Below, in pieces: positions 1 to 64,000 of a DNA stretch of 64,000 nucleotides. Numbering within the stretch: position 1 is the first letter of the stretch; each line of letters opens with the position of its first letter. Origin of the DNA: Tomocerus qinae (taxonomy: Eukaryota; Arthropoda; Collembola; Entomobryomorpha; Tomoceridae); the NCBI GenBank assembly GCA_020055645.1, contig CM034550.1, positions 17,993,001 through 18,057,000 of the forward strand. The letters run 5' to 3'. Under the pieces are notes generated by a model. That model worked only from the letters and a program-made list of their open reading frames with translations. It did no database searches and was not told the DNA's origin. The position numbers and the translations under genes were made by a program.

Positions 1-3000
1 ACATCTTTTCTCGTTCATGCAAGCTTTGTTAATTTTACACTCCGTATTGGAAGTGCATGGAACAAACTCCATAGGATTGGGATTTGGCATTCCTTTACAA
101 CAAATGTAACTATTGAGAGTCTCGTTGAAGTAAAATCTTCTGTCTGAAAAGTACCCTAAAATAGTAACAATATTTGTTAGATAGAAAACAATTTAGAAAT
201 AAAGTTTCGATGCATTCAATCTTGATTTTCTCTAATCCTACCATCAATTGTAACTTTCCACGAGTGAACTTGTCTCTCTTCAGCAGTAGTAACACATTGT
301 ATTTGTGTGAAATTGAGGAAATCTTTCAGATCAACTGTAAAGTTGGCAATGTAAGGATAATCTGAAGATGCATTCATGTAATGCAATACTTCTTTGGGCT
401 TTCCTTCTCCTGAAAATGTAAATGTAATGTTCTCAGTTGCTTCGCATCGAAATACTTCGGTATAATTCCATGAAAGTTCTTTTATTCGTCTTGAAGTCCA
501 TCCAGGTGAGTGACGAGCGACGTATTCTAAAAAGTTACACGACAAAATCAAGGTTTTACTCTTGAATTCAATCAGTATTCGACAATTTAATAGAGAAAAC
601 GAAAGAAAATTAAATACTTGGAAATGCTTTTCCATTTTGCACGGAAATAACAGTCGAAGTTCTTTGTGATTCATCCGCACAGTAGTAGTAACCTAAAAGA
701 TTTGCAAATGTTTCTCCTTTGAATATAAACCCTCTATGGGGATCAAAAGACATTGATGGCCTTTTTGGAGCTTCCACCCACGAATTCTAATCAAGAAAAC
801 AGATCATCATCCACAAGAAAACAAACAATAATGAAAATAACTTGGATTTATGATTTTACATTTGACGTTTCCACTGAATAGAGTTGAACAGGAGTGTGTG
901 GATCAGATACTGCGCATGGTCTTCAATAAATATTATTTAGATTAACTAACGTAATTAAATATGTATAATAACAAATATTTTTTTTACAAACTGTTCAATG
1001 TCACTTACATGGTCAGCAATCTAACTTTTTCCGTCATACTGTCTGCATAAAGATTTATCACCTTGTCCGACGAGGATAAAAATAGATTCTCACCTGCCAA
1101 GAAATTTCACATGCAGAAGCAACTCGACTAATAAATTATATTTTTGCTACAAAATACCGCTAATTATGGTATTTACCTGGAACATATACATCAAAATATG
1201 CATTTAGATCCCTGGGACTCTCCGTGCTGAAACAGATATATTTTCCAGTTGAATTCTCATCTACTTTTACGAATTCCAATTTAGCTGTGAAATTGTATGA
1301 GTAAGTAGCCTTTATCGACTCGGCTTCCCGACTGTAGTGAGACTTTATATACGGACTTCCTGGTCCCTCATACTGAAACAACAAAGATTTAAACAACCAA
1401 TTTCAAATAGCCCATTAACATATACAAAGGACCGTAGTATGTCATCTCAATCTGTCATTCTCCACTATACCTTCCATTTCACGTGCTGGAAAAAATGGAA
1501 AAAGTGTATTAGTATAACAAATTTTCAACTAATGATATTATTATGATTTATACAGATTTGGATCTCCAAATGAGTTTACATAGGGTGCTGAGCATTCCAA
1601 AACAATTTTGTTGATAGCGGGTTCGTAATAATTTCCAAGAGCTGTATCATTCAATACGACAGTGACATTATGTTCCTTACTGATAACTTTCAGAACCCCT
1701 TCTAGATTGGTCATAACAACCCGAGTGTGAAGTATTTCTGGGCGATCTAAAATTATGGAGATAAACATTTTCAAATGGTAAATGATTTTGACACTAGAAA
1801 TAGTGTATTAACTGATAGTATGTAAAAACAGTCAAGAAAATACCTTTAACTCGAACGCGCAGTGTAAAATTACGGAATTCGGATACTGAATTTCTTAAAG
1901 GAGCCATGCACATAATTCCGGTAGTGTTTTTATCAGCAAATGTGATATCACAGAAATCATAAAAACAATCCTCACCTAAATTACGTAAAACTTAAATTAG
2001 TACACAATATCTTAAATAATTAGACTAAGATTCTAGTTGTTGAGCCTTACTGGATAAATACTTCAAACTTCCATTCTTTTTCTGTATGGCCCATTTGTAG
2101 ACATAAAACGGAGGTGGATCAACAACTTCAGAAGTGAAGAAGGTCGGGCCTACTGAGAAAAATTTACTTGGTGCGTAGCAAATGAAACGGACAGTATCTC
2201 CTACGTAAATATCTCCTACCAATTTATTATGGGGTGCTACTTCTTGTCGAATGCCCATAACTTGGGCTCCATCGGGAACTGTATTTCCAAAGCTAAATGC
2301 TAAATGTTTAAAATGGGAGTTAGAATTTCAAATGTAAATTTTTGTAGGTTAAAGATGTTTAGCATTTTTTACTTGTGTATTTTGTTAATTGGTTGTGGAG
2401 AAAAGGCGTTTCTCTTCTGAAATCCGAGCCGGGTACACCCACTGTGCATTGGAGAACACCTTCGACGACGGGCGAGGGCCACTTTGTTATTGACTTTCTG
2501 TTGAAACAATGCCAAGTAGTAAGAAAAGTCATATTGTGAACAAAGGTTAATAAAAATGTTTTTAAAACCTTAGTTCTCCAAATCCTTCAATGTTAACAGG
2601 AATACTTGCACAACCTTGCGGTGCGAAATGCTTTGTTGAGTAAGCATTCTGGGAGACGACACTATAACCTTTCTTTATCCAACATTCAAGATCAGAGCCA
2701 CAGAAAACCATGTTGAACTTTGGTGAATGAAAGGAATCGGTACAACATAAAAACTGACGATTTCTTGAGTCGTAGGTTATTTTGATGGTATTGTTACCTA
2801 AATGGTGAGAAAATATACATAATAATCTTGCATAACAAACTGAGACTTATCTATCTCCCATCTGCCTCGTGTACACTTGACTCTTTCGTTGGGTCATAAA
2901 GATCAGCTAATAGATTAAAGCATAACATAAAACATGTATACCTAAACTCGAACTTCAAAATTTTTCTAAGACAATTCCAAACAATTAATTGAGTATAGTT

Positions 3001-5513
3001 ATATCTATTATTACTGCATTGTAAAATTAAATCGATGAATTCTATATTTATGCAACAGCTTTGAAGTATTGAAATATTTTTTATCAATATCAAAGAAAAG
3101 TGTGTATGATCAAAACAAACGTGGATAAGTTACTATCAAAAGCAATATCTGGCAAAGAGTGATCTTTCCTTCCATTTGGTTAAGGAATAATTTTAATTTA
3201 AGTCATCAATGTGAAGTTTTCCTTCTTTTTCTAATTCAGACATTGCAAGATATATTTAGGTACACAAAGAGTGAAAATAAAATCTCCAATTAAGACTTTT
3301 TTGGTGACGATTTTATCTGATGTGACTTGGTTTGTGTGATAAAGTTGTCTGAACTAAAAACAAGAGGCTAATTAAAAGATAATGTACTGACCATGCTTAG
3401 AAAATTCCCACGTGTGTAAAATTCGTTGCGTGTCACTGGAAATACATTTAACTGCAGTATAATTCTTTCGCAATTGAGACGGGATAATTTTGGCCACGGC
3501 TTTATATGGAAATTTTTCAGATGCGCTGAGATTAGTTTTATATTCCACATTCAGTTTCACATCTTTTACGTCCATACTTATCACAATTTTTTCTTTTGCT
3601 TTGCATTCAAACATCTCAAGTTTATCAGACTTCATTGGAACGTGGTTATTGTTAGGAACTACTCGAACATCATCATCTGTATCAAAAATCAATACCACGA
3701 TCAGATAAAATGTAAATGATGATTAAATATACATTAGTAGCTGAAAGGTTGTAATTGAAAGTCGTGAGGTTCACAATATATTTTCACGTTGCAATAAAAT
3801 GTTATCTTGGTGGGGTTATTCCCCTGAAAATGCGTAATAATTTTATGCCAAGAGCTGGATTAGAGTGATGATTATATAATTTACCTTTGTGAGGAATAAT
3901 TGTTATGGGTAGCGATGTCTTCGTAGTTTCTTCTTTGCACATGTAAGTACCCCAAGGGTTTTTAATTTTGCTTAAATTGAGAATAAACCCTATTTTTGGA
4001 TCGTAGTATGCGGATGAATCCAACACAATGTTTTCCAACTGTCCGTCTCTCCTTCTTTTCTTCAGGGTCACAGTTGCATCAGGATTTGACACAGTACAGG
4101 GTCTGTAAATTTCTCGTATGGATTACATGCAACATCAAAATAGGAAATTGAAATGCTGGACAATTTTCCAACATATGTCAATTATCATTGATAAAAACAA
4201 GCAAGAATTACGCTAAAGGTATGAAATATTTGTATAAATCTTACAAGCGAATACTTGCAGCATTTTTGTTAGCCCGAATGGTCTGGTGAGTATCCAGAAG
4301 AAAAGTCTTTAATGGTATATCTTTCTTGTTCCCTAATTTAGTGTTATCTATAATATGGAACACAAAATATTCATTTCAGACCAATATTCCAATAAAATAT
4401 TCTAATACTAAACGTAGGCATTTCTCCTTTGATTTGTCTCAAAATCAATCTTAGACTGAATGAACTATTAGCATACATGTTTAGTAGAAGGTTTCGATCA
4501 GCGTTTTCGCTTTACTTTAATGCAAGTGTACGTACTTGCATTGTAAAATGATTAATTTGTATTGTCAATTTCTTCACATTATTGATTATGGTTCATTCAT
4601 AGCTATAATAGAGTAGGTATTAACGGCTGATTTTCAAACCTTTCAACAGAAAGGATATTATTATTGCATATAATTTACAATGTAAATAAATAGATCACAA
4701 ATTGCAGTAAAAATTGTTGAATAATCATAATGTAATTTCTTTCAAGTGATATTACCTAAAATAAAATATATTGTCTGCCTATTTTAATGTGATATTTGAA
4801 TTTGTGGTCTTACGTGGAACAAATGTATAAAAGAAGGAAGACATTTCAGGATTTTCTATGCTTCTACACGTATAATTTCCTGTCATGATTTCAAACATGT
4901 TGATATCTCTAATCTGAGCAAAGTAAATTGACGTTGTGGTTTTGTTGTAATCTTCGGAGACACGAAGACTTCTGCTGAGCACTTTGTGTGCATTGAATGC
5001 CCGATCCGATGATGAGCCTCTTCCCATTTTCCACTTGAAAATAAAATCGATGAATAAAATTTACTACTTACAATATAAGATGCACCAATTCTTGTAACAT
5101 AAAATTGGAAAAGATGAAATTTCTTGAAAACATACACCATCTAATCCCCGATAAATCCATTCGACAGGATAAAATGCAGTGCAGTCAAAGTAGACGGAGG
5201 AAATCCATCCAGGTTTGTACTTAATTTTGTCAATTTCCCCCGTGTAACTAGAACTTCTTTTCCATCCGGGTGCATTTGGCTCAAAATAAGTGGGGCTAAG
5301 TATTGTTTCCGTGTTTGGCAAATCATAAATGGTTTTTGTAAACTCGCCATTTTTAGCAATGATTCTAATTTCCGGTGGAATTTTCAATGCGACAGATTCT
5401 AAAATTGCAGGAAGATGTGGTGAAAATTTTTCTTTAGCAGAAATACAAAAACGTGTCCATACAAATATTTCAAAGATAATAAAACACACTTCTATTCTAT
5501 AAAATCGAACCAT
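1..5513 (-). CDS. Gene A: secreted Ig-superfamily protein, two modules, 3' part outside window
   Basis: Exons in transcript order: 5513-5136, 5033-4814, 4347-4245, 4102-3885, 3676-3392, 2797-2569, 2497-2373, 2299-2051, 1975-1844 (module 1); 1746-1580, 1485-1471, 1372-1177, 1093-1009, 920-860, 786-618, 526-242, 143-<1 (module 2). Phases join to 1,020 codons in the window. The ATG is followed by a hydrophobic signal peptide (residues 1-25). Module 1 (to about residue 646) runs Ig1 (GNYTCRS), Ig2 (YDPKIGF then TYMC), Ig3 (FECKAKE), the cysteine domain (FLCC..C..EC) and a last Ig. Module 2 repeats this up to its cysteine domain, cut by the window edge. Many N-x-S/T sites fit a secreted protein. 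Ig1-Ig2 resemble PDGFR/VEGFR D1-D2; the kinship is my inference. Odd points: a 15-nt microexon, a split cysteine-domain exon and an extra phase-2 intron before the first Cys of Ig2 in both modules. Ligand and function are unknown. The end of the protein, including any membrane anchor, is not visible. Confidence 0.82.
1471..1485 (-). other. 15-nt microexon in gene A module 2
   Basis: Flanked by AG acceptor and GTATAG donor, this exon encodes HVKWK. It restores the C-x-x-x-x-V-x-W core of Ig1 between the exon ending in ECSAPY and the exon starting YEGPG. Without it the Trp found at this place in other modules would be missing. Both junctions are phase 0. Confidence 0.7.
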
Positions 5514-7925
5514 TTTGAATTTTTATTTCACTACATTCTAGAACGCATAATATTGAAAACACTCCGTAGACTCTACAGACGTTATTTACTTTCGTTAGTG
5601 CTAATTACGTATAGATTCAAGAAATAGGTAAAGAAAACCATCATAGAAGAAAAAAATTGGCAAAAACTACGAAGGTATGTGTTTTTGCTAAAAACTTTTA
5701 TGTAAACTAATCTAAAACTTTTAAAACTTAGAAACACTACATTATTATTCCTTGCACTTTTATTTCCACACTTGTATTTGCAACAATGAAGAGATTGCTA
5801 CTGTCTACTCGGTAAGTCTCAACAGAACAATAAATGATACCTACTTGGAAGCGGTCTTAATTGTGTTGAGTTTTTCTCGTGTATCATTGCAATTACTTGA
5901 GTTGTTGAGCTCAAATCTCATTAATAATTTCGTTTATCTACAAACTCACATCACAGACAGTGCCTATTGTTACTTAAAGTTAAAAAGTACCTTCTGAAGA
6001 TATGATAGCCTATATATTATGTACCTGCTGCTGCGTGTAGTACATACATAGTACATTACTTTGCTTACTGCACGCTGCTACATAGATAGTCGATAGTCTA
6101 TTATGATTATGTAGGTATGTGTATTTAGTATGCATTAAGTTTAACCACAATTAGAAATCTTCACGAAGAATCTAAAAAGAGTACATAGCAAGTGGTAAGT
6201 AAAAATATTTATACTAAGGACGAAATAATAAATATGATTTTTTTCTAGTTCAATCCAATGGAAGTGTTGTAAAGAGATAGCGATAGCCCATGTTATCTAT
6301 GTAGTATATTTATTATGTTAAGGTATTATTACTAGGTCTTCCAAATGAAAAATGAGAATTTCCACGCTTAGATTTGGGTGCTTCTGCTTCATTTGGGTGA
6401 AGCAGGAAGAGAATTTCTATTTGCTCTGCCATAAGGACGATGATACTCATAAGAAAATCTTTTTTTGTCCGCAGGGAGTTGGATTTCATTGCTATTGAGC
6501 CAAATGATGGGAATTGATACCCCTTTTCTCACATAGCATCATCGTCCTCAACCCTTGTTTAACATTTATGATTTTCAAAGACAATAAAATCCACGAGTGT
6601 TCGATGTAATATCTGATGTACAGTGATTGTCCACCTATAACGCAACAATCAAGCACATTGGCTTCACCTCAGCCATAAACTTGTTATCTTTTGTCTCATC
6701 CTTTAAAATATACATCAACTATCATCTTATACTTGACTTAAGTCGCTTAACAGTGGTTAAGCAACGAAACGTTGCAAGAATCGTGGTGAATCTATGGGCG
6801 AAACTTAAAACTCTACTTATAAAACAGAGAATGTATCATTGTCAGACAGGGCGCTACTGCAAAATGCACTAATGATGATAACAATGTATGATATAGACTC
6901 AAGTTACATTTACCTTACAGCTATAAATCTCAAATGTATCTCTTTAATTTATAATTGACATAAATGACACGGCTTGAACTTTAAAAGAGCCTACTGGCCT
7001 GCTCTTTGAAGATATCAATTGTACCTACATCCACCTATTTATAACTTTTATGCTGCGTTTCTGTGTGTAGGTCATTGTGAAAATGCAAAATATTGATATT
7101 GGTGCACATTTTTTTTATTGCATAAAGGTGTATATATGGTATAAAGATAAACAAGGGTTTTCATTTTTGTACTCGCATTTTTAATTGCATATTGTATCAT
7201 TCAGAATACGAAGGTAAGTAAGTTAGTGGCATTTATTACAGGGGAGACTCTGTGAAAAACATCGTCCACATGTACAAGATGTGATTATGTGTGTGTACAA
7301 TATACAAAGCCCTAAGCCTTGGCAGCCAAGGTGGTTGCTGATGTTTTCTCGCCACGGTTTCTGAGCACAATCAGCACAAACTAAAGATAACGTGCCACGT
7401 ACATGCCACATACGTTTAAGGAATACCTACTTACACTACAATTACTTTACTTGCTAAAGAGGCAGATTAAAGTAAACATTTAATATGAATGCTACAAATA
7501 TATGACTGCGTTATTCCTACAAATACTTTATACACATTAATCTTTAAGGAATCACTCAATCAGTTGAGACTGAACAGTATATTGACAATAAAAATCCATT
7601 ACTCTACACAGCTAATTGTACGTTGCAACCTCATTTGTATAGCAATTAAAAATAATTGCGATTTATGTAGGAAATCTGGCGCTAACTAATCCTACTAGTT
7701 TATAATCATATTATATAGATTCGACAAGTTTCCTTATCAGTTTTGTAAATCATTTAAATTTAATTTTCATACAACTTTTACAAATATGTTCATTATTTTC
7801 ACAAAATCAATTCATTTCAGTAACACTATATTCCTACAATAGAAAAAATATGAAAAACTATTTCGCAATGTCAAAACGCTTTTGAAGTTTAGCTTTATAA
7901 TGTTTGGCATAGAATTCTTCATTCT
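5514..7925. other. Intergenic stretch, gene A 5' side to CENP-C-like 3' side
   Basis: No supported gene. The sequence is AT-rich with only short chance reading frames. It holds a small inverted-repeat element at about 6384-6547, listed separately. The promoter of gene A should lie just above 5513. Confidence 0.5.
6384..6547. repeat. Hairpin and nested inverted repeat
   Basis: A perfect 8-bp stem with 6-nt loop lies at 6384-6405 (CTGCTTCA / TGAAGCAG). Just after it, GGACGATGAT at 6435-6444 pairs with ATCATCGTCC at 6538-6547, with partial pairing continuing inward (AGAAAA against TTTTCT). It could be a small nonautonomous element remnant or a foldback; no target-site duplication was found. Confidence 0.4.
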
Positions 7926-9009
7926 TCACTGTATGACTACATATTGCAATAAAGCATCACAGTCCGATCTATTTTCTAAAGCATGCGGATGTCCAATAGG
8001 AACAGTCAAAGTTGTTCCTACTTCACAAACCGTTTTTTGCAGGACTTTGACGTCATCTATTACTTCAAACGCACTTGACTTCAAAATAACTTGTCCACGA
8101 AAAACCGTATAAACCTGTGATGCAATTAAAAATACAAAAAGTATTATCTATGTAATGTAAAGTAATAATTGCAAAAAAATTGACAATTCACACACTACTT
8201 ACAATGCTAACATCTGCAGCGCGTTCGAAAGGTTTTATTGTTTTCGGAGAAAGTTTTAGATATCCAACAGAAACGTTTTTGAATTTATGAAAAGCACTCG
8301 CGTAAACTCCAGGAAGAGCACGTTTCAAATCAAGGTCATCAGAGTTTACACATTTTATGGAATCGCTGTAGTCATTCATTTCAAAAGAAACTAATTCTCC
8401 TGAGGTTTGAGAATTTGCTAAACTATTCCACTCTGCATCATCATCATTGAAAATATCAATTATTGCCAGGCCATGTGAATCCCCAGAGCCATCGCATAAG
8501 GGTAGTGAAGAAGCTTCTACATCTGAACAAATCACGTCTATGTCGACTTCCAAATCCTCCTCTTCATTAGAAGTAGCACATTCTTGGCTACGTGATGGGA
8601 CTTGATCTTCATAGGTAGAGGAATATTCATCATAATTGGGAGCATCCGAAGTCTCAAATTGGCACGAGGAATCAGAACCAGAATGTCTTGAGGCATTTTC
8701 TTCTGATATATGTTCTTCGTATTCAACAGTTTGGGGTTGAACTGTAGGCGATTCAACAGCATCTTCTTCTGAGTCAGACTCAGACAACGGATCCGCATCA
8801 AATTCAGAATCCAAATCTTCGTCATAAAATCGATCATAGAATGCACTTGCCGGCGAAAAAATCTTATTGGCTGCGGCACTATTCGCTCCTTTAAGTGGGA
8901 TACTAGACAGATTTCGTGGAGTAATCGATGGGTGTTGATTCTGTTTTTCATCCACAAAAGGCTTTTTTCGTGGCGAAGTCGTCTCAAGGGTGGACTTCTT
9001 TGAGGACAT
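7926..9009 (-). CDS. CENPC: CENP-C-like protein with C-terminal Mif2/CENP-C cupin domain
   Basis: Two exons, 9009-8203 and 8114-7926, phase 0 (GTAAGT donor, CAG acceptor), give 331 residues. The N-terminal 240 residues are hydrophilic, Ser/Asp/Glu-rich and look disordered, with a basic patch near residues 12-22. The last 90 or so residues fit the cupin fold of CENP-C/Mif2: GYLKLSPKTIKPFERAAD, then VYTVFRGQV across the splice junction, then LTVPIGHPHALENRS and a final LQYVVIQ. In CENP-C this cupin dimerises at the inner kinetochore, on centromeric nucleosomes containing CENP-A. The protein is short for the family, and I cannot see the central CENP-C motif (Arg-rich, ending P-x-x-Y/F-W) that binds the nucleosome. 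It may be a reduced CENP-C, a paralogue, or a model missing 5' exons. The neighbouring HACD3 gene is divergent. Confidence 0.72.
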
Positions 9010-10154
9010 GGCTTACAAATGGCCAATGACTGCGTTCCGTTCAGTAGAAGAAAACGTTGAAGTATTAAAAACTAAAAAAATAATTCGAAAAAAACTTCAA
9101 AGTGACCAAACAATACAAATGTAAATGTAAATCGATAATCTTGAGACTGAATTTAGGCAACAGTCAACAGTGATATCTCGTTGCCTCAACCCAGCCTTTT
9201 TAATTTTTATGCTTTTTAATTACCTTATCCTACCAGGGACGCCAGACTCACTAGCGATACGCTAATGCTACTCACCGAGGATCGAAAATCGAATTGAACC
9301 CGTATTTGTAAAAAAAAAACTAAACAGAGAACGTCAAACAGTGACAGTAAACACTAAACACCGAAATCCCTCCACTTGTAATGTTTCGTACAAACGTGCA
9401 ACTGCGAAGTTATGTTCTGATTGGCAGTCTGGTACATGTGATTACTGAAGGAATATTTAGAACAGCTGAATTTGGTAAGGGAGTGTGAATTTGTGAAGAA
9501 CTGAAACAAACTCCTTTCAGTTGACGAGTTGAGTGATCTAGATTTTTCCATTTTGAAATATAATATTTATTACAAGATTACTGGAGAAGTTTTATAATAT
9601 TGGGTCAATTACATGTTGTATGTAGGTAGGTAATAATCTTTTCATTTAGTAGTTACATTCAAATTTTTTTTAGCTATTTCATATTTGATATTTACAATTT
9701 TTCAAGTATACAGACTTTGGTATTTCATATTATAGATTTTATTAGAAAATTAATTCTGTGTTTGACTTTAACTGCATTAGATATTGGGTATAATGTATAA
9801 ACCATAAAGTTTAAATTGCATGTTAAATGTTATGTTGTATGATTCAAGGTGAACAAGTCAAGACGAGTAACTTAATGTTGAGAAATAACAAACGGAACAG
9901 AATAATCCTATATTATTCAGTTCAATTGAATAACTAGCTAACAACAGTGATTTAATCGTTAATCAAAGAAAAAATCGCGAATCTTCTCGACGAACAATTA
10001 ATTTGTAATAATAGTTTATCAGAAGCGAACTAGCAGATTTCGGATATGGGCGTAAATAAGAATATCAGATAAAAATTTTATTAGTTTATTATTCATGTTT
10101 TTAAATTATTCATAGATTGCTGCACCATCCTCTAGTTTGTAATTTGGGATCAAC
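9010..10154. other. Divergent intergenic region between CENP-C-like gene and HACD3
   Basis: About 1.1 kb between two outward-facing start codons, probably containing both promoters and 5' UTRs. I see no convincing coding sequence or clear TATA box. Confidence 0.5.
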
Positions 10155-11974
10155 ATGACATCAAGCGAATGGGTTCATATAAGGAGTCCTTTTGTTTATT
10201 GGGCTCAGACAGAAAACGTGGTCAGCCTTCGTGTAGAAATAAAAAATTCACAGGTAAATACTTTGATGGATTCAGTATTGGCTTAAAATTAAATTACAAA
10301 TGGCAAAATAACAATCACGTTTTAAGTGTACATATGTACATTGCACTAACTAATATATATGGCTATTTTTTATTCATTCTGTAGAACCCTAGAATTCTCT
10401 TCGAGGATGATAAAATTGTTTTTGACTCCACTGGACGAGGAGCACACGGAGAAAGTGAATACCATTTTGAATTAAATTTACCACATAGCATCGATTCGAA
10501 AGTAATTTTCATATTTATTATAAGATATATAAAAATAATATACATCTACACATTGAGTTTAATCGCTAAAGGGATGTATTTTCTTCTAATCGTTGAATAT
10601 ATTTTAGGCATGTACTTATCGGGTTTTGGATAGAGACATTGACATTCAGCTCAAAAAACGGGAGAAAGGGTGGTGGACTAAAGTCAATACAACCAATCAA
10701 AAGCCTGCGTGGCTGAAGGTATACATATATGTTTATTGCAGTTTATAAATATCTTTCAAAATTGTATGTAATGTACTATATATTTTTTCATTTTTAGCAT
10801 ATTTATACCTTAGCATTAAAATTTTGTAATTTTATTCATACAGGTTGACTTTGACCGTTGGAGAAGCCCTGATGATGAAGATGAATTACCTCAAGATGTT
10901 ATGAAGGACTTCCCTGATATGTTCAGCCAACTACAGCGCGAAGAGCATGGCTACAAGGTTGAAAACATGAGAAACGTCTACTTGTTTATGTACAACATGT
11001 TCCAATTTGTGGGATACTTGTACATCGTTGGCGTTTTAACTGTTAGATGGTTAAAGGAGGGACCAGGTAACTATTTAGTAATTATTAAATATTTGGATTT
11101 CTGGAGCAAAAGGTAATGTTTATTTTCTAATTTTTGGTAATATTCAATTACAGTTGCCACACAAAGGGCTTATGAGTTGGTAGGATTTGCCTTCTGTTAT
11201 TGCCAACTGCTACAACTTCTTGAAGTCGTGCATCCATTAATTGGCTTTACCAAAACTGGAGTAACAATGGCCTTTATTCAGGTGATAGATCTAGATGACA
11301 TGTTTGCATATATTACAGTCGGGGCATTTGTGATATGTTTAATGTGATTTTTCTTTCTTTAGGTTGTTGGACGATGCTTAATTCTATTTGGAATGATTGT
11401 TCCTGAACAAAGAATGCAAGAACAGCCATCTGTATTTTACTTATTTCTATCCTGGGCCATGATCGAAGTCATTCGCTACCCTTTCTATATGCTCCAAATT
11501 GCTAAAATCAAACTTTATCCGCTTACGTGGACTCGGTACAGCGCTTGGATAATATTGTACCCATTTGGCATTTGTGCTGAAACATCAGTCATATTTGGGT
11601 AACATAAAGTTTGCAATTTTTACGTTTTCGTGATTTTGCAAATACCTACTAATATTGACTTTTTATAGATCTATTCCTTACTTCGTCGAAACTGGTCGAT
11701 ATTCGGTTTCGCTACCTAACAGTTGGAATGTCACATTTTACTTCCCGGCATTAATGAGACTGTACCTGTTATTTGGTACTTTTCCAGGTATAAATTCCTA
11801 AAATTATATTTATAACTAATACGTGCATAATGATTTGTAATAGCACATTTTTGTATGTATTTAATATTAATTTTTGCATAAATTGTTTCAGTGATGTTTG
11901 CTCTCATGAGGAATATGTGGCGTATACGTAACAAAGCTTTGGGAACCAAAACTCCTAAAATCAAAAAAAATTGA
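10155..11974 (+). CDS. HACD3: Very-long-chain (3R)-3-hydroxyacyl-CoA dehydratase 3 (p23-domain HACD)
   Basis: Eight exons: 10155-10253, 10385-10501, 10608-10718, 10844-11066, 11154-11281, 11363-11598, 11669-11787, 11892-11974. They give 371 residues, near the usual length of animal HACD3. An N-terminal p23/CS domain (about residues 5-105) is followed by the multi-pass HACD/PTPLA membrane domain (about 150-360). The conserved EVIRYPFYM segment is present, and LYPFGICAE carries the catalytic Tyr (about 292) and Glu (about 299), seven residues apart as in Phs1-type dehydratases. The tail is lysine-rich (KTPKIKKN), consistent with ER retrieval. The enzyme removes water from 3-hydroxyacyl-CoA, the third step of very-long-chain fatty acid elongation at the ER membrane. 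The ATG at 10155 is the first that gives a complete CS domain. Confidence 0.95.
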
Positions 11975-13879
11975 GAAATCGCATACGCTTACAGTAAGGG
12001 GTTATGGTGTCCTACAGTACAGAATCGAACGAAGAGTTAATCACTTTACAAATATTATAATAATTAAGCAATATACTGCAGATCCACGAATCGCTCACAG
12101 CACAGAGTTTTTCCAGAAGCAAGTTTCCTCAACGTTCCTTCGTCTTCTACATCCTTAAATCTTCTTAGAATAATAATGTGAAAAATAATGTGATGATAAC
12201 CTTCTACATTTGTTTTGGAATGTTCTTGGTCTTTAGTCATAACAATATGGAAATCTGTAATACAATATTGTTTTGTTTTACTTTTATAAAATGCTAAGTA
12301 GATGTGTACAGTTTAAAATTAGCTAAAACTTTTAAGAATGATATCGATATTACCTCAGTTCAAAATATTAGTAATAGTATAGTTAGTATAAGTAATGCAT
12401 GTTTCTGTAGTTTCTTATCACTGTTGATTATTAGTTTTGGTAATTTAGTATTGGCTCTAATACAGATAATCCTTCCGTCTTTTTCCTATATTATTATCTC
12501 GTCACAACTCAATAATACTCTTTTAATGGAACTATTAAAACTACTAAACTAATGACTTATTCCTTGAGAAAAATCTTATCATTGGCAATTATATCTGCAA
12601 ATGCGGTGGGTAGTATTTAATTTCACCTGATATTAGATTAAGGACTAATGATAGACATTTAGATAACGTATTTAACATTAATACTAATTGTGTATTGACC
12701 GCAGAATAGCAGGCAGCAGCATAATATATAGTTTTAGGAACCACTAATAAGGTTTAAATATCTCCTGTGAACTTCGCGTACTTTTATTTACAAAGAAATT
12801 TATGTGATTTTCGGTTGGTTCAATGTTAGCGTTATAAAGCTGTAAAAAATCAGTTGAATAGTGCAACAGACTATAATATAGCCTTATTGGTTTACTTTTG
12901 ATAAGGTGTGATATTTGTTTCCTCTTCTTCAAACGTAACTTCTGTAACGCAAAATTAATAAATGTAGCTAATAAAATCCATCTTGTAAATTTTGTTGTAC
13001 AATTTGCAGTATTTTTTTAATCTTATCTGCAAAAATATCTATACCTATATACATATAGTACATAAAGCAGAAGGATGATTACCGCACAAACTTCAATGTG
13101 TTGTGTATCCATAATTACATTTAGTATTAATTTAGTACTATGTATAAGATACGAAGAGCTGAAGAATCTCCTCTAGATTAAAGAATGCAAATTATAGGAA
13201 AATGTGGAAAACCTTCATTAGCCTTCGAATGATTCTTAATTATCGAGTTAAACATGCACTGCAGAAAAATAATATTACACAATGCCAAATCAAGTACGTA
13301 TCCAATCCATATAGGGATTAACTGCATAAATACTTCTACTACCTATATAGCAAATTACATAGATATGTTGTATATCTATGTACCAGTACATATAAATATT
13401 ATAATATTGTCGTTTTGCACAAGTCACAGGTACCTGCGCGTTTATTTTCATAGTGAGAATTTTGTGGCTATACAAACACGGAGAAACCTGGAAAAACTTA
13501 CCAAACTGGTTTTTGTTGTTATAATTAGCTAAAAAGTCACATCTCATTCAGAATAATGTTGAACTACATAAGTTGCTGCAGCCAGGCCAAAAAATAATTC
13601 CCAAGCATTCTTTCTTCGTTCTTGATGCATTTATTGTGTCTTTAACCACGCTTTAGGTCACGTCATGTTAAAAGTTACCTTAAACGAAGTTTAGTTTGAA
13701 ATAATTTCATAAGAAAACCTTAAACTTCATGTAAACTTGTACAATTAATTCAATGCACTTAATTTTCATCATTGCACATTCAAACAACAAAATAATTATT
13801 AGGTATCCGTAGAGTTCATATTTCACATTCCAAATCTGTTCGTGCAAAAACTCTCCAGTTAACCTACCTGAGTTTTAAA
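11975..13879. other. Intergenic stretch, HACD3 to gene B
   Basis: It should include the HACD3 3' UTR and the gene B promoter. No coding exon with plausible splice sites and composition was seen. Confidence 0.5.
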
Positions 13880-16590
13880 ATGTTGGGAAAAGAACTTCTA
13901 ATCCGTGTCTTTGTGCTAAGTGCTTTGTGTTCTTTGGTGCTCGGTAGTGCAATAGGAATAGCGACTGTTAATAAAACTGCGGCCAGCAATTCCTCAACTA
14001 ATCTGCCCATTGCGAGGATAATCTTACGACATAATACCCACGATGTACACTTAGTTAACGAAACAGTAATCAATGATGTTCCAAACACTATTACTACACT
14101 TAAGGAAGACTCCATTGCTAATAGCAGTCTGCTCTTGGAATGTGAAGCCAATTTTCCAATACTTTGGCAATATGATGGCGATGGTGTAAGACGCTTAAAT
14201 TCATTTCAACCCAAAACAAAATAACAATGATAATAGATTCAGGTTGTTGTGTATTCTAATACTGTTTTATATTTATAGTATCCAGACTCTCTTTCTTTTG
14301 CGGAAACCAGAAGGAATTTCACTAAGTTTGAAGATACTTCGACATACCGGTTTTATGCAAGTGTTCACTTAGTCCGGGTTAAAGAAGCCAACACTGGAAA
14401 GTATACCTGCATGAAAATTGGGGAAAATAGCCCGAGTGTGTTTTACTACCTATTTATTACAGGTTGGTAATGATAATTAAGTAATTTACTGGCATATAAA
14501 CAAAAAACTTTAGAGACACTTTTGATTTTACACATTACAGGGGATGAAGTTTTCCTTGATTTTATCAAACCAAACGTAAGAGCCAAGGAAAATGAATCTA
14601 AAGTAATTTTGCCATGTCGGGTTACTGATCCGAATATAAATGTCTACTTGGGAAAATATGATGAAAATAAGGTGAGATACTATTACCCACAAATGAAAAA
14701 TGAAATTTGAATGCTTTACATCATACAATACAAGTTTATTTTATTCACAGGCTGCGTTGAAGCAGTTTTACCCGGATAATTCATCTTTGGTTTACGATTC
14801 TAGCATTGGATTCACTATGGATATCAGAAAATATCAAAATCCTTGGGGTCTTTACATTTGCAATCCTAATCGAGCAGGAAAAGCATTCAGAACACTATTG
14901 CTTCCTCCGAAAAGTAATAATTCTTGTGTTTTCTTTCGCTAAACATGCGTATGGAGGATGTAAACAATAATATAGAACCGGAAAATGTAACTACTGTGTA
15001 ATAAGAGTATAATCAGCAATTTTTATGATACGCTGATTACATAGTTAAAGACCAACACAGTTAGCTTTATCATGCCTCCAGCCTTTAACTCATAAGCTCT
15101 GAGAATATTTATTTGCTAATTTCAAACAGCTAAGGAAGTTCTGGCTACACCATCTCAAAGGATTGTTCTTAAAGACTACAAAACGGAAACTTTTAAGTGT
15201 GAAGCGAGAGAAAAGTTCTACATGACGATCTCAGGAAACTTCATTCCTACTATTAATTACGAAAAGAATGAAAATTCCGAATTCCCTTTTGTTGCTTCCA
15301 TTGAGATCACCAAACCAGAAAACTTTTCTAATCATACCATTATAACTTGTACTGCAGTTCTGGGAAAACGAGAATTGCATCGATGGGACTACACAACTTA
15401 TCGTGAGATACGCAAATTATTAGCAACTGAAATATTGCCCATATATCTACTAAATGTATAAATATATTAAATTAATCTTTCTTCGTTAATTTTTCAGACG
15501 AAAGGAAAATGAAATTCTCTTATGACGAAAAATTGAGATCTTTTCTTTGTTGTATTGACTCGGCCGAGTTGCCAGAAATGTACTTGGTCCCCATGTGCTC
15601 TTCTGTCATGGAATGTCAAATTCAAAAGCATTGTACCAAAACTAAAAAATATCCATGCATTGAGAAAGCTAACGAAACAATCAGTGATGTACCTTCTGGC
15701 TGTACGGCATTTCCAGTTCACGCAGATACTGGACACCACAACGGAATGTTTGTTTGCTCTGTAGGGGCATTCGAAGACGAAGACAGAATACAAAATGAAT
15801 TTTACTTTTCATTCATTAAAGATAAACCAGGTTAGTAGAAAACCATTCCCATTCAATTTTTAAAGAAATTCAATCTAATTATTTGTACTTATTATCCACT
15901 CGTTTAATATCGGGACTGATTATGAATTTCGCGCAAATTTTTGAGGGTTATTGTTACCAGTTGCTTGCGTTACTATACTTCACTTCACAACAGTAGGCAC
16001 TTAACATTAGGCGGAGTTATTATGACGTCAAAGTATTTATAATTTCCGTTTATACAATACACATCTTTTTTGTATTTAGTGATGAATTTTGAAGATGAAA
16101 GAATTCAAACCGAAGACATTCTTAGAATTACAAAAGTTCACAATGGTTCTATATATGTTAATGAAGAAGTAGAAGTGTCTTGCACACCAAATCGTTTCTT
16201 TTTCTCCAAAGATTATCTCTGGGGCTTCCGAAGAAAGAATAACACGGTGCAAATTGTTCCGAAAGGTAATAATATAATTATGTTTTCCCAAATCTTATAT
16301 TACTACAATGAACTTTATGATGATGCACAAGAAATAATGAAATCATCTCCCATTTCATTAATACTGAACAAATAGACCGTGGACTAACCTTTTATTTTCT
16401 TTTTCATTTACCAGATTTATTGAAAGAAACATTGGTGACGAATGTTGGCCTTCTCCCACCAACCAAAGTTCATACAATAGTTTTTCCAGATAAAGATATT
16501 ACTGAACTGATTTGTTTTGCACCAATTTGGAATTCTGCCACAAAATGGAAGAACACAACAATTCCTGTGACGATTTTAGATGACAAATAA
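13880..16590 (+). CDS. Gene B: secreted Ig-superfamily protein, one module
   Basis: Eight exons: 13880-14185, 14279-14462, 14541-14671, 14751-14913, 15130-15402, 15498-15830, 16080-16265, 16415-16590; 583 residues, in frame throughout. This is the simplest full copy of the module. A signal peptide (residues 1-23) is followed by Ig1 (30-163, CEANFPILWQY to GKYTC), Ig2 (164-261, PCRV, YDSSIGF, LYIC), Ig3 (262-352, FKCEAREK to ITCTA), the cysteine domain (353-463, FLCC-x14-C-x4-EC, more Cys, FVCSV) and a last Ig (464-583, VSCTPN to ICFAP). Nearly all introns are phase 1 or 0 at domain borders. There is no transmembrane segment or kinase, so this isoform should be secreted. Ig2 carries the [FY]-[DE]-x3-GF..Y-x-C pattern of PDGFR/VEGFR D2. 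The stop codon overlaps an AATAAA at 16586. An alternative last exon lies downstream (16850-17085). Confidence 0.87.
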
Positions 16591-16849
16591 ATGCAAATTT
16601 TGTTGTACATATTATACATGCATTCCCATTTTATCATTCATTTTTAACCGGACTATTACCGGACTGTATTATCCTTTTAATTACAAAAACAACAACTGTT
16701 GTCAATATTTTGGTGCTGACTGGTGGGTTAAAAACAATCTACGATTATGTGTTCATTATTATAGTAAGATTTTGCTAATGATTTGTAAATGACGATATTG
16801 GCAATTCCATTGGGATATGCAAGTCGCATTATCTGCACCTAGCATTTAG

Positions 16850-17085
16850 CAACTTCATTGAGAACTAAAATTGAGACATTACCATATTTTGTAAATTGTA
16901 ATTTGAAGTTTACAAAAGTGATGAATGAAGTCATTTCACGTGAATACAACATGAAAATCACATTCTCTAACCATGATTTCCTCTGTTGGAGAAACAAAGG
17001 GTGGAATAATTTAGATGTGAATGTTGCGTCTGTGAGCAAGGTGCTAATGATAAGTATTTGTTGTCTTATGCTAATATTCATGTAG
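16850..17085 (+). CDS. Candidate alternative last exon of gene B with hydrophobic tail
   Basis: After a TTTAG acceptor, a phase-1 reading frame of 79 codons matches the phase-1 donor that ends gene B exon 7 at 16265. Its middle resembles the normal last exon: MKITFSNHDFLCW, then GWNNLDVNV, against LICFAP then KWKNTTIPVTI in the standard exon. It differs by ending in a run of hydrophobic residues, VLMISICCLMLIFM, directly before the stop. Such a tail after small residues (NVASVS) could be a GPI-anchor signal or a tail anchor. An AATAAA follows at 17165. It could instead be a decayed piece of a duplicated gene. I infer mutually exclusive last exons, soluble versus membrane-bound; transcripts are needed to show it. 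Confidence 0.5.
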
Positions 17086-18229
17086 TAAACTATTGATTCA
17101 GTTATTATTATTGTTGTTCCAACTTAGCATGTTTCAAAGTTCAGAGTATAGCTGTGAAAAAACAAATAAATAACAAGATAGATATTAATAGCAGACGAAC
17201 ACGTTTTTTCATCGTGTTAAAAGCGTTAAGCCAGAAAAATCCAGATTTTTAGACAATATTATTGCTTCAGTGGCAATTGACACTTCAAAAGCAAAAATTC
17301 CAGGATGGATTTAAATTTTTCCTCTGGTTGCGGATGTTTTTGCTAAAGTCAATGTTTTCTGATTCAGTACCATTTGCTAAATACTTTGTTTTTCAATGCT
17401 TATTCACTTCTGTTGAACGCAGTAAATACAATTTACAATGCACAGCAAAGGCAGTTGTGCACAATACTACCTAGGACTTACCTTACCACTATACCAGTAC
17501 TTGAGTACCTCGCTGGCTCTAAGTTGGGCTAATACCATCAACACTAAGTTTCTTTACATATTATTATTATGAAGGTTATGTATTTAGTAACATTTAGTAA
17601 TCACTTTCAAAGGTCTTTCGTAGTCATATTTTGTTCGGAGTTGTTTAGTTTACATTTCCGAAGAGTCCTTATTTAAGTGCTTTCCTCAAACTGCTTTTAC
17701 TTCCCAGTTTTTCTAAATTATAATACTAAGTGATTAAATAACATTTATGCTTTATGCAAACCACGTGTTTGAAATTTTCTCGAGTAAACAACGTAATGCC
17801 ATAATACTGTCAGATTCCAGAAAAGTAAAGCGAAACAACATACCTTTGACCTTTTGCTAATGCTCATCATCCGCATAATTCGCAAAGTTCTTTCCAGAAC
17901 ATCTAGAATTACGTAGTAGATGAAAAAGGTGATTTTCATTAGTTGGTTTGTTAGGAAAATATAATTTGCAAAATTCCTGGTGACGAGCGAGAGTTTTTCA
18001 CAACAACTTGCTAAGAAACTTTTGTTTACGTCTGCCTAATATATTAGCATCTCATTACAATCAATACGATTCTATGATCTTGTCTCGTTTGTTTAAATAA
18101 TAAAAACTGCAAAGGTAAAATTGGATCATAACAAAAGAATTTGTATTTACGTATGAAATTAACGTACCTAACCCAAACAAAAATAGTGCATAATACGTCA
18201 TCCTGAATTCGTTATGACCTTTTGTGGGG
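17086..18229. other. Intergenic stretch
   Basis: About 1.1 kb with no supported gene. Only short AT-rich chance frames are present on both strands. Confidence 0.45.
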
Positions 18230-18235
18230 TATAAA
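18230..18235 (+). promoter_or_regulatory. TATA box of a short transcription unit
   Basis: TATAAA within GGGGTATAAATTG lies about 125 bp upstream of an ATG that opens a small spliced frame. The context, G-rich 5' flank then an A-rich leader, is typical of an RNA polymerase II core promoter. Confidence 0.4.
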
Positions 18236-18357
18236 TTGAGACTTTTCGTTCGATTCAAAATCAAATCATTCTGAACATTCATTCACAAAGCAAAACAAAT
18301 CAAAGCGAGAATTTCACTGCTCCGTTCTCAGTAGAGACAATCTTTTACCACGTCAAA

Positions 18358-18531
18358 ATGGAAGGAGGAAAAGCTGTAAGTACCTACAAATAATTTTAAA
18401 AACGAATCTATATTTAAAAGATTTTTCTAAAATGTAGGGTTTCAAATTGTAAATGGAAAAACTTTAAGTACAACAATCAAATGATGTTGATTTTCTATTT
18501 ACAGATCGTCTTGGTTGGTGTCTACCTGTAA
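18358..18531 (+). CDS. Candidate micro-ORF or signal-peptide exon pair of a short gene
   Basis: ATG at 18358 opens six codons (MEGGKA) to a GTAAGT donor after 18375. A TTTACAG acceptor precedes 18505, where the frame continues IVLVGVYL and stops at 18529. The second exon also carries a GTAAGT at 18528, so the hydrophobic stretch may be the start of a longer spliced signal peptide. One possible continuation from an acceptor near 18640 adds a lysine-rich tail. An AATAAA occurs near 18829. With the TATA box upstream this looks like a compact, possibly inducible gene or a noncoding RNA. The product is unknown. Confidence 0.3.
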
Positions 18532-18849
18532 GTGGCACAAAATATCAAAATGTCATCACGGAAATAATGTTAATCTATCTTTTCACCGACTGAAACATGT
18601 CACTTCAAAATTTGAAATTGGCATTCAAGAGATTCTGGACTACAAAAGGCCGAAAAGAAGAAAAGTCTTTAGGCAAATTCGGCATTACTAGTACAATCAT
18701 TGTTTACTAAACAAATCGAAACTTTTGGTAACAATGTAGTTCGTTCTTTCGTTTATGTATACTGTATATAATTTTTTTACTTTCTCGATATACAAATATT
18801 GTTGAAAAACATGTTTCACAATGAAGAGCTAATAAACATTCTTTGATTT

Positions 18850-19251
18850 CTTCATATGAAAAATGATTTCCATCAGTTATTTCAGATATAAGCTTTAGAT
18901 AATTCTAAAAATGATTCCTCACTTGGTACTTCATACTTTTAATAAAATTGTAATCAGTAATTTCTCCAGAATTGTAATTACCTCTGAGTAATTCCTCCTA
19001 GGATTCATTCTTCCACTCACTATAAGTACTTTATTTATATCATAAGCCCAATAATTCTGAAATTTATAAAATCGGCGGACCCATGATCCGATACTATTAG
19101 CATGGCATTTGGAAAGCTACTCTTAATGATGAATTTTGAATTAAAAATATCCTTACTAACAAAATAATTCAATTCACAATTCGGATTGCATTTATTTTGA
19201 ATGATTATGATAAAATAGCAGTTTATTTGGAGACTTGACTTTTAGTCCCAA
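18850..19251. other. Intergenic stretch between short unit and tetraspan gene
   Basis: About 400 bp of AT-rich sequence, probably 3' UTR of the two convergent units. Nothing else is seen. Confidence 0.4.
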
Positions 19252-20082
19252 TCAAATATTATTATAAATACTAACATTTCGGAATAAAATCGAAACGTAC
19301 AGCATCGAAAAAATTATCAGCACGATATTGCATCCCAAAACAATAGCAAAGGAATTTTTCCCTTGTATTAAAAATGTAAAAAAATATTTGTGAATTGCTT
19401 CAGACGGATTTTCATAAGATCTTGCCGGATCAGTCACAATTGAAACGATAAGAGTTAGCACAAGGGCCACCGTAATAAATCCATTTATTATTAGATAGTT
19501 GCCTGCTTTCCTCATTGTTTTCTGAAAAAATATCAATAAATTGCTTTTATGATTTATGACAAAAATAGTAGGAAAATAAGTAATCTTACTTTTATAGGAC
19601 GATTGTATAGCATCACAAGAGCATTGATAACTTGAGTGAATGCGGCTAGAACGGCTAGAAAAGAACTCCCGATCACCAAAGACTTTGGGCCATACAATCC
19701 ATTAAATTCAATCCGTGTCCCGTTATTCAGATAAATGAATTTATGTTCCATTTTCCGGTTTTCGTATTCCTCTTGACTTGGGTGATAAAATCCAATATAT
19801 GTGAACCAACATCCTGCCAGAAAGGTAACGAAGCCAGAAATCTAGATCATAAAGTATTTTGAGAAATAAAATGTAAATAAAACCATTTAATAATAAAATT
19901 AAATAATGTGCTTGTCTGTATAAATAGATGATAAATAGTCATAACCCGTTAACAAATAGGCTAAACTTTTAAATACAAATACTTACCCCTACTACGCAGC
20001 TATTTATTCGGATTAGTTTCAGTTTCCTATATGAGTCTATCATTTCGGCGGTTTTATGGTAAAAATGACAATTTTCCTCCAT
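19252..20082 (-). CDS. Four-pass membrane protein of unknown family
   Basis: Exons 20082-19987 (coding part), 19841-19590 and 19521-19252, all phase 0, give 205 residues from the chosen ATG (MEENCHFYHK). Four hydrophobic segments are visible: about 31-52 (VVGISGFVTFLAGCWF), 82-108 (LVIGSSFLAVLAAFTQVI), 122-145 (IINGFITVALVLTLIVSIV) and 175-200 (FAIVLGCNIVLIIFSMLYV). The first extracellular-type loop is hydrophilic with an N-x-T site (NNGT). I do not recognise the family; it lacks the CCG motif of tetraspanins and the W-GLW-C-C motif of claudins. The 20124-19987 exon is open upstream of this Met. A further exon ending at 20499 joins it in frame (FQE then NQFIF), so the true start may lie upstream. 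Confidence 0.55.
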
Positions 20083-20124
20083 GTACAAATTAGACAGGAG
20101 AAAGGCAGTAAAAATAAACTGGTT

Positions 20125-20894
20125 CTGTTGAAGGTTATGAAAATAATTTATTCACAAATAAAAAATATTATTTTTACTTTGTCGGTAAAGTAGGTACCAT
20201 ACTATACTACAGTCTATTTTAATACTGAGACTGGTTAAGATGCTCGAGTGTATCTGTTGACTGTTGTGCCATATGTTATAGAAGGAAAGTGATTGTATAA
20301 TGTATATCTCGACCTTAACTGGTAGAAGCTTATTGGTACCTGATGAAATATGGCTGCGTATCAACTAGGAAAACTAATTTAGACAAATTACTGCTATCTA
20401 CATTTAAGAGATACACATGAATATATTTTCATAGGTATAAAGCCAAATCACCATTAGCAAGGAATTACTAAGGATGCAAATATTATGTGACTAATTACCT
20501 CTTGAAACGACTGAATATGATAGTTTGTCGTGTTCTTCTTCTTCGTGTAATCTGTAGATGCATTTATTTTAAGGTGTAACTCAGAGTAGTTACTTGGAAT
20601 AGCGTTATTTTACACAATTATTATGATTTGCACTTCTCTACAATTTAGTTCTAGTATTCAAATACTCCAAATGAATTACCCACAGGGAAATTATATGCAA
20701 ATGTAGTTATATATTTACATTGCAATTAGAGTCTTCGAATAGACAAAATATATTTTACAGTGTAATATACCACTAGTTAACTAGATTTACTCATCCGACA
20801 ATTTAAATACATGTACAATTCTAAGATGAAAACAATAAATACGTAAAAACATTACAAAATTGGATAATACTACTATAACTGAACAATTTCAGTT
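20125..20894. other. Stretch with a possible upstream exon of the tetraspan gene
   Basis: On the minus strand the frame is open from about 20609 to 20499, where GAG meets a GTAATT donor that would join the exon at 20124 in phase 0. It contains no ATG, so it is either 5' UTR or part of a longer coding exon chain. Otherwise nothing is seen. Confidence 0.3.
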
Positions 20895-21910
20895 TTAGGA
20901 TACTTCTGAAAAATATGGCAGATAGTTTGTTTTCCACGCAAATAATGATTTGTTACACTGTTTTCGGTAATCTGTACACTTAAATCTTTTCCCTCGCTCC
21001 TCCGCCTTGATAAAATCGTTTTGGCACTCTCCTTCACTGTTCTTCATGCTAAAAATCAAATTTAGATTTGAAAAATTTTTAATAAATGATAGGTCAAGAT
21101 TTTAAATGAAATAGAACCTGAAAAGTAGCTTCGTTAGCTCCCCGAACAATCCATAAGATTCTATTGAATCAAATTCCTGGAATTCACAAATGGCTCTTAA
21201 AAGGCATTGGCCACCATCAATGCCCGCTACAGATAGAATACCTTCAATCTTTTTCAGTATTTTAATTTTCTGTAGCTGTCCGAGGGTACAGCGAGATTTC
21301 AAGTCGCTCATCAGAGTGTTATTCCCAATGTGCCTCTTTGCTCGCAGACGTTCCGTACTGCTACTGTGCCGAGGTTGAACCGGATAGATGGACTGTCTTT
21401 TCTTGAAATCTCCATTGGTTAACATATCAAGATTCACTAAAAGCATTTTTATTTAAAATTTCTCGTTTAACTTCCTGATTTACTTATCATAAATTATTGA
21501 TTCGCAGAATTCGATTTAAAAAATTTTATGCTCATTGGATTAAATAGAGCAAATTGGATTTGAATGTGGCTGGATGCAGGAAATGAACTCAATTAAGGAT
21601 ATTCCGCATCGAAGGAGTTATCAAAATATTAAATTACAGAAAACTTACACTTAAGAGGTAATTCCAACATCATGTTGGAAGAAAGGCTACCGCCCGGAGT
21701 TTTCCACAAAGGTAAATTTACACTCGAGGATAATGTAATCACAATACCTTTGGGTAAACTGAAATGTCTTTGATGCTCGATCCAAAATAGTTTATCTGAA
21801 AATTGCTTACTAGAGTACCCACCGCCTCGTGCCGCTTGAAGCAGATGTGAAAGAAGAACGAAGATTTTCACCGAGAAAAGAGAACTCAAGATATTTAAAA
21901 GTGTGTACAT
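20895..21910 (-). CDS. DM4/DM12 family secreted protein
   Basis: Exons 21910-21649, 21436-21118 and 21048-20895 join (phases 1 and 2) to 244 residues. A signal peptide is clear at residues 1-26 (FVLLSHLLQAARGGG). The family pattern follows: an N-terminal beta-rich stretch ending in LPKGIVITLSSSVNLPLW, then GGQCLLRAICEFQEF, FGELTKLLF and the C-terminal EGECQNDFIKAE ... CTDYRKQCNKSLF. The Cys-x-x-Arg-x-x-Cys-Glu core and the final C-x3-Y-x3-C-x-x-S-L-F arrangement are the marks of the arthropod DM4/DM12 group. Members are secreted and mostly of unknown function. The stop is set by the spliced frame, not by the longest unspliced frame. Confidence 0.8.
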
Positions 21911-23815
21911 ATTGTTACAATAAATGAATACAATTTTCAGAGAGCTGCAAGATTTTTGTAACGGACATGCCTAAATAAAAGTAATGAAGAAAGTAAATGA
22001 ACAATTTCTGACTTTTATACGTTCTGTCCAATGTAAATTGTGTTACGGGTATGTACAGTAAAAGAATTCATGGTTTTCCTGTGCCCCAAATTATTCTACG
22101 ACCTACAATTTACCTCCTCCCAACTATTTATTGGTTATATATAGCAGAGTAAATTAATGTAGTTTAAAATCAAAATCTTTTACTATTTTACATTGTTGAT
22201 AACTGGCCTAACTATCTTTGCTGCATAAGATCTGTTCATTAGCATTTACCGAAATTACTTCCCTTTTGCAAATTGACAATCACATTTATGTCTCTGTTTG
22301 CAATAAAGATGGCAACAGGTAACTCCCCGTGTTAGATATTCTGTCGTTAAAAAATTACAAAGGTGAAGGAGCGAAATACTCTCGGACATTTTTACCATTT
22401 CAATTTGCAACAGTACTTATTGCTTGCAGTTGATGGCATAATAAATTCCGTACTTAAGAACTTTGTATGCATACACACGGTATTATTAGACCAACTCCTC
22501 ACAGGGAGAAGATACTATTCAAACAAACTATAAACATGACAGTAGTTAACCACACACTCAGTCATCAGCCACCTCATTCAAGAAAAGAACGGAGCTACGG
22601 TAAATTAAATTAAGCCCTTAAATAAATAAATTCATAAAATATTAGTATTTAATTTATGGTTATAGTTATGATGAACAAGAGGCACATAAGCGGGGAGGCC
22701 ACACCGAATATAATAAAATATGTTAAAAGAACAGTGGTAGAGAGAGCAGATAGTAGAATGTATCATTGAATAACATGGTATTACAATGCAAACGAATGCA
22801 AGTGTAAGGATTCTATTTGAATAGGTTAATAGGTATTAAAGTATCAATACATGAAGTTTATTCGGCCGATTGTGTAGCACGATTTATTCAGTAGATTAGA
22901 TATCAAAATGGCTTTTAAAAGATAAAACCCCCAATTTAAATATTTTCTTTGGCTTTTCCTTTTTTGTGGATAGCCATTTACTGATATTGGTTCCGCTTAC
23001 TGTTTCTAGTATAAGATAATAGATAAAAGATATCGTGTCGTTCTATTTCTATGTATAAGAACTTATCAGGGCCCATAAGGCAGTGGTTATTGTTATTTGC
23101 ATATATTTTACATATTAATAAATGCATATTGAAGAATGGAGAATATGCATGTCATTTTCCAACTACTGTTACTGGCTACGTCCTGTCCTGAGTCCTGACT
23201 GCATCATTTCAAATGTTCAGCATAGCATGATATTACATCTACTTTGATCTTTGATTCCTGCTGCATGAAAATTATGTAGACATTTATATCTATGTAAAAT
23301 AGTCAGGTACTTTATTTTATTTTATACTAAGGATAAGTTTTGGAAAATGTGGCCAGTGGATATTATTCTACTGGGAAACTACCGCTGAGAAATACTTTTC
23401 AAGATTTTAACAACCAAGTTTCTTGTTCCTTGAACTGTAATTTGTGGTTCCATACGGCAATCGCTAACCCCCTGATTTGCATAAAACCTCTCCTAACCAT
23501 ATGTTAATACAAACGAATCGTAACATTTAGCGCCCATCCGAACCAGGCTATATTATGCAAATTAGGAGATCAAGCGATTATTTCGTAGGTTGTGAATAGT
23601 TAGTTAGCACTAGCAAGCAGTCAAAGTCATTTCAAAACTGAAATTCGGAGGAACAAAGAATCTAAGAAATCAAAGACTCATCTTGCTTTGCCAGCAGTGC
23701 GTGCGTGCAATTGTGTCCGTTCCGTTGTGTTAGTAAAAGTTTACGAAAGGGAGGTGTAACAGATACAGGGAAGCTAAACTTTGAAGTGAACGTCAATCCT
23801 TGCCCTGGCTCTTGA
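21911..23815. other. Divergent intergenic region
   Basis: About 1.9 kb between the DM4/DM12 gene and the TFIP11-like gene, pointing outward. It should hold both promoters. No exon-like sequence was seen. Confidence 0.5.
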
Positions 23816-26800
23816 ATGGAAAAAACAAGTACAAATGTAACTGCGGTAAGTTCTTCCACTTGTTGACAATTAATTTTAGTAAATAGTTTTGAGCAGTTTT
23901 TGTGTAATATATAGTTAGAAACTATAAATAATACTTTTTTACCGTGTTTTATAGGGACAATTTGGTGACCGCAAACGTAGAGTATCTACATCCCAGTCAA
24001 CCATGGATATACCACTAGAACAGGCAAAAGACTTGAAAAACGTATATGGCAAAGGGGCGAAAATGCTATTAAAAATGGGTTTGCAAGCAGAGCATTTGAA
24101 TAATGCACCTGTAGAAGTAGAAACAGCTAACATGGATCGAAAAGGGCTCGGTAATATTATTTAAACAATAAAATGAAAGTATATAAATATAACTGCATAT
24201 TTGGCTCTTCGGCTGTATTATATCAGATGATCATTTCTGTGTATTCCGTGTAGGATTTTTTTCCAGAGACACCCCCAACCCATTTAAAAGATCTCAACCT
24301 GGATCTTCACAGGCCCAACAACGACCGTCTGTCAGTAAAAAAACTCTGAAAAGGTCAGTTAAGTAGATGTATTATTTATATCTGTATAAATAATTTCTAA
24401 TTACAATACAAGTAATACTATTTTGCTCTTGTGAAAGTGAATTAATTTCGATTTAACCATTTCAGCAACACTAGTCGTGTCTTCCGTACCCCACATATCC
24501 GTAAAGTTAAGAATAAGGGAGAACCTGAAGTGCCTTTGCAAGCCGCGGGTGAAGGAGTATCCAGTTCAAATGAATTAATTGAAGCATTTGGGAATCTGGC
24601 CATTGGAAGTATTTTTGAAGAAAATGAGCAGACAGAGAATTATGAAAACATTAAAGACAATATCCGATTGATCACTGACCATTGTGAAGAGGTGTGTTAA
24701 ATAGTTTATATAAGGCCAATGTTTACGGACGTATTGAGGGCTTTACAGGCGGAACCCCCTCCCCCAAAATGAAATTTAAAAAATTAATTTAAAAAATTAC
24801 GCACATCTCACGGTTATAAACTAATTTTCGTCAAATACCCGAATGTCTTTGCGCTTTGCGTAAATATTAAAAATTTCTGTTTCAATTCTCCCTTTTGGTT
24901 CGGACCGCCATAAGCGTGCATGATTCTTCCAATTCTTCCAAGTTGACCCAAATGCTTGTCAACAGAATTAGAAAAATATTTCATTTTTGCAGGAAATACG
25001 TAAAAATTCCGAAAAAATTCACGCCTCATCGGAAGAACTTGTCATTCTCAAGAAAATGGAGACTGATTTACACCAACGAATTACTAACCAACAAAGATTT
25101 ATCGCAGACCTGGAAAAACTAAAAGCTGTTATTAGCTCAGGATCTCAAGACACAAAAGAGGATAATGAGCAGCGTCTTGACGATTATTTCTTAGTTTTTA
25201 AAGCTATAAAGGTAAACTGAAGTGAAAATATTAATTTTTTACTTGATAAATGAGTCTATATGAATATATTACATACAATGTTATTGTATCTATCTAGGAG
25301 AACGAGTTTGTTTGGGAAACATTAAAATTTTACAGGTATATAGCTCCGCTAATAGTGCCTTTGATAAAAAACGAGATTGGTCCAAATTGGAATCCTTTAA
25401 AGCATCCTATTAAACCTGCCCAATTGTACGTACATTGGAATCATTTGTTATTGGATCAACCAGAGGAATTCGAAATCGTCTTAAGGGAAACGTATATGAC
25501 ACCCTTGAAAAGAAGTATTAGGTATAGCAAAGCTTAATAACACAAACCATAGCTACATTTTAAATGCTTCAATTTTAATTAGTTAAAAAAACATTAAACC
25601 TTTTCTGAACTTAGAAACTGGGACGGAAAAAACCCGCAGCAGATAATACAAATAATAAAAATTTGGTCACCAGTTTTCCCTTCCTCCATGGTAAATGAAA
25701 TCCGGGATGATGTCTGGCCAAAATTCAACGCTTTGGTATCTAGTTGGAATCCATCTGATCAATCTGACTCTTCTATCGTCTCGCCCAGTTGGGTTCGTGA
25801 ATGGAAAAAATTATTTGGTAATGACATCATAAATTTCATGGACGTTTGAATTTGTAAAAATTATAATTTATATCGGTATTTATATACACGTTTTACTTTG
25901 AAAATGTTAGTTAACTTAAGTTTGTGTTTTTAAATTAGATTCGAAATTTCATGTGGCGATTCAGAAGATTTGCGATAAAATCGAAATGACACTTGGGAAA
26001 TGGCATCCCAGTGAAAATTGGGCAACGGAGACACTTTATGAGTGGGAACACATGTTCAATGACAGCCAAAGGAAGCAAATCCTGCAAATAGTTACCATCA
26101 TCTTGGAAAAAAATTTGAATAAAATGAAATTCAATACTGCAAATAGTGAAACAGAAGCTGTTGATGCTACATTAGTATGGATTGACTTTATGTCTCACAG
26201 AAAATTGGCCAAGATTTTTGAGAAATCGTTTTATCCTAATTGGCTTCGGTTTATTGATAAATGGTTGAAATCTAATACCGACTATAGCGAACTTTCCCAT
26301 TGGTATTTGTTTTGGAGAAAAAGAATTCCAGATGAAATGTGGACGTGTGTAGAGGTTCAAGGTAGATGCTCTTCGATTATATATTATGCCACTTCATTCA
26401 ACCTTCAAACCCATTTTGGGTGACACGATATTTGAAATTAAAATATTTTCTTTTGTTTGTAGACAATTTTTCAAAAGCTTTGGACCTAATAAACTCCGCT
26501 TTGGAAGCACAAGAAGTGGTTGACAGTGCAGCTGCTTTGTCTTTGCTGGACGATGCCTCTCCATCCTCATCCCAACCTAGTACAGTGCCTAGTTTACCAA
26601 AATCTAAAAGGGCAACCACTAAAGTAGATGAATGTTTGGTCGACGCAAATAAATTTTTGGATCCCAGTCCCGCAATCTTTAGAGATTTATTGCAGAAAAA
26701 ATGTGCAGAAAACGGAATAATTTTCTTTCCTCTGGGAACTAAACACAATGGAAAACAGATTTACAGATGCAAGAAAGAATCTATTTATTTGGATGGTGGA

Positions 26801-26863
26801 GTAATTTATATAAAACGAGAAACGTGGGTACCAATATCGATGGAAGACCTTCTTGATTTATAA
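23816..26863 (+). CDS. TFIP11: TFIP11-like protein (GCFC domain), divergent
   Basis: Nine exons: 23816-23845, 23955-24150, 24254-24353, 24466-24691, 24993-25211, 25298-25521, 25615-25817, 25939-26361, 26463-26863; 673 residues. The segment YGKGAKMLLKMGLQ (about residues 41-54) matches the start of the TFIP11 G-patch. The glycine-rich G-x-G-L-G core that should follow is lost or displaced, with RKGLGFF about 20 residues later. Residues 170-250 are probably coiled coil. The GCFC core (about 255-560) has YIAPLIVPLIKNEIGPNWNP, IWSPVFPSSM and WYLFWRKRIP. The C-terminal part (about 610-673) has the DNA/RNA-binding-like fold segment ending VIYIKRETWVPISMEDLLDL. TFIP11 helps disassemble the intron-lariat spliceosome with DHX15 through its G-patch. 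A degenerate G-patch suggests a paralogue. Length is below the usual 800 or so. Confidence 0.85.
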
Positions 26864-27182
26864 AGTACAATAATCGCAACGACGGGAACTGAATTAATTT
26901 AAGACTGACTACTTGAGATAAAGATTTACGAGATATTGCAAAATCGATGAATTTATTTTTGTAATATTTAATTTTTGATGACAATAGTTTGTAGCTGTAG
27001 TTATTAGATAAAGGTACATTATTATATACATGTTATTATGATTCAAATGATTTACGAATTACTGCCCACGGCAATTTAGGAAATGGACTATATAAATGAA
27101 TTTTTACGCAACGAGATATTTAATGAATTATGTTTTGAAACTTATTAATAAATAAAAATGTACGAAAAACAAGAAAAAAGTT
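26864..27182. other. Tail-to-tail gap, TFIP11-like and gene C
   Basis: This is the 3' UTR of the TFIP11-like gene. A plus-strand AATAAA pair at about 27147-27155 places its polyadenylation site almost on the stop codon of convergent gene C, so the two 3' ends probably overlap. Confidence 0.5.
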
Positions 27183-30100
27183 TTATAAGAATAGAAGAGG
27201 AGGTTCATTTGTCGTTGTGGCATCATAATCAATATCTTGGGCATACGTTACATTCCAAGTAGTTCCTGACCATTTTTGATAGCATGTAATATTTCTATGA
27301 AAACATTGAACCGCGGATATTTCTTCGGTGTCAAATCTAACTAGAGTCCAACCATGCTGCGCTTCCTCTTCGTCACTCTTGTAGTCATCTAACAATAAAA
27401 CTTGAGAATTAGCATCAGGTGACGATAGGTATTTTATGGGATTTATATTTATTATTACCATATCCATCTAAATAGATCACAGAGCCATTTTTAGCTAAAA
27501 GAGACCATTGTAGCCCCTTTTCTTCACATTTAGGTGCATAACAATCAAAGACAACTGATGATCCCACAACAACATTTTCATTTGGAGTTATTGTAATCTT
27601 GAAACTATTTATCGTTTTATTCGTTAAAAATCGCTGAGACGGCAGTGCGTCATCCCCCAATTGAATTATTTCAGATTTTCCTATAAAAATACATTTTAAT
27701 TTTTAGTCAAATTCCCATGATGCAATATTTATGTAGTTTTTAAGCATTAGAACCTTGATTCTCTGAGTAATTCCTGTTGTGGGAATAAATGAAGTCTTTG
27801 AAAATATGTTCTTGATAAACTCCTGCCACAGAGCATCTAAGTAAACCTTCGTACTTTTCTAGTATGCTAAAACCAATACAATCTTCTTTCAGATCTTCAT
27901 GGGCACGCCTAGGATCTGATTCTGACCCACAAGTGTTTTGGGCTAGGCAACTCTTCCTTACATTACATTCTGATACCTCGGCGCAAGGAACATGTCTCAA
28001 TACTGCAGGTTCGTGAGAATTCGTACAACAAATATACCGAACTCTGTCTTGGTCGTAGTAATATGTCAGAGGTGGCTTGTCTAAAGATAAATTGTTCAAT
28101 TAAAATCATTCTAAAGTGCAATTCGTAATAATTCATGAATGAAAATTGAGAGTTACAATAATTTCCGGGAGTGTATGACCAAGTGTGCAGAACTGTCTGA
28201 TCTTCAATTGTGGTACAGTTAATTAGAGTAAATCTATTGTCATAATCCGTATCGTCTTCTAGCAATAGTGGGAAATAAGACACAATGTACGGGAATTCGG
28301 AATCAAAATCCGTTTCATGCATAATCTGTCTTCGTTTCATAGGTCCAGAGAATGTCAATGTAACATTTCTTTTTGCTTCACATCTGACTGCTGGTTTAAG
28401 TCTCGGAATATTATCAGCGTAGACACTATTTGGAATTATCTTGAATTGAGGTTCGGCTAAATATTTAAATAAAAATTTCTTGAAGACCAATCTAGAGAAA
28501 TCCAAACCAATTTGATTTTTTCAATTTTACCCATTGGTGATATCATTCGGATCCTTCCTGATGTATGTCCACTATCTGTTTTACAGATGTATGTTGTGTT
28601 CCAGGGTAGGTCATAATGTAAAGTTTTTATTTCAAATCCTTTCAACGGATCATAATCTATATATTCATCAGGAGTGACGACCATCCATTGATTCTGAATA
28701 GAAAGTTAATCTTAGTCTTCCTTGTAATAAACCACAATTTTTTAAGACCTAATATTATTACCCGAACTTCTGCACTCTCAGCTAGCAATGTTACAACATG
28801 GGCACTATCGGAGACAGGGCAAGGAATTGTAACGATATTATTTCTAAGTGCCAAGTCCACATTTGTAACAGAAATCACTTTTGGATCCAAACTTAGGAAG
28901 GCAATTATACCTGAAACCATTCATATCAATTGTAATACCTTATCGGTAATCATTTATAAAAGTTATTATCAAACCTGGGACGAAAACTCGGAAGTAAGAG
29001 TGCAGACGCGGTTTATCTTTTACAACACAGGAGTATTTCCCACTAATGCTGTCTGTTACTTTGCTAAATTCAATTGCAGAGTAAAACTTGTATGTGGTAG
29101 ATTCATTTCCAATCAATTCTGTTACATTACTTAATCCTTTTACCACTGGAGTCTTTAAAAACAAGTTGCTCAAATTAACTTTGAAATAATAGATATCTTC
29201 TGCGTTTTACAATTGTTAGGGTTGTTTAATTTACCCCCATTCCTTTGTACTCCCAAACAATTTGGAAGGGAGATTCGCATTCGAGCCGAAGTCTTCTATT
29301 TCGAAACATGGCAGTTTCCCTAAGAATTATATCAGTGTTGGCTATATCCATTAAAGGAAAGGATACACCACCTCGCTTATCGGCCAGAACAGCTCTGATT
29401 GTTATTGGTGCTTTATCTATAAAACCCAAAAACGCATTTTGATTACGTAAATTGTATTTTTTCTGGTGAAGAAAAGCAATCTAGCAGTAGTTAATTCTGA
29501 ATTTCAATGTTTACCTGTCACTTTAACTGGGAGAGAAATATTTCTCCATTCCGAAGAAGAATTGTATAAAGGAGCAAAGCAGAACACTTTGGTTATGGTC
29601 AAATCATCAAACTTTATTCCTGAGTTCGGTCCACACGATTTCAATCTGCAGTGTGGAGCTAAAAAATAATTTGAGAAAAGAATAAGATTTTATGATTTTT
29701 TTCGTGATAAATAAGTCAACAAACCTTCAATGATTTCAATGCTTCCATTTTCTCTCCAAAGGCCGAACTTGACGTAAAAAGATCCAGTGGCAAAATATTT
29801 TGGAGAAGACTCACAGTAAAATGAAAAGATTTCACCTAAAAGTATATCCCTAGGTTTGTCATTGACGATAGGGATATCGTGCTGAATTCTCATGATTTCG
29901 TCCGGAGTAGGAATTTCCTCGGGATCCACGGCTGAAATACAAATGATGCAGAAAAACCGGAAAATTGTGAACTAAATGATTGTAATAACTTACATATAAA
30001 TCCATGAAAATTGATTAAATCGACTTGTTTGCTCCGGAAATCTAAAGAACAGTCTAATTTTCCTTCGGAAATCACCCACATTAAGCTAACACAACCAAAA

Positions 30101-32081
30101 GGTATAGGGCTTGGTGTTTCTGTCATAGGTGGGTCTTTTTCAACAACTTCAAACATGAAATTCTTTTTCAGTTTGCATTCCATCTCTGAATGACATTGGA
30201 GAGCTTTAAATTTTGGTAGCCTGTATGAATCCGCACAACAAATAACTCGGTGGCTGGGCACATCGTATCGAATTTGGATTTCGTTTTCTGTAGAGAACAA
30301 TCATAAATTATTCTCCAAAGGAAAGTAAACAACAAGAAAAAGGGTAATTTAATTAGTGCTCAATTACTGAAATAGCTGTACTCCCACATGGTAAGTACTT
30401 GCTTGCTGCTTCTTGTTGTGCAATTAATTCTTATGTATTTCCGGACATCCGAGGGATTCAAAGTTACGGATACTGCAAACGGAAATTTGCCATGCGGAGC
30501 AAACTTATACTCGACCAATTCCATTGGGAAATCTTGTTCTGAGAAAACCAAAGTTACGTTTTCTCTTGCTTTACATTCAAACTTTTGGTTCTCTCCTGGA
30601 ACAATTGGCACATAAGGATCTTCTGGCGAAAACTTGCCAACAAATTCTGAAAACCATGAAATAGCATTCAAGAAATAATTGAACCAGGTACCAAAAAGGA
30701 AAAAAATTAATTGAAGGATTTACCTTTAGGGGGAAACACGAAAATTTGAACCGATCTGAAGTTTTCGGCTCTGCATAAATACGTTCCTAATAGGTAAGTG
30801 TAATTGAGATTGCTAAACATGAAGCCTTTCTTGGGATCAAATTCAAGTTCTGGTGGATCTATAAATACTCTTTCGAAACTCCCCTACAGAAAACAAAATG
30901 TACAGTTAAAACATTTTATGTCTTTGCATAATACTGTTTATTAATTGGAGGAAAGAAGTCAAATATCCTTTTGTTCAATTCAAACAGGTATATTAAACAA
31001 TACATGTTTTCCCTAATTTTGTATGAGAAATTGATGAGTAAAGCTATTTTTTACCCTTTCAGATATTTTGAATAAGGTAACTTTAGATTTCGGATTGGAC
31101 ACACTACAGGGTAAAATCATAGACTCCGAATTTTCTGGGAGGATTATCGTTTGCTCCTTGTCGTGTAGTAGAATGCGTTGATTTTCTTCGGGACTAGCAA
31201 AAGATTTTGAGTTTTCTGCATGCAAAAAATAGATAGACAAAGGAATTACTTCTTCGTGTTCAAAAAATTCTTTCTAATGTTATTACAAATGGTTGTTGAC
31301 GTTGTTGTAAAAGGTTTGAGAAAAAGGGATTTTGCATACCAGGAAAATAAACATACATCCAAGTTAACACAGAATTGTCCTCAATGCTCCTGCATGAATA
31401 ATTTCCTGTTAACTTTTCCCTAACAAAAATATTAGAAATCTGCGCCTTGAAAAGGTATGTTGACTCATTCCAGAACAATTCCGGTTTTACAATTCTTGTC
31501 GCCATTACCGATGCATGCTTGAAATTGTATGGATAATCTTTCTGATCTTCATTATCCGTCAGCTAAAAAGTAAATCAGGATAACGGATGCGATGATTTTA
31601 TTTAAAAAAATTGTTATAAACATTTCTAAAAGTAAAATTATTAGGATTTTTGAAGAACAACTTACACCATCGCCTTCATAATGCCATTCCACAGCTGTTC
31701 AAAATAAAATTCAGAAATCAAATTTTATTAGGAATTATAATATCTTCAGGTTACAAATACCAGTATAAACTTATGAGAATATTTTAAGTTATTCAGTTTA
31801 CCATAAGGAGCTGTGCAATCCATTTGAATTGTTGCTGACGTTTTTGCATCTTCATTCGGTTTTCCAATCCACTGGTTTGTTTGTTCATTGAAATACAAAG
31901 GTTTTATAATTGTTTCTGAATTGTTTCCCTGTTGTAGTAACTTGTAAGAAACTTTTCCAGTAGAAGTGAGTTGACTTTTTGCATAGAATTCTATGTATGG
32001 ATCTTGAGAAAATTCTTTCGCTAGAGAAAAGCTGGAGAAAATGAGAAGTATGCAGAAATGCTTAGCTCCATGAAATTCCAT
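27183..32081 (-). CDS. Gene C: secreted Ig-superfamily protein, two modules
   Basis: Exons: 32081-31802, 31694-31666, 31562-31340, 31215-31055, 30883-30724, 30646-30368, 30287-29994, 29931-29725, 29658-29515 (module 1, residues 1-592); 29416-29235, 29152-28975, 28910-28762, 28693-28531, 28456-28157, 28080-27754, 27680-27459, 27388-27183 (module 2, 593-1167). A signal peptide is clear (CILLIFSSFSLA). Each module has Ig1 (GNYSCRS; GKYSCVV), Ig2 (FDPKKGF..TYLC; YDPLKGF..TYIC), Ig3 (FECKARENVTLVFSE; RCEAKRNVTLTFSG), the cysteine domain (ICCADS..C-x4-EC; ICCTNS..C-x4-EC) and a last Ig. No transmembrane segment or kinase follows; the protein ends in a short acidic and Thr-rich tail. It has many N-glycosylation sites. 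A 29-nt exon splits Ig1 of module 1 only. By likeness to PDGFR/VEGFR ectodomains it may bind a cystine-knot-type ligand, but that is speculation. Confidence 0.86.
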
Positions 32082-33132
32082 TTTGTTCTTGGCAAGACCC
32101 TAACCAAACAAAGAGTGAATTGAACTGAACTAAATATCATTTAGCATTATTTTGTTGGTATTATTAAAGAAGTGAATGACTCCTCCAGCTTTGACAATCG
32201 AAATCATGGGAATTTTCGCACGTTGCGTTATCCGAAGTTCAATCTGAAACGAAGAGCCTGTCTCGGTTGAATTCTAAGAAGGTTTTCCAGTTCTACCTTG
32301 TCAAACCACTAAACTCTCATGTTTATTTATCTCTTGTTACAATTGGGATCTTGATCTATCTGTTTGACTTATTTATTACAATTACAAGTAACTTATTCCC
32401 ATCCCTAATTTCACACTGCAGAAAACCATGCGTGCGTGACCAAACAATTTTTCGTGCGATTTATGTGTTCTTTGTATGAGAGTGTATGTCGAGTGGGCAA
32501 GCAAAAATTGGCAAACGCATGCGAATATTATGCTAATTTACAATTAGGAAAACATTTTTTAAATAATTACCTACACAGCTGTCCATAGTTCATTCATATC
32601 TGTTACGCCAAGTTCATTACTTTCCTTCATGAATCTTCATTATAATGTAAAAGTAGTAATTAAAACAACATTTCTAGCATACCTAAACTATGCCGTTTTC
32701 TTATCACAAGTTGCTTTTACATGCTAAACAGACCAACTTCCAAGAACTTGAAAAATTGATTAATGTATCGTTGGTTTGTTTATCTGATTAGTTGCACCTT
32801 AACTAAATTATAGGAAGTGATTACGTGAAAACTACAGGAAAAGGAGTTTGAGCAAACTTTTAATAACCCCATAATAAAAATCCAATATACAAATATCTCA
32901 CACTTATAAGCAAAACCTACACTTTAACATTTACTGCACATGCTAACTTAATAAATGTACATATTTTCGGTAAAGAACACAATAAACACAGTTACGAATC
33001 TTATTCACTCATTAAATTCTAATTTGTAGCGATTCATCTCACAGATCTTAAATGTGGTTGGTAAAATCTGCAAATTAAAAAAAATACATATACAAAGGTA
33101 TCTTGGGATTCAGAATTATCCTCGACTTATGT
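32082..33132. other. Intergenic stretch between genes C and D
   Basis: About 1 kb with no supported gene. Reading the minus strand from the end of gene D, a GTAAAT donor overlaps its stop, and an acceptor near 33063 could give a short alternative tail (about six residues). This is weak. Confidence 0.4.
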
Positions 33133-36100
33133 CTATTTACTTGAGTCTAGGAAATGTAGAGGTAGTGAAATATTTCTCCAACTGTAGTAGTCATTCCACG
33201 AAGGTGCTATACAATAAATGGATTTCCAATCTGTATCATTAAACTGAATCTCGGTGTGTCCATAAATTCGCTCTCGGCTTGGCAAATCTGTAAAACATTG
33301 TTTCACTTTAATATAGAATTTTGCATTGGATAACTTTGAAAACACTCTTAATTACCTTTCCCTGGAATATATTCAACACTTCCATTTGATCTCTCCAAAG
33401 CCCATTTCATTTCGGATGACAGAAAAAACTTTGACCCAACGCAACTAAATTTCACTTTTTCTCCAAGAGTAATATTTGCAACAGGATCTTGATACATTTG
33501 CATAATTTTATCGTTGGAGGTTGAGTATTTGTCAAAAACTTTTTGTACATTGAAGATACTGTCGTGTACTACAGAAAATACAAAAATAAATTAACTTTAC
33601 ATGCATGCTTATATTTATAATTTTTGCAGAATCTGTTTTTGTACTTTGGTATTTCTTTTCTGGGTTGTAGTAGTAAACGACAGCTTGAGAAACAATTTTC
33701 AGAATGCCCTTTACTGAGCATCGGAGGAATCCTTCGGTTTTTTTCGTGATGTTAAAGCCAATGCAACCAGCTTGTTTAAAGGTGTAGTCTAAAGATACTC
33801 CAGTATCAGTTTGAATGTTGTCTTCTGGGCAAATGTTCTTATAAAGGCATGCACTTTGACGATTTACACATTCGGAAACAGAAGAGCAAGGCATCCACTC
33901 GAAATAAGCTTCACGATATGGTTTAGTACAGCAAGTCATTATATTCGTTGAATTTTCAAAGTAGAAATAGTCAATAAGATTGGAATCGGAGGGATAGTAC
34001 TCCCATGTGTGATGGGTCACTTTAGGCTCTTTCACACTGGTGCAGTTGATTACAGTGAAATTCAGAAATTCTAGAGGTTCTGTTTTGTAGCTAACAATAT
34101 ACGGGTACAAGGAATTGAAGTCAGTTTCATATACAAGTTTTCCTCTCAGAGTTGTATCTTCGGAAAACGTTAAAGTTACATTTTCCTTCCCTTCACATTT
34201 GAATATTTGGGACTCATTTTTTGAAATTTTGATCTCCTTCACTAAAGGTGTGGGTTTGATGACTATGTCTGTAAAAAACTCCTGTTATTTGTAATTCTTA
34301 AGCACTAATATTCTTTTAGCAACAACTACTACAAAACTTACGATCCACAGAGATTTGACACATCTACAATAAAATTATGCTACAATGACTAGTCCTAACT
34401 ACTAAATACCTTTCGGAAGTATTATATTGTACACTCCAGAGTGAAATTGTTGCCTTTCATCGGAACATCTATAAAGTCCATGCAGATTTGGTAGCAGAGT
34501 TTTGTTAAGAGAAAATCCATGGGCTGCATCAAACTGTGCGTCGTAATCCAAAACTTCCCATTTCTCCTAAATTCAACACAAAGTCGACAAAAATAGTTAA
34601 ATAGTTTAGAATATTTTTATATTCAATTTTATACAGATATTTTTCAGTGCGCAACTCCACTTTAAGATTATATTATGGATATGATGGAAATTGTAACTTT
34701 ATCCAGCTAAATAAACACCTATAAGTAAATACTACAAAAAGTACAAAGCTTACGGTATTGTTATCAAATTTCTGCAAAGTTATTTTAACTCGACTGTCCG
34801 ATGTTGCGCAAGGAATCAAAACAGAGTCCCGATATGAGTACAATCTTAAAGTTTGATTTCCCTCTGCCAAAAATAATCTTTTCCCTGGAGAGCGCAAAAA
34901 AAGATCATTTGTAATTAAAATCTGAATGAACTGCAAATTTGCAATAAAAATCCAAATAAATTGTGATGATCTTAATTTTCACCAATGGTTTTTTACCCGG
35001 AATGAATAAATAAAACGATGAGTTCAAATCTTCCACACTGTTGCTGCCTTTGTGCCCAAATTCTCGTTGTACACTGACGCAAGAATATTTTCCTACAGCC
35101 TTTTCATCCAGTGTAACTAATGTCAATACAGCTGAGTATCTGTACGTAGATATATTCCGAATGCTATCGGTTAGCCTGTATGTCTGGACATCAATATCCG
35201 GTGCCTGTGCAAAATTTTGCAAGAAAAATAATATTATTAAGAATTTTCTGCTCTATTTCAGACGAATATTTTTGAACGCAATATAGACAAGACATACTCC
35301 ATTTCCTTCATAAACCCAATCCAAAGGATAAGATCCGTTGCATTCCAAAGAAACGAAAAATATCTTGGAATTTTTGAAAAAAGCTCGCGATCTCCATAAA
35401 GACATTCCAGAAGTTTGATAGAAGAATGCAAATAATTCCGATTTGTCCAGAACCGTAGGAGTATTCGGTTTGTCATTTAAAATTTTAACAAGTTTCCCAG
35501 AACCTTCTTTCAATAGCACCCTCACTTGTGGTGGTTCTGTGCACAAACCCAAAAGTCTTAAAAATGTATTTCTTTGCATGGAAAAAATCGTTCATTAAAA
35601 AGTAGTTCACCTTTTACATACATGGGTCCAGAAAGATTTCTCCATTCAGTTGGGGAAACTCTTACAGGTGCGTAGCACTGGATAGATCTGACATCCGTGT
35701 CCTCAAATGTCATTTCCAGCTGACTGAAGGATGTGTTGTAATTTTCATCATCTAAATGGAGTAACAACTTATTAAGCTTGCCTTCATTTTCATTTGAAAG
35801 CAAAAGAACCAGCATAATATTATATCTACATGCAAGATTAGATTGGAAGAGAAAATGATTTGGAGTTTACAAGGATTGCTAATATAGACAACAGATCCAT
35901 TTTTCATTTCCATGGCCCATTGAATTCCATTTGAGAAAAAGAATTCGGAGTAGTAGCAAAGAAACCGCGACTTTTGGCCAACTATAATGTTCTTTGAAGG
36001 AGTTTTGCTTAATTTCATGATGGCTTCACTAAATTTGACTTTCGAAGTATCTAAACTTGAATCGGTGTAGGCTGCAAGTGAAAACATTAGCAATTATTGA

Positions 36101-38122
36101 GAGACTAAAAGCTACCAAAACATTCTCCATTTGTGTTTGCAATCAGCATCAAACACTTTAGTTACAAGATAAAATGTATAAGATTCATAAAGATAAGATG
36201 TTTGTGCGTACCTTGAAATATTCTGTAGGGATTGAAATAATATAGATAATCTTTTACGTAAGAATTTGTAATGCCAATGACAGAGCACCTGAGAATTCCA
36301 CCGGAAAGTGTGTACTTGAAGTAGGGACTGTAACCAACGCATGTATTATTTATTTCATATATTCTATCAGAATACTCGCTAAGGATGTCTTCCCTTTCTG
36401 GGCTTTCTCCATTAAGAATCAGCTTCTTCATGTGACACTCTGTTTCAGATCGACAGAAAATGTATTCAAGTTTGGGTTTGTAAAATGAATTGCTACAGCA
36501 TACATATCTAGCATCTTGAAATCTTGTTTTCCCATCAAAGTAAAATTTTGATATAGACACATCATCATAGGTAGAATATTCCCAAGTGTGTAAAACGGTA
36601 TTATCTTTATTAGTAACACAATTGATTATCGTATGCTCCGTCATCTCAGTCGGATTTAACTCATAAGTTGTTTCAAAAAGATAATTCGACGAAGCATCCC
36701 TTTCTGTGTTTATGATTCTTGGCTGTCTATCACCTGAGAATGTCAGCGTGACATTTTCATTAGATTCGCACTTAAATGTTTGTTTCTGACCACGAACAAT
36801 TTTGACAAAACTTGTATCAGGTGTAGCTTGCACGTATGTATCTGAAAAACCAATAAAGATTTGAAGTTATTACCGCTTTTCCATGTTTAGTTTTCCGTTT
36901 TCTTACTTTTCGGTGGAAGAACAGTAAAATATCCAGAAGTTGTGTCGATTGAGTCTTTACAGACATAAATTCCTCGATAATTAGGATGATCTGCTACATT
37001 AATGTAAAAGCCATGCAAAGGCTCGAATTTCACGGCTGTGTCAACAGGAAAATAAACAGCACGGCCCTTTATAAGTAAAATTAGATGTGAGATACTTTTA
37101 GGCATTTCATATAATATTTTGTCTAGGATAATTTTTCTACATAAGAAATTACCCGACGATGGGATGGAGGATTTCCTAATTTATACAACGTTACAGGAAC
37201 GCGAGGATCGGCCACAGGACACGGAATAATTATGTGTGTATCATTCTCACTGAGTTGTATTGTTTTATTTGCGGTGGACAAAAATAATTGATCATCTAAA
37301 GATAGAATACAATATAATGTTGAATACGTTCATGGCTAGAACAAGAGGTGATCTACCAATCTTATAAAAAGAATATTTAGGAGAGTGTAGGAAAAACTAA
37401 CTTGGGGTGAAAACATCAAAAAATGCAGATAGCATTGGTGAAGTAATGCTTTTGCAAGAATATCTTCCTGCATTCCTCGCATCATTCTTGAAGATATCAA
37501 GAGTAGAAGAAAATGAATAAGTGCGGGGATCACTGAAATTTCCAACTTGTCTGACGGATCTTGAGGTGATGTGAAAAGGAGCCTTTGACAAATAAAATGA
37601 ACTGATATCAAGAAAACGGTTGAGAAAAGCAATATTTTCACCATTGTGTATTTAGATTACCCCAGAGCCTTCTTCATATTGCCACTCGACTGGATAATTG
37701 GCAGCACAATGTAACCGCAATACCTTTCGGATGATAAAATCTTCTCCAGAAGACAACTGATAATGTTCTTTAGGCAAAACAAGAGTGACATTGACTTGGT
37801 TGGCCACTTGTCTTATATTGAACTTGACAGTATTGTTAACAACATAACTAGCCCTGATTTTAGGATGCTGTAGGGTTCGACTACTTTTGCGTCTAAGACC
37901 ACTATTTTTGAACGAGTACAATTGAAGATTAGATGCCGATGTAGACTTATCACTGCTGTCGCTGTTGATAGTGATACTATTGACAGGTGACAGGAGGGAG
38001 AAAATGAAAAGAGTACTGATGAGAATGAGTAGAAGTAGAGATGATCTCGACGTCGGATAATTGAGAAAAATCTTTCGGAATGGACTCGAATAAATAGCAA
38101 ATGTGGGGTGTAACGAAAACAT
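33133..38122 (-). CDS. Gene D: secreted Ig-superfamily protein, two modules, long N-terminal region
   Basis: Exons: 38122-37661, 37582-37402, 37295-37153, 37066-36907, 36841-36212, 36071-35871, 35751-35611 (module 1, residues 1-639); 35536-35298, 35204-34997, 34884-34754, 34566-34410, 34268-33645, 33568-33356, 33287-33133 (module 2, 640-1214). The N-terminus is basic, then hydrophobic at about 28-46 (LLLLILISTLFIFSLL): a signal peptide or signal anchor. Domain order in each module is as in gene B: Ig1 (GRYSCKS; GKYSCVS), Ig2 (FEPLHGF..IYVC; FDAAHGF..LYRC), Ig3 (FKCESNENVTLTFSG; FKCEGKENVTLTFSE), the cysteine domain (VCCSNS; TCCTKP, each C-x4-EC) and a last Ig. In both modules Ig3 and the cysteine domain share one long exon (630 and 624 nt), whereas genes A, B and C have an intron there. 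No kinase or C-terminal membrane segment is present. Confidence 0.86.
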
Positions 38123-38999
38123 CGTCGTGACAGATCGGGTGCTCAGGTGCTACTATAAAGTCCATTAGATATGTTACTTCATTTATTCGTGTCACACATA
38201 ATACAGAACAGATAACGGCAGATTTCTTCTTGAATCGTCTTACTACCTATATTAGCTACTCATATGGTGATTACATTGCATTACTTACACAGGGAATTAT
38301 TGCATTGCTTGGTTGTTGCCCAGCCTGGGTTGTTGTATGATTTTAACAAGAGTAAATAATACGTTATGTTATGCAAAACACAATCTTAATCTTACATTAT
38401 AATAGTAACGTCAGAATAGAAAAACTAAGTTACTATCTTACATTACATTTTACACACGAGAGTATTGGCTTTGTTCTGAATTGTCTATTATACATTCAAT
38501 TGTGTTATCTTATCATATCAATGTTATGTTATATATTGTATCTTGCTTTGTGTGATCATAATGTGTTATGTTATGTACATTGCGATGATATTATACCTAC
38601 TTACTTACTTTGCCTCACGTCAGCCTAAGCTAAAGCTTGTTGAGCTCACATTTAGTTCACTTTAACTGCTTTCATTACTCAATTCAATGTCAGAAGAGTC
38701 AGGTGGATTCAAGAAGATAGATAGGAGCTAACCGGTCTTTACTAATAGGAATAACCTAATTAAAATCTAGGTGTACTTTGTTTTATGTCGCCTAACCCCG
38801 TTTTTCATCATTACTTTACATACATCAAAACTGGAAGATGGATATTATCCCTTTTCTGGTTAGGTAACTCATCCTTTATGTAAATATTTACAATAATCTC
38901 TACAAGTATTTAAGTAACTAGTGTAAATATACAATGTAATTTAGACATCTTGCATACAAATCAAACTAAAATATATAGGTGATGCTTCAACACTAGATC
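38123..38999. repeat. Intergenic stretch with GTTAT-rich low-complexity sequence
   Basis: The interval between genes D and E contains repeated GTTATGTTAT-type units scattered through about 38361-38590. No coding exon is seen. It should contain the gene D promoter and gene E 3' UTR. Confidence 0.4.
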
Positions 39000-41436
39000 T
39001 CATCTTTCTCGATCGTCTGTGCAAAAACCTGGTCTTGGTCCTTTGGTCCGCACGTTTAGTGTTTCTGAAGGCGGACTGTCCACTTTGCTGTAAAAAGGAA
39101 TTTTCAATTTCAAAGATTTTGATTTATTTGATTTAAAACCATCAAGGTAAATGGAAAACTGACCTATCGTAAGAAACCGCGTAGATCATGTATCTGAACC
39201 CACAATTTAATCCTTCAATCTCAAACAGAGTCTCTGAGAATTTTGTAGGCTTTACATTCACGAACGACCATTCCCCATAATCTTCTTTGTAGTACAGTTT
39301 GAATCCCAGGATAGACAGGTAATTTGCATTGGTATCTCCGTTTGGGAGCTTTAAATGAATCACAACGGAAGTGTCTGATGTTTTCACGACAGAAATGGCT
39401 GGAGGCGGTGGTGGTATTGACTCTTCTCTCACCTTGCGTAATAAATAATAAATGTGGATCAGAGTGTGACTGAATCTCCGTGTGAGTATGTACACAAACA
39501 TTTAACAACACCAATAAAATTAACAAGCGATAAATGTTTTCATTCAGCCCAGCACATGAATGTAATTCAATATATCAGATGGAGGCATTTTATCTTTAAC
39601 AGGTACACACGATCTGTTCAATGATACTGCAATTATTTTACGGTTAGAGTGCATTGTGGAGTGTTAGAGTGGGGAACTCTTGTGGGAATTATTTTCTTGT
39701 GCATTCATGAGGTTAGCTATTCATTCATGCAAGAGATAACATGGAAGATCAAGATTCAAGTTGCATGCAAACAGAGATAAGGATATCCTAGGCTAATAAT
39801 AATTATAGAGAAGCTAATTGAAGCTATACCTCGGTGAACTCGTAATTCGTTCTTTTAGGTGTGAATTGTGTCACTTCTGTTGATAAAGGACCCGCACCCA
39901 CGTTGTTGAATGCTTGAACTACCACTGCGTATTCATTTCTTGTGCTATTCAAACAATTTAGTTTTCTTTTTAGATCGTGTGCCAAATATTTGTCGTAATT
40001 CCACAAATAATCTTAAATACAACACGAATGTTGCAAAAACCACAATACCTACTACAGGAATAACCTTTGAAACTATCATTCCTATGCTACTTTATATTGC
40101 ATGTACTTATTTCGGAATATAAAGCAATAAAATGAGTTATGCAATTCACGATTGCAAAGATAGTGGCTGTGGATAATAAATTCCTTACTCGGGAACACTG
40201 ATGTTTAGTCCATAGAACCTCCCTACAGTTTTTGGGAACACGACTATTTGAAATGTATACGGATCATCTTCAGCACTAGGATGTTTTCTATAACCAACAT
40301 TGAAACCAAGGAGCGCTCCATTCCAACCATCTTTCGGCGGAGGTGTCCAGCAAACTTGTAATGTCTCCGTATCAATTACAGAGGCCTGAAAAAAATTTCA
40401 TATATTTACAAAAGTATCTCGTAGAATTTTATTTCCAAATTACAATTTTACCTCAACATTCATTGGTGTTCCATCGGGCAAATCTTCTAAAGTGATTACT
40501 GTCTGTGATGTTGTCGGAGTTGAGTTACCTATTTCGTTTTCAGCGAAAATTCTACAAATATTATCAATATAATTCATTAGATCACCTACTCCAAATATCC
40601 TGTAGGTCATTTTGAAATATATTATTCATAAAATACCAGTCATGTTTAGAGTAAATGTTTGTCGGAATACCTGAAATGGAAAGAAGTCCAAGGTTTCAAA
40701 TTGTCAACAATGGCACTGGTACTGCTTCCAGAAACAATCATTCTTTCTTTGCCAGTGACCCATGACCCTTTGGCTTTCTTATACTCTATGACATATTGCT
40801 TGATTCCAGGTGAATTAATTACTGGTAAACTCCAGTTAAAATGTACTGTTCTTGATGTAATTTCCAGAACTTTAAATCCAATGGGGACGAACGGTAGATC
40901 TAAAATCAAGATAGGTGAAAATAATAAAACCTCCTCATTTACAACAGATAATGTGGTGTAATATGCCAAAAGTAAATACATATATACGTTTTCACTTAAA
41001 AGACATACTAGTGTCGGCTACCGCGAATTGCAGTGGGAGAGATGTGTTTCTGATTCTGGAATTATTTCCTAGTACACAGTAAACACTCTTGATGTTGGTT
41101 TCTTTGAAAACTACTTCTAAAGCTCCGTCACCTAATTCACACGTGGTAGTAACAATCACTGATTAAAGCAATTGCGCAAATGATAAATAAAATGAGCGTA
41201 ATGAATATTTATAATTTACCCGTTCCCTGCACGGATTCGAACTTGTCATCAGTTTTCTCTAAAACCCACTGAGCTTGATTTAGCGGTAAAAGAGGATTGG
41301 ATCCATAACAATCAAATTGTATTGTCGTTCCTAGTGTAATAATTCCTTCTGGATTTTGTATAATATGTAATAGATGTGTATCTTCTAGTGCCAATAATTT
41401 CAAATAGAAAATTATGGTTTCTATTATGTTAAACAT
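39000..41436 (-). CDS. Gene E: one Ig domain plus three FN3 domains, secreted, Dscam-like
   Basis: Exons: 41436-41220, 41131-41009, 40899-40671, 40551-40452, 40385-40189, 39965-39830, 39432-39164, 39087-39000; 452 residues. The N-terminal segment (MFNIIETIIFYLKLLALED) could be a weak signal peptide. Exons 1-2 encode an Ig-like domain (GTTIQFDCYG to VYCVLGN ... NTSLPLQFAV) that matches the last Ig domain of the neighbouring modules in sequence and in its phase-1 introns. Three FN3 domains follow: about 113-205 (VHFNWSLP, FAENEIGNSTP), 210-325 (LQVCWTPPP, QAFNNVGAGPLS) and 330-440 (IHLKLPNGDTN, VDSPPSETLNVRT). FN3s of this style occur in Dscam and related adhesion molecules. The protein ends shortly after the third FN3 without a membrane segment, so it should be secreted. 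The acceptor at 39965 was chosen because it alone keeps frame with the GTAAGG donor at 40188. Confidence 0.78.
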
Positions 41437-44400
41437 TTTGTCAATTGTGTTTGTAAGAAAACTGCGGAATGTCTCACGAGTGATTCATCCCTTTATAAAA
41501 GTGTGGGTTGACAATGACAGTGAGGAATTACTACAGCGCTCTTGTAGTCTGTTCCAGATATACTTATATAGAGATTATAATATGATCTTCCCTATCTTTG
41601 CACTATAACAGTAGTAGTTGTAATTTCTATATAACTCAGTGAGATTTCTTTCCGGTGGAGTCCGGAAGGCTCCCTGTCGTAGTCATTAGTTTAACTAGAA
41701 TCATTATCTCCTGTCTCGACACATTAAACTTTCTCACGTACTTACTCATGTTCAATCCTAGCTCTATTTCCAGATGACTCATCTCTTTTAGTGAACAAAT
41801 CCTATCGAAATAAAAATATCCCTCTACATATAACACACCCACGTTAACTTAGTATAACGATAAGCAGGATCAAAGGAATTTACTTTTACTATTAGTAATA
41901 TCTATATTGCTACCAACAATAATCTATCTTTGTGCATATGAATCTTGCATTGATATTAATTAATTTTTATTGCACTCTTATAGCTTATTATCACACATTT
42001 CATGTTCCAGCTATCTATTGTCCTTATACAATCTATTTTGTTACATTCCTTTCTATATAGTCTTCTACTATAGTTTGCCCTAGGGATGATTAATCCAAAC
42101 TTGTTTTCTTAATACCAGTAATATAATATTTTTGTGCACACACAAAAATACTTGTGTTAAAGATAGAGTAGGTAAGTAATTGTGCAGACAGACATATATA
42201 AAGTGATATCAAGAGCACTTGTACAAATTACATACAAATTGTAGTATAGTGATTTATTTTCATTGAGCATTTCAGTTACGTCACATTAGTTAATCGTAAG
42301 TGGTAGTTGACTCCTATTGTTACTATGCACTGCGCAATGCATCGAATGCGATAAAATTAATACATATGAATAGGGGACTGGGAGGATGGGATATTTGCTT
42401 GCATCTGCTAACGATTCTGTGCCATCCTGTTTCATTTTTCTCATTCAATCCCTAAGATTCAAGAGACAGGGTCAACGTCAACATTGTTTACTTATTCCTT
42501 CCCATGCAAATGCAACATTCGTATGAATTCTGCCGAGTTGGTTGGTTGTAGGTTGTTGTTGCTAATCTCAAACCTTCTCCTCTGTCTTAAATTGTAATTA
42601 CAGACAAACTCGGCCTATTATTACGGCTACTATTTAATGTAAAGCTGCTTTTGAAAATTGAGACGCATCTTTTAATCAACAACCTACACGAAATTATTGT
42701 GTCTGGTAAGTTTGCATTTGGCAATGGGGAATAACTCTGTCTAGGCACAGATTATTATTAACTTTATCGCTACCGTCAGTAACTTTGGATAGAGACAAAG
42801 GAATCAAGCGTAAAAAATGACTTTTTTGAATTGCCTTCGACAGAAATGGTGTATTGTATCTTTTTTAGATTTCTTTTGGTATTGTTTATTGTGTATAGTG
42901 ATCTAAAAATGCTAATAATACCAATACCCACATACGATTCATGATATTGTAATGAATGTCTGAAGGAAAACCTTGATTGTAACATTCATTAGACTTACAG
43001 CCAATTTATAATTTAACTCTGTGGGTTTGCATAGTAGGAACCTACCTTCAACATCTACTCTACTGTCTCAATGAATAAGGTCAGAGTTCCTGTACATGAG
43101 TTACATAATGCACGTATTATATTTGCGTGAACTTGACTTTGTGACTCCTATCACTATCTCCTATCCTTTTCTGTGACTCACTTTGACTGACACATAATAA
43201 AATATTAATTGGCCATGCTGAACCCACTAAGTAACCTACCGCGTGTCTTTTTCTTGACCGGAAATAAATGTTAATTATTCAAGTGGACCATGTTAATGTT
43301 ATACTTTTTGTTGGCCCAATAACATATAATTATATGACATGTCATGTTGTCTACTTGAAACGAACGGATAGCCGAATCAGGAGATAAAAACCAAATAACA
43401 ATGCTTAATATTAAATTAGACAGACATAAGGAGACAACGGGATATTATATCCCTTACTACTTGCTATAATATTGCTACTTGGGAGTGCAAAAATCTATTG
43501 GATTTTCTTTGTTCCATACACAACCCAAGGGAGACCGTCTACAGGGTCCTACATAAGTCATTGAATGCAGTCAGCGACCTTGCCATGCAATTTCTTCCGC
43601 AACATAAACATTAGAGCAAACTCGAGATTTATTATCCACAGATTTCCAGTACCTTTTCAAATAACGCTTCAATTTAGCTTGTCTCTATTTAAAAATCTTA
43701 TGAGACCTCACCTAATTTGTCTTAACAAGCTACGAATACGTATTTAAAAAACAGGCATTGTTTTTGGCATCACTTTTGAAAGCTATGGGCTCTTCCCTTT
43801 CAGCCTGGAGACAAAATAATAAAAATAAATACTCTTAAAATCCAAACCAGTTAGTTTTATTAATTCTACGTATTAATTAAATTAGGTAACTTAATTGTAG
43901 GTGTTCGTAGAGTATTCAAATTTTATATATTTAATGCTCCAGATTTTGTTGTGCTAAAAATCCGGAAAAAGATGAATGTAGAAGCAGGAGAATCAACAAA
44001 GCTCGTAATATGTTACTGATGACCCTGTATAACTTTACACGCCATATATGGACATTACATCTAGTATTGTAGTAAGTAGGCATTATTATAAATAGGCACA
44101 TCGTAAAAAGGGTTGTTAAACATGCTCATCAATTTTGCACTGTCCTGTTTGGTGTGCATGCATATCTTGTGGAGATTAGAGGAATGGTATGCTACTGTAA
44201 AATTGATACATGGGACACGGTACCTAAAGAACAGTACAGTAATTGCGAATATTCTGTGTACTTGATTGCTTATCTGTATGCTTATACAATAGTTAGTCCC
44301 GCATGCAATAATCAAAAGGATGCTGGTTACAGGATATGCAGGATAAGTATACACACATTATATGCAGATATTATAGAGATGTGTATAACTATTCCAACCA

Positions 44401-47400
44401 GGACATCGAGCATCATAATTTGCACTTTAAGGGATGCAGCAGAATAATTTTGCTGTATAGAGTAGGAAATGACATGAAGGATTTTTCATAGTAATTTCTG
44501 ACTTGTTCGTGCATTTTTACACGTGTTATTTACATAATTCCCATTTATAAGCATAGCCTATACTGTTCATTCACAGTTGCTCTATAAATCTTCCAATTTA
44601 AACTGAAGCATTACTAAACATCTGTACTTTGTACTTTTGTCTACAATATCACCTTGTCCTTCATTGCTCCTGCTCTACTATTTATTGCTACTTACCATCA
44701 CACTATAGGTTCAGATACAAAGTTAAAGCACTCCAATAACCTCGATTCGTATTGGCATCAGTTTCTTATTAACTCTTCACTACCGAATCTTTGTACCTGT
44801 AATACTACACTTGCTACGTAATCTCCTGCTACACAAAATCTACACAAACGAGATTGGCTAATTTTTAATTCTCACGTTTATAGAATAAATCTGCTCAAGT
44901 AACTCTCAACGTACTTCTTACCGCTGACAATTTATCTACAGATTTAAAACAATCATTACCAACAGGTCACATTTTCTATTCATTGCCTCTTAAACAAGAA
45001 TATCTCCGTTGGAATACGGTGCAAGTTTTTACTGCACAAAATCTCAAATATTTACACGCAATATGCAACTATATGCAAATATGCAACAAAAATACAAGAA
45101 ATCAGTAATAACTTCTCTTTTAATGGGCACTAGTGGAATTACTAGTCTATAAAGCTAAAAGAGTGCTTGATTTGAACAAAAAACTGTCGGACGGGACAAA
45201 TTATAAATTCTAGACAGAAAAAGTATCCCTGATGAGACGATAATGTCTTTACAATATTGTAATTGCCTGTCTGTTTGAAATTATATGAATTTTTACCTGT
45301 TTTACAGAAATATGCATTGTGTATGAATGAGGTAGAAATAAAAAGAATTTGTCTGCGGTGGAATGTAGGTGATGGATTATGAGCGGACGAAAAGTGGTCG
45401 ACTGCAATGCAGATGAATGCAGAATGGTGGATTAACAAATCGTGATACAATAATAATATCATGCTGGTTGTCAACCTAGCTTTGCCCTTTGGTACTCTAC
45501 TTTTCTGTACAATAATAAATAAGCAATTGTAATAAATTGCCTAGTCACCTACATAAATATGAATTATATGATAAGCCATCTAATTTACTCAGCATGCAAT
45601 TTGTGTAAGGCTGTATTATTAGGTACTTGTAACTTGTTCAGATACTATTATTAGCCAAAGAGAATAGAAAAGTGTAAAGGGTCAATGCTAAACCGTTTAA
45701 GAGGTTCTAGAAAACTCTTACATTGCCATTGTGCGTTGTTTGTGTGTGATTGTGATTGCCTGTGACTCATATCTTAGCTCAACTCAGGTAGCTAATCATA
45801 CTATGTAGAACAATATGAATAAAAAATGTTTCCTGGCCTGCTCTGCTTTGCTTTGGCACACAACTATGCAAAATCCAAACCTCTCCCTTGCCTTTTCTTA
45901 TCTTATCTATACTATTTGCTGTAATTACTAAAAGCTTGTACTTGTACTAAGCTTAAGAATTCTATTCTATACTTTGAACAACTTCTCAAGTTCTTATCTT
46001 AAGACTTAAGAATGTAATGCAGCTAATTGTCCGTGGTAATCACAGATTAAAAACACATTTACAATGGGATTTCTTACATCATTTAGATATTTTGTGAGAA
46101 GTGAACTCTAATAAGGAATAAAAAAAACGAATTACTACTTCAGTGTGACAGATTTAATTGTTTAACTACCTGTGGGAATTAAAGCTTGCATTTTGCATAA
46201 TATTATAGTTATTAATTTTATTATTTTACAATATTCTGAAAATGTCATTTAGTATTACTCTCAAAATATTTTACCGAAATTGTCAAATAATTATTTATCG
46301 GTAATTTTGCAGATGGAAATGGCATTCTTTAATTTGAGGCAACTTTTGATGACTCCTGTTACAACTGCGTACATGATTTCATCTCGAAGGTGATGAAATT
46401 ACAGATAATTTATTCATAGGACATCTCATTCGCAAAAAATCTTGCACGCTTCACGCACCCATTCTCTGCATGTTCACATGCCTCCGATTCCAACCGGTTC
46501 CAGATCCGAACTTCCAGTATATATTTTCACAATTATTATAATCCCATTACTATGTTTTAGTAGAGAGATCAACTAGCAATTGCGTTTTCTTTTCCACAGG
46601 AAAACAAGACAAAGAATTCTACAGATGCGTTATAATCACGTTGTTGAATTTGTGGAGTTATAATTATTATGTAAGAGGAATGCGTTCCACCTTTCCTATT
46701 ATGGTTCCGCACGTTTTCCTGCATGTTCTGTAATTTTCTACTGCACATGTCGTAATATCTAGTTCTAAGGATAAAAGTTATAATGAATCATGCCTTTTGT
46801 AGGTCGTAGGATATCTACCGAAAACCCGTATGTATTTATACAATGTAGACAAGAAGAGTGAATGAAAAATAACATTAACTTAAAACAGTAAGTAAATAAT
46901 TTTTCACCTTTTCCATTGCGTTGCAAATTTATGTGCATATTCATGGAGTGTGTATCTGAGATCGTTCACATAATTTTGCAAAACAAAGACTGTTCACAGA
47001 ATAAGTACATTCATCCTCTTCCCAGTCCGGATAAAAACTTGGATTATCATAAAAATCTTCATACAGAACAGCTTATCTTTAATATTTTGATTTTCTTCGT
47101 GTTTGAGCATGCGTAAAACAAGACTGTACCCCAAATTAAATAAATAATTTTAGATTGTAGTATAAATGATGAATATGACACTGAAATGTTGTTTTGTAAG
47201 TACTTTTTTATTAAGAAATGTAATTTTCTGACAGTAATTCGTTATTTGGCGGTTTTTTAGTGCTTAGGGTACGATAAGGAAAGATAAAGGGACTATTTTA
47301 TGGACTGAGACGCTGCAAAGGAAATTTTATATAGAATCCAATGGGGATTTTGGGCTGGGTTACCTTTCTATGGTATAAATCAATCTTTCCTTTGCCATAG

Positions 47401-49457
47401 ACAGAGAATACCGAGTATAGAAAAAGAGGTGGGTTTGCTTACACATTACATAGACAATTATAATAATATTCATTAGGCATGCCTACGTCAACTGCAGACT
47501 GACTCGTGTAAAAAGGTAAAGTAGGGTATCTCCCCTGGGTTCTTCTTGAATGTATCTTTAGATCCTTTTAATACCTGTAAAGCGATCAACAATGTTGTTG
47601 ACTTGATTTAGTTGATAGCACGCAAGTATTAAGTTTCTCCTGCATGAAATAATTTGTACTAGCATCACGTAATAAACGTGTGTAATGTGTTGTCCGTAGA
47701 ACTAATGACCATGCAAGTCGCTAGAGATTCAACCAGTTTAGTTAGGTGTGTTTTTAGAACAGATACAAGGCCAAATTCTTCAACTTCATTCTAAATCAGT
47801 TATTTAGTTGGAAATCGAGATTTCTCGTGTTTGCTAACAGATAAGAGTAAAATAACAATTTTGGTATAGAAAATAATTTCTTAGTGAGCACCCCAACGTT
47901 TTATGCGTACCTACTCATTAACTATAAAATAGTGTATAGCAATCAGGTAAATGTTTTCATGGACAATAGAATATAGACAGCATATGTTATGCATTTCATG
48001 AGCTAAGAATTTTTAAAGGAGATAAATTGTTATGATTGCCATCATACGCAAGATAAAATTTTATGCAGCCAACATAAAATTTTTATATCCCTGTAAATGC
48101 AGTAGAAAGGGTGGTCATTGAAAAGGTTTTGATATAGAGATAGGCTATACACCTTTTATAGAGAAATTGCAATGTAACTTAATGCACAGATGATCTCTTC
48201 TTCCCTGAGAACGACGCCCACTTCAGCTTCACTTTTCATTGTCACGAGATCCACACTTGCAAAGATGCCTCCCTTTTTGTGATACAAAGTAGTCAAAACA
48301 AAGGATTTGGGAAGTCGAAGTTAAAATGCAGGATTAATAGGGACATAGAGCAGGTTTATATTATGTACACAAAAATAAAGAAATGGGGAATAGAGGCAGT
48401 TTGGTTATAAAATGGATGATATCCTCAATAAATAAATTTTTAGTCGTTTTACTACGCCACTTAAATGAGTTTTGCAATTAGGTTAGTAAGTTCGCATGTA
48501 ATTCATGCAAATATTCTATTTCCATTAAAAATGTATCAGTCTACATTACTGCGCTCTGCATGTGTCTATTAATATTAGAATGCAAAAGTCTACCCACTTA
48601 TAAATATTAAATTTGTGGGAGGAAAAGTTTGTATGATGAAACTTAAGTGGAGGGCGAAATGGAGAGACTTTTCAGCACGGTATACAACAATTTAATAAAG
48701 CGTTCGTAATAGATATAGTTAAATACGCAATTGCATTATGCACGTATTTTTCCAAAGGCAATTTTCTCTATATAAGGCATACCTATTTTGTGTACGAAGG
48801 TGATTATCCTTTATTTTCTATTTATTGTGTTGCAGAAACTACTTGAGAATCTATATAATGTTGTAGGGAATTAAATACAGAATTGTATGGATGAAAAGCG
48901 AAGGAAAGTGGCTTTGCTTAGTATACATGTGTATGAGCAATGACTGGTAAAAATGAGAATACATTGAACGCTGACGCCGCATCAGAGTCCAGTAGAGACG
49001 AAATCAAGTCATAGCACAGAGCACACACGTAGGTAGTTCTGAATCCTCAACATTCTGCAGTAGTATGTTTAAGGTACACGATTAAATGCACAAAAGCGAT
49101 GCAAAGTTGAGAAAAAAGGTTTAGTCACATCACACACAAGTACATGGAGAGTTTATAGTGATCCTCTCTCCTCTGGCTTCGTCTCCTCAACTTCTTCCTT
49201 TCGTTATTTATTCTTTGCGTGTTTTTATCGAGATTTCCTCTAGGAATTTTTACATGTGCTCTTAGTGTACACACACAAATATTTCTACTCCTTTCCATTT
49301 CTTTGTATGGAATGAGTGAACATTAATCCAGCCATCTGACAATCTAAAGTGTAATTTGTAAATCCTCAACTCCTGTTATGAAAATAATTGAAAAGAATTA
49401 AATTCTATTCTAAACATTTTCTAAACTGAGAGGCGACAGAGAAAATCTTGATTCAAG
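41437..49457. other. Gene-poor stretch of about 8 kb
   Basis: No gene could be supported on either strand. Reading frames of up to about 110 codons occur but lack splice context, ATG starts or recognisable composition. Less AT-rich islands are seen at about 46440-46530 and 48185-48330. The stretch could hold distant promoters, 5' UTR introns of the gene at 49458, or regulatory DNA. Confidence 0.4.
41563..41570 (-). promoter_or_regulatory. TATA box upstream of gene E
   Basis: Read on the minus strand, TATATAAG lies about 127 bp before the gene E ATG. This supports 41436 as near a real 5' end rather than an internal exon of a longer gene. Confidence 0.45.
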
Positions 49458-49958
49458 ATGAACCGGAGGTCAGTGTTCGCAACTTCCTGCAACAATCAAA
49501 ACCAAAACAACGCGCATACAATGAAGAATCATCTGTACACGAATTTCTATTGCAAATTTCTGATTTTACTGGCCACTCTAGTATTTATTTGTGATTGTGG
49601 TGTGGAAAGTGCTCCTGCACCATCCAGTGCTTGGAATCAACCAATGCTTGCAGTCCTCACTAAGAATTTCGACAGAGATAAGAATGTTGTCGTAGTTGAT
49701 AGTCCTAATAGTAATATCAATGAGAATCCCCAGCATAACAAAACAAGTGAAACTAAAAACACTAAAGATAAAAAGCCTTGGGTCTGGTTTCTAAACCGGA
49801 AAGACAACAATGACAACATTAAGAAGCAGCCGCACATTAGACACTACTCGAAGAAATTAAGAGCTAATACAAAGCTTCCATGTGAAGCTGGATACGATAG
49901 AGGATTCGATGGAAAATGCAGACAAATACCTCGTTTCAGCATGTCCAGGGTTGGATGA
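49458..49958 (+). CDS. Small secreted protein with C-terminal Cys motif
   Basis: A single-exon frame of 166 residues. Its N-terminus is polar and Asn/Gln-rich (MNRRSVFATSC), then a second Met at residue 22 opens a strong signal peptide (KFLILLATLVFICDC, cleavage near ESAPAP). Translation from 49521 may therefore give the functional precursor. The middle is Asn/Lys-rich and looks disordered. The end has LPCEAGYDRGFDGKCRQI, the C-x-x-G-x(4,6)-D-G-x-C arrangement found near the C-terminus of several small secreted insect proteins of unknown role. Basic pairs (KK near 117 and 132) could be cleavage sites, so a peptide precursor is possible. I do not recognise the family. Confidence 0.65.
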   Translation: MNRRSVFATSCNNQNQNNAHTMKNHLYTNFYCKFLILLATLVFICDCGVESAPAPSSAWNQPMLAVLTKNFDRDKNVVVVDSPNSNINENPQHNKTSETKNTKDKKPWVWFLNRKDNNDNIKKQPHIRHYSKKLRANTKLPCEAGYDRGFDGKCRQIPRFSMSRVG

Positions 49959-51345
49959 CTCTCCAACTGAGAATCTATGTATTATCAATTTTTGTATATT
50001 TCATGCATATTTTTATTGATAAGGCTTAAGTTTATTTATTTACGCTGTTCATGATTGACCATGAAAAATTGGTCCCTAAATTAACCCTTACGGCCATAAC
50101 TTTTTTTACGATAGAAATTCCGATATTCGTTGAAACTTATTGTAAACTTTTGCAAGATTTATGACTTTTGGTAACGACCATTAACCGTAACCTTCTTTAA
50201 TCTTGCGGTTTCTTTTCTTGGAAGGATTAAGGAGAAAAATAAGTATCTCAAGTATGTAATTGTGAATATTAGCATGATTTAATATTGCAATAATTAGCTA
50301 CATGGTAAAACGTGTAATAGAAAGAATGTCCCAACGGCTGAAGCAAATACTATGCAAATACTACTTACTGGTGTTATGTGTTTACATAAGGATAAAGAAA
50401 TGTCTCTCTAAGTAAGTGATAAGAAGTCCCAATGTAGTATGTATACATAGTGCTATGTAATTATAAATATTGAAACAGATTCATGTAAAGTTTGTACCTA
50501 ATTTCCGTTATACTGATTCAACCACCAGCAAGTGTAAGGACAGCATGTTTCCGTCATTCGTCCGGTTCGTGTTATTTATATACGACCTTATCATTAAGAA
50601 CTTTCTACATTAAAGTTTTCCCATTTTATCAAGAAGTTGTCACTTAATTTGTAGAAATGAATGGTCGTCTCCACTGTGATTTCTTTAGGTTATATTATTA
50701 TTGTAAACCATATCTTATTTTAATATTTCACTTGTACAGTGCATGACGTATGCACAAATGCGTCATTTCAACTATAAAACTATAAAAACAGTATTAGTGT
50801 ACATATTTATTCAAGATAATAACTTACCTTGTAAGTGCGGGATTTCAAATATTATTATTCACTGCTTCAATCACTGAAAACAAAATAGAGAGTCGTATAC
50901 TATACCTAATAGGACTTTAATTAAGTTTCAAAAAGTATTAGTTAGGAAATTATATGCATACTTTTACTTAATTATGCATAATAAGGACATTCTGACGTGA
51001 CCGCGAATTGATAGCAATATAGTTATACTACTCGAATGAGAAATCGTGAAATCCACAGACGATGACGAACGTTGATAATGAATCATGATAAAAAAGATCA
51101 TGACCACAGAGCCAGTAAATGAACTTTACGCCTAATTACATACAAGAGACTTCTGAACATTCTATCATCATCGAAATAAGATAATGGCAGAAATGTGATG
51201 TGAAGTGATATCATTCATTAGCAAACACTGAATACTTTGACCGTTAATATAATCCTTGTTACGCAAGCTGAATCAAATATCCGGTGAAGTGTATTGGAAA
51301 GAGTTGCAGAGTCGTTCTATCTAATTGCACCAACCAAGTGGGAAA
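49959..51345. other. Intergenic stretch before the DNase II pair
   Basis: It holds the 3' UTR of the small secreted protein and the promoter of the first DNase II gene. No exon-like sequence was seen. Confidence 0.5.
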
Positions 51346-53111
51346 ATGATTAGGCAAAAACTTGAAGATATATCCTGGACTTTTTTCCTCCTCCTCGTGA
51401 GTTTAATTAGCTACGGATATTGTTCAGGAGCTTCGACAATTAAGTGCAAAGATGATTTCGGTCGTGACGTAGATTGGTAATAAAAAATTCTTGTTTAAAC
51501 TCTCTCATCACCATCTTACGCAATGCATATGGCATTGCAATTCTTTTTGCAGTAAATCCATGAGTTGAAAATGAAGAATCATTCTAAATTATATTATTTT
51601 TCACAGGTTTCTTGCGTATAAAATACCAAAATTAAAAACAAGCAGTGATGAATATGCTAGAAGAGGATTGGCATATTCCTACATTCTACCACAGGCATTA
51701 AAATGGCAAAAATCGGAAAAAAGTGTCAATGAAACGGACTCGATGATTGGGCGTACTATTAGTGATTTATTCTCACCTGTAAGCTTTTAATACATATGAC
51801 AATATGGACGTTGTTTTTGCGTATCTTGAGCGTTAAAATATTCAATGCTTGAAAAAATTGCTTATTTCCAGGATGCTAACATTGCTTATGTACTATACAA
51901 TGATCAGCCCCCATCCGGTGCTACAATAGTTGGAAATGGACACACAAAGGGAATTCTGCTGGCCAATCTTGCCGGAGGGATATGGCTTCAGCATTCAGTT
52001 CCTCATTTTGCGGGTCTGGAAAAAAATCATTTGCACTATTCCTACCCTTACACTGGATTAAACAACGGGCAAATGCTGTTTTGTTTTAGTCTGACTCTTC
52101 CGCAATTGGATTCAATTGGACGCGTGCTTGAGATCACAAAACCCAACATATATAATTATTCTATCCCAGAATCCTTCAAAAGCATCTTGCCAACCTTGGA
52201 GCAAGTTGTAGCTCATACTAAAAATCATACCCGAAATGGAAAATTAGGCAAATTTCCCACACAGCTTACAAATTCAATTGAAGATAATGAAAACCAAGGC
52301 AGGAATAATAAAAATGAAGAACGACGAACATCAAAAACGTCGAATGATACACATGAAATATTCCAACTGAAAACATCAAGCAGGTCTTTCACGGTTTTAG
52401 CCAAATCTCCCAAGTTCCTTCACGGTAAGTTGATTTTCACACTTTACATAATAACGTTATCTACTATGCAGGGATGGCTTATCCAATTAAAATGAATGAA
52501 TCGTAACTTTTCAAACGATGACGGAAACTGCATACTACATTACATTTTATAACTCTATGTAGAAGTCTATGCTGATTGGGTTGCCCCGCAATTGCAGTCC
52601 GGACTAGATGTTCAATCCTGGCTTAATGGTCCTCATGCCTATCCATCAAATTGTACCAGCAAATCAATTCGGGTCTACAATATAGAAAATAAAATGATTT
52701 CTGGATTTAATTTCTCTACACATAATGACCATTCTAAATGGGCCGTTAGTATAAATGAGAAAAAACCTTGGGTATGCGTGGCTGATCTTAATAGAATGGT
52801 AAGAATTAATGATTAATTGCCACCAGTGTAATAATCATATAATATATCTCATGGTTTGTTATGTCCAGGAGGCTCAAAGTCATCGTGGAGGTGCCCTTAT
52901 TTGTTTTGCTGATAAAGATATCTGGAATACATTCAAAGCATCAGTGTTAAATACTCAACCATGCCAGCGTCCAAATAATATTATTAACCCAACAGAACAA
53001 TCTCGACCTTCACCCGCTGAAACAGATAATCAAGCTGCAATCCACAGGCGCATTTGGAAAAAACTGAAATCATACTGGAAAAGAATCTGGAGCGGCAATT
53101 CTACCACTTAG
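51346..53111 (+). CDS. DNASE2: Deoxyribonuclease II, copy 1
   Basis: Five exons: 51346-51476, 51607-51778, 51872-52424, 52563-52798, 52869-53111; 444 residues. It begins with a signal peptide (FFLLLVSLISYGYCSG). DNase II marks: C-x-D-x-x-G-x-x-V-D-W near the mature start, the first H-x-K in NGHTKG (His125, Lys127), GIWLQHSVPHF, LNNGQMLFC, and the second H-x-K in DHSKWAV (His342, Lys344), the catalytic His. It is a phospholipase-D-fold acid endonuclease acting in lysosomes on DNA of engulfed cells, or in gut fluid when secreted. An insertion of about 40 polar, Asn/Thr-rich residues (about 225-265), absent from copy 2, and a basic C-terminal tail are unusual. AATAAA is at 53350. Confidence 0.93.
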
Positions 53112-54471
53112 ACATCATTGGTAGTAATTAATTGAACATTATCATATCGTACGGATATCATGTAGATTTCTATATCTGTATGAATGCATTATATGTGTAT
53201 TTATTTATAGTAACTGTTTATGTTGACTGATGGTTGCATTTCACTCTGCATATTTAAATATTGTTTTTGCTTGTTACAATTTATGTCATGAGAATTTTTT
53301 TAAGTGCATTTTCCTGAGTAAATGCGAAATATTGTTCTTTACAGCTATCAATAAAGTTTGCATCTCTAAAAATAACGATTCGGTTCTTTGGATGTATTTA
53401 AGCATCTACTTGTATATGTATAATAGTATTGAAAGCTACCTTGCCTATACAACCTGTACATACAGTTGAGTGATTGCATGTAAGTCCAGCATACTTTTAT
53501 AGTTACCAATATTATTATTATTATTCTTAATATCCGATAGGAAGGAAAGACCAAACGAATGTCATAAAAATAATCTGTACACGAACGAATAGTATAGAGA
53601 TATGCCTTTTTAGTAGTTAACATACTACGACTTGAACAAAACTCGATTGGTTTTCGTTTAGGATTTTTTAGGCAGTCTCTCCAGTCCAGGAACTGGAAAG
53701 CAAAATAATATTTTCCAGCAATCAGAGTAAAAATGTAATCAATATAGTTATGCCCTATACTAGCATCGTATATTTTATATATACCAATAGTGAGCACGTA
53801 AAATAGTGTTTACTCATAATTTTTTTTATAAAATTCGATTTCCTTTGAGTCATTCCCATAATGAAAAGGTGAATAACAACTTTTATCCTACTACAATAAG
53901 AGCAAAAACCTTTTATGAGTTTGTTGGTACAAAACAACATGACAAAAGGAATGAAGAATAAAACCCCCACAGTGTATTAGAATTTTGATATTACATTAAG
54001 TTTGGCAGAGACTGGCTTATCTCTAATCGATAATAGTGACATGAGATTTCTTTCTACCCGTCCTGTCCCTGCATTACTACATTTACTTAAGACAGTGTCA
54101 ATAACATCATGAATATGAGAATTGGAACACACTGCAGCATAAAAACAATCCTTTGACTTCTCCAGTTTTGTTTTTTATGTGTTAAAATGATTGAGCTGCT
54201 AACATACGAGTTCGGTTTCATAAGATTGTTCTTGCTGCTCAAGCAAATATTATTATAGAGTCTAACAGTCCAAAGGTTTATTACTATAGTAGATGTATGT
54301 TCATAGTAAATAGCTATTTATATTGATTAACACTCAGTTTATTTGGTGCAGTTGGTGCACTAATACTTTTATGCACTTTAGATACGTATTTTCTCGACCA
54401 TTTCCCTCAACAACTCTCAATAGAGTTGAAAGTAATTACTACTTGTCTATATTTGGAACTGGGTAACTGCA
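53112..54471. other. Intergenic stretch between the DNase II copies
   Basis: 3' UTR of copy 1 and promoter of copy 2. A 143-codon open frame on the minus strand (53797-53366) has no ATG and no recognisable content; see rejected items. Confidence 0.45.
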
Positions 54472-56465
54472 ATGAAGATTTTTACATTTTGTTGGATCTG
54501 CTTGTTAATTGGACAAGCCAAATCTATCTTTAAGGAACTAAAAATAAGTAAAGTAGATTCATCACAAGTAAAATGCCAAGACGAAAATGGAAATAGTGTT
54601 GATTGGTATGCCTTTTCTATCCTACTTATTTTACATTAACTTTTGGAAATAATATACCTCTGAATATTGTACTAAGATCTCATTCTAAGAAGGATGTTTG
54701 AACTATTTCTGCCTAATGCACATTAAACCTTTTTCAACCATATTTGATTTCTAAGTATTGGTATGCCGAATTTTTTTGTCTTATTGAAGGTTCTTTGCAT
54801 ACAAACTGCCAATAATATCGGATTCGATTGACCCACAATATAAAGATGGTTCTGCGTATTTCTATATTGTACCTGGATCAAATCAATGGAAACGCTCCCA
54901 AAAATCAATTAATGCATCTGATTCCATTGTTGGGCTCACCATGAAACAAATGTACCATGTAAGCAGAGATCAAATGAAATAATATTTTTCTCATACATGG
55001 CGAATATACAAGCATCATATGCGATTGATGGACGCAATTTAACGTACAATTTGAATAATTTGATGGTGATCCATCACTCACCTGTTCTATTGAGAAAACT
55101 TATTTAAATTGTAAAAAGGTCCGGAAAGTCCTGAGTCAAATGTACCGAACTTAAGTAAAGATGTCATTCCAAAAATGGAGTGGTATTGCCTAAAGCACTA
55201 AGCACAATTATGTAATGTTTTATTCGAGAAATTCATTTAATTTTTAAGGATCCAGAGCTTGCGTATCTGTTATACAATGATCAACCCTATGACCATCCAG
55301 CAGTGATATACAATGGCCACACGAAAGGTCTAGCAATCGCTAAAGCCGACGGTGGGATTTGGTTGGTTCATTCCGTTCCTCATTTTCCAACGTCATTGGA
55401 CACTTACGGATATCCAACTGGCGGGCTGGAAAATGGCCAAATGTTTTTATGCCTATCACTGACTATAGCTGATTTTGATATGATTGGGAAAATCCTGCAG
55501 TACACAAAGCCAAACGTATATAATTTTTCAATTCCTTCTTCCATGCAAAAAATAGTCCCAAATGTAAACGATTTTGTCACAAAAAATTTAACTATTTTAC
55601 ATCCTCCTTGGTTCAAACAATTTGAAGTGTCTGCAGGAAATCTGAGCTTCAATGTTTTTGCAAAAGGACCAAAGTTCAGGAAAGGTAATAAATGGACTGC
55701 AGTTGTTTATATTATACGGACATGGTTATATAGTTTCCTTGATTTTCAAAGGAATTCCATGAAAAATGATACAATACAGTTTGGAACTTAGTCATAATTC
55801 TAAATCAGCATTTGTTCTTCAGAGATTTTTGCAGATTGGATAGCACCGACTCTTAAAAGTAGCTTAGATGTGCAAAGTTGGTTAAACGGAGCACATCCTT
55901 TCCACTCTAATTGCACATCGAATTACTCAGTCATGAATGTCCTGACTAAAATCATCGGAGGCCAAAATTTCTCTACTGTGGTGGATCATGCAAAATGGTA
56001 AACCTCTTTTATAATTTCTAAAACAGGAAAATATTTCGGTTTAATATCTCCAGTAATTACATTAATCTTTATGTGTGTACTATTTCTTTAATGCCCAATT
56101 TTACTTGGTTTATATCAGGGGTGTAGGAGTAGATGATCCTTGGTCATGTATAGCTGATTTAAACAGAATGGTATATTGGAGACTGTTTTTCTAACACAAT
56201 ATATATCCAATATCCCTATATGAAATAAAAAACTAAAGATAGATAATGCTTGTTTTCCGAATCTTAGAAGCCACAGAAAACCAGAGGAGGACTTGGCATT
56301 TGCGTCTCTAGTAAAAAGATTTGGTCAGCATTTAAAAGTTCAGTACAACTTCTTGAGTCGTGCAATACGACTAGGACGGATTTAGTCCCATCATCAATGT
56401 CCAAAAGGAAATACAAACAAAAACGTAGAAATGATGATTTGAAATACCATGACCTACTTGGATGA
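54472..56465 (+). CDS. DNASE2: Deoxyribonuclease II, copy 2 (tandem)
   Basis: Six exons: 54472-54605, 54790-54958, 55249-55684, 55823-55997, 56119-56170, 56268-56465; 387 residues, close to usual DNase II length. Signal peptide: FCWICLLIGQAKS. The same family marks are present: VKCQDENGNSVDW, NGHTKG (His125, Lys127), GGIWLVHSVPHF, LENGQMFLC, DVQSWLNG and VDHAKWG (catalytic His302, Lys304). The first three exons match copy 1 in position and phase. The fourth coding region of copy 1 is split here by an extra intron inside the Trp codon after the catalytic Lys. The C-terminus is strongly basic (KRKYKQKRR). Tandem arrangement with copy 1 implies a local duplication. AATAAA is at 56615. Confidence 0.93.
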
Positions 56466-57541
56466 GCATAATCAATTCCGAGTTCTTTCAAGATGACCGT
56501 GGAAAATAATTTAGCTATTTACTTTTTTATACAATCATGACATGATCTATGATAATGTAAATGGTTTGGCCTAGCCAATTATAATTCCATTTTAAAAATT
56601 TTACAGTATACAGAAATAAATGACAACAGTTTATGTGGAAAATTCATTTTTGAGTATTTATTTATTTTTTTAGTTCACAAACGTTGTATAAACAGTAATC
56701 CAGTCAATACACCTTGTCGAAAAGAACTATTCGCCAAGAGTACAACCTCACATTCCTGACTGCTGAAAAATGCTACAGTTCTACTACATCCGATTTCCGA
56801 AGCTACACGACTTTTCGACCAAGGCAAGTAAATCGATTATAAAATTCAGATTTCGCAAAAGTTTTGAGATTTTCGGAGTGAACAGGCTTGAGATGACGAT
56901 TTCTCAAGTCGGGCGTTTAACACATCAATTTACAAACTAATGGGAAAATGGTAAGGAACATTTCCTTTCGTCTACTACATTTTATTACTATATTACTATT
57001 GCACTCCTCGCAATAAAAAATTTTCACTCCTGGACAGCATGTTGTAAAATGAGAACAAATGTACCGTATTATATCCTATAACTACATTTATAATTATTTG
57101 GGCATTATCTTACTTAATTTTATAATATTTATTTGCTAGTTAGTTAATCTTTGTCCTACCATCACAATATCATACTTTACTAACTGTGCTGACAATTAAA
57201 AAATTGAGTGAATAGCGACACAAACGATACGTGTATTACAGACAACTATCTTTTTTACTTTTTATTGTGTTGCATCAAAAAATGGGATAAGATGGAAAAT
57301 ATTTTTACTGCGAACAATTTTGTCCTCACTAATGGTGAAATTAGTGTCGTTATCCCTATTATTACACAATTAATTTAAATCATAACAGCAGTGCTTCCAT
57401 TTCAGTACAAATACCTAAGAAGTTATTAGTAGTGAAAACTTAAATCGTAAACTCTCGTGGCTTTTTAGTAATAGTTGTCGATAATTCGATTAGCAAGATA
57501 CATAGTTTTAACGATATCATTCATAATAAGTACGCTTACAC
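56466..57541. other. Intergenic stretch, convergent
   Basis: 3' UTRs of DNase II copy 2 and NPL4, about 1.1 kb. Nothing else is seen. Confidence 0.5.
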
Positions 57542-60290
57542 TTAACTCGATCGGGGTAAAGCACAGAGTTCGCAGCTTGTTCTCCCACTGCCATTCAAAA
57601 ACGTGCAATGGTTGCAGGCCCAGCCTGCAGTTTGAGGAGAAACCACAGGAGCATTTCCGCTGCTGCCCGCAGAGTTGCCGGTACTGGATGGTGTTATTGT
57701 TGAGGCGGCTACTAATTGTTCCACCTAAAAAAATATTTAAAAAAAAAATTTTAATAATCTTGTGCATATGATTTTGACATCTAAGTAAGAGTCGTCATGA
57801 TTCCATTTGTGACATCCATTTGAAAAACAGAAATAGCTTACTGTAGCCCAGTGTTCAGACTTGGACCAATCCCTAGCTTTGTCAGGTTGATTTAACTTAA
57901 CAGCCTCCAAAAGAGGTCCAATGTACTCTTTGATAGGGACGATATCCATAGAAGCAATATAAAGTAGAAAATGGAAGTCTCTTGCTATATCTATAAAAGG
58001 AGTTTCTTTTGGAAACTGATTGAGATATGCGACCAGAGCGTTAAAATCCTGAAACACACACACACCACATATCATACAAAAGTGTTCACAGGTAGTTACA
58101 AAACGCGTGTAATAATTCTCAAAATGACTAGTGTTATTTTAAAAACAGACCTGAAGTTGGCCATCGACGAAGCGATTTGCGACTGGAAAAGGTTTGATTC
58201 CATCTCCTTTTGTGCTAAAGCTATATTTTTCTTCTTTTGGACTAGCCACTGGTAGATCTACCAGTAAATATTCAACCGGCAATGGTCGCGCAAGCCTCGG
58301 CACTTCGTTTCCATACTCATCCTTTTGCTATACAATTTACATAATCATGTTTAATACTTTTATTTCAAACAAGGAGTTACAATATTTGAAAGAAAATCCA
58401 GTCAAATCCTTTCTTTTGTATACCTTGTAATAAACATCCGGAACATATTGCTGTCTGGACGATTCTTTCACATACCCAAGTTCCGGTGTATCTTTTGTAG
58501 GAACAAGACATTTGTCTCTTACTAAAGCCATACATTGATTTGAAACTTGGTAACCCTCCATGTGAACTTGGTTAGTTTCATCCCCTGTTAAAAATGTCGA
58601 CATGTTTTCTATAATCTTTAGCGACTTCGCGATTAATTACAACTAAGTATTAGTGTTAAACAATACCTGTAATGAGAACAGTAGCGAACTTTGAGCCAAA
58701 AACCCCAGTGTTTGGTGCCAATTTACACGGATTTGGATGCAAACTCTGAAAATAAGCTGCCGTTATACATTCTTGAGCGGATAGAAAGTGGGAGTGAATT
58801 CCTCTAACATGTTTAACAGTCCCCTTGTTAAGATCATCTGTTATTAGATCCGTAAATACCCATCCTAAGCATTTTAATCCCAATGCAGTTGCAATTTCAT
58901 TCACAATCGGTGCCTTGTCATCTTTTAGGGAGAAATGAATATTATCTCTTGAACTTTCTTGTGGAGGTTCATAAATAGCTACAACTTTTCCTCTGCAAAC
59001 AGATAACACATTGTAAATATTTATTGAACTTTTAAAATTAGCTTTGAATGTTAATTTCGTTCTTCGTACTTACCGGATACCTAAAGGTACATCACTGTGA
59101 ACTTCGTATGACCCATATAAAAATCCCAAACGTTGATGCCCTGATGACCGCCAATAAGATAAAAATCTTTCGACAATAGCTCGATTTTCAAACATAATGT
59201 TATCTACATGTCGGTAAACCTTTCCAGTAAAGTAAAAACATTTAAATTCAAATTAATAACTTGATAATTGATAGCGTAATCTATAGTTAAAAACAGTAAC
59301 ATACTTGGCGGTTTAAAGTCACAGCAGATGGTTGACATTTAGAACAAATGCCTTCTGGAAAAGGGGGATGGGTGGTACAACCTTCCTTAATGCTTACACT
59401 AAGGTCTTCCAATGCTACAAACTTGCCTCTGGAAGAAAAATCGTTCATTGTTTATTATAAAACAGACCAGGAGCTCAAAAAAATGATTTCGTCCCAATGA
59501 GACGTGAAAAGTTAAAATGTTAATCACTGAATCAAAACAACTTACTTGTCAACACCACCAGTGAGTTTTCTAAGATAAGAATGGAAAGACATGTGCTTAA
59601 TGTTTTGTTCTTTTAAATAAGCTTCGTCGTAAGGCTCCATGGGGGCACAAAAAACGCAGCATCCATTTTCTCCATGTCTGCACATTTTTGCATCTTTGGG
59701 GCGCTTTATGAGACCGTCTTGAGTGCTTAAGTACTTATCAACGTCATCTTCCTCGACCTGTGACACAGAAAACTTCCTCATGTCCGATGTTATGGACGAA
59801 GCAGAACTTGATGGTGGTCTATAACTGGTCGATTTGGATGTGCTGGGCATTTCTTCCTCCATTGGATCACTTTTAGTAGTAGAAGTTAACGTAACTCCTG
59901 GTTTGGGGCTCAAAAATATCAAATCTCCATGATTCAGAATTTTATTCACAGTCATTGACTGTGAGGCAACAATTTCTTGATCTTTTTTTCGATCTTTAAA
60001 CAACGAAAACTGTGCTGAATTGTATCCAAAAGCCTTTTGTGCCTAATTGCGTTATAAAGAAAGAAATTTGTTTTGTAATACTTTGTGAAATTTTTGTATA
60101 TGTACTATTTTTATTTGCTCTACTTACCATTGTAAACAAAGTTGACGTTTTTTCTGTGGCCTCGATTTGTATTCTTTTCTGACCCTCACGGGCTTCCACC
60201 CGTATCATAACCTGTATTATATTTTTTGAATAATAATTGTAAACTATAGCATTTAAAGCGCTAAATGATTAAATCAATTTTTCTTACCAT
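57542..60290 (-). CDS. NPLOC4: NPL4, ubiquitin-recognition cofactor of p97/VCP
   Basis: Ten coding exons: 60290-60288, 60211-60128, 60042-59546, 59428-59305, 59219-59074, 58992-58667, 58584-58424, 58321-58151, 58048-57842, 57724-57542; 633 residues against about 608 in human. Domains: a UBX-like N-terminal domain (about 1-80), a Ser-rich linker, NPL4 zinc fingers ([12 protein letters not shown] near 150-165 and [10 protein letters not shown] near 220), the MPN-like NPL4 core (about 240-545, with [13 protein letters not shown] and [13 protein letters not shown]) and a C-terminal NZF finger ([10 protein letters not shown] ... CELCALP) that binds ubiquitin. With UFD1 it hands polyubiquitylated proteins to p97/VCP, for example in ER-associated degradation. 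The first coding exon holds only the ATG, next to a GTAAGA donor; initiation at Met3 in exon 2 is a possible alternative. Confidence 0.95.
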
Positions 60291-62224
60291 TTTTGGGTGC
60301 TATATTCAATCGACTTCGGTAACAAAATTGTAAAATTGTTGTAATTGCACAAGAGGAATTAAATATTTTTGAATCTGATATTAAAATTATGTGTATCGTT
60401 TTTGCTAGCGTATCAGTCACGGCCACAGATTAATTAAAAGCAATGTCTGGTATTCATAGTAGACTTATAAACTTCCAGTTTCATCCAAATGCTTTCTTCA
60501 ATCAGACCAAATTATCAGAACTCAGAACACTATATTCAAGATTACAAAAGGCAAACCAGTTTCAGTCACAGTTTTGGACGATTTGTTATAATATCTATAA
60601 TAATTTATAAAAAATTAAACAAGAATAAAATTATATAAACTTGAAAATGTGTCTTTGTCGGTTTTTGACCAAATTATTATTCTTTATAGAATAGAGAGAC
60701 TCAGCAGTTGGCAGTACGCATGCAGTAATAAAATTACATTACGAACAGAGGAATGTATTTTCCAACCTACAGAGTTGTAGGATGGAAAATACACGTTAGT
60801 AGAGTTTAGTCATAGTCTTAGTATAGAGTTCATAAAAACTATATGAACACAAAAACACTTTCATGGAAACTACACTTTTCTGGAACTGCTGAATGGATAC
60901 AATATATTATTATCCAAGAACATCCAATGTCCAACAATAATATTTCATTATATTCTGGCATCTGATTCATTTTCAATTTATGTTATTTCATGTGAATTAT
61001 TGTGAACGAGTTTCATTTTTTTAAATTGATCTTTCAACTTTTAAGATATTATAGGCTCGATGCCAATTTCAGTTTAGGATTCTGATTTTGACAGTAATTC
61101 CTGCTTTTTTAATAATAAGGATTTGGATTTCGTATAATATTCATTTCGATTCAGCTTTTACCAGTACTTGACTATCGCCCGTGTGTGATTTATCTGGTAC
61201 TGCTGATCTATCCGACAATTCTGCTTGCAAAAGTTAATATTAGAATTATTAGAATTCTACAGAAGCAAAAGAAAAGGGCAATCGCTAACCCTTTTCACTT
61301 TTGATGTGAAAAGATGAAAGAGAAGACAGGTGATGCTAGATGTAGATACGAAATACGAATGATACGATAAATTATTGGACCGACAAAGACAAGGCAATAA
61401 AGAAATATTGCAAAAATTACCTTGTAAATTGGGCAATATTTTGAGGAGTAACTTTACGGTGACGATCTCCAGAATTGACAATGACACTGCAACAAAATCA
61501 GGAAAACAAAAAACTGGATGAGACAGATGAATGACACGACAAAAGCTTTTAAATATTCGTGTATGTGTATGGCTGCATTGTGCAACAGCATATCACGTGG
61601 CAAGAAGGCAGTAATTTATAAACTATGTATTTTAAATTTTTCAAATTGTCCTGAGATCATCTTGAGAAGATTTTTTATAATTTATGTTTTCAATATTCTT
61701 CTCCTTCATATTTGTTGGATGAAGAAACGGAAATATTCTACAAATTCATAACTATATTTACACGATTTTCCAGTAAAAACCGTTTTCTTTTATCATATAT
61801 ATGTTGAATTTTTCAGTTGTTACTGTTTACTTATCAGGGGAGTAGCGGATTGGTTGGATAGTCGGATCCTTGTAGTACTCCTTCGTTAATATTTAAAGGG
61901 TGCCATTGTTAAGGTTTTATTTTTATACGTTTATAAGCCAAGAAGGAAGGGCCTTTAACTTCCCTCGTTAATCGTGGTCGAGGTCCGAGGTTCTTCTAAT
62001 CAATAGCCAAAGTTATTTGGACATTGATTTAGGTAAATAAAATATGCAAATTAATTCTGTATATTATTACCAACTGTTTCGTTGAAATACAAAAAATTAA
62101 TTGCTAATTGTCTCAACTCAATGTAGCCTGGCCAAGCAAGATTGATCGATTTTTAACTGTGGACCTTGGACTTGGGAGGGTCACAGAAGGTACGGCGAAA
62201 CATAAACAAACTTGGAAGCAAAAT
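60291..62224. other. Divergent intergenic region between NPL4 and GGA
   Basis: About 1.9 kb. It should contain both promoters. A pair of exon-like segments on the minus strand at about 61134-61487 has acceptor and donor sites and can be joined in frame, but no start or upstream exon was found. Confidence 0.4.
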
Positions 62225-64000
62225 ATGGAACTCCCAACATATTTTGGTAAGTTTTCATGCAAATCACAAGAAATAAGGATCCAGTCTAAGGTCTATATTC
62301 CGTTACGGAAGGAAATGCAATGATTATTGCTAGTATACACTACACTTTGTTGATGCTTTTATTAAATCTTTTGTAGATGCTTTAATGCACAGAGCATCCC
62401 CAATTCCGGCTACAGATATTACAACATTTTTGCGAGAAATGAGACGTACCCCATCAGGTCCTTTAATTACGTCTAAATTGTTAGCTGGAAAAATACAGTC
62501 AACGTCTGAAGTCCAAGCAATTCAAGCCTTTGAGGTAAAGGCATTTAGTATATCTTAGTCTGAGTCAAGGATGGTATGAGGTCATAATAGTTTTGTCATA
62601 ATTAGTAATAATTATTATCATAATTGTAGTTCATAATGTAATGGCTACTGAAAGTTTGGTAGATGATATTATGATGTTTATGATAACCTAATTACAACCA
62701 ACATGATGCTGCACAATAATTTTTACAGTTTTTTGTGCTAGATATGTTTCGTTTTTAATAATCAACAATATATTTCGTATTACAGTTTTTAGAAGCTGCT
62801 CTTGAGGCTGAATCCGAAGGGTCAATAGAATTTCGTACTGAAATTGGTCGCTATCGCTTTCTTAATGAAATCATAAGGATTCTTTCACCGAAATATTTAG
62901 GAGACCAAACATCTGCTAAAGTAAAAGAAAGGGCGACAAAATTTCTATATGACGCTTCTGGAGTAAAACGAAAACGGTGGTTCCCAAGCGAGCATTCTAA
63001 AATTGACGCTGTGTACAATTCGTTAGTGGACGGGGCAATAATTTCAAAGAATCCTAATGGTTGTTCAGCTGAAGCAGATGCGGACGCTGAACTACAGAAG
63101 AGCATTTTTGATCGTGCGGAAAATGCAATAATGCTTAAGAAATTGCTTCAGTCAAAAGATCCAGCTGATCTGCAAGCTGCTAATCGTCTTATAAAAAGTC
63201 TGGTAGATGAAGAAACTAAACGGAACGAACGACGAGCTGAATTACATTCACTTATAGACAGAATTGATACCTCAACTAGCCTATTGACTGAAATGTTAGT
63301 TCAATCGCGACTGGATGCTGAGATTGTAGAAGAACTCGTCGATACATGTAGGAGTTTGAGGGAAAAACTTGGTGGAGTTGCTACTGAAACTAATGACGAA
63401 ACAACTTCCTTATTGCAAGCCAGTGAAAATATCGAAAAAGTTTTGGAACTCTATGAAAGAAAGAAAAATTGTCCCGAGGAGACTGATGACGAACCAGAAT
63501 CGCCCGAGAAAATAAAAGCCGAGTTGACTTTAGCAGATGAGCTGCTTATAGGTTTAGGAGACGTAAATTTATCTATGACTCCTTACGACAAAATCGTAAG
63601 TAACGTAGACTGTGACAACCTATTAAATTTAGATGTTGAAGTGTTTCCTGTTGAAAATTCTACTGCCACCTCCAGTGAAAAGCCTTTACAATTGGACACT
63701 ATGGATGAAATCGGAAGAATGAGTAGAGAACTAATGGAACAGAGTTTAATAGGTATAGGGGTGCGGACAGCAGACACCAAAAAGTAAGTTCAATCATTAC
63801 CCAACTACAGAAGCTCATGCTATGAATAATATGTTTTTCTCAATTCACTAACTATGTAATTTTGCAGGACTGACAAAACTCCTTTAAGTCAGCTACTAAA
63901 GCCATCAGTAGAACCCAAAAGAGTTAAGTCTGATCAATCCACCGAAAATTCTGGAAATATTCCATTTTTGGATTTAGATTATTTAGATAAGCAAAATGGT
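62225..64000 (+). CDS. GGA: GGA: Golgi-localised gamma-ear-containing ARF-binding adaptor (5' part)
   Basis: Exons 62225-62246, 62377-62534, 62786-63783 and 63868-64000, continuing beyond the window: 437 residues visible. The VHS domain (about 5-150) has ALMHRASPIPATD, LLAGKIQS, FRTEIGRYRFLNEIIRILSPKYLG and VKERATKFLYDAS. The GAT domain (about 175-310) is helical, with LLQSKDPADLQAANRLIKSL as the ARF-binding hook and a ubiquitin-binding three-helix part after it. The hinge has LLNLD, a good clathrin-box match. The gamma-adaptin ear lies outside the window. GGAs sort cargo with acidic-dileucine signals at the trans-Golgi network with ARF and clathrin. ATG 62225 is used because the frame upstream (from about 62108) is open but has no ATG. 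Confidence 0.93.

Follow-up and report, generated by a model that had tools for sequence, protein, structure and literature searches.

We find that the window, the whole 64,000-nucleotide stretch of Tomocerus qinae DNA analysed here, carries seven copies of one five-Ig module, two each in genes A, C and D and one in gene B, and that comparisons of profiles and gene structures support descent of these modules from a common stock with VEGFR/PDGFR-type receptors. The reading that we favour, and hold to be somewhat probable, is that genes A-D are kinase-less paralogues of the arthropod PVR family, duplicated in tandem, whose predicted secreted products would bind and sequester PVF-type ligands as decoys.

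Results

The window was compared with itself by means of 1,104 stop-to-stop open reading frames of at least 30 aa, and one exon set recurs on both strands from position 1 to 41.5 kb. Gene models were built with a splice-aware script from genomic DNA alone, and some junctions were picked by hand from scored lists. The resulting genes are as follows.

Gene A, 1..5513 and off the left edge, minus strand: two five-Ig modules, ending IEYY-stop about 0.69 kb outside the window.
Gene A modules, minus strand: A1 about 5513-1844; A2 running leftward from near 1746.
Gene A main exons, minus strand: 5136-5513, 4814-5033, 3885-4102, 3392-3676, 2051-2299, 1844-1975, 1177-1359, 618-786, 242-526.
Gene A further exons, minus strand: three, across or left of the window edge.
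Gene B, 13880..16590, plus strand: one module, 8 exons, 583 aa, ending ILDDK-stop directly after Ig5.
Gene C, 27183..32081, minus strand: two modules, ending EPPLLFL-stop about 20 residues past Ig5.
Gene C modules, minus strand: C1 about 32081-29515; C2 about 29416-27183.
Gene D, 33133..38122, minus strand: two modules, 14 exons, 1213 aa, C-terminus LDSSK-stop.
Gene D modules, minus strand: D1 38122-35611; D2 35536-33133, with a phase-1 intron between.
Gene E, 39000..41436, minus strand: one Ig related to module Ig5, then three FN3 domains.
Gene E Ig exons, minus strand: 41220-41436 and 41009-41158, related to module Ig5.

The stop codons of A-D all fall within about 20 residues of Ig5. Gene B (intron phases 0101111) and gene D are free of internal stops. 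The first exon of gene C is model-dependent (start at 32081 versus 32597) and its C2 Ig4-Ig5 junction is uncertain, as are the A1 Ig2a, A1 Ig4, A2 Ig1a and A2 Ig2a exons of gene A. In-frame stops occupy the expected exon site of the first half of A2 Ig2; the models fill this site with nothing longer than short substitute exons, and gene A is open to its end only with such improvised A2 exons.

Scored against one another, with A2 included only up to the start of Ig4, the modules matched in all 21 pairs at 58.9-254 bits, while shuffled modules gave a match in 29 of 980 comparisons, the highest at 25.0 bits. Identity between modules is 22-33%. An Ig2 pattern P-C...G-F...Y-x-C and an Ig1 pattern G-x-Y-x-C are invariant in all six modules aligned, A2 being omitted because of its irregular Ig2. 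The first-pass annotation had described seven module copies within about 41 kb on both strands, together with an Ig2 motif of GF followed by Y-x-C and the Ig1 motif G-x-Y-x-C, and on both points, A2 left aside for the motifs, the comparisons agree with it. The count of seven stands, with the correction that A2, its Ig2 interrupted, is an imperfect copy. At position 41436, where that annotation ended the cluster, gene E has its start codon.

Kinship to the receptors, which had been argued from motifs, is now backed by profiles. A six-module profile searched against the PDB returned VEGFR, PDGFR and CSF1R chains as its first 16 matches (4.5e-20); the next family followed at 0.003, and adhesion families such as JAM came at E 0.03 or worse. 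Likewise, PF21339, the VEGFR-1-like Ig family of Pfam, matched five of the six modules. These searches point to a VEGFR-type D1-D2 Ig pair, and the six-module profile sets Ig1-Ig2 beside D1-D2 of these receptors, above all other Ig families of the PDB, instead of among unrelated ones. As controls, two Ig genes from this genome were searched in the PDB, and their top matches were neurofascin/Robo for one and Dscam for the other; in the list of the first, VEGFR2 appears at row 31 (E 6.5e-24, VEGFR2 residues 284-405). The Ig3-Ig4 profile alone had no PDB match up to E 5.

The same genome also encodes Ig-tyrosine-kinase receptors, including L012 and L013. A profile of three own-genome relatives, all with a further Ig and two of them kinases, aligned with the modules at an hhalign probability of 99.9 (E 3.8e-31). 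Most intron positions and phases are common to the window genes and L013; the Ig3/Ig4 intron does not correspond, being of phase 0 in L013 and of phase 1 in the window genes, and absent in D1 and D2. The L013 model lacks Ig3 and the start of its Ig2b exon was placed by hand; gene models outside the window were built with resemblance to its modules as a guide. Single-module BLAST against L013 is uneven: B 72 bits, A1 60, C1 55.5, D1 45, D2 43, A2 29 and C2 25, the last two close to the shuffled maximum of 25 bits. Against L012, only B (57 bits) lies well above that maximum and A1 (33 bits) slightly above it, and PF21339 found no match in L012 or L013 at E<=0.01. Comparison with the genome's own PVR-like kinase, which the first-pass annotation had proposed, thus agrees in the L013 alignment and in intron positions and phases, though less evenly in single-module BLAST, and indicates that the window modules and the kinase-bearing L013 are of common descent, as far as sequence can tell.

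Four regular expressions detected no tyrosine-kinase motif in the window, none was present in the flanking loci L001-L005, and no kinase family is among the 25 listed of the 27 families matched by the 125 window ORFs scanned (of 1,104). Hydropathy gives no membrane helix in any of the five gene models A-E. The top hydrophobic 19-mer past residue 60 scores 0.95 in A (full), 1.06 in B, 1.72 in C, 1.17 in D and 1.15 in E; on the same scale, the membrane helix of the own-genome receptor L012 reaches 3.28. The first reading of the sequence had likewise seen neither a kinase nor a terminal membrane segment. At the N-terminus, B (2.33) and D (2.58) have a clear hydrophobic stretch; that of A is middling (1.75), and those of C (1.29) and E (1.37) are weak. 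The products of A-D are putatively secreted proteins.

Gene E appears to be chimeric, an Ig related to module Ig5 being joined to Dscam-like FN3 domains. Its FN3 domains have Dscam as their top PDB match (7y8s, 2e-29), ahead of RPTP-F and contactins; unlike Dscam, which has an N-terminal Ig array, the gene E model begins with a single PVR-like Ig. The genome also contains Dscam-like Ig exons arrayed as near-repeats, a feature associated with insects and crustaceans.

Further kinase-less copies, both secreted-looking and membrane-anchored, are spread over several chromosomes, so the local expansion seen by the first-pass annotation holds for the seven modules of the window, but the expansion is not only local. 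L020 has an Ig6 and a membrane helix, and no kinase was found in it; L009 and L015 are doubled-Ig, membrane-anchored and modelled without a kinase; L006 is secreted-looking and matched no Pfam family at 0.05. One genome would thereby offer a series from full kinases (L012, L013) through L020 and then L009 and L015 to the secreted-looking A-D and L006. The forms in the family would comprise putatively secreted one- and two-module proteins, anchored short-tailed proteins and a probable PVR-Ig/Dscam-FN3 chimera. The PVF-like ligand exons found, a convincing one at C3:29.40 Mb and two weak candidates, are few relative to the number of receptor-like copies.

Discussion

How may such genes have arisen? 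We propose that the Ig1-Ig5 ectodomain of an ancestral PVR-type receptor was split from the following Ig, the membrane helix and the tyrosine kinase, and that tandem duplication then acted within genes, giving two-module proteins, and on whole genes. The L013 side and the secreted-looking side are parted at only 90/79, so we infer the direction of change, which was probably loss of the kinase rather than gain. With 5 or about 10 Ig domains, the products would be secreted and N-glycosylated, and their N-terminal VEGFR-D1-D2/D3-like region would bind PVF-type cystine-knot ligands or relatives and so buffer, sequester or distribute PVFs away from the kinase-bearing receptor. A two-module protein would offer two binding sites, suited to a dimeric ligand. 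Homology, architecture, same-genome kinase relatives and at least one PVF-like exon can be read from the sequence; from these, A-D are expected to bind ligand and act as decoys. Most likely they bind PVF-type ligands as soluble proteins or decoys, and they may have diverged towards other targets: modules only 22-33% identical allow for changed ligands.

This same divergence, the copies on several chromosomes, the joining of the module's last Ig to Dscam-like FN3 in gene E and the several architectures, which suggest repeated shuffling, would also suit PVR-derived proteins re-purposed for humoral immune recognition, opsonin-like and binding foreign or self surfaces in the manner of soluble Dscam rather than PVFs. 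We regard this as unlikely: the window repeats whole modules with every Ig once, not arrays of alternative exons for one Ig, and divergence by itself is no proof of new ligands. Improbable, in our view, are PVR-derived adhesion or matrix proteins, in which secreted multi-Ig chains bridge cells or matrix and the anchored kinase-less copies (L009, L015, L020) serve as partners; proteins of about 10 Ig domains and the FN3 domains of gene E would fit, yet the PDB relatives were reached through the ligand-binding D1-D2 region of VEGFR, far ahead of JAM and its like.

That some or all copies are functionless, decaying relics of receptor genes is very improbable. The A2 stops and the improvised exons of gene A point that way, but B and D are open throughout all 8 and 14 exons, and cysteines and intron phases kept at such low identity suggest long retention under constraint. 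Least credible is that these are unrelated Ig proteins resembling VEGFR through the shared fold only. Ig domains do have a common fold, a control gene also reaches VEGFR2, and Ig3-Ig4 finds nothing by itself; against this, VEGFR/PDGFR/KIT-type receptors rank ahead of all other Ig families, and intron phases are held in common with a receptor kinase.

Returning to the favoured reading of PVR-derived decoys, the window modules have in common with arthropod PVRs (Drosophila Pvr, decapod PVR1/PVR2) an Ig1-Ig2 pair of the VEGFR D1-D2 type, but lack their membrane helix and kinase and the following Ig6. Drosophila Pvr is described with seven Ig domains and a function in haemocyte survival and migration (PMC6982143), and decapod PVRs with two to five (PMC11024359), compared with 5 or about 10 in the window genes. 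Among vertebrates, soluble VEGFR-1 (sFLT1) is a secreted kinase-less ectodomain that acts as a decoy by sequestering ligand. It arises by splicing from the receptor gene itself; the window proteins have genes of their own, which are multi-copy and in part carry doubled modules, and they are presumed decoys. PDGFRL, the vertebrate PDGF-receptor-like protein, is a stand-alone, kinase-less, secreted Ig protein encoded by a single gene with few Ig domains; in this general description, the window genes with their putatively secreted products would resemble it. To our knowledge, decoy control of VEGF has been described in vertebrates alone, where it takes the form of splice variants or single genes, and a search of the literature, mostly outside subscription journals, turned up no account of a family like this.

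We tentatively entertain, as possible rather than probable, the wider idea that a large multi-chromosome family of kinase-less PVR paralogues supplies gene-encoded soluble traps and co-receptors that tune PVF signalling or humoral immunity. If true, an arthropod would possess multi-copy, gene-encoded PVR ectodomains, and a growth-factor receptor family would have been made soluble or signalling-poor repeatedly.

Module repeats in the window

Gene models A to E were built with a splice-aware script trained on the exon repeats of the window (G000:C5:17993001-18057000), some junctions being hand-picked, in a T. qinae genome of 334 Mb and 115 contigs. Comparing the window's 1,104 stop-to-stop ORFs (minimum length 30 aa) with one another reveals one exon set repeated on both strands, and the models place two five-Ig modules each in A, C and D and one in B, bearing out the seven copies on both strands read by the first-pass annotation. 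Ig1, Ig2 and Ig5 take two exons each; Ig3 and Ig4 are separate except in D1 and D2, where they share a single exon, and a phase-1 intron links D1 to D2. A tblastn search of the flanks (L001-L005; 30 kb left, 20 kb right), run with six modules at E 1e-3, turned up nothing but the end of gene A, about 0.69 kb beyond the window's left edge. Module A2 has stops in the expected first half of Ig2 (~780-1190, minus strand), possibly a decayed exon.

All 21 module pairs align at 58.9-254 bits, against a top score of 25.0 bits in a shuffled-module control, where 29 of 980 comparisons gave a match. The cysteines, the Ig1 W, Ig1 G-x-Y-x-C and Ig2 P-C...G-F...Y-x-C are kept across six co-aligned modules, in line with the Ig1 and Ig2 motifs of the first-pass annotation.

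Predicted gene E, with a single Ig of two exons matching module Ig5 and three FN3 domains (best match Dscam, 2e-29), looks like a domain-shuffled chimera. Gene E and further window genes, the last four ordinary neighbours, are:

39000-41436, minus: gene E (start 41436, weak hydrophobic stretch, 1.37)
51575-53108 and 54788-56462, plus: two DNase II genes in tandem, with 36-60% identity over matching exon stretches
58659-60042, minus: NPL4
62762-63784, plus: GGA-type VHS/GAT
25920-26420, plus: GCFC
21105-21452, minus: DM4/12

Kinship to VEGFR/PDGFR and to kinase-bearing relatives

Protein B alone retrieves VEGFR1, KIT or VEGFR2 in all 16 PDB sequences at E<=1. With the six-module profile, VEGFR1/2/3, PDGFR alpha/beta and CSF1R fill the top 16 of 49 places (E 4.5e-20 to 1.3e-7). 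These matches span D1-D2, some rows also taking in part of D3; the first match outside this group is basigin (E 0.003). PF21339, a VEGFR-1-like Ig domain, is found in five of six modules at E<=0.1. Among T. qinae controls, a Dscam-like exon ranks Dscam first and an L1/neuroglian-like gene ranks neurofascin and Robo first; since the latter also reaches VEGFR2 (row 31, E 6.5e-24, over a different receptor part), the family is named by ranking, not by E-values alone. A kinship previously drawn from motifs is thereby supported, with Ig1-Ig2 placed on receptor D1-D2.

In L012 (C4) and L013 (C5, ~0.5 Mb away from the cluster), Ig5 is followed by one more Ig and then by a tyrosine kinase (PF07714 7.2e-67 and 9.9e-77). 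The L012 model includes a membrane helix (hydropathy 3.28); L013 has a hydrophobic ORF at the matching place, outside its gene model. For the L013 kinase, VEGFR1 and PDGFR alpha are among the best PDB chains, an EGFR entry being row 1 of the best 60, and the HGDLAARN loop is present, as described for decapod PVRs in PMC11024359. The six-module profile aligns with an L013, L020 and L012 profile (probability 99.9%, E 3.8e-31). In an eight-row intron comparison that includes L013 and window modules, the Ig1-mid and Ig2-mid introns are phase 0 and Ig2/Ig3 phase 1 in all rows, Ig1/Ig2 is phase 1 in seven of eight, its columns falling into two groups 11 apart, Ig4/Ig5 and Ig5-mid are phase 1 in 7/7, and Ig3/Ig4 shows no agreement. 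Against kinship with both kinases count the lack of a PF21339 match at 0.01 in either and uneven single-module BLAST, A2 and C2 being near chance; against kinship with L013 counts a gene model without Ig3. The comparison with T. qinae's own PVR-like kinases favours kinship, by profile alignment and, for L013, mostly agreeing introns.

Copies elsewhere and their descent

Protein B and module D1 find more copies on C1, C2, C4, C5 and C86, D1 adding one weak match on C3. Spread over several chromosomes, the family goes beyond the local expansion proposed in the first-pass annotation. Outside the window, architectures are models guided by similarity to window modules, not transcripts:

L006: single module, secreted-looking; no Pfam match at 0.05
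L014: single module, partial model
L008: single module, long polar tail
L017, L018: two-module genes, cut off at the end of the stretch analysed
L009: five Ig, second Ig1-Ig2, membrane helix (2.89), short tail
L015: five Ig, second Ig1-Ig2, membrane helix (2.61), short tail; PF21339 7.8e-8
L019: L009/L015 kind, cut off at the end of the stretch analysed
L020 (G000:C1:88192001-88199000, minus): PVR-like Ig module, Ig6, membrane helix (2.48); PF21339 2.2e-6
L007, L010, L011: models incomplete or merged

L020 has no tyrosine-kinase motif in the ~2.5 kb up to a neighbouring kinase-like gene (7 kb stretch examined) and is a possible kinase-loss intermediate. In the L007 model (G000:C1:110394001-110404000, minus) PVR-like Ig1-Ig2 precede cysteine-rich, EGF-like-looking repeats; it may merge two genes. 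Near base 38 of L014 (plus), an apparent tyrosine kinase end, by motif only, lies on the opposite strand beside the kinase-less copy. L025 (G000:C2:45449900-45452700) holds an array of near-repeat Dscam-like Ig exons.

The tree groups D1, D2, C2 and A2 (96/98) and A1 with C1 (95/91), which fits duplication of one two-module gene into A and C, with divergence afterwards. Between L013-side copies (L020, L009, L010, L015, L019) and those that look secreted, the split reaches only 90/79. The best tree does not unite the seven window modules in one clade, but a single clade is not rejected (p-AU 0.151).

Proposed action

As the first-pass annotation held, neither kinase nor membrane helix was found by sequence in the window genes. 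PF00341 picks out three exons in the genome, each of them on C3. The first alone scores above the cut-off, and its translation carries a PVF cystine-knot motif. The second and third are suggestive of PVF-like exons and may be chance. The sequence establishes descent and architecture of the window modules; secretion, ligand and action we infer. Re-use of A-D in humoral recognition or adhesion is the alternative to a trap. Secreted-looking PVR-like ectodomains would act as soluble traps for ligand, a reading that fits the co-occurrence of such ectodomains with a PVF-like ligand and PVR-like kinases. Soluble VEGFR-1 is a soluble ligand trap, and to its action we liken the role proposed for A-D: most likely, they too would be soluble ligand traps.
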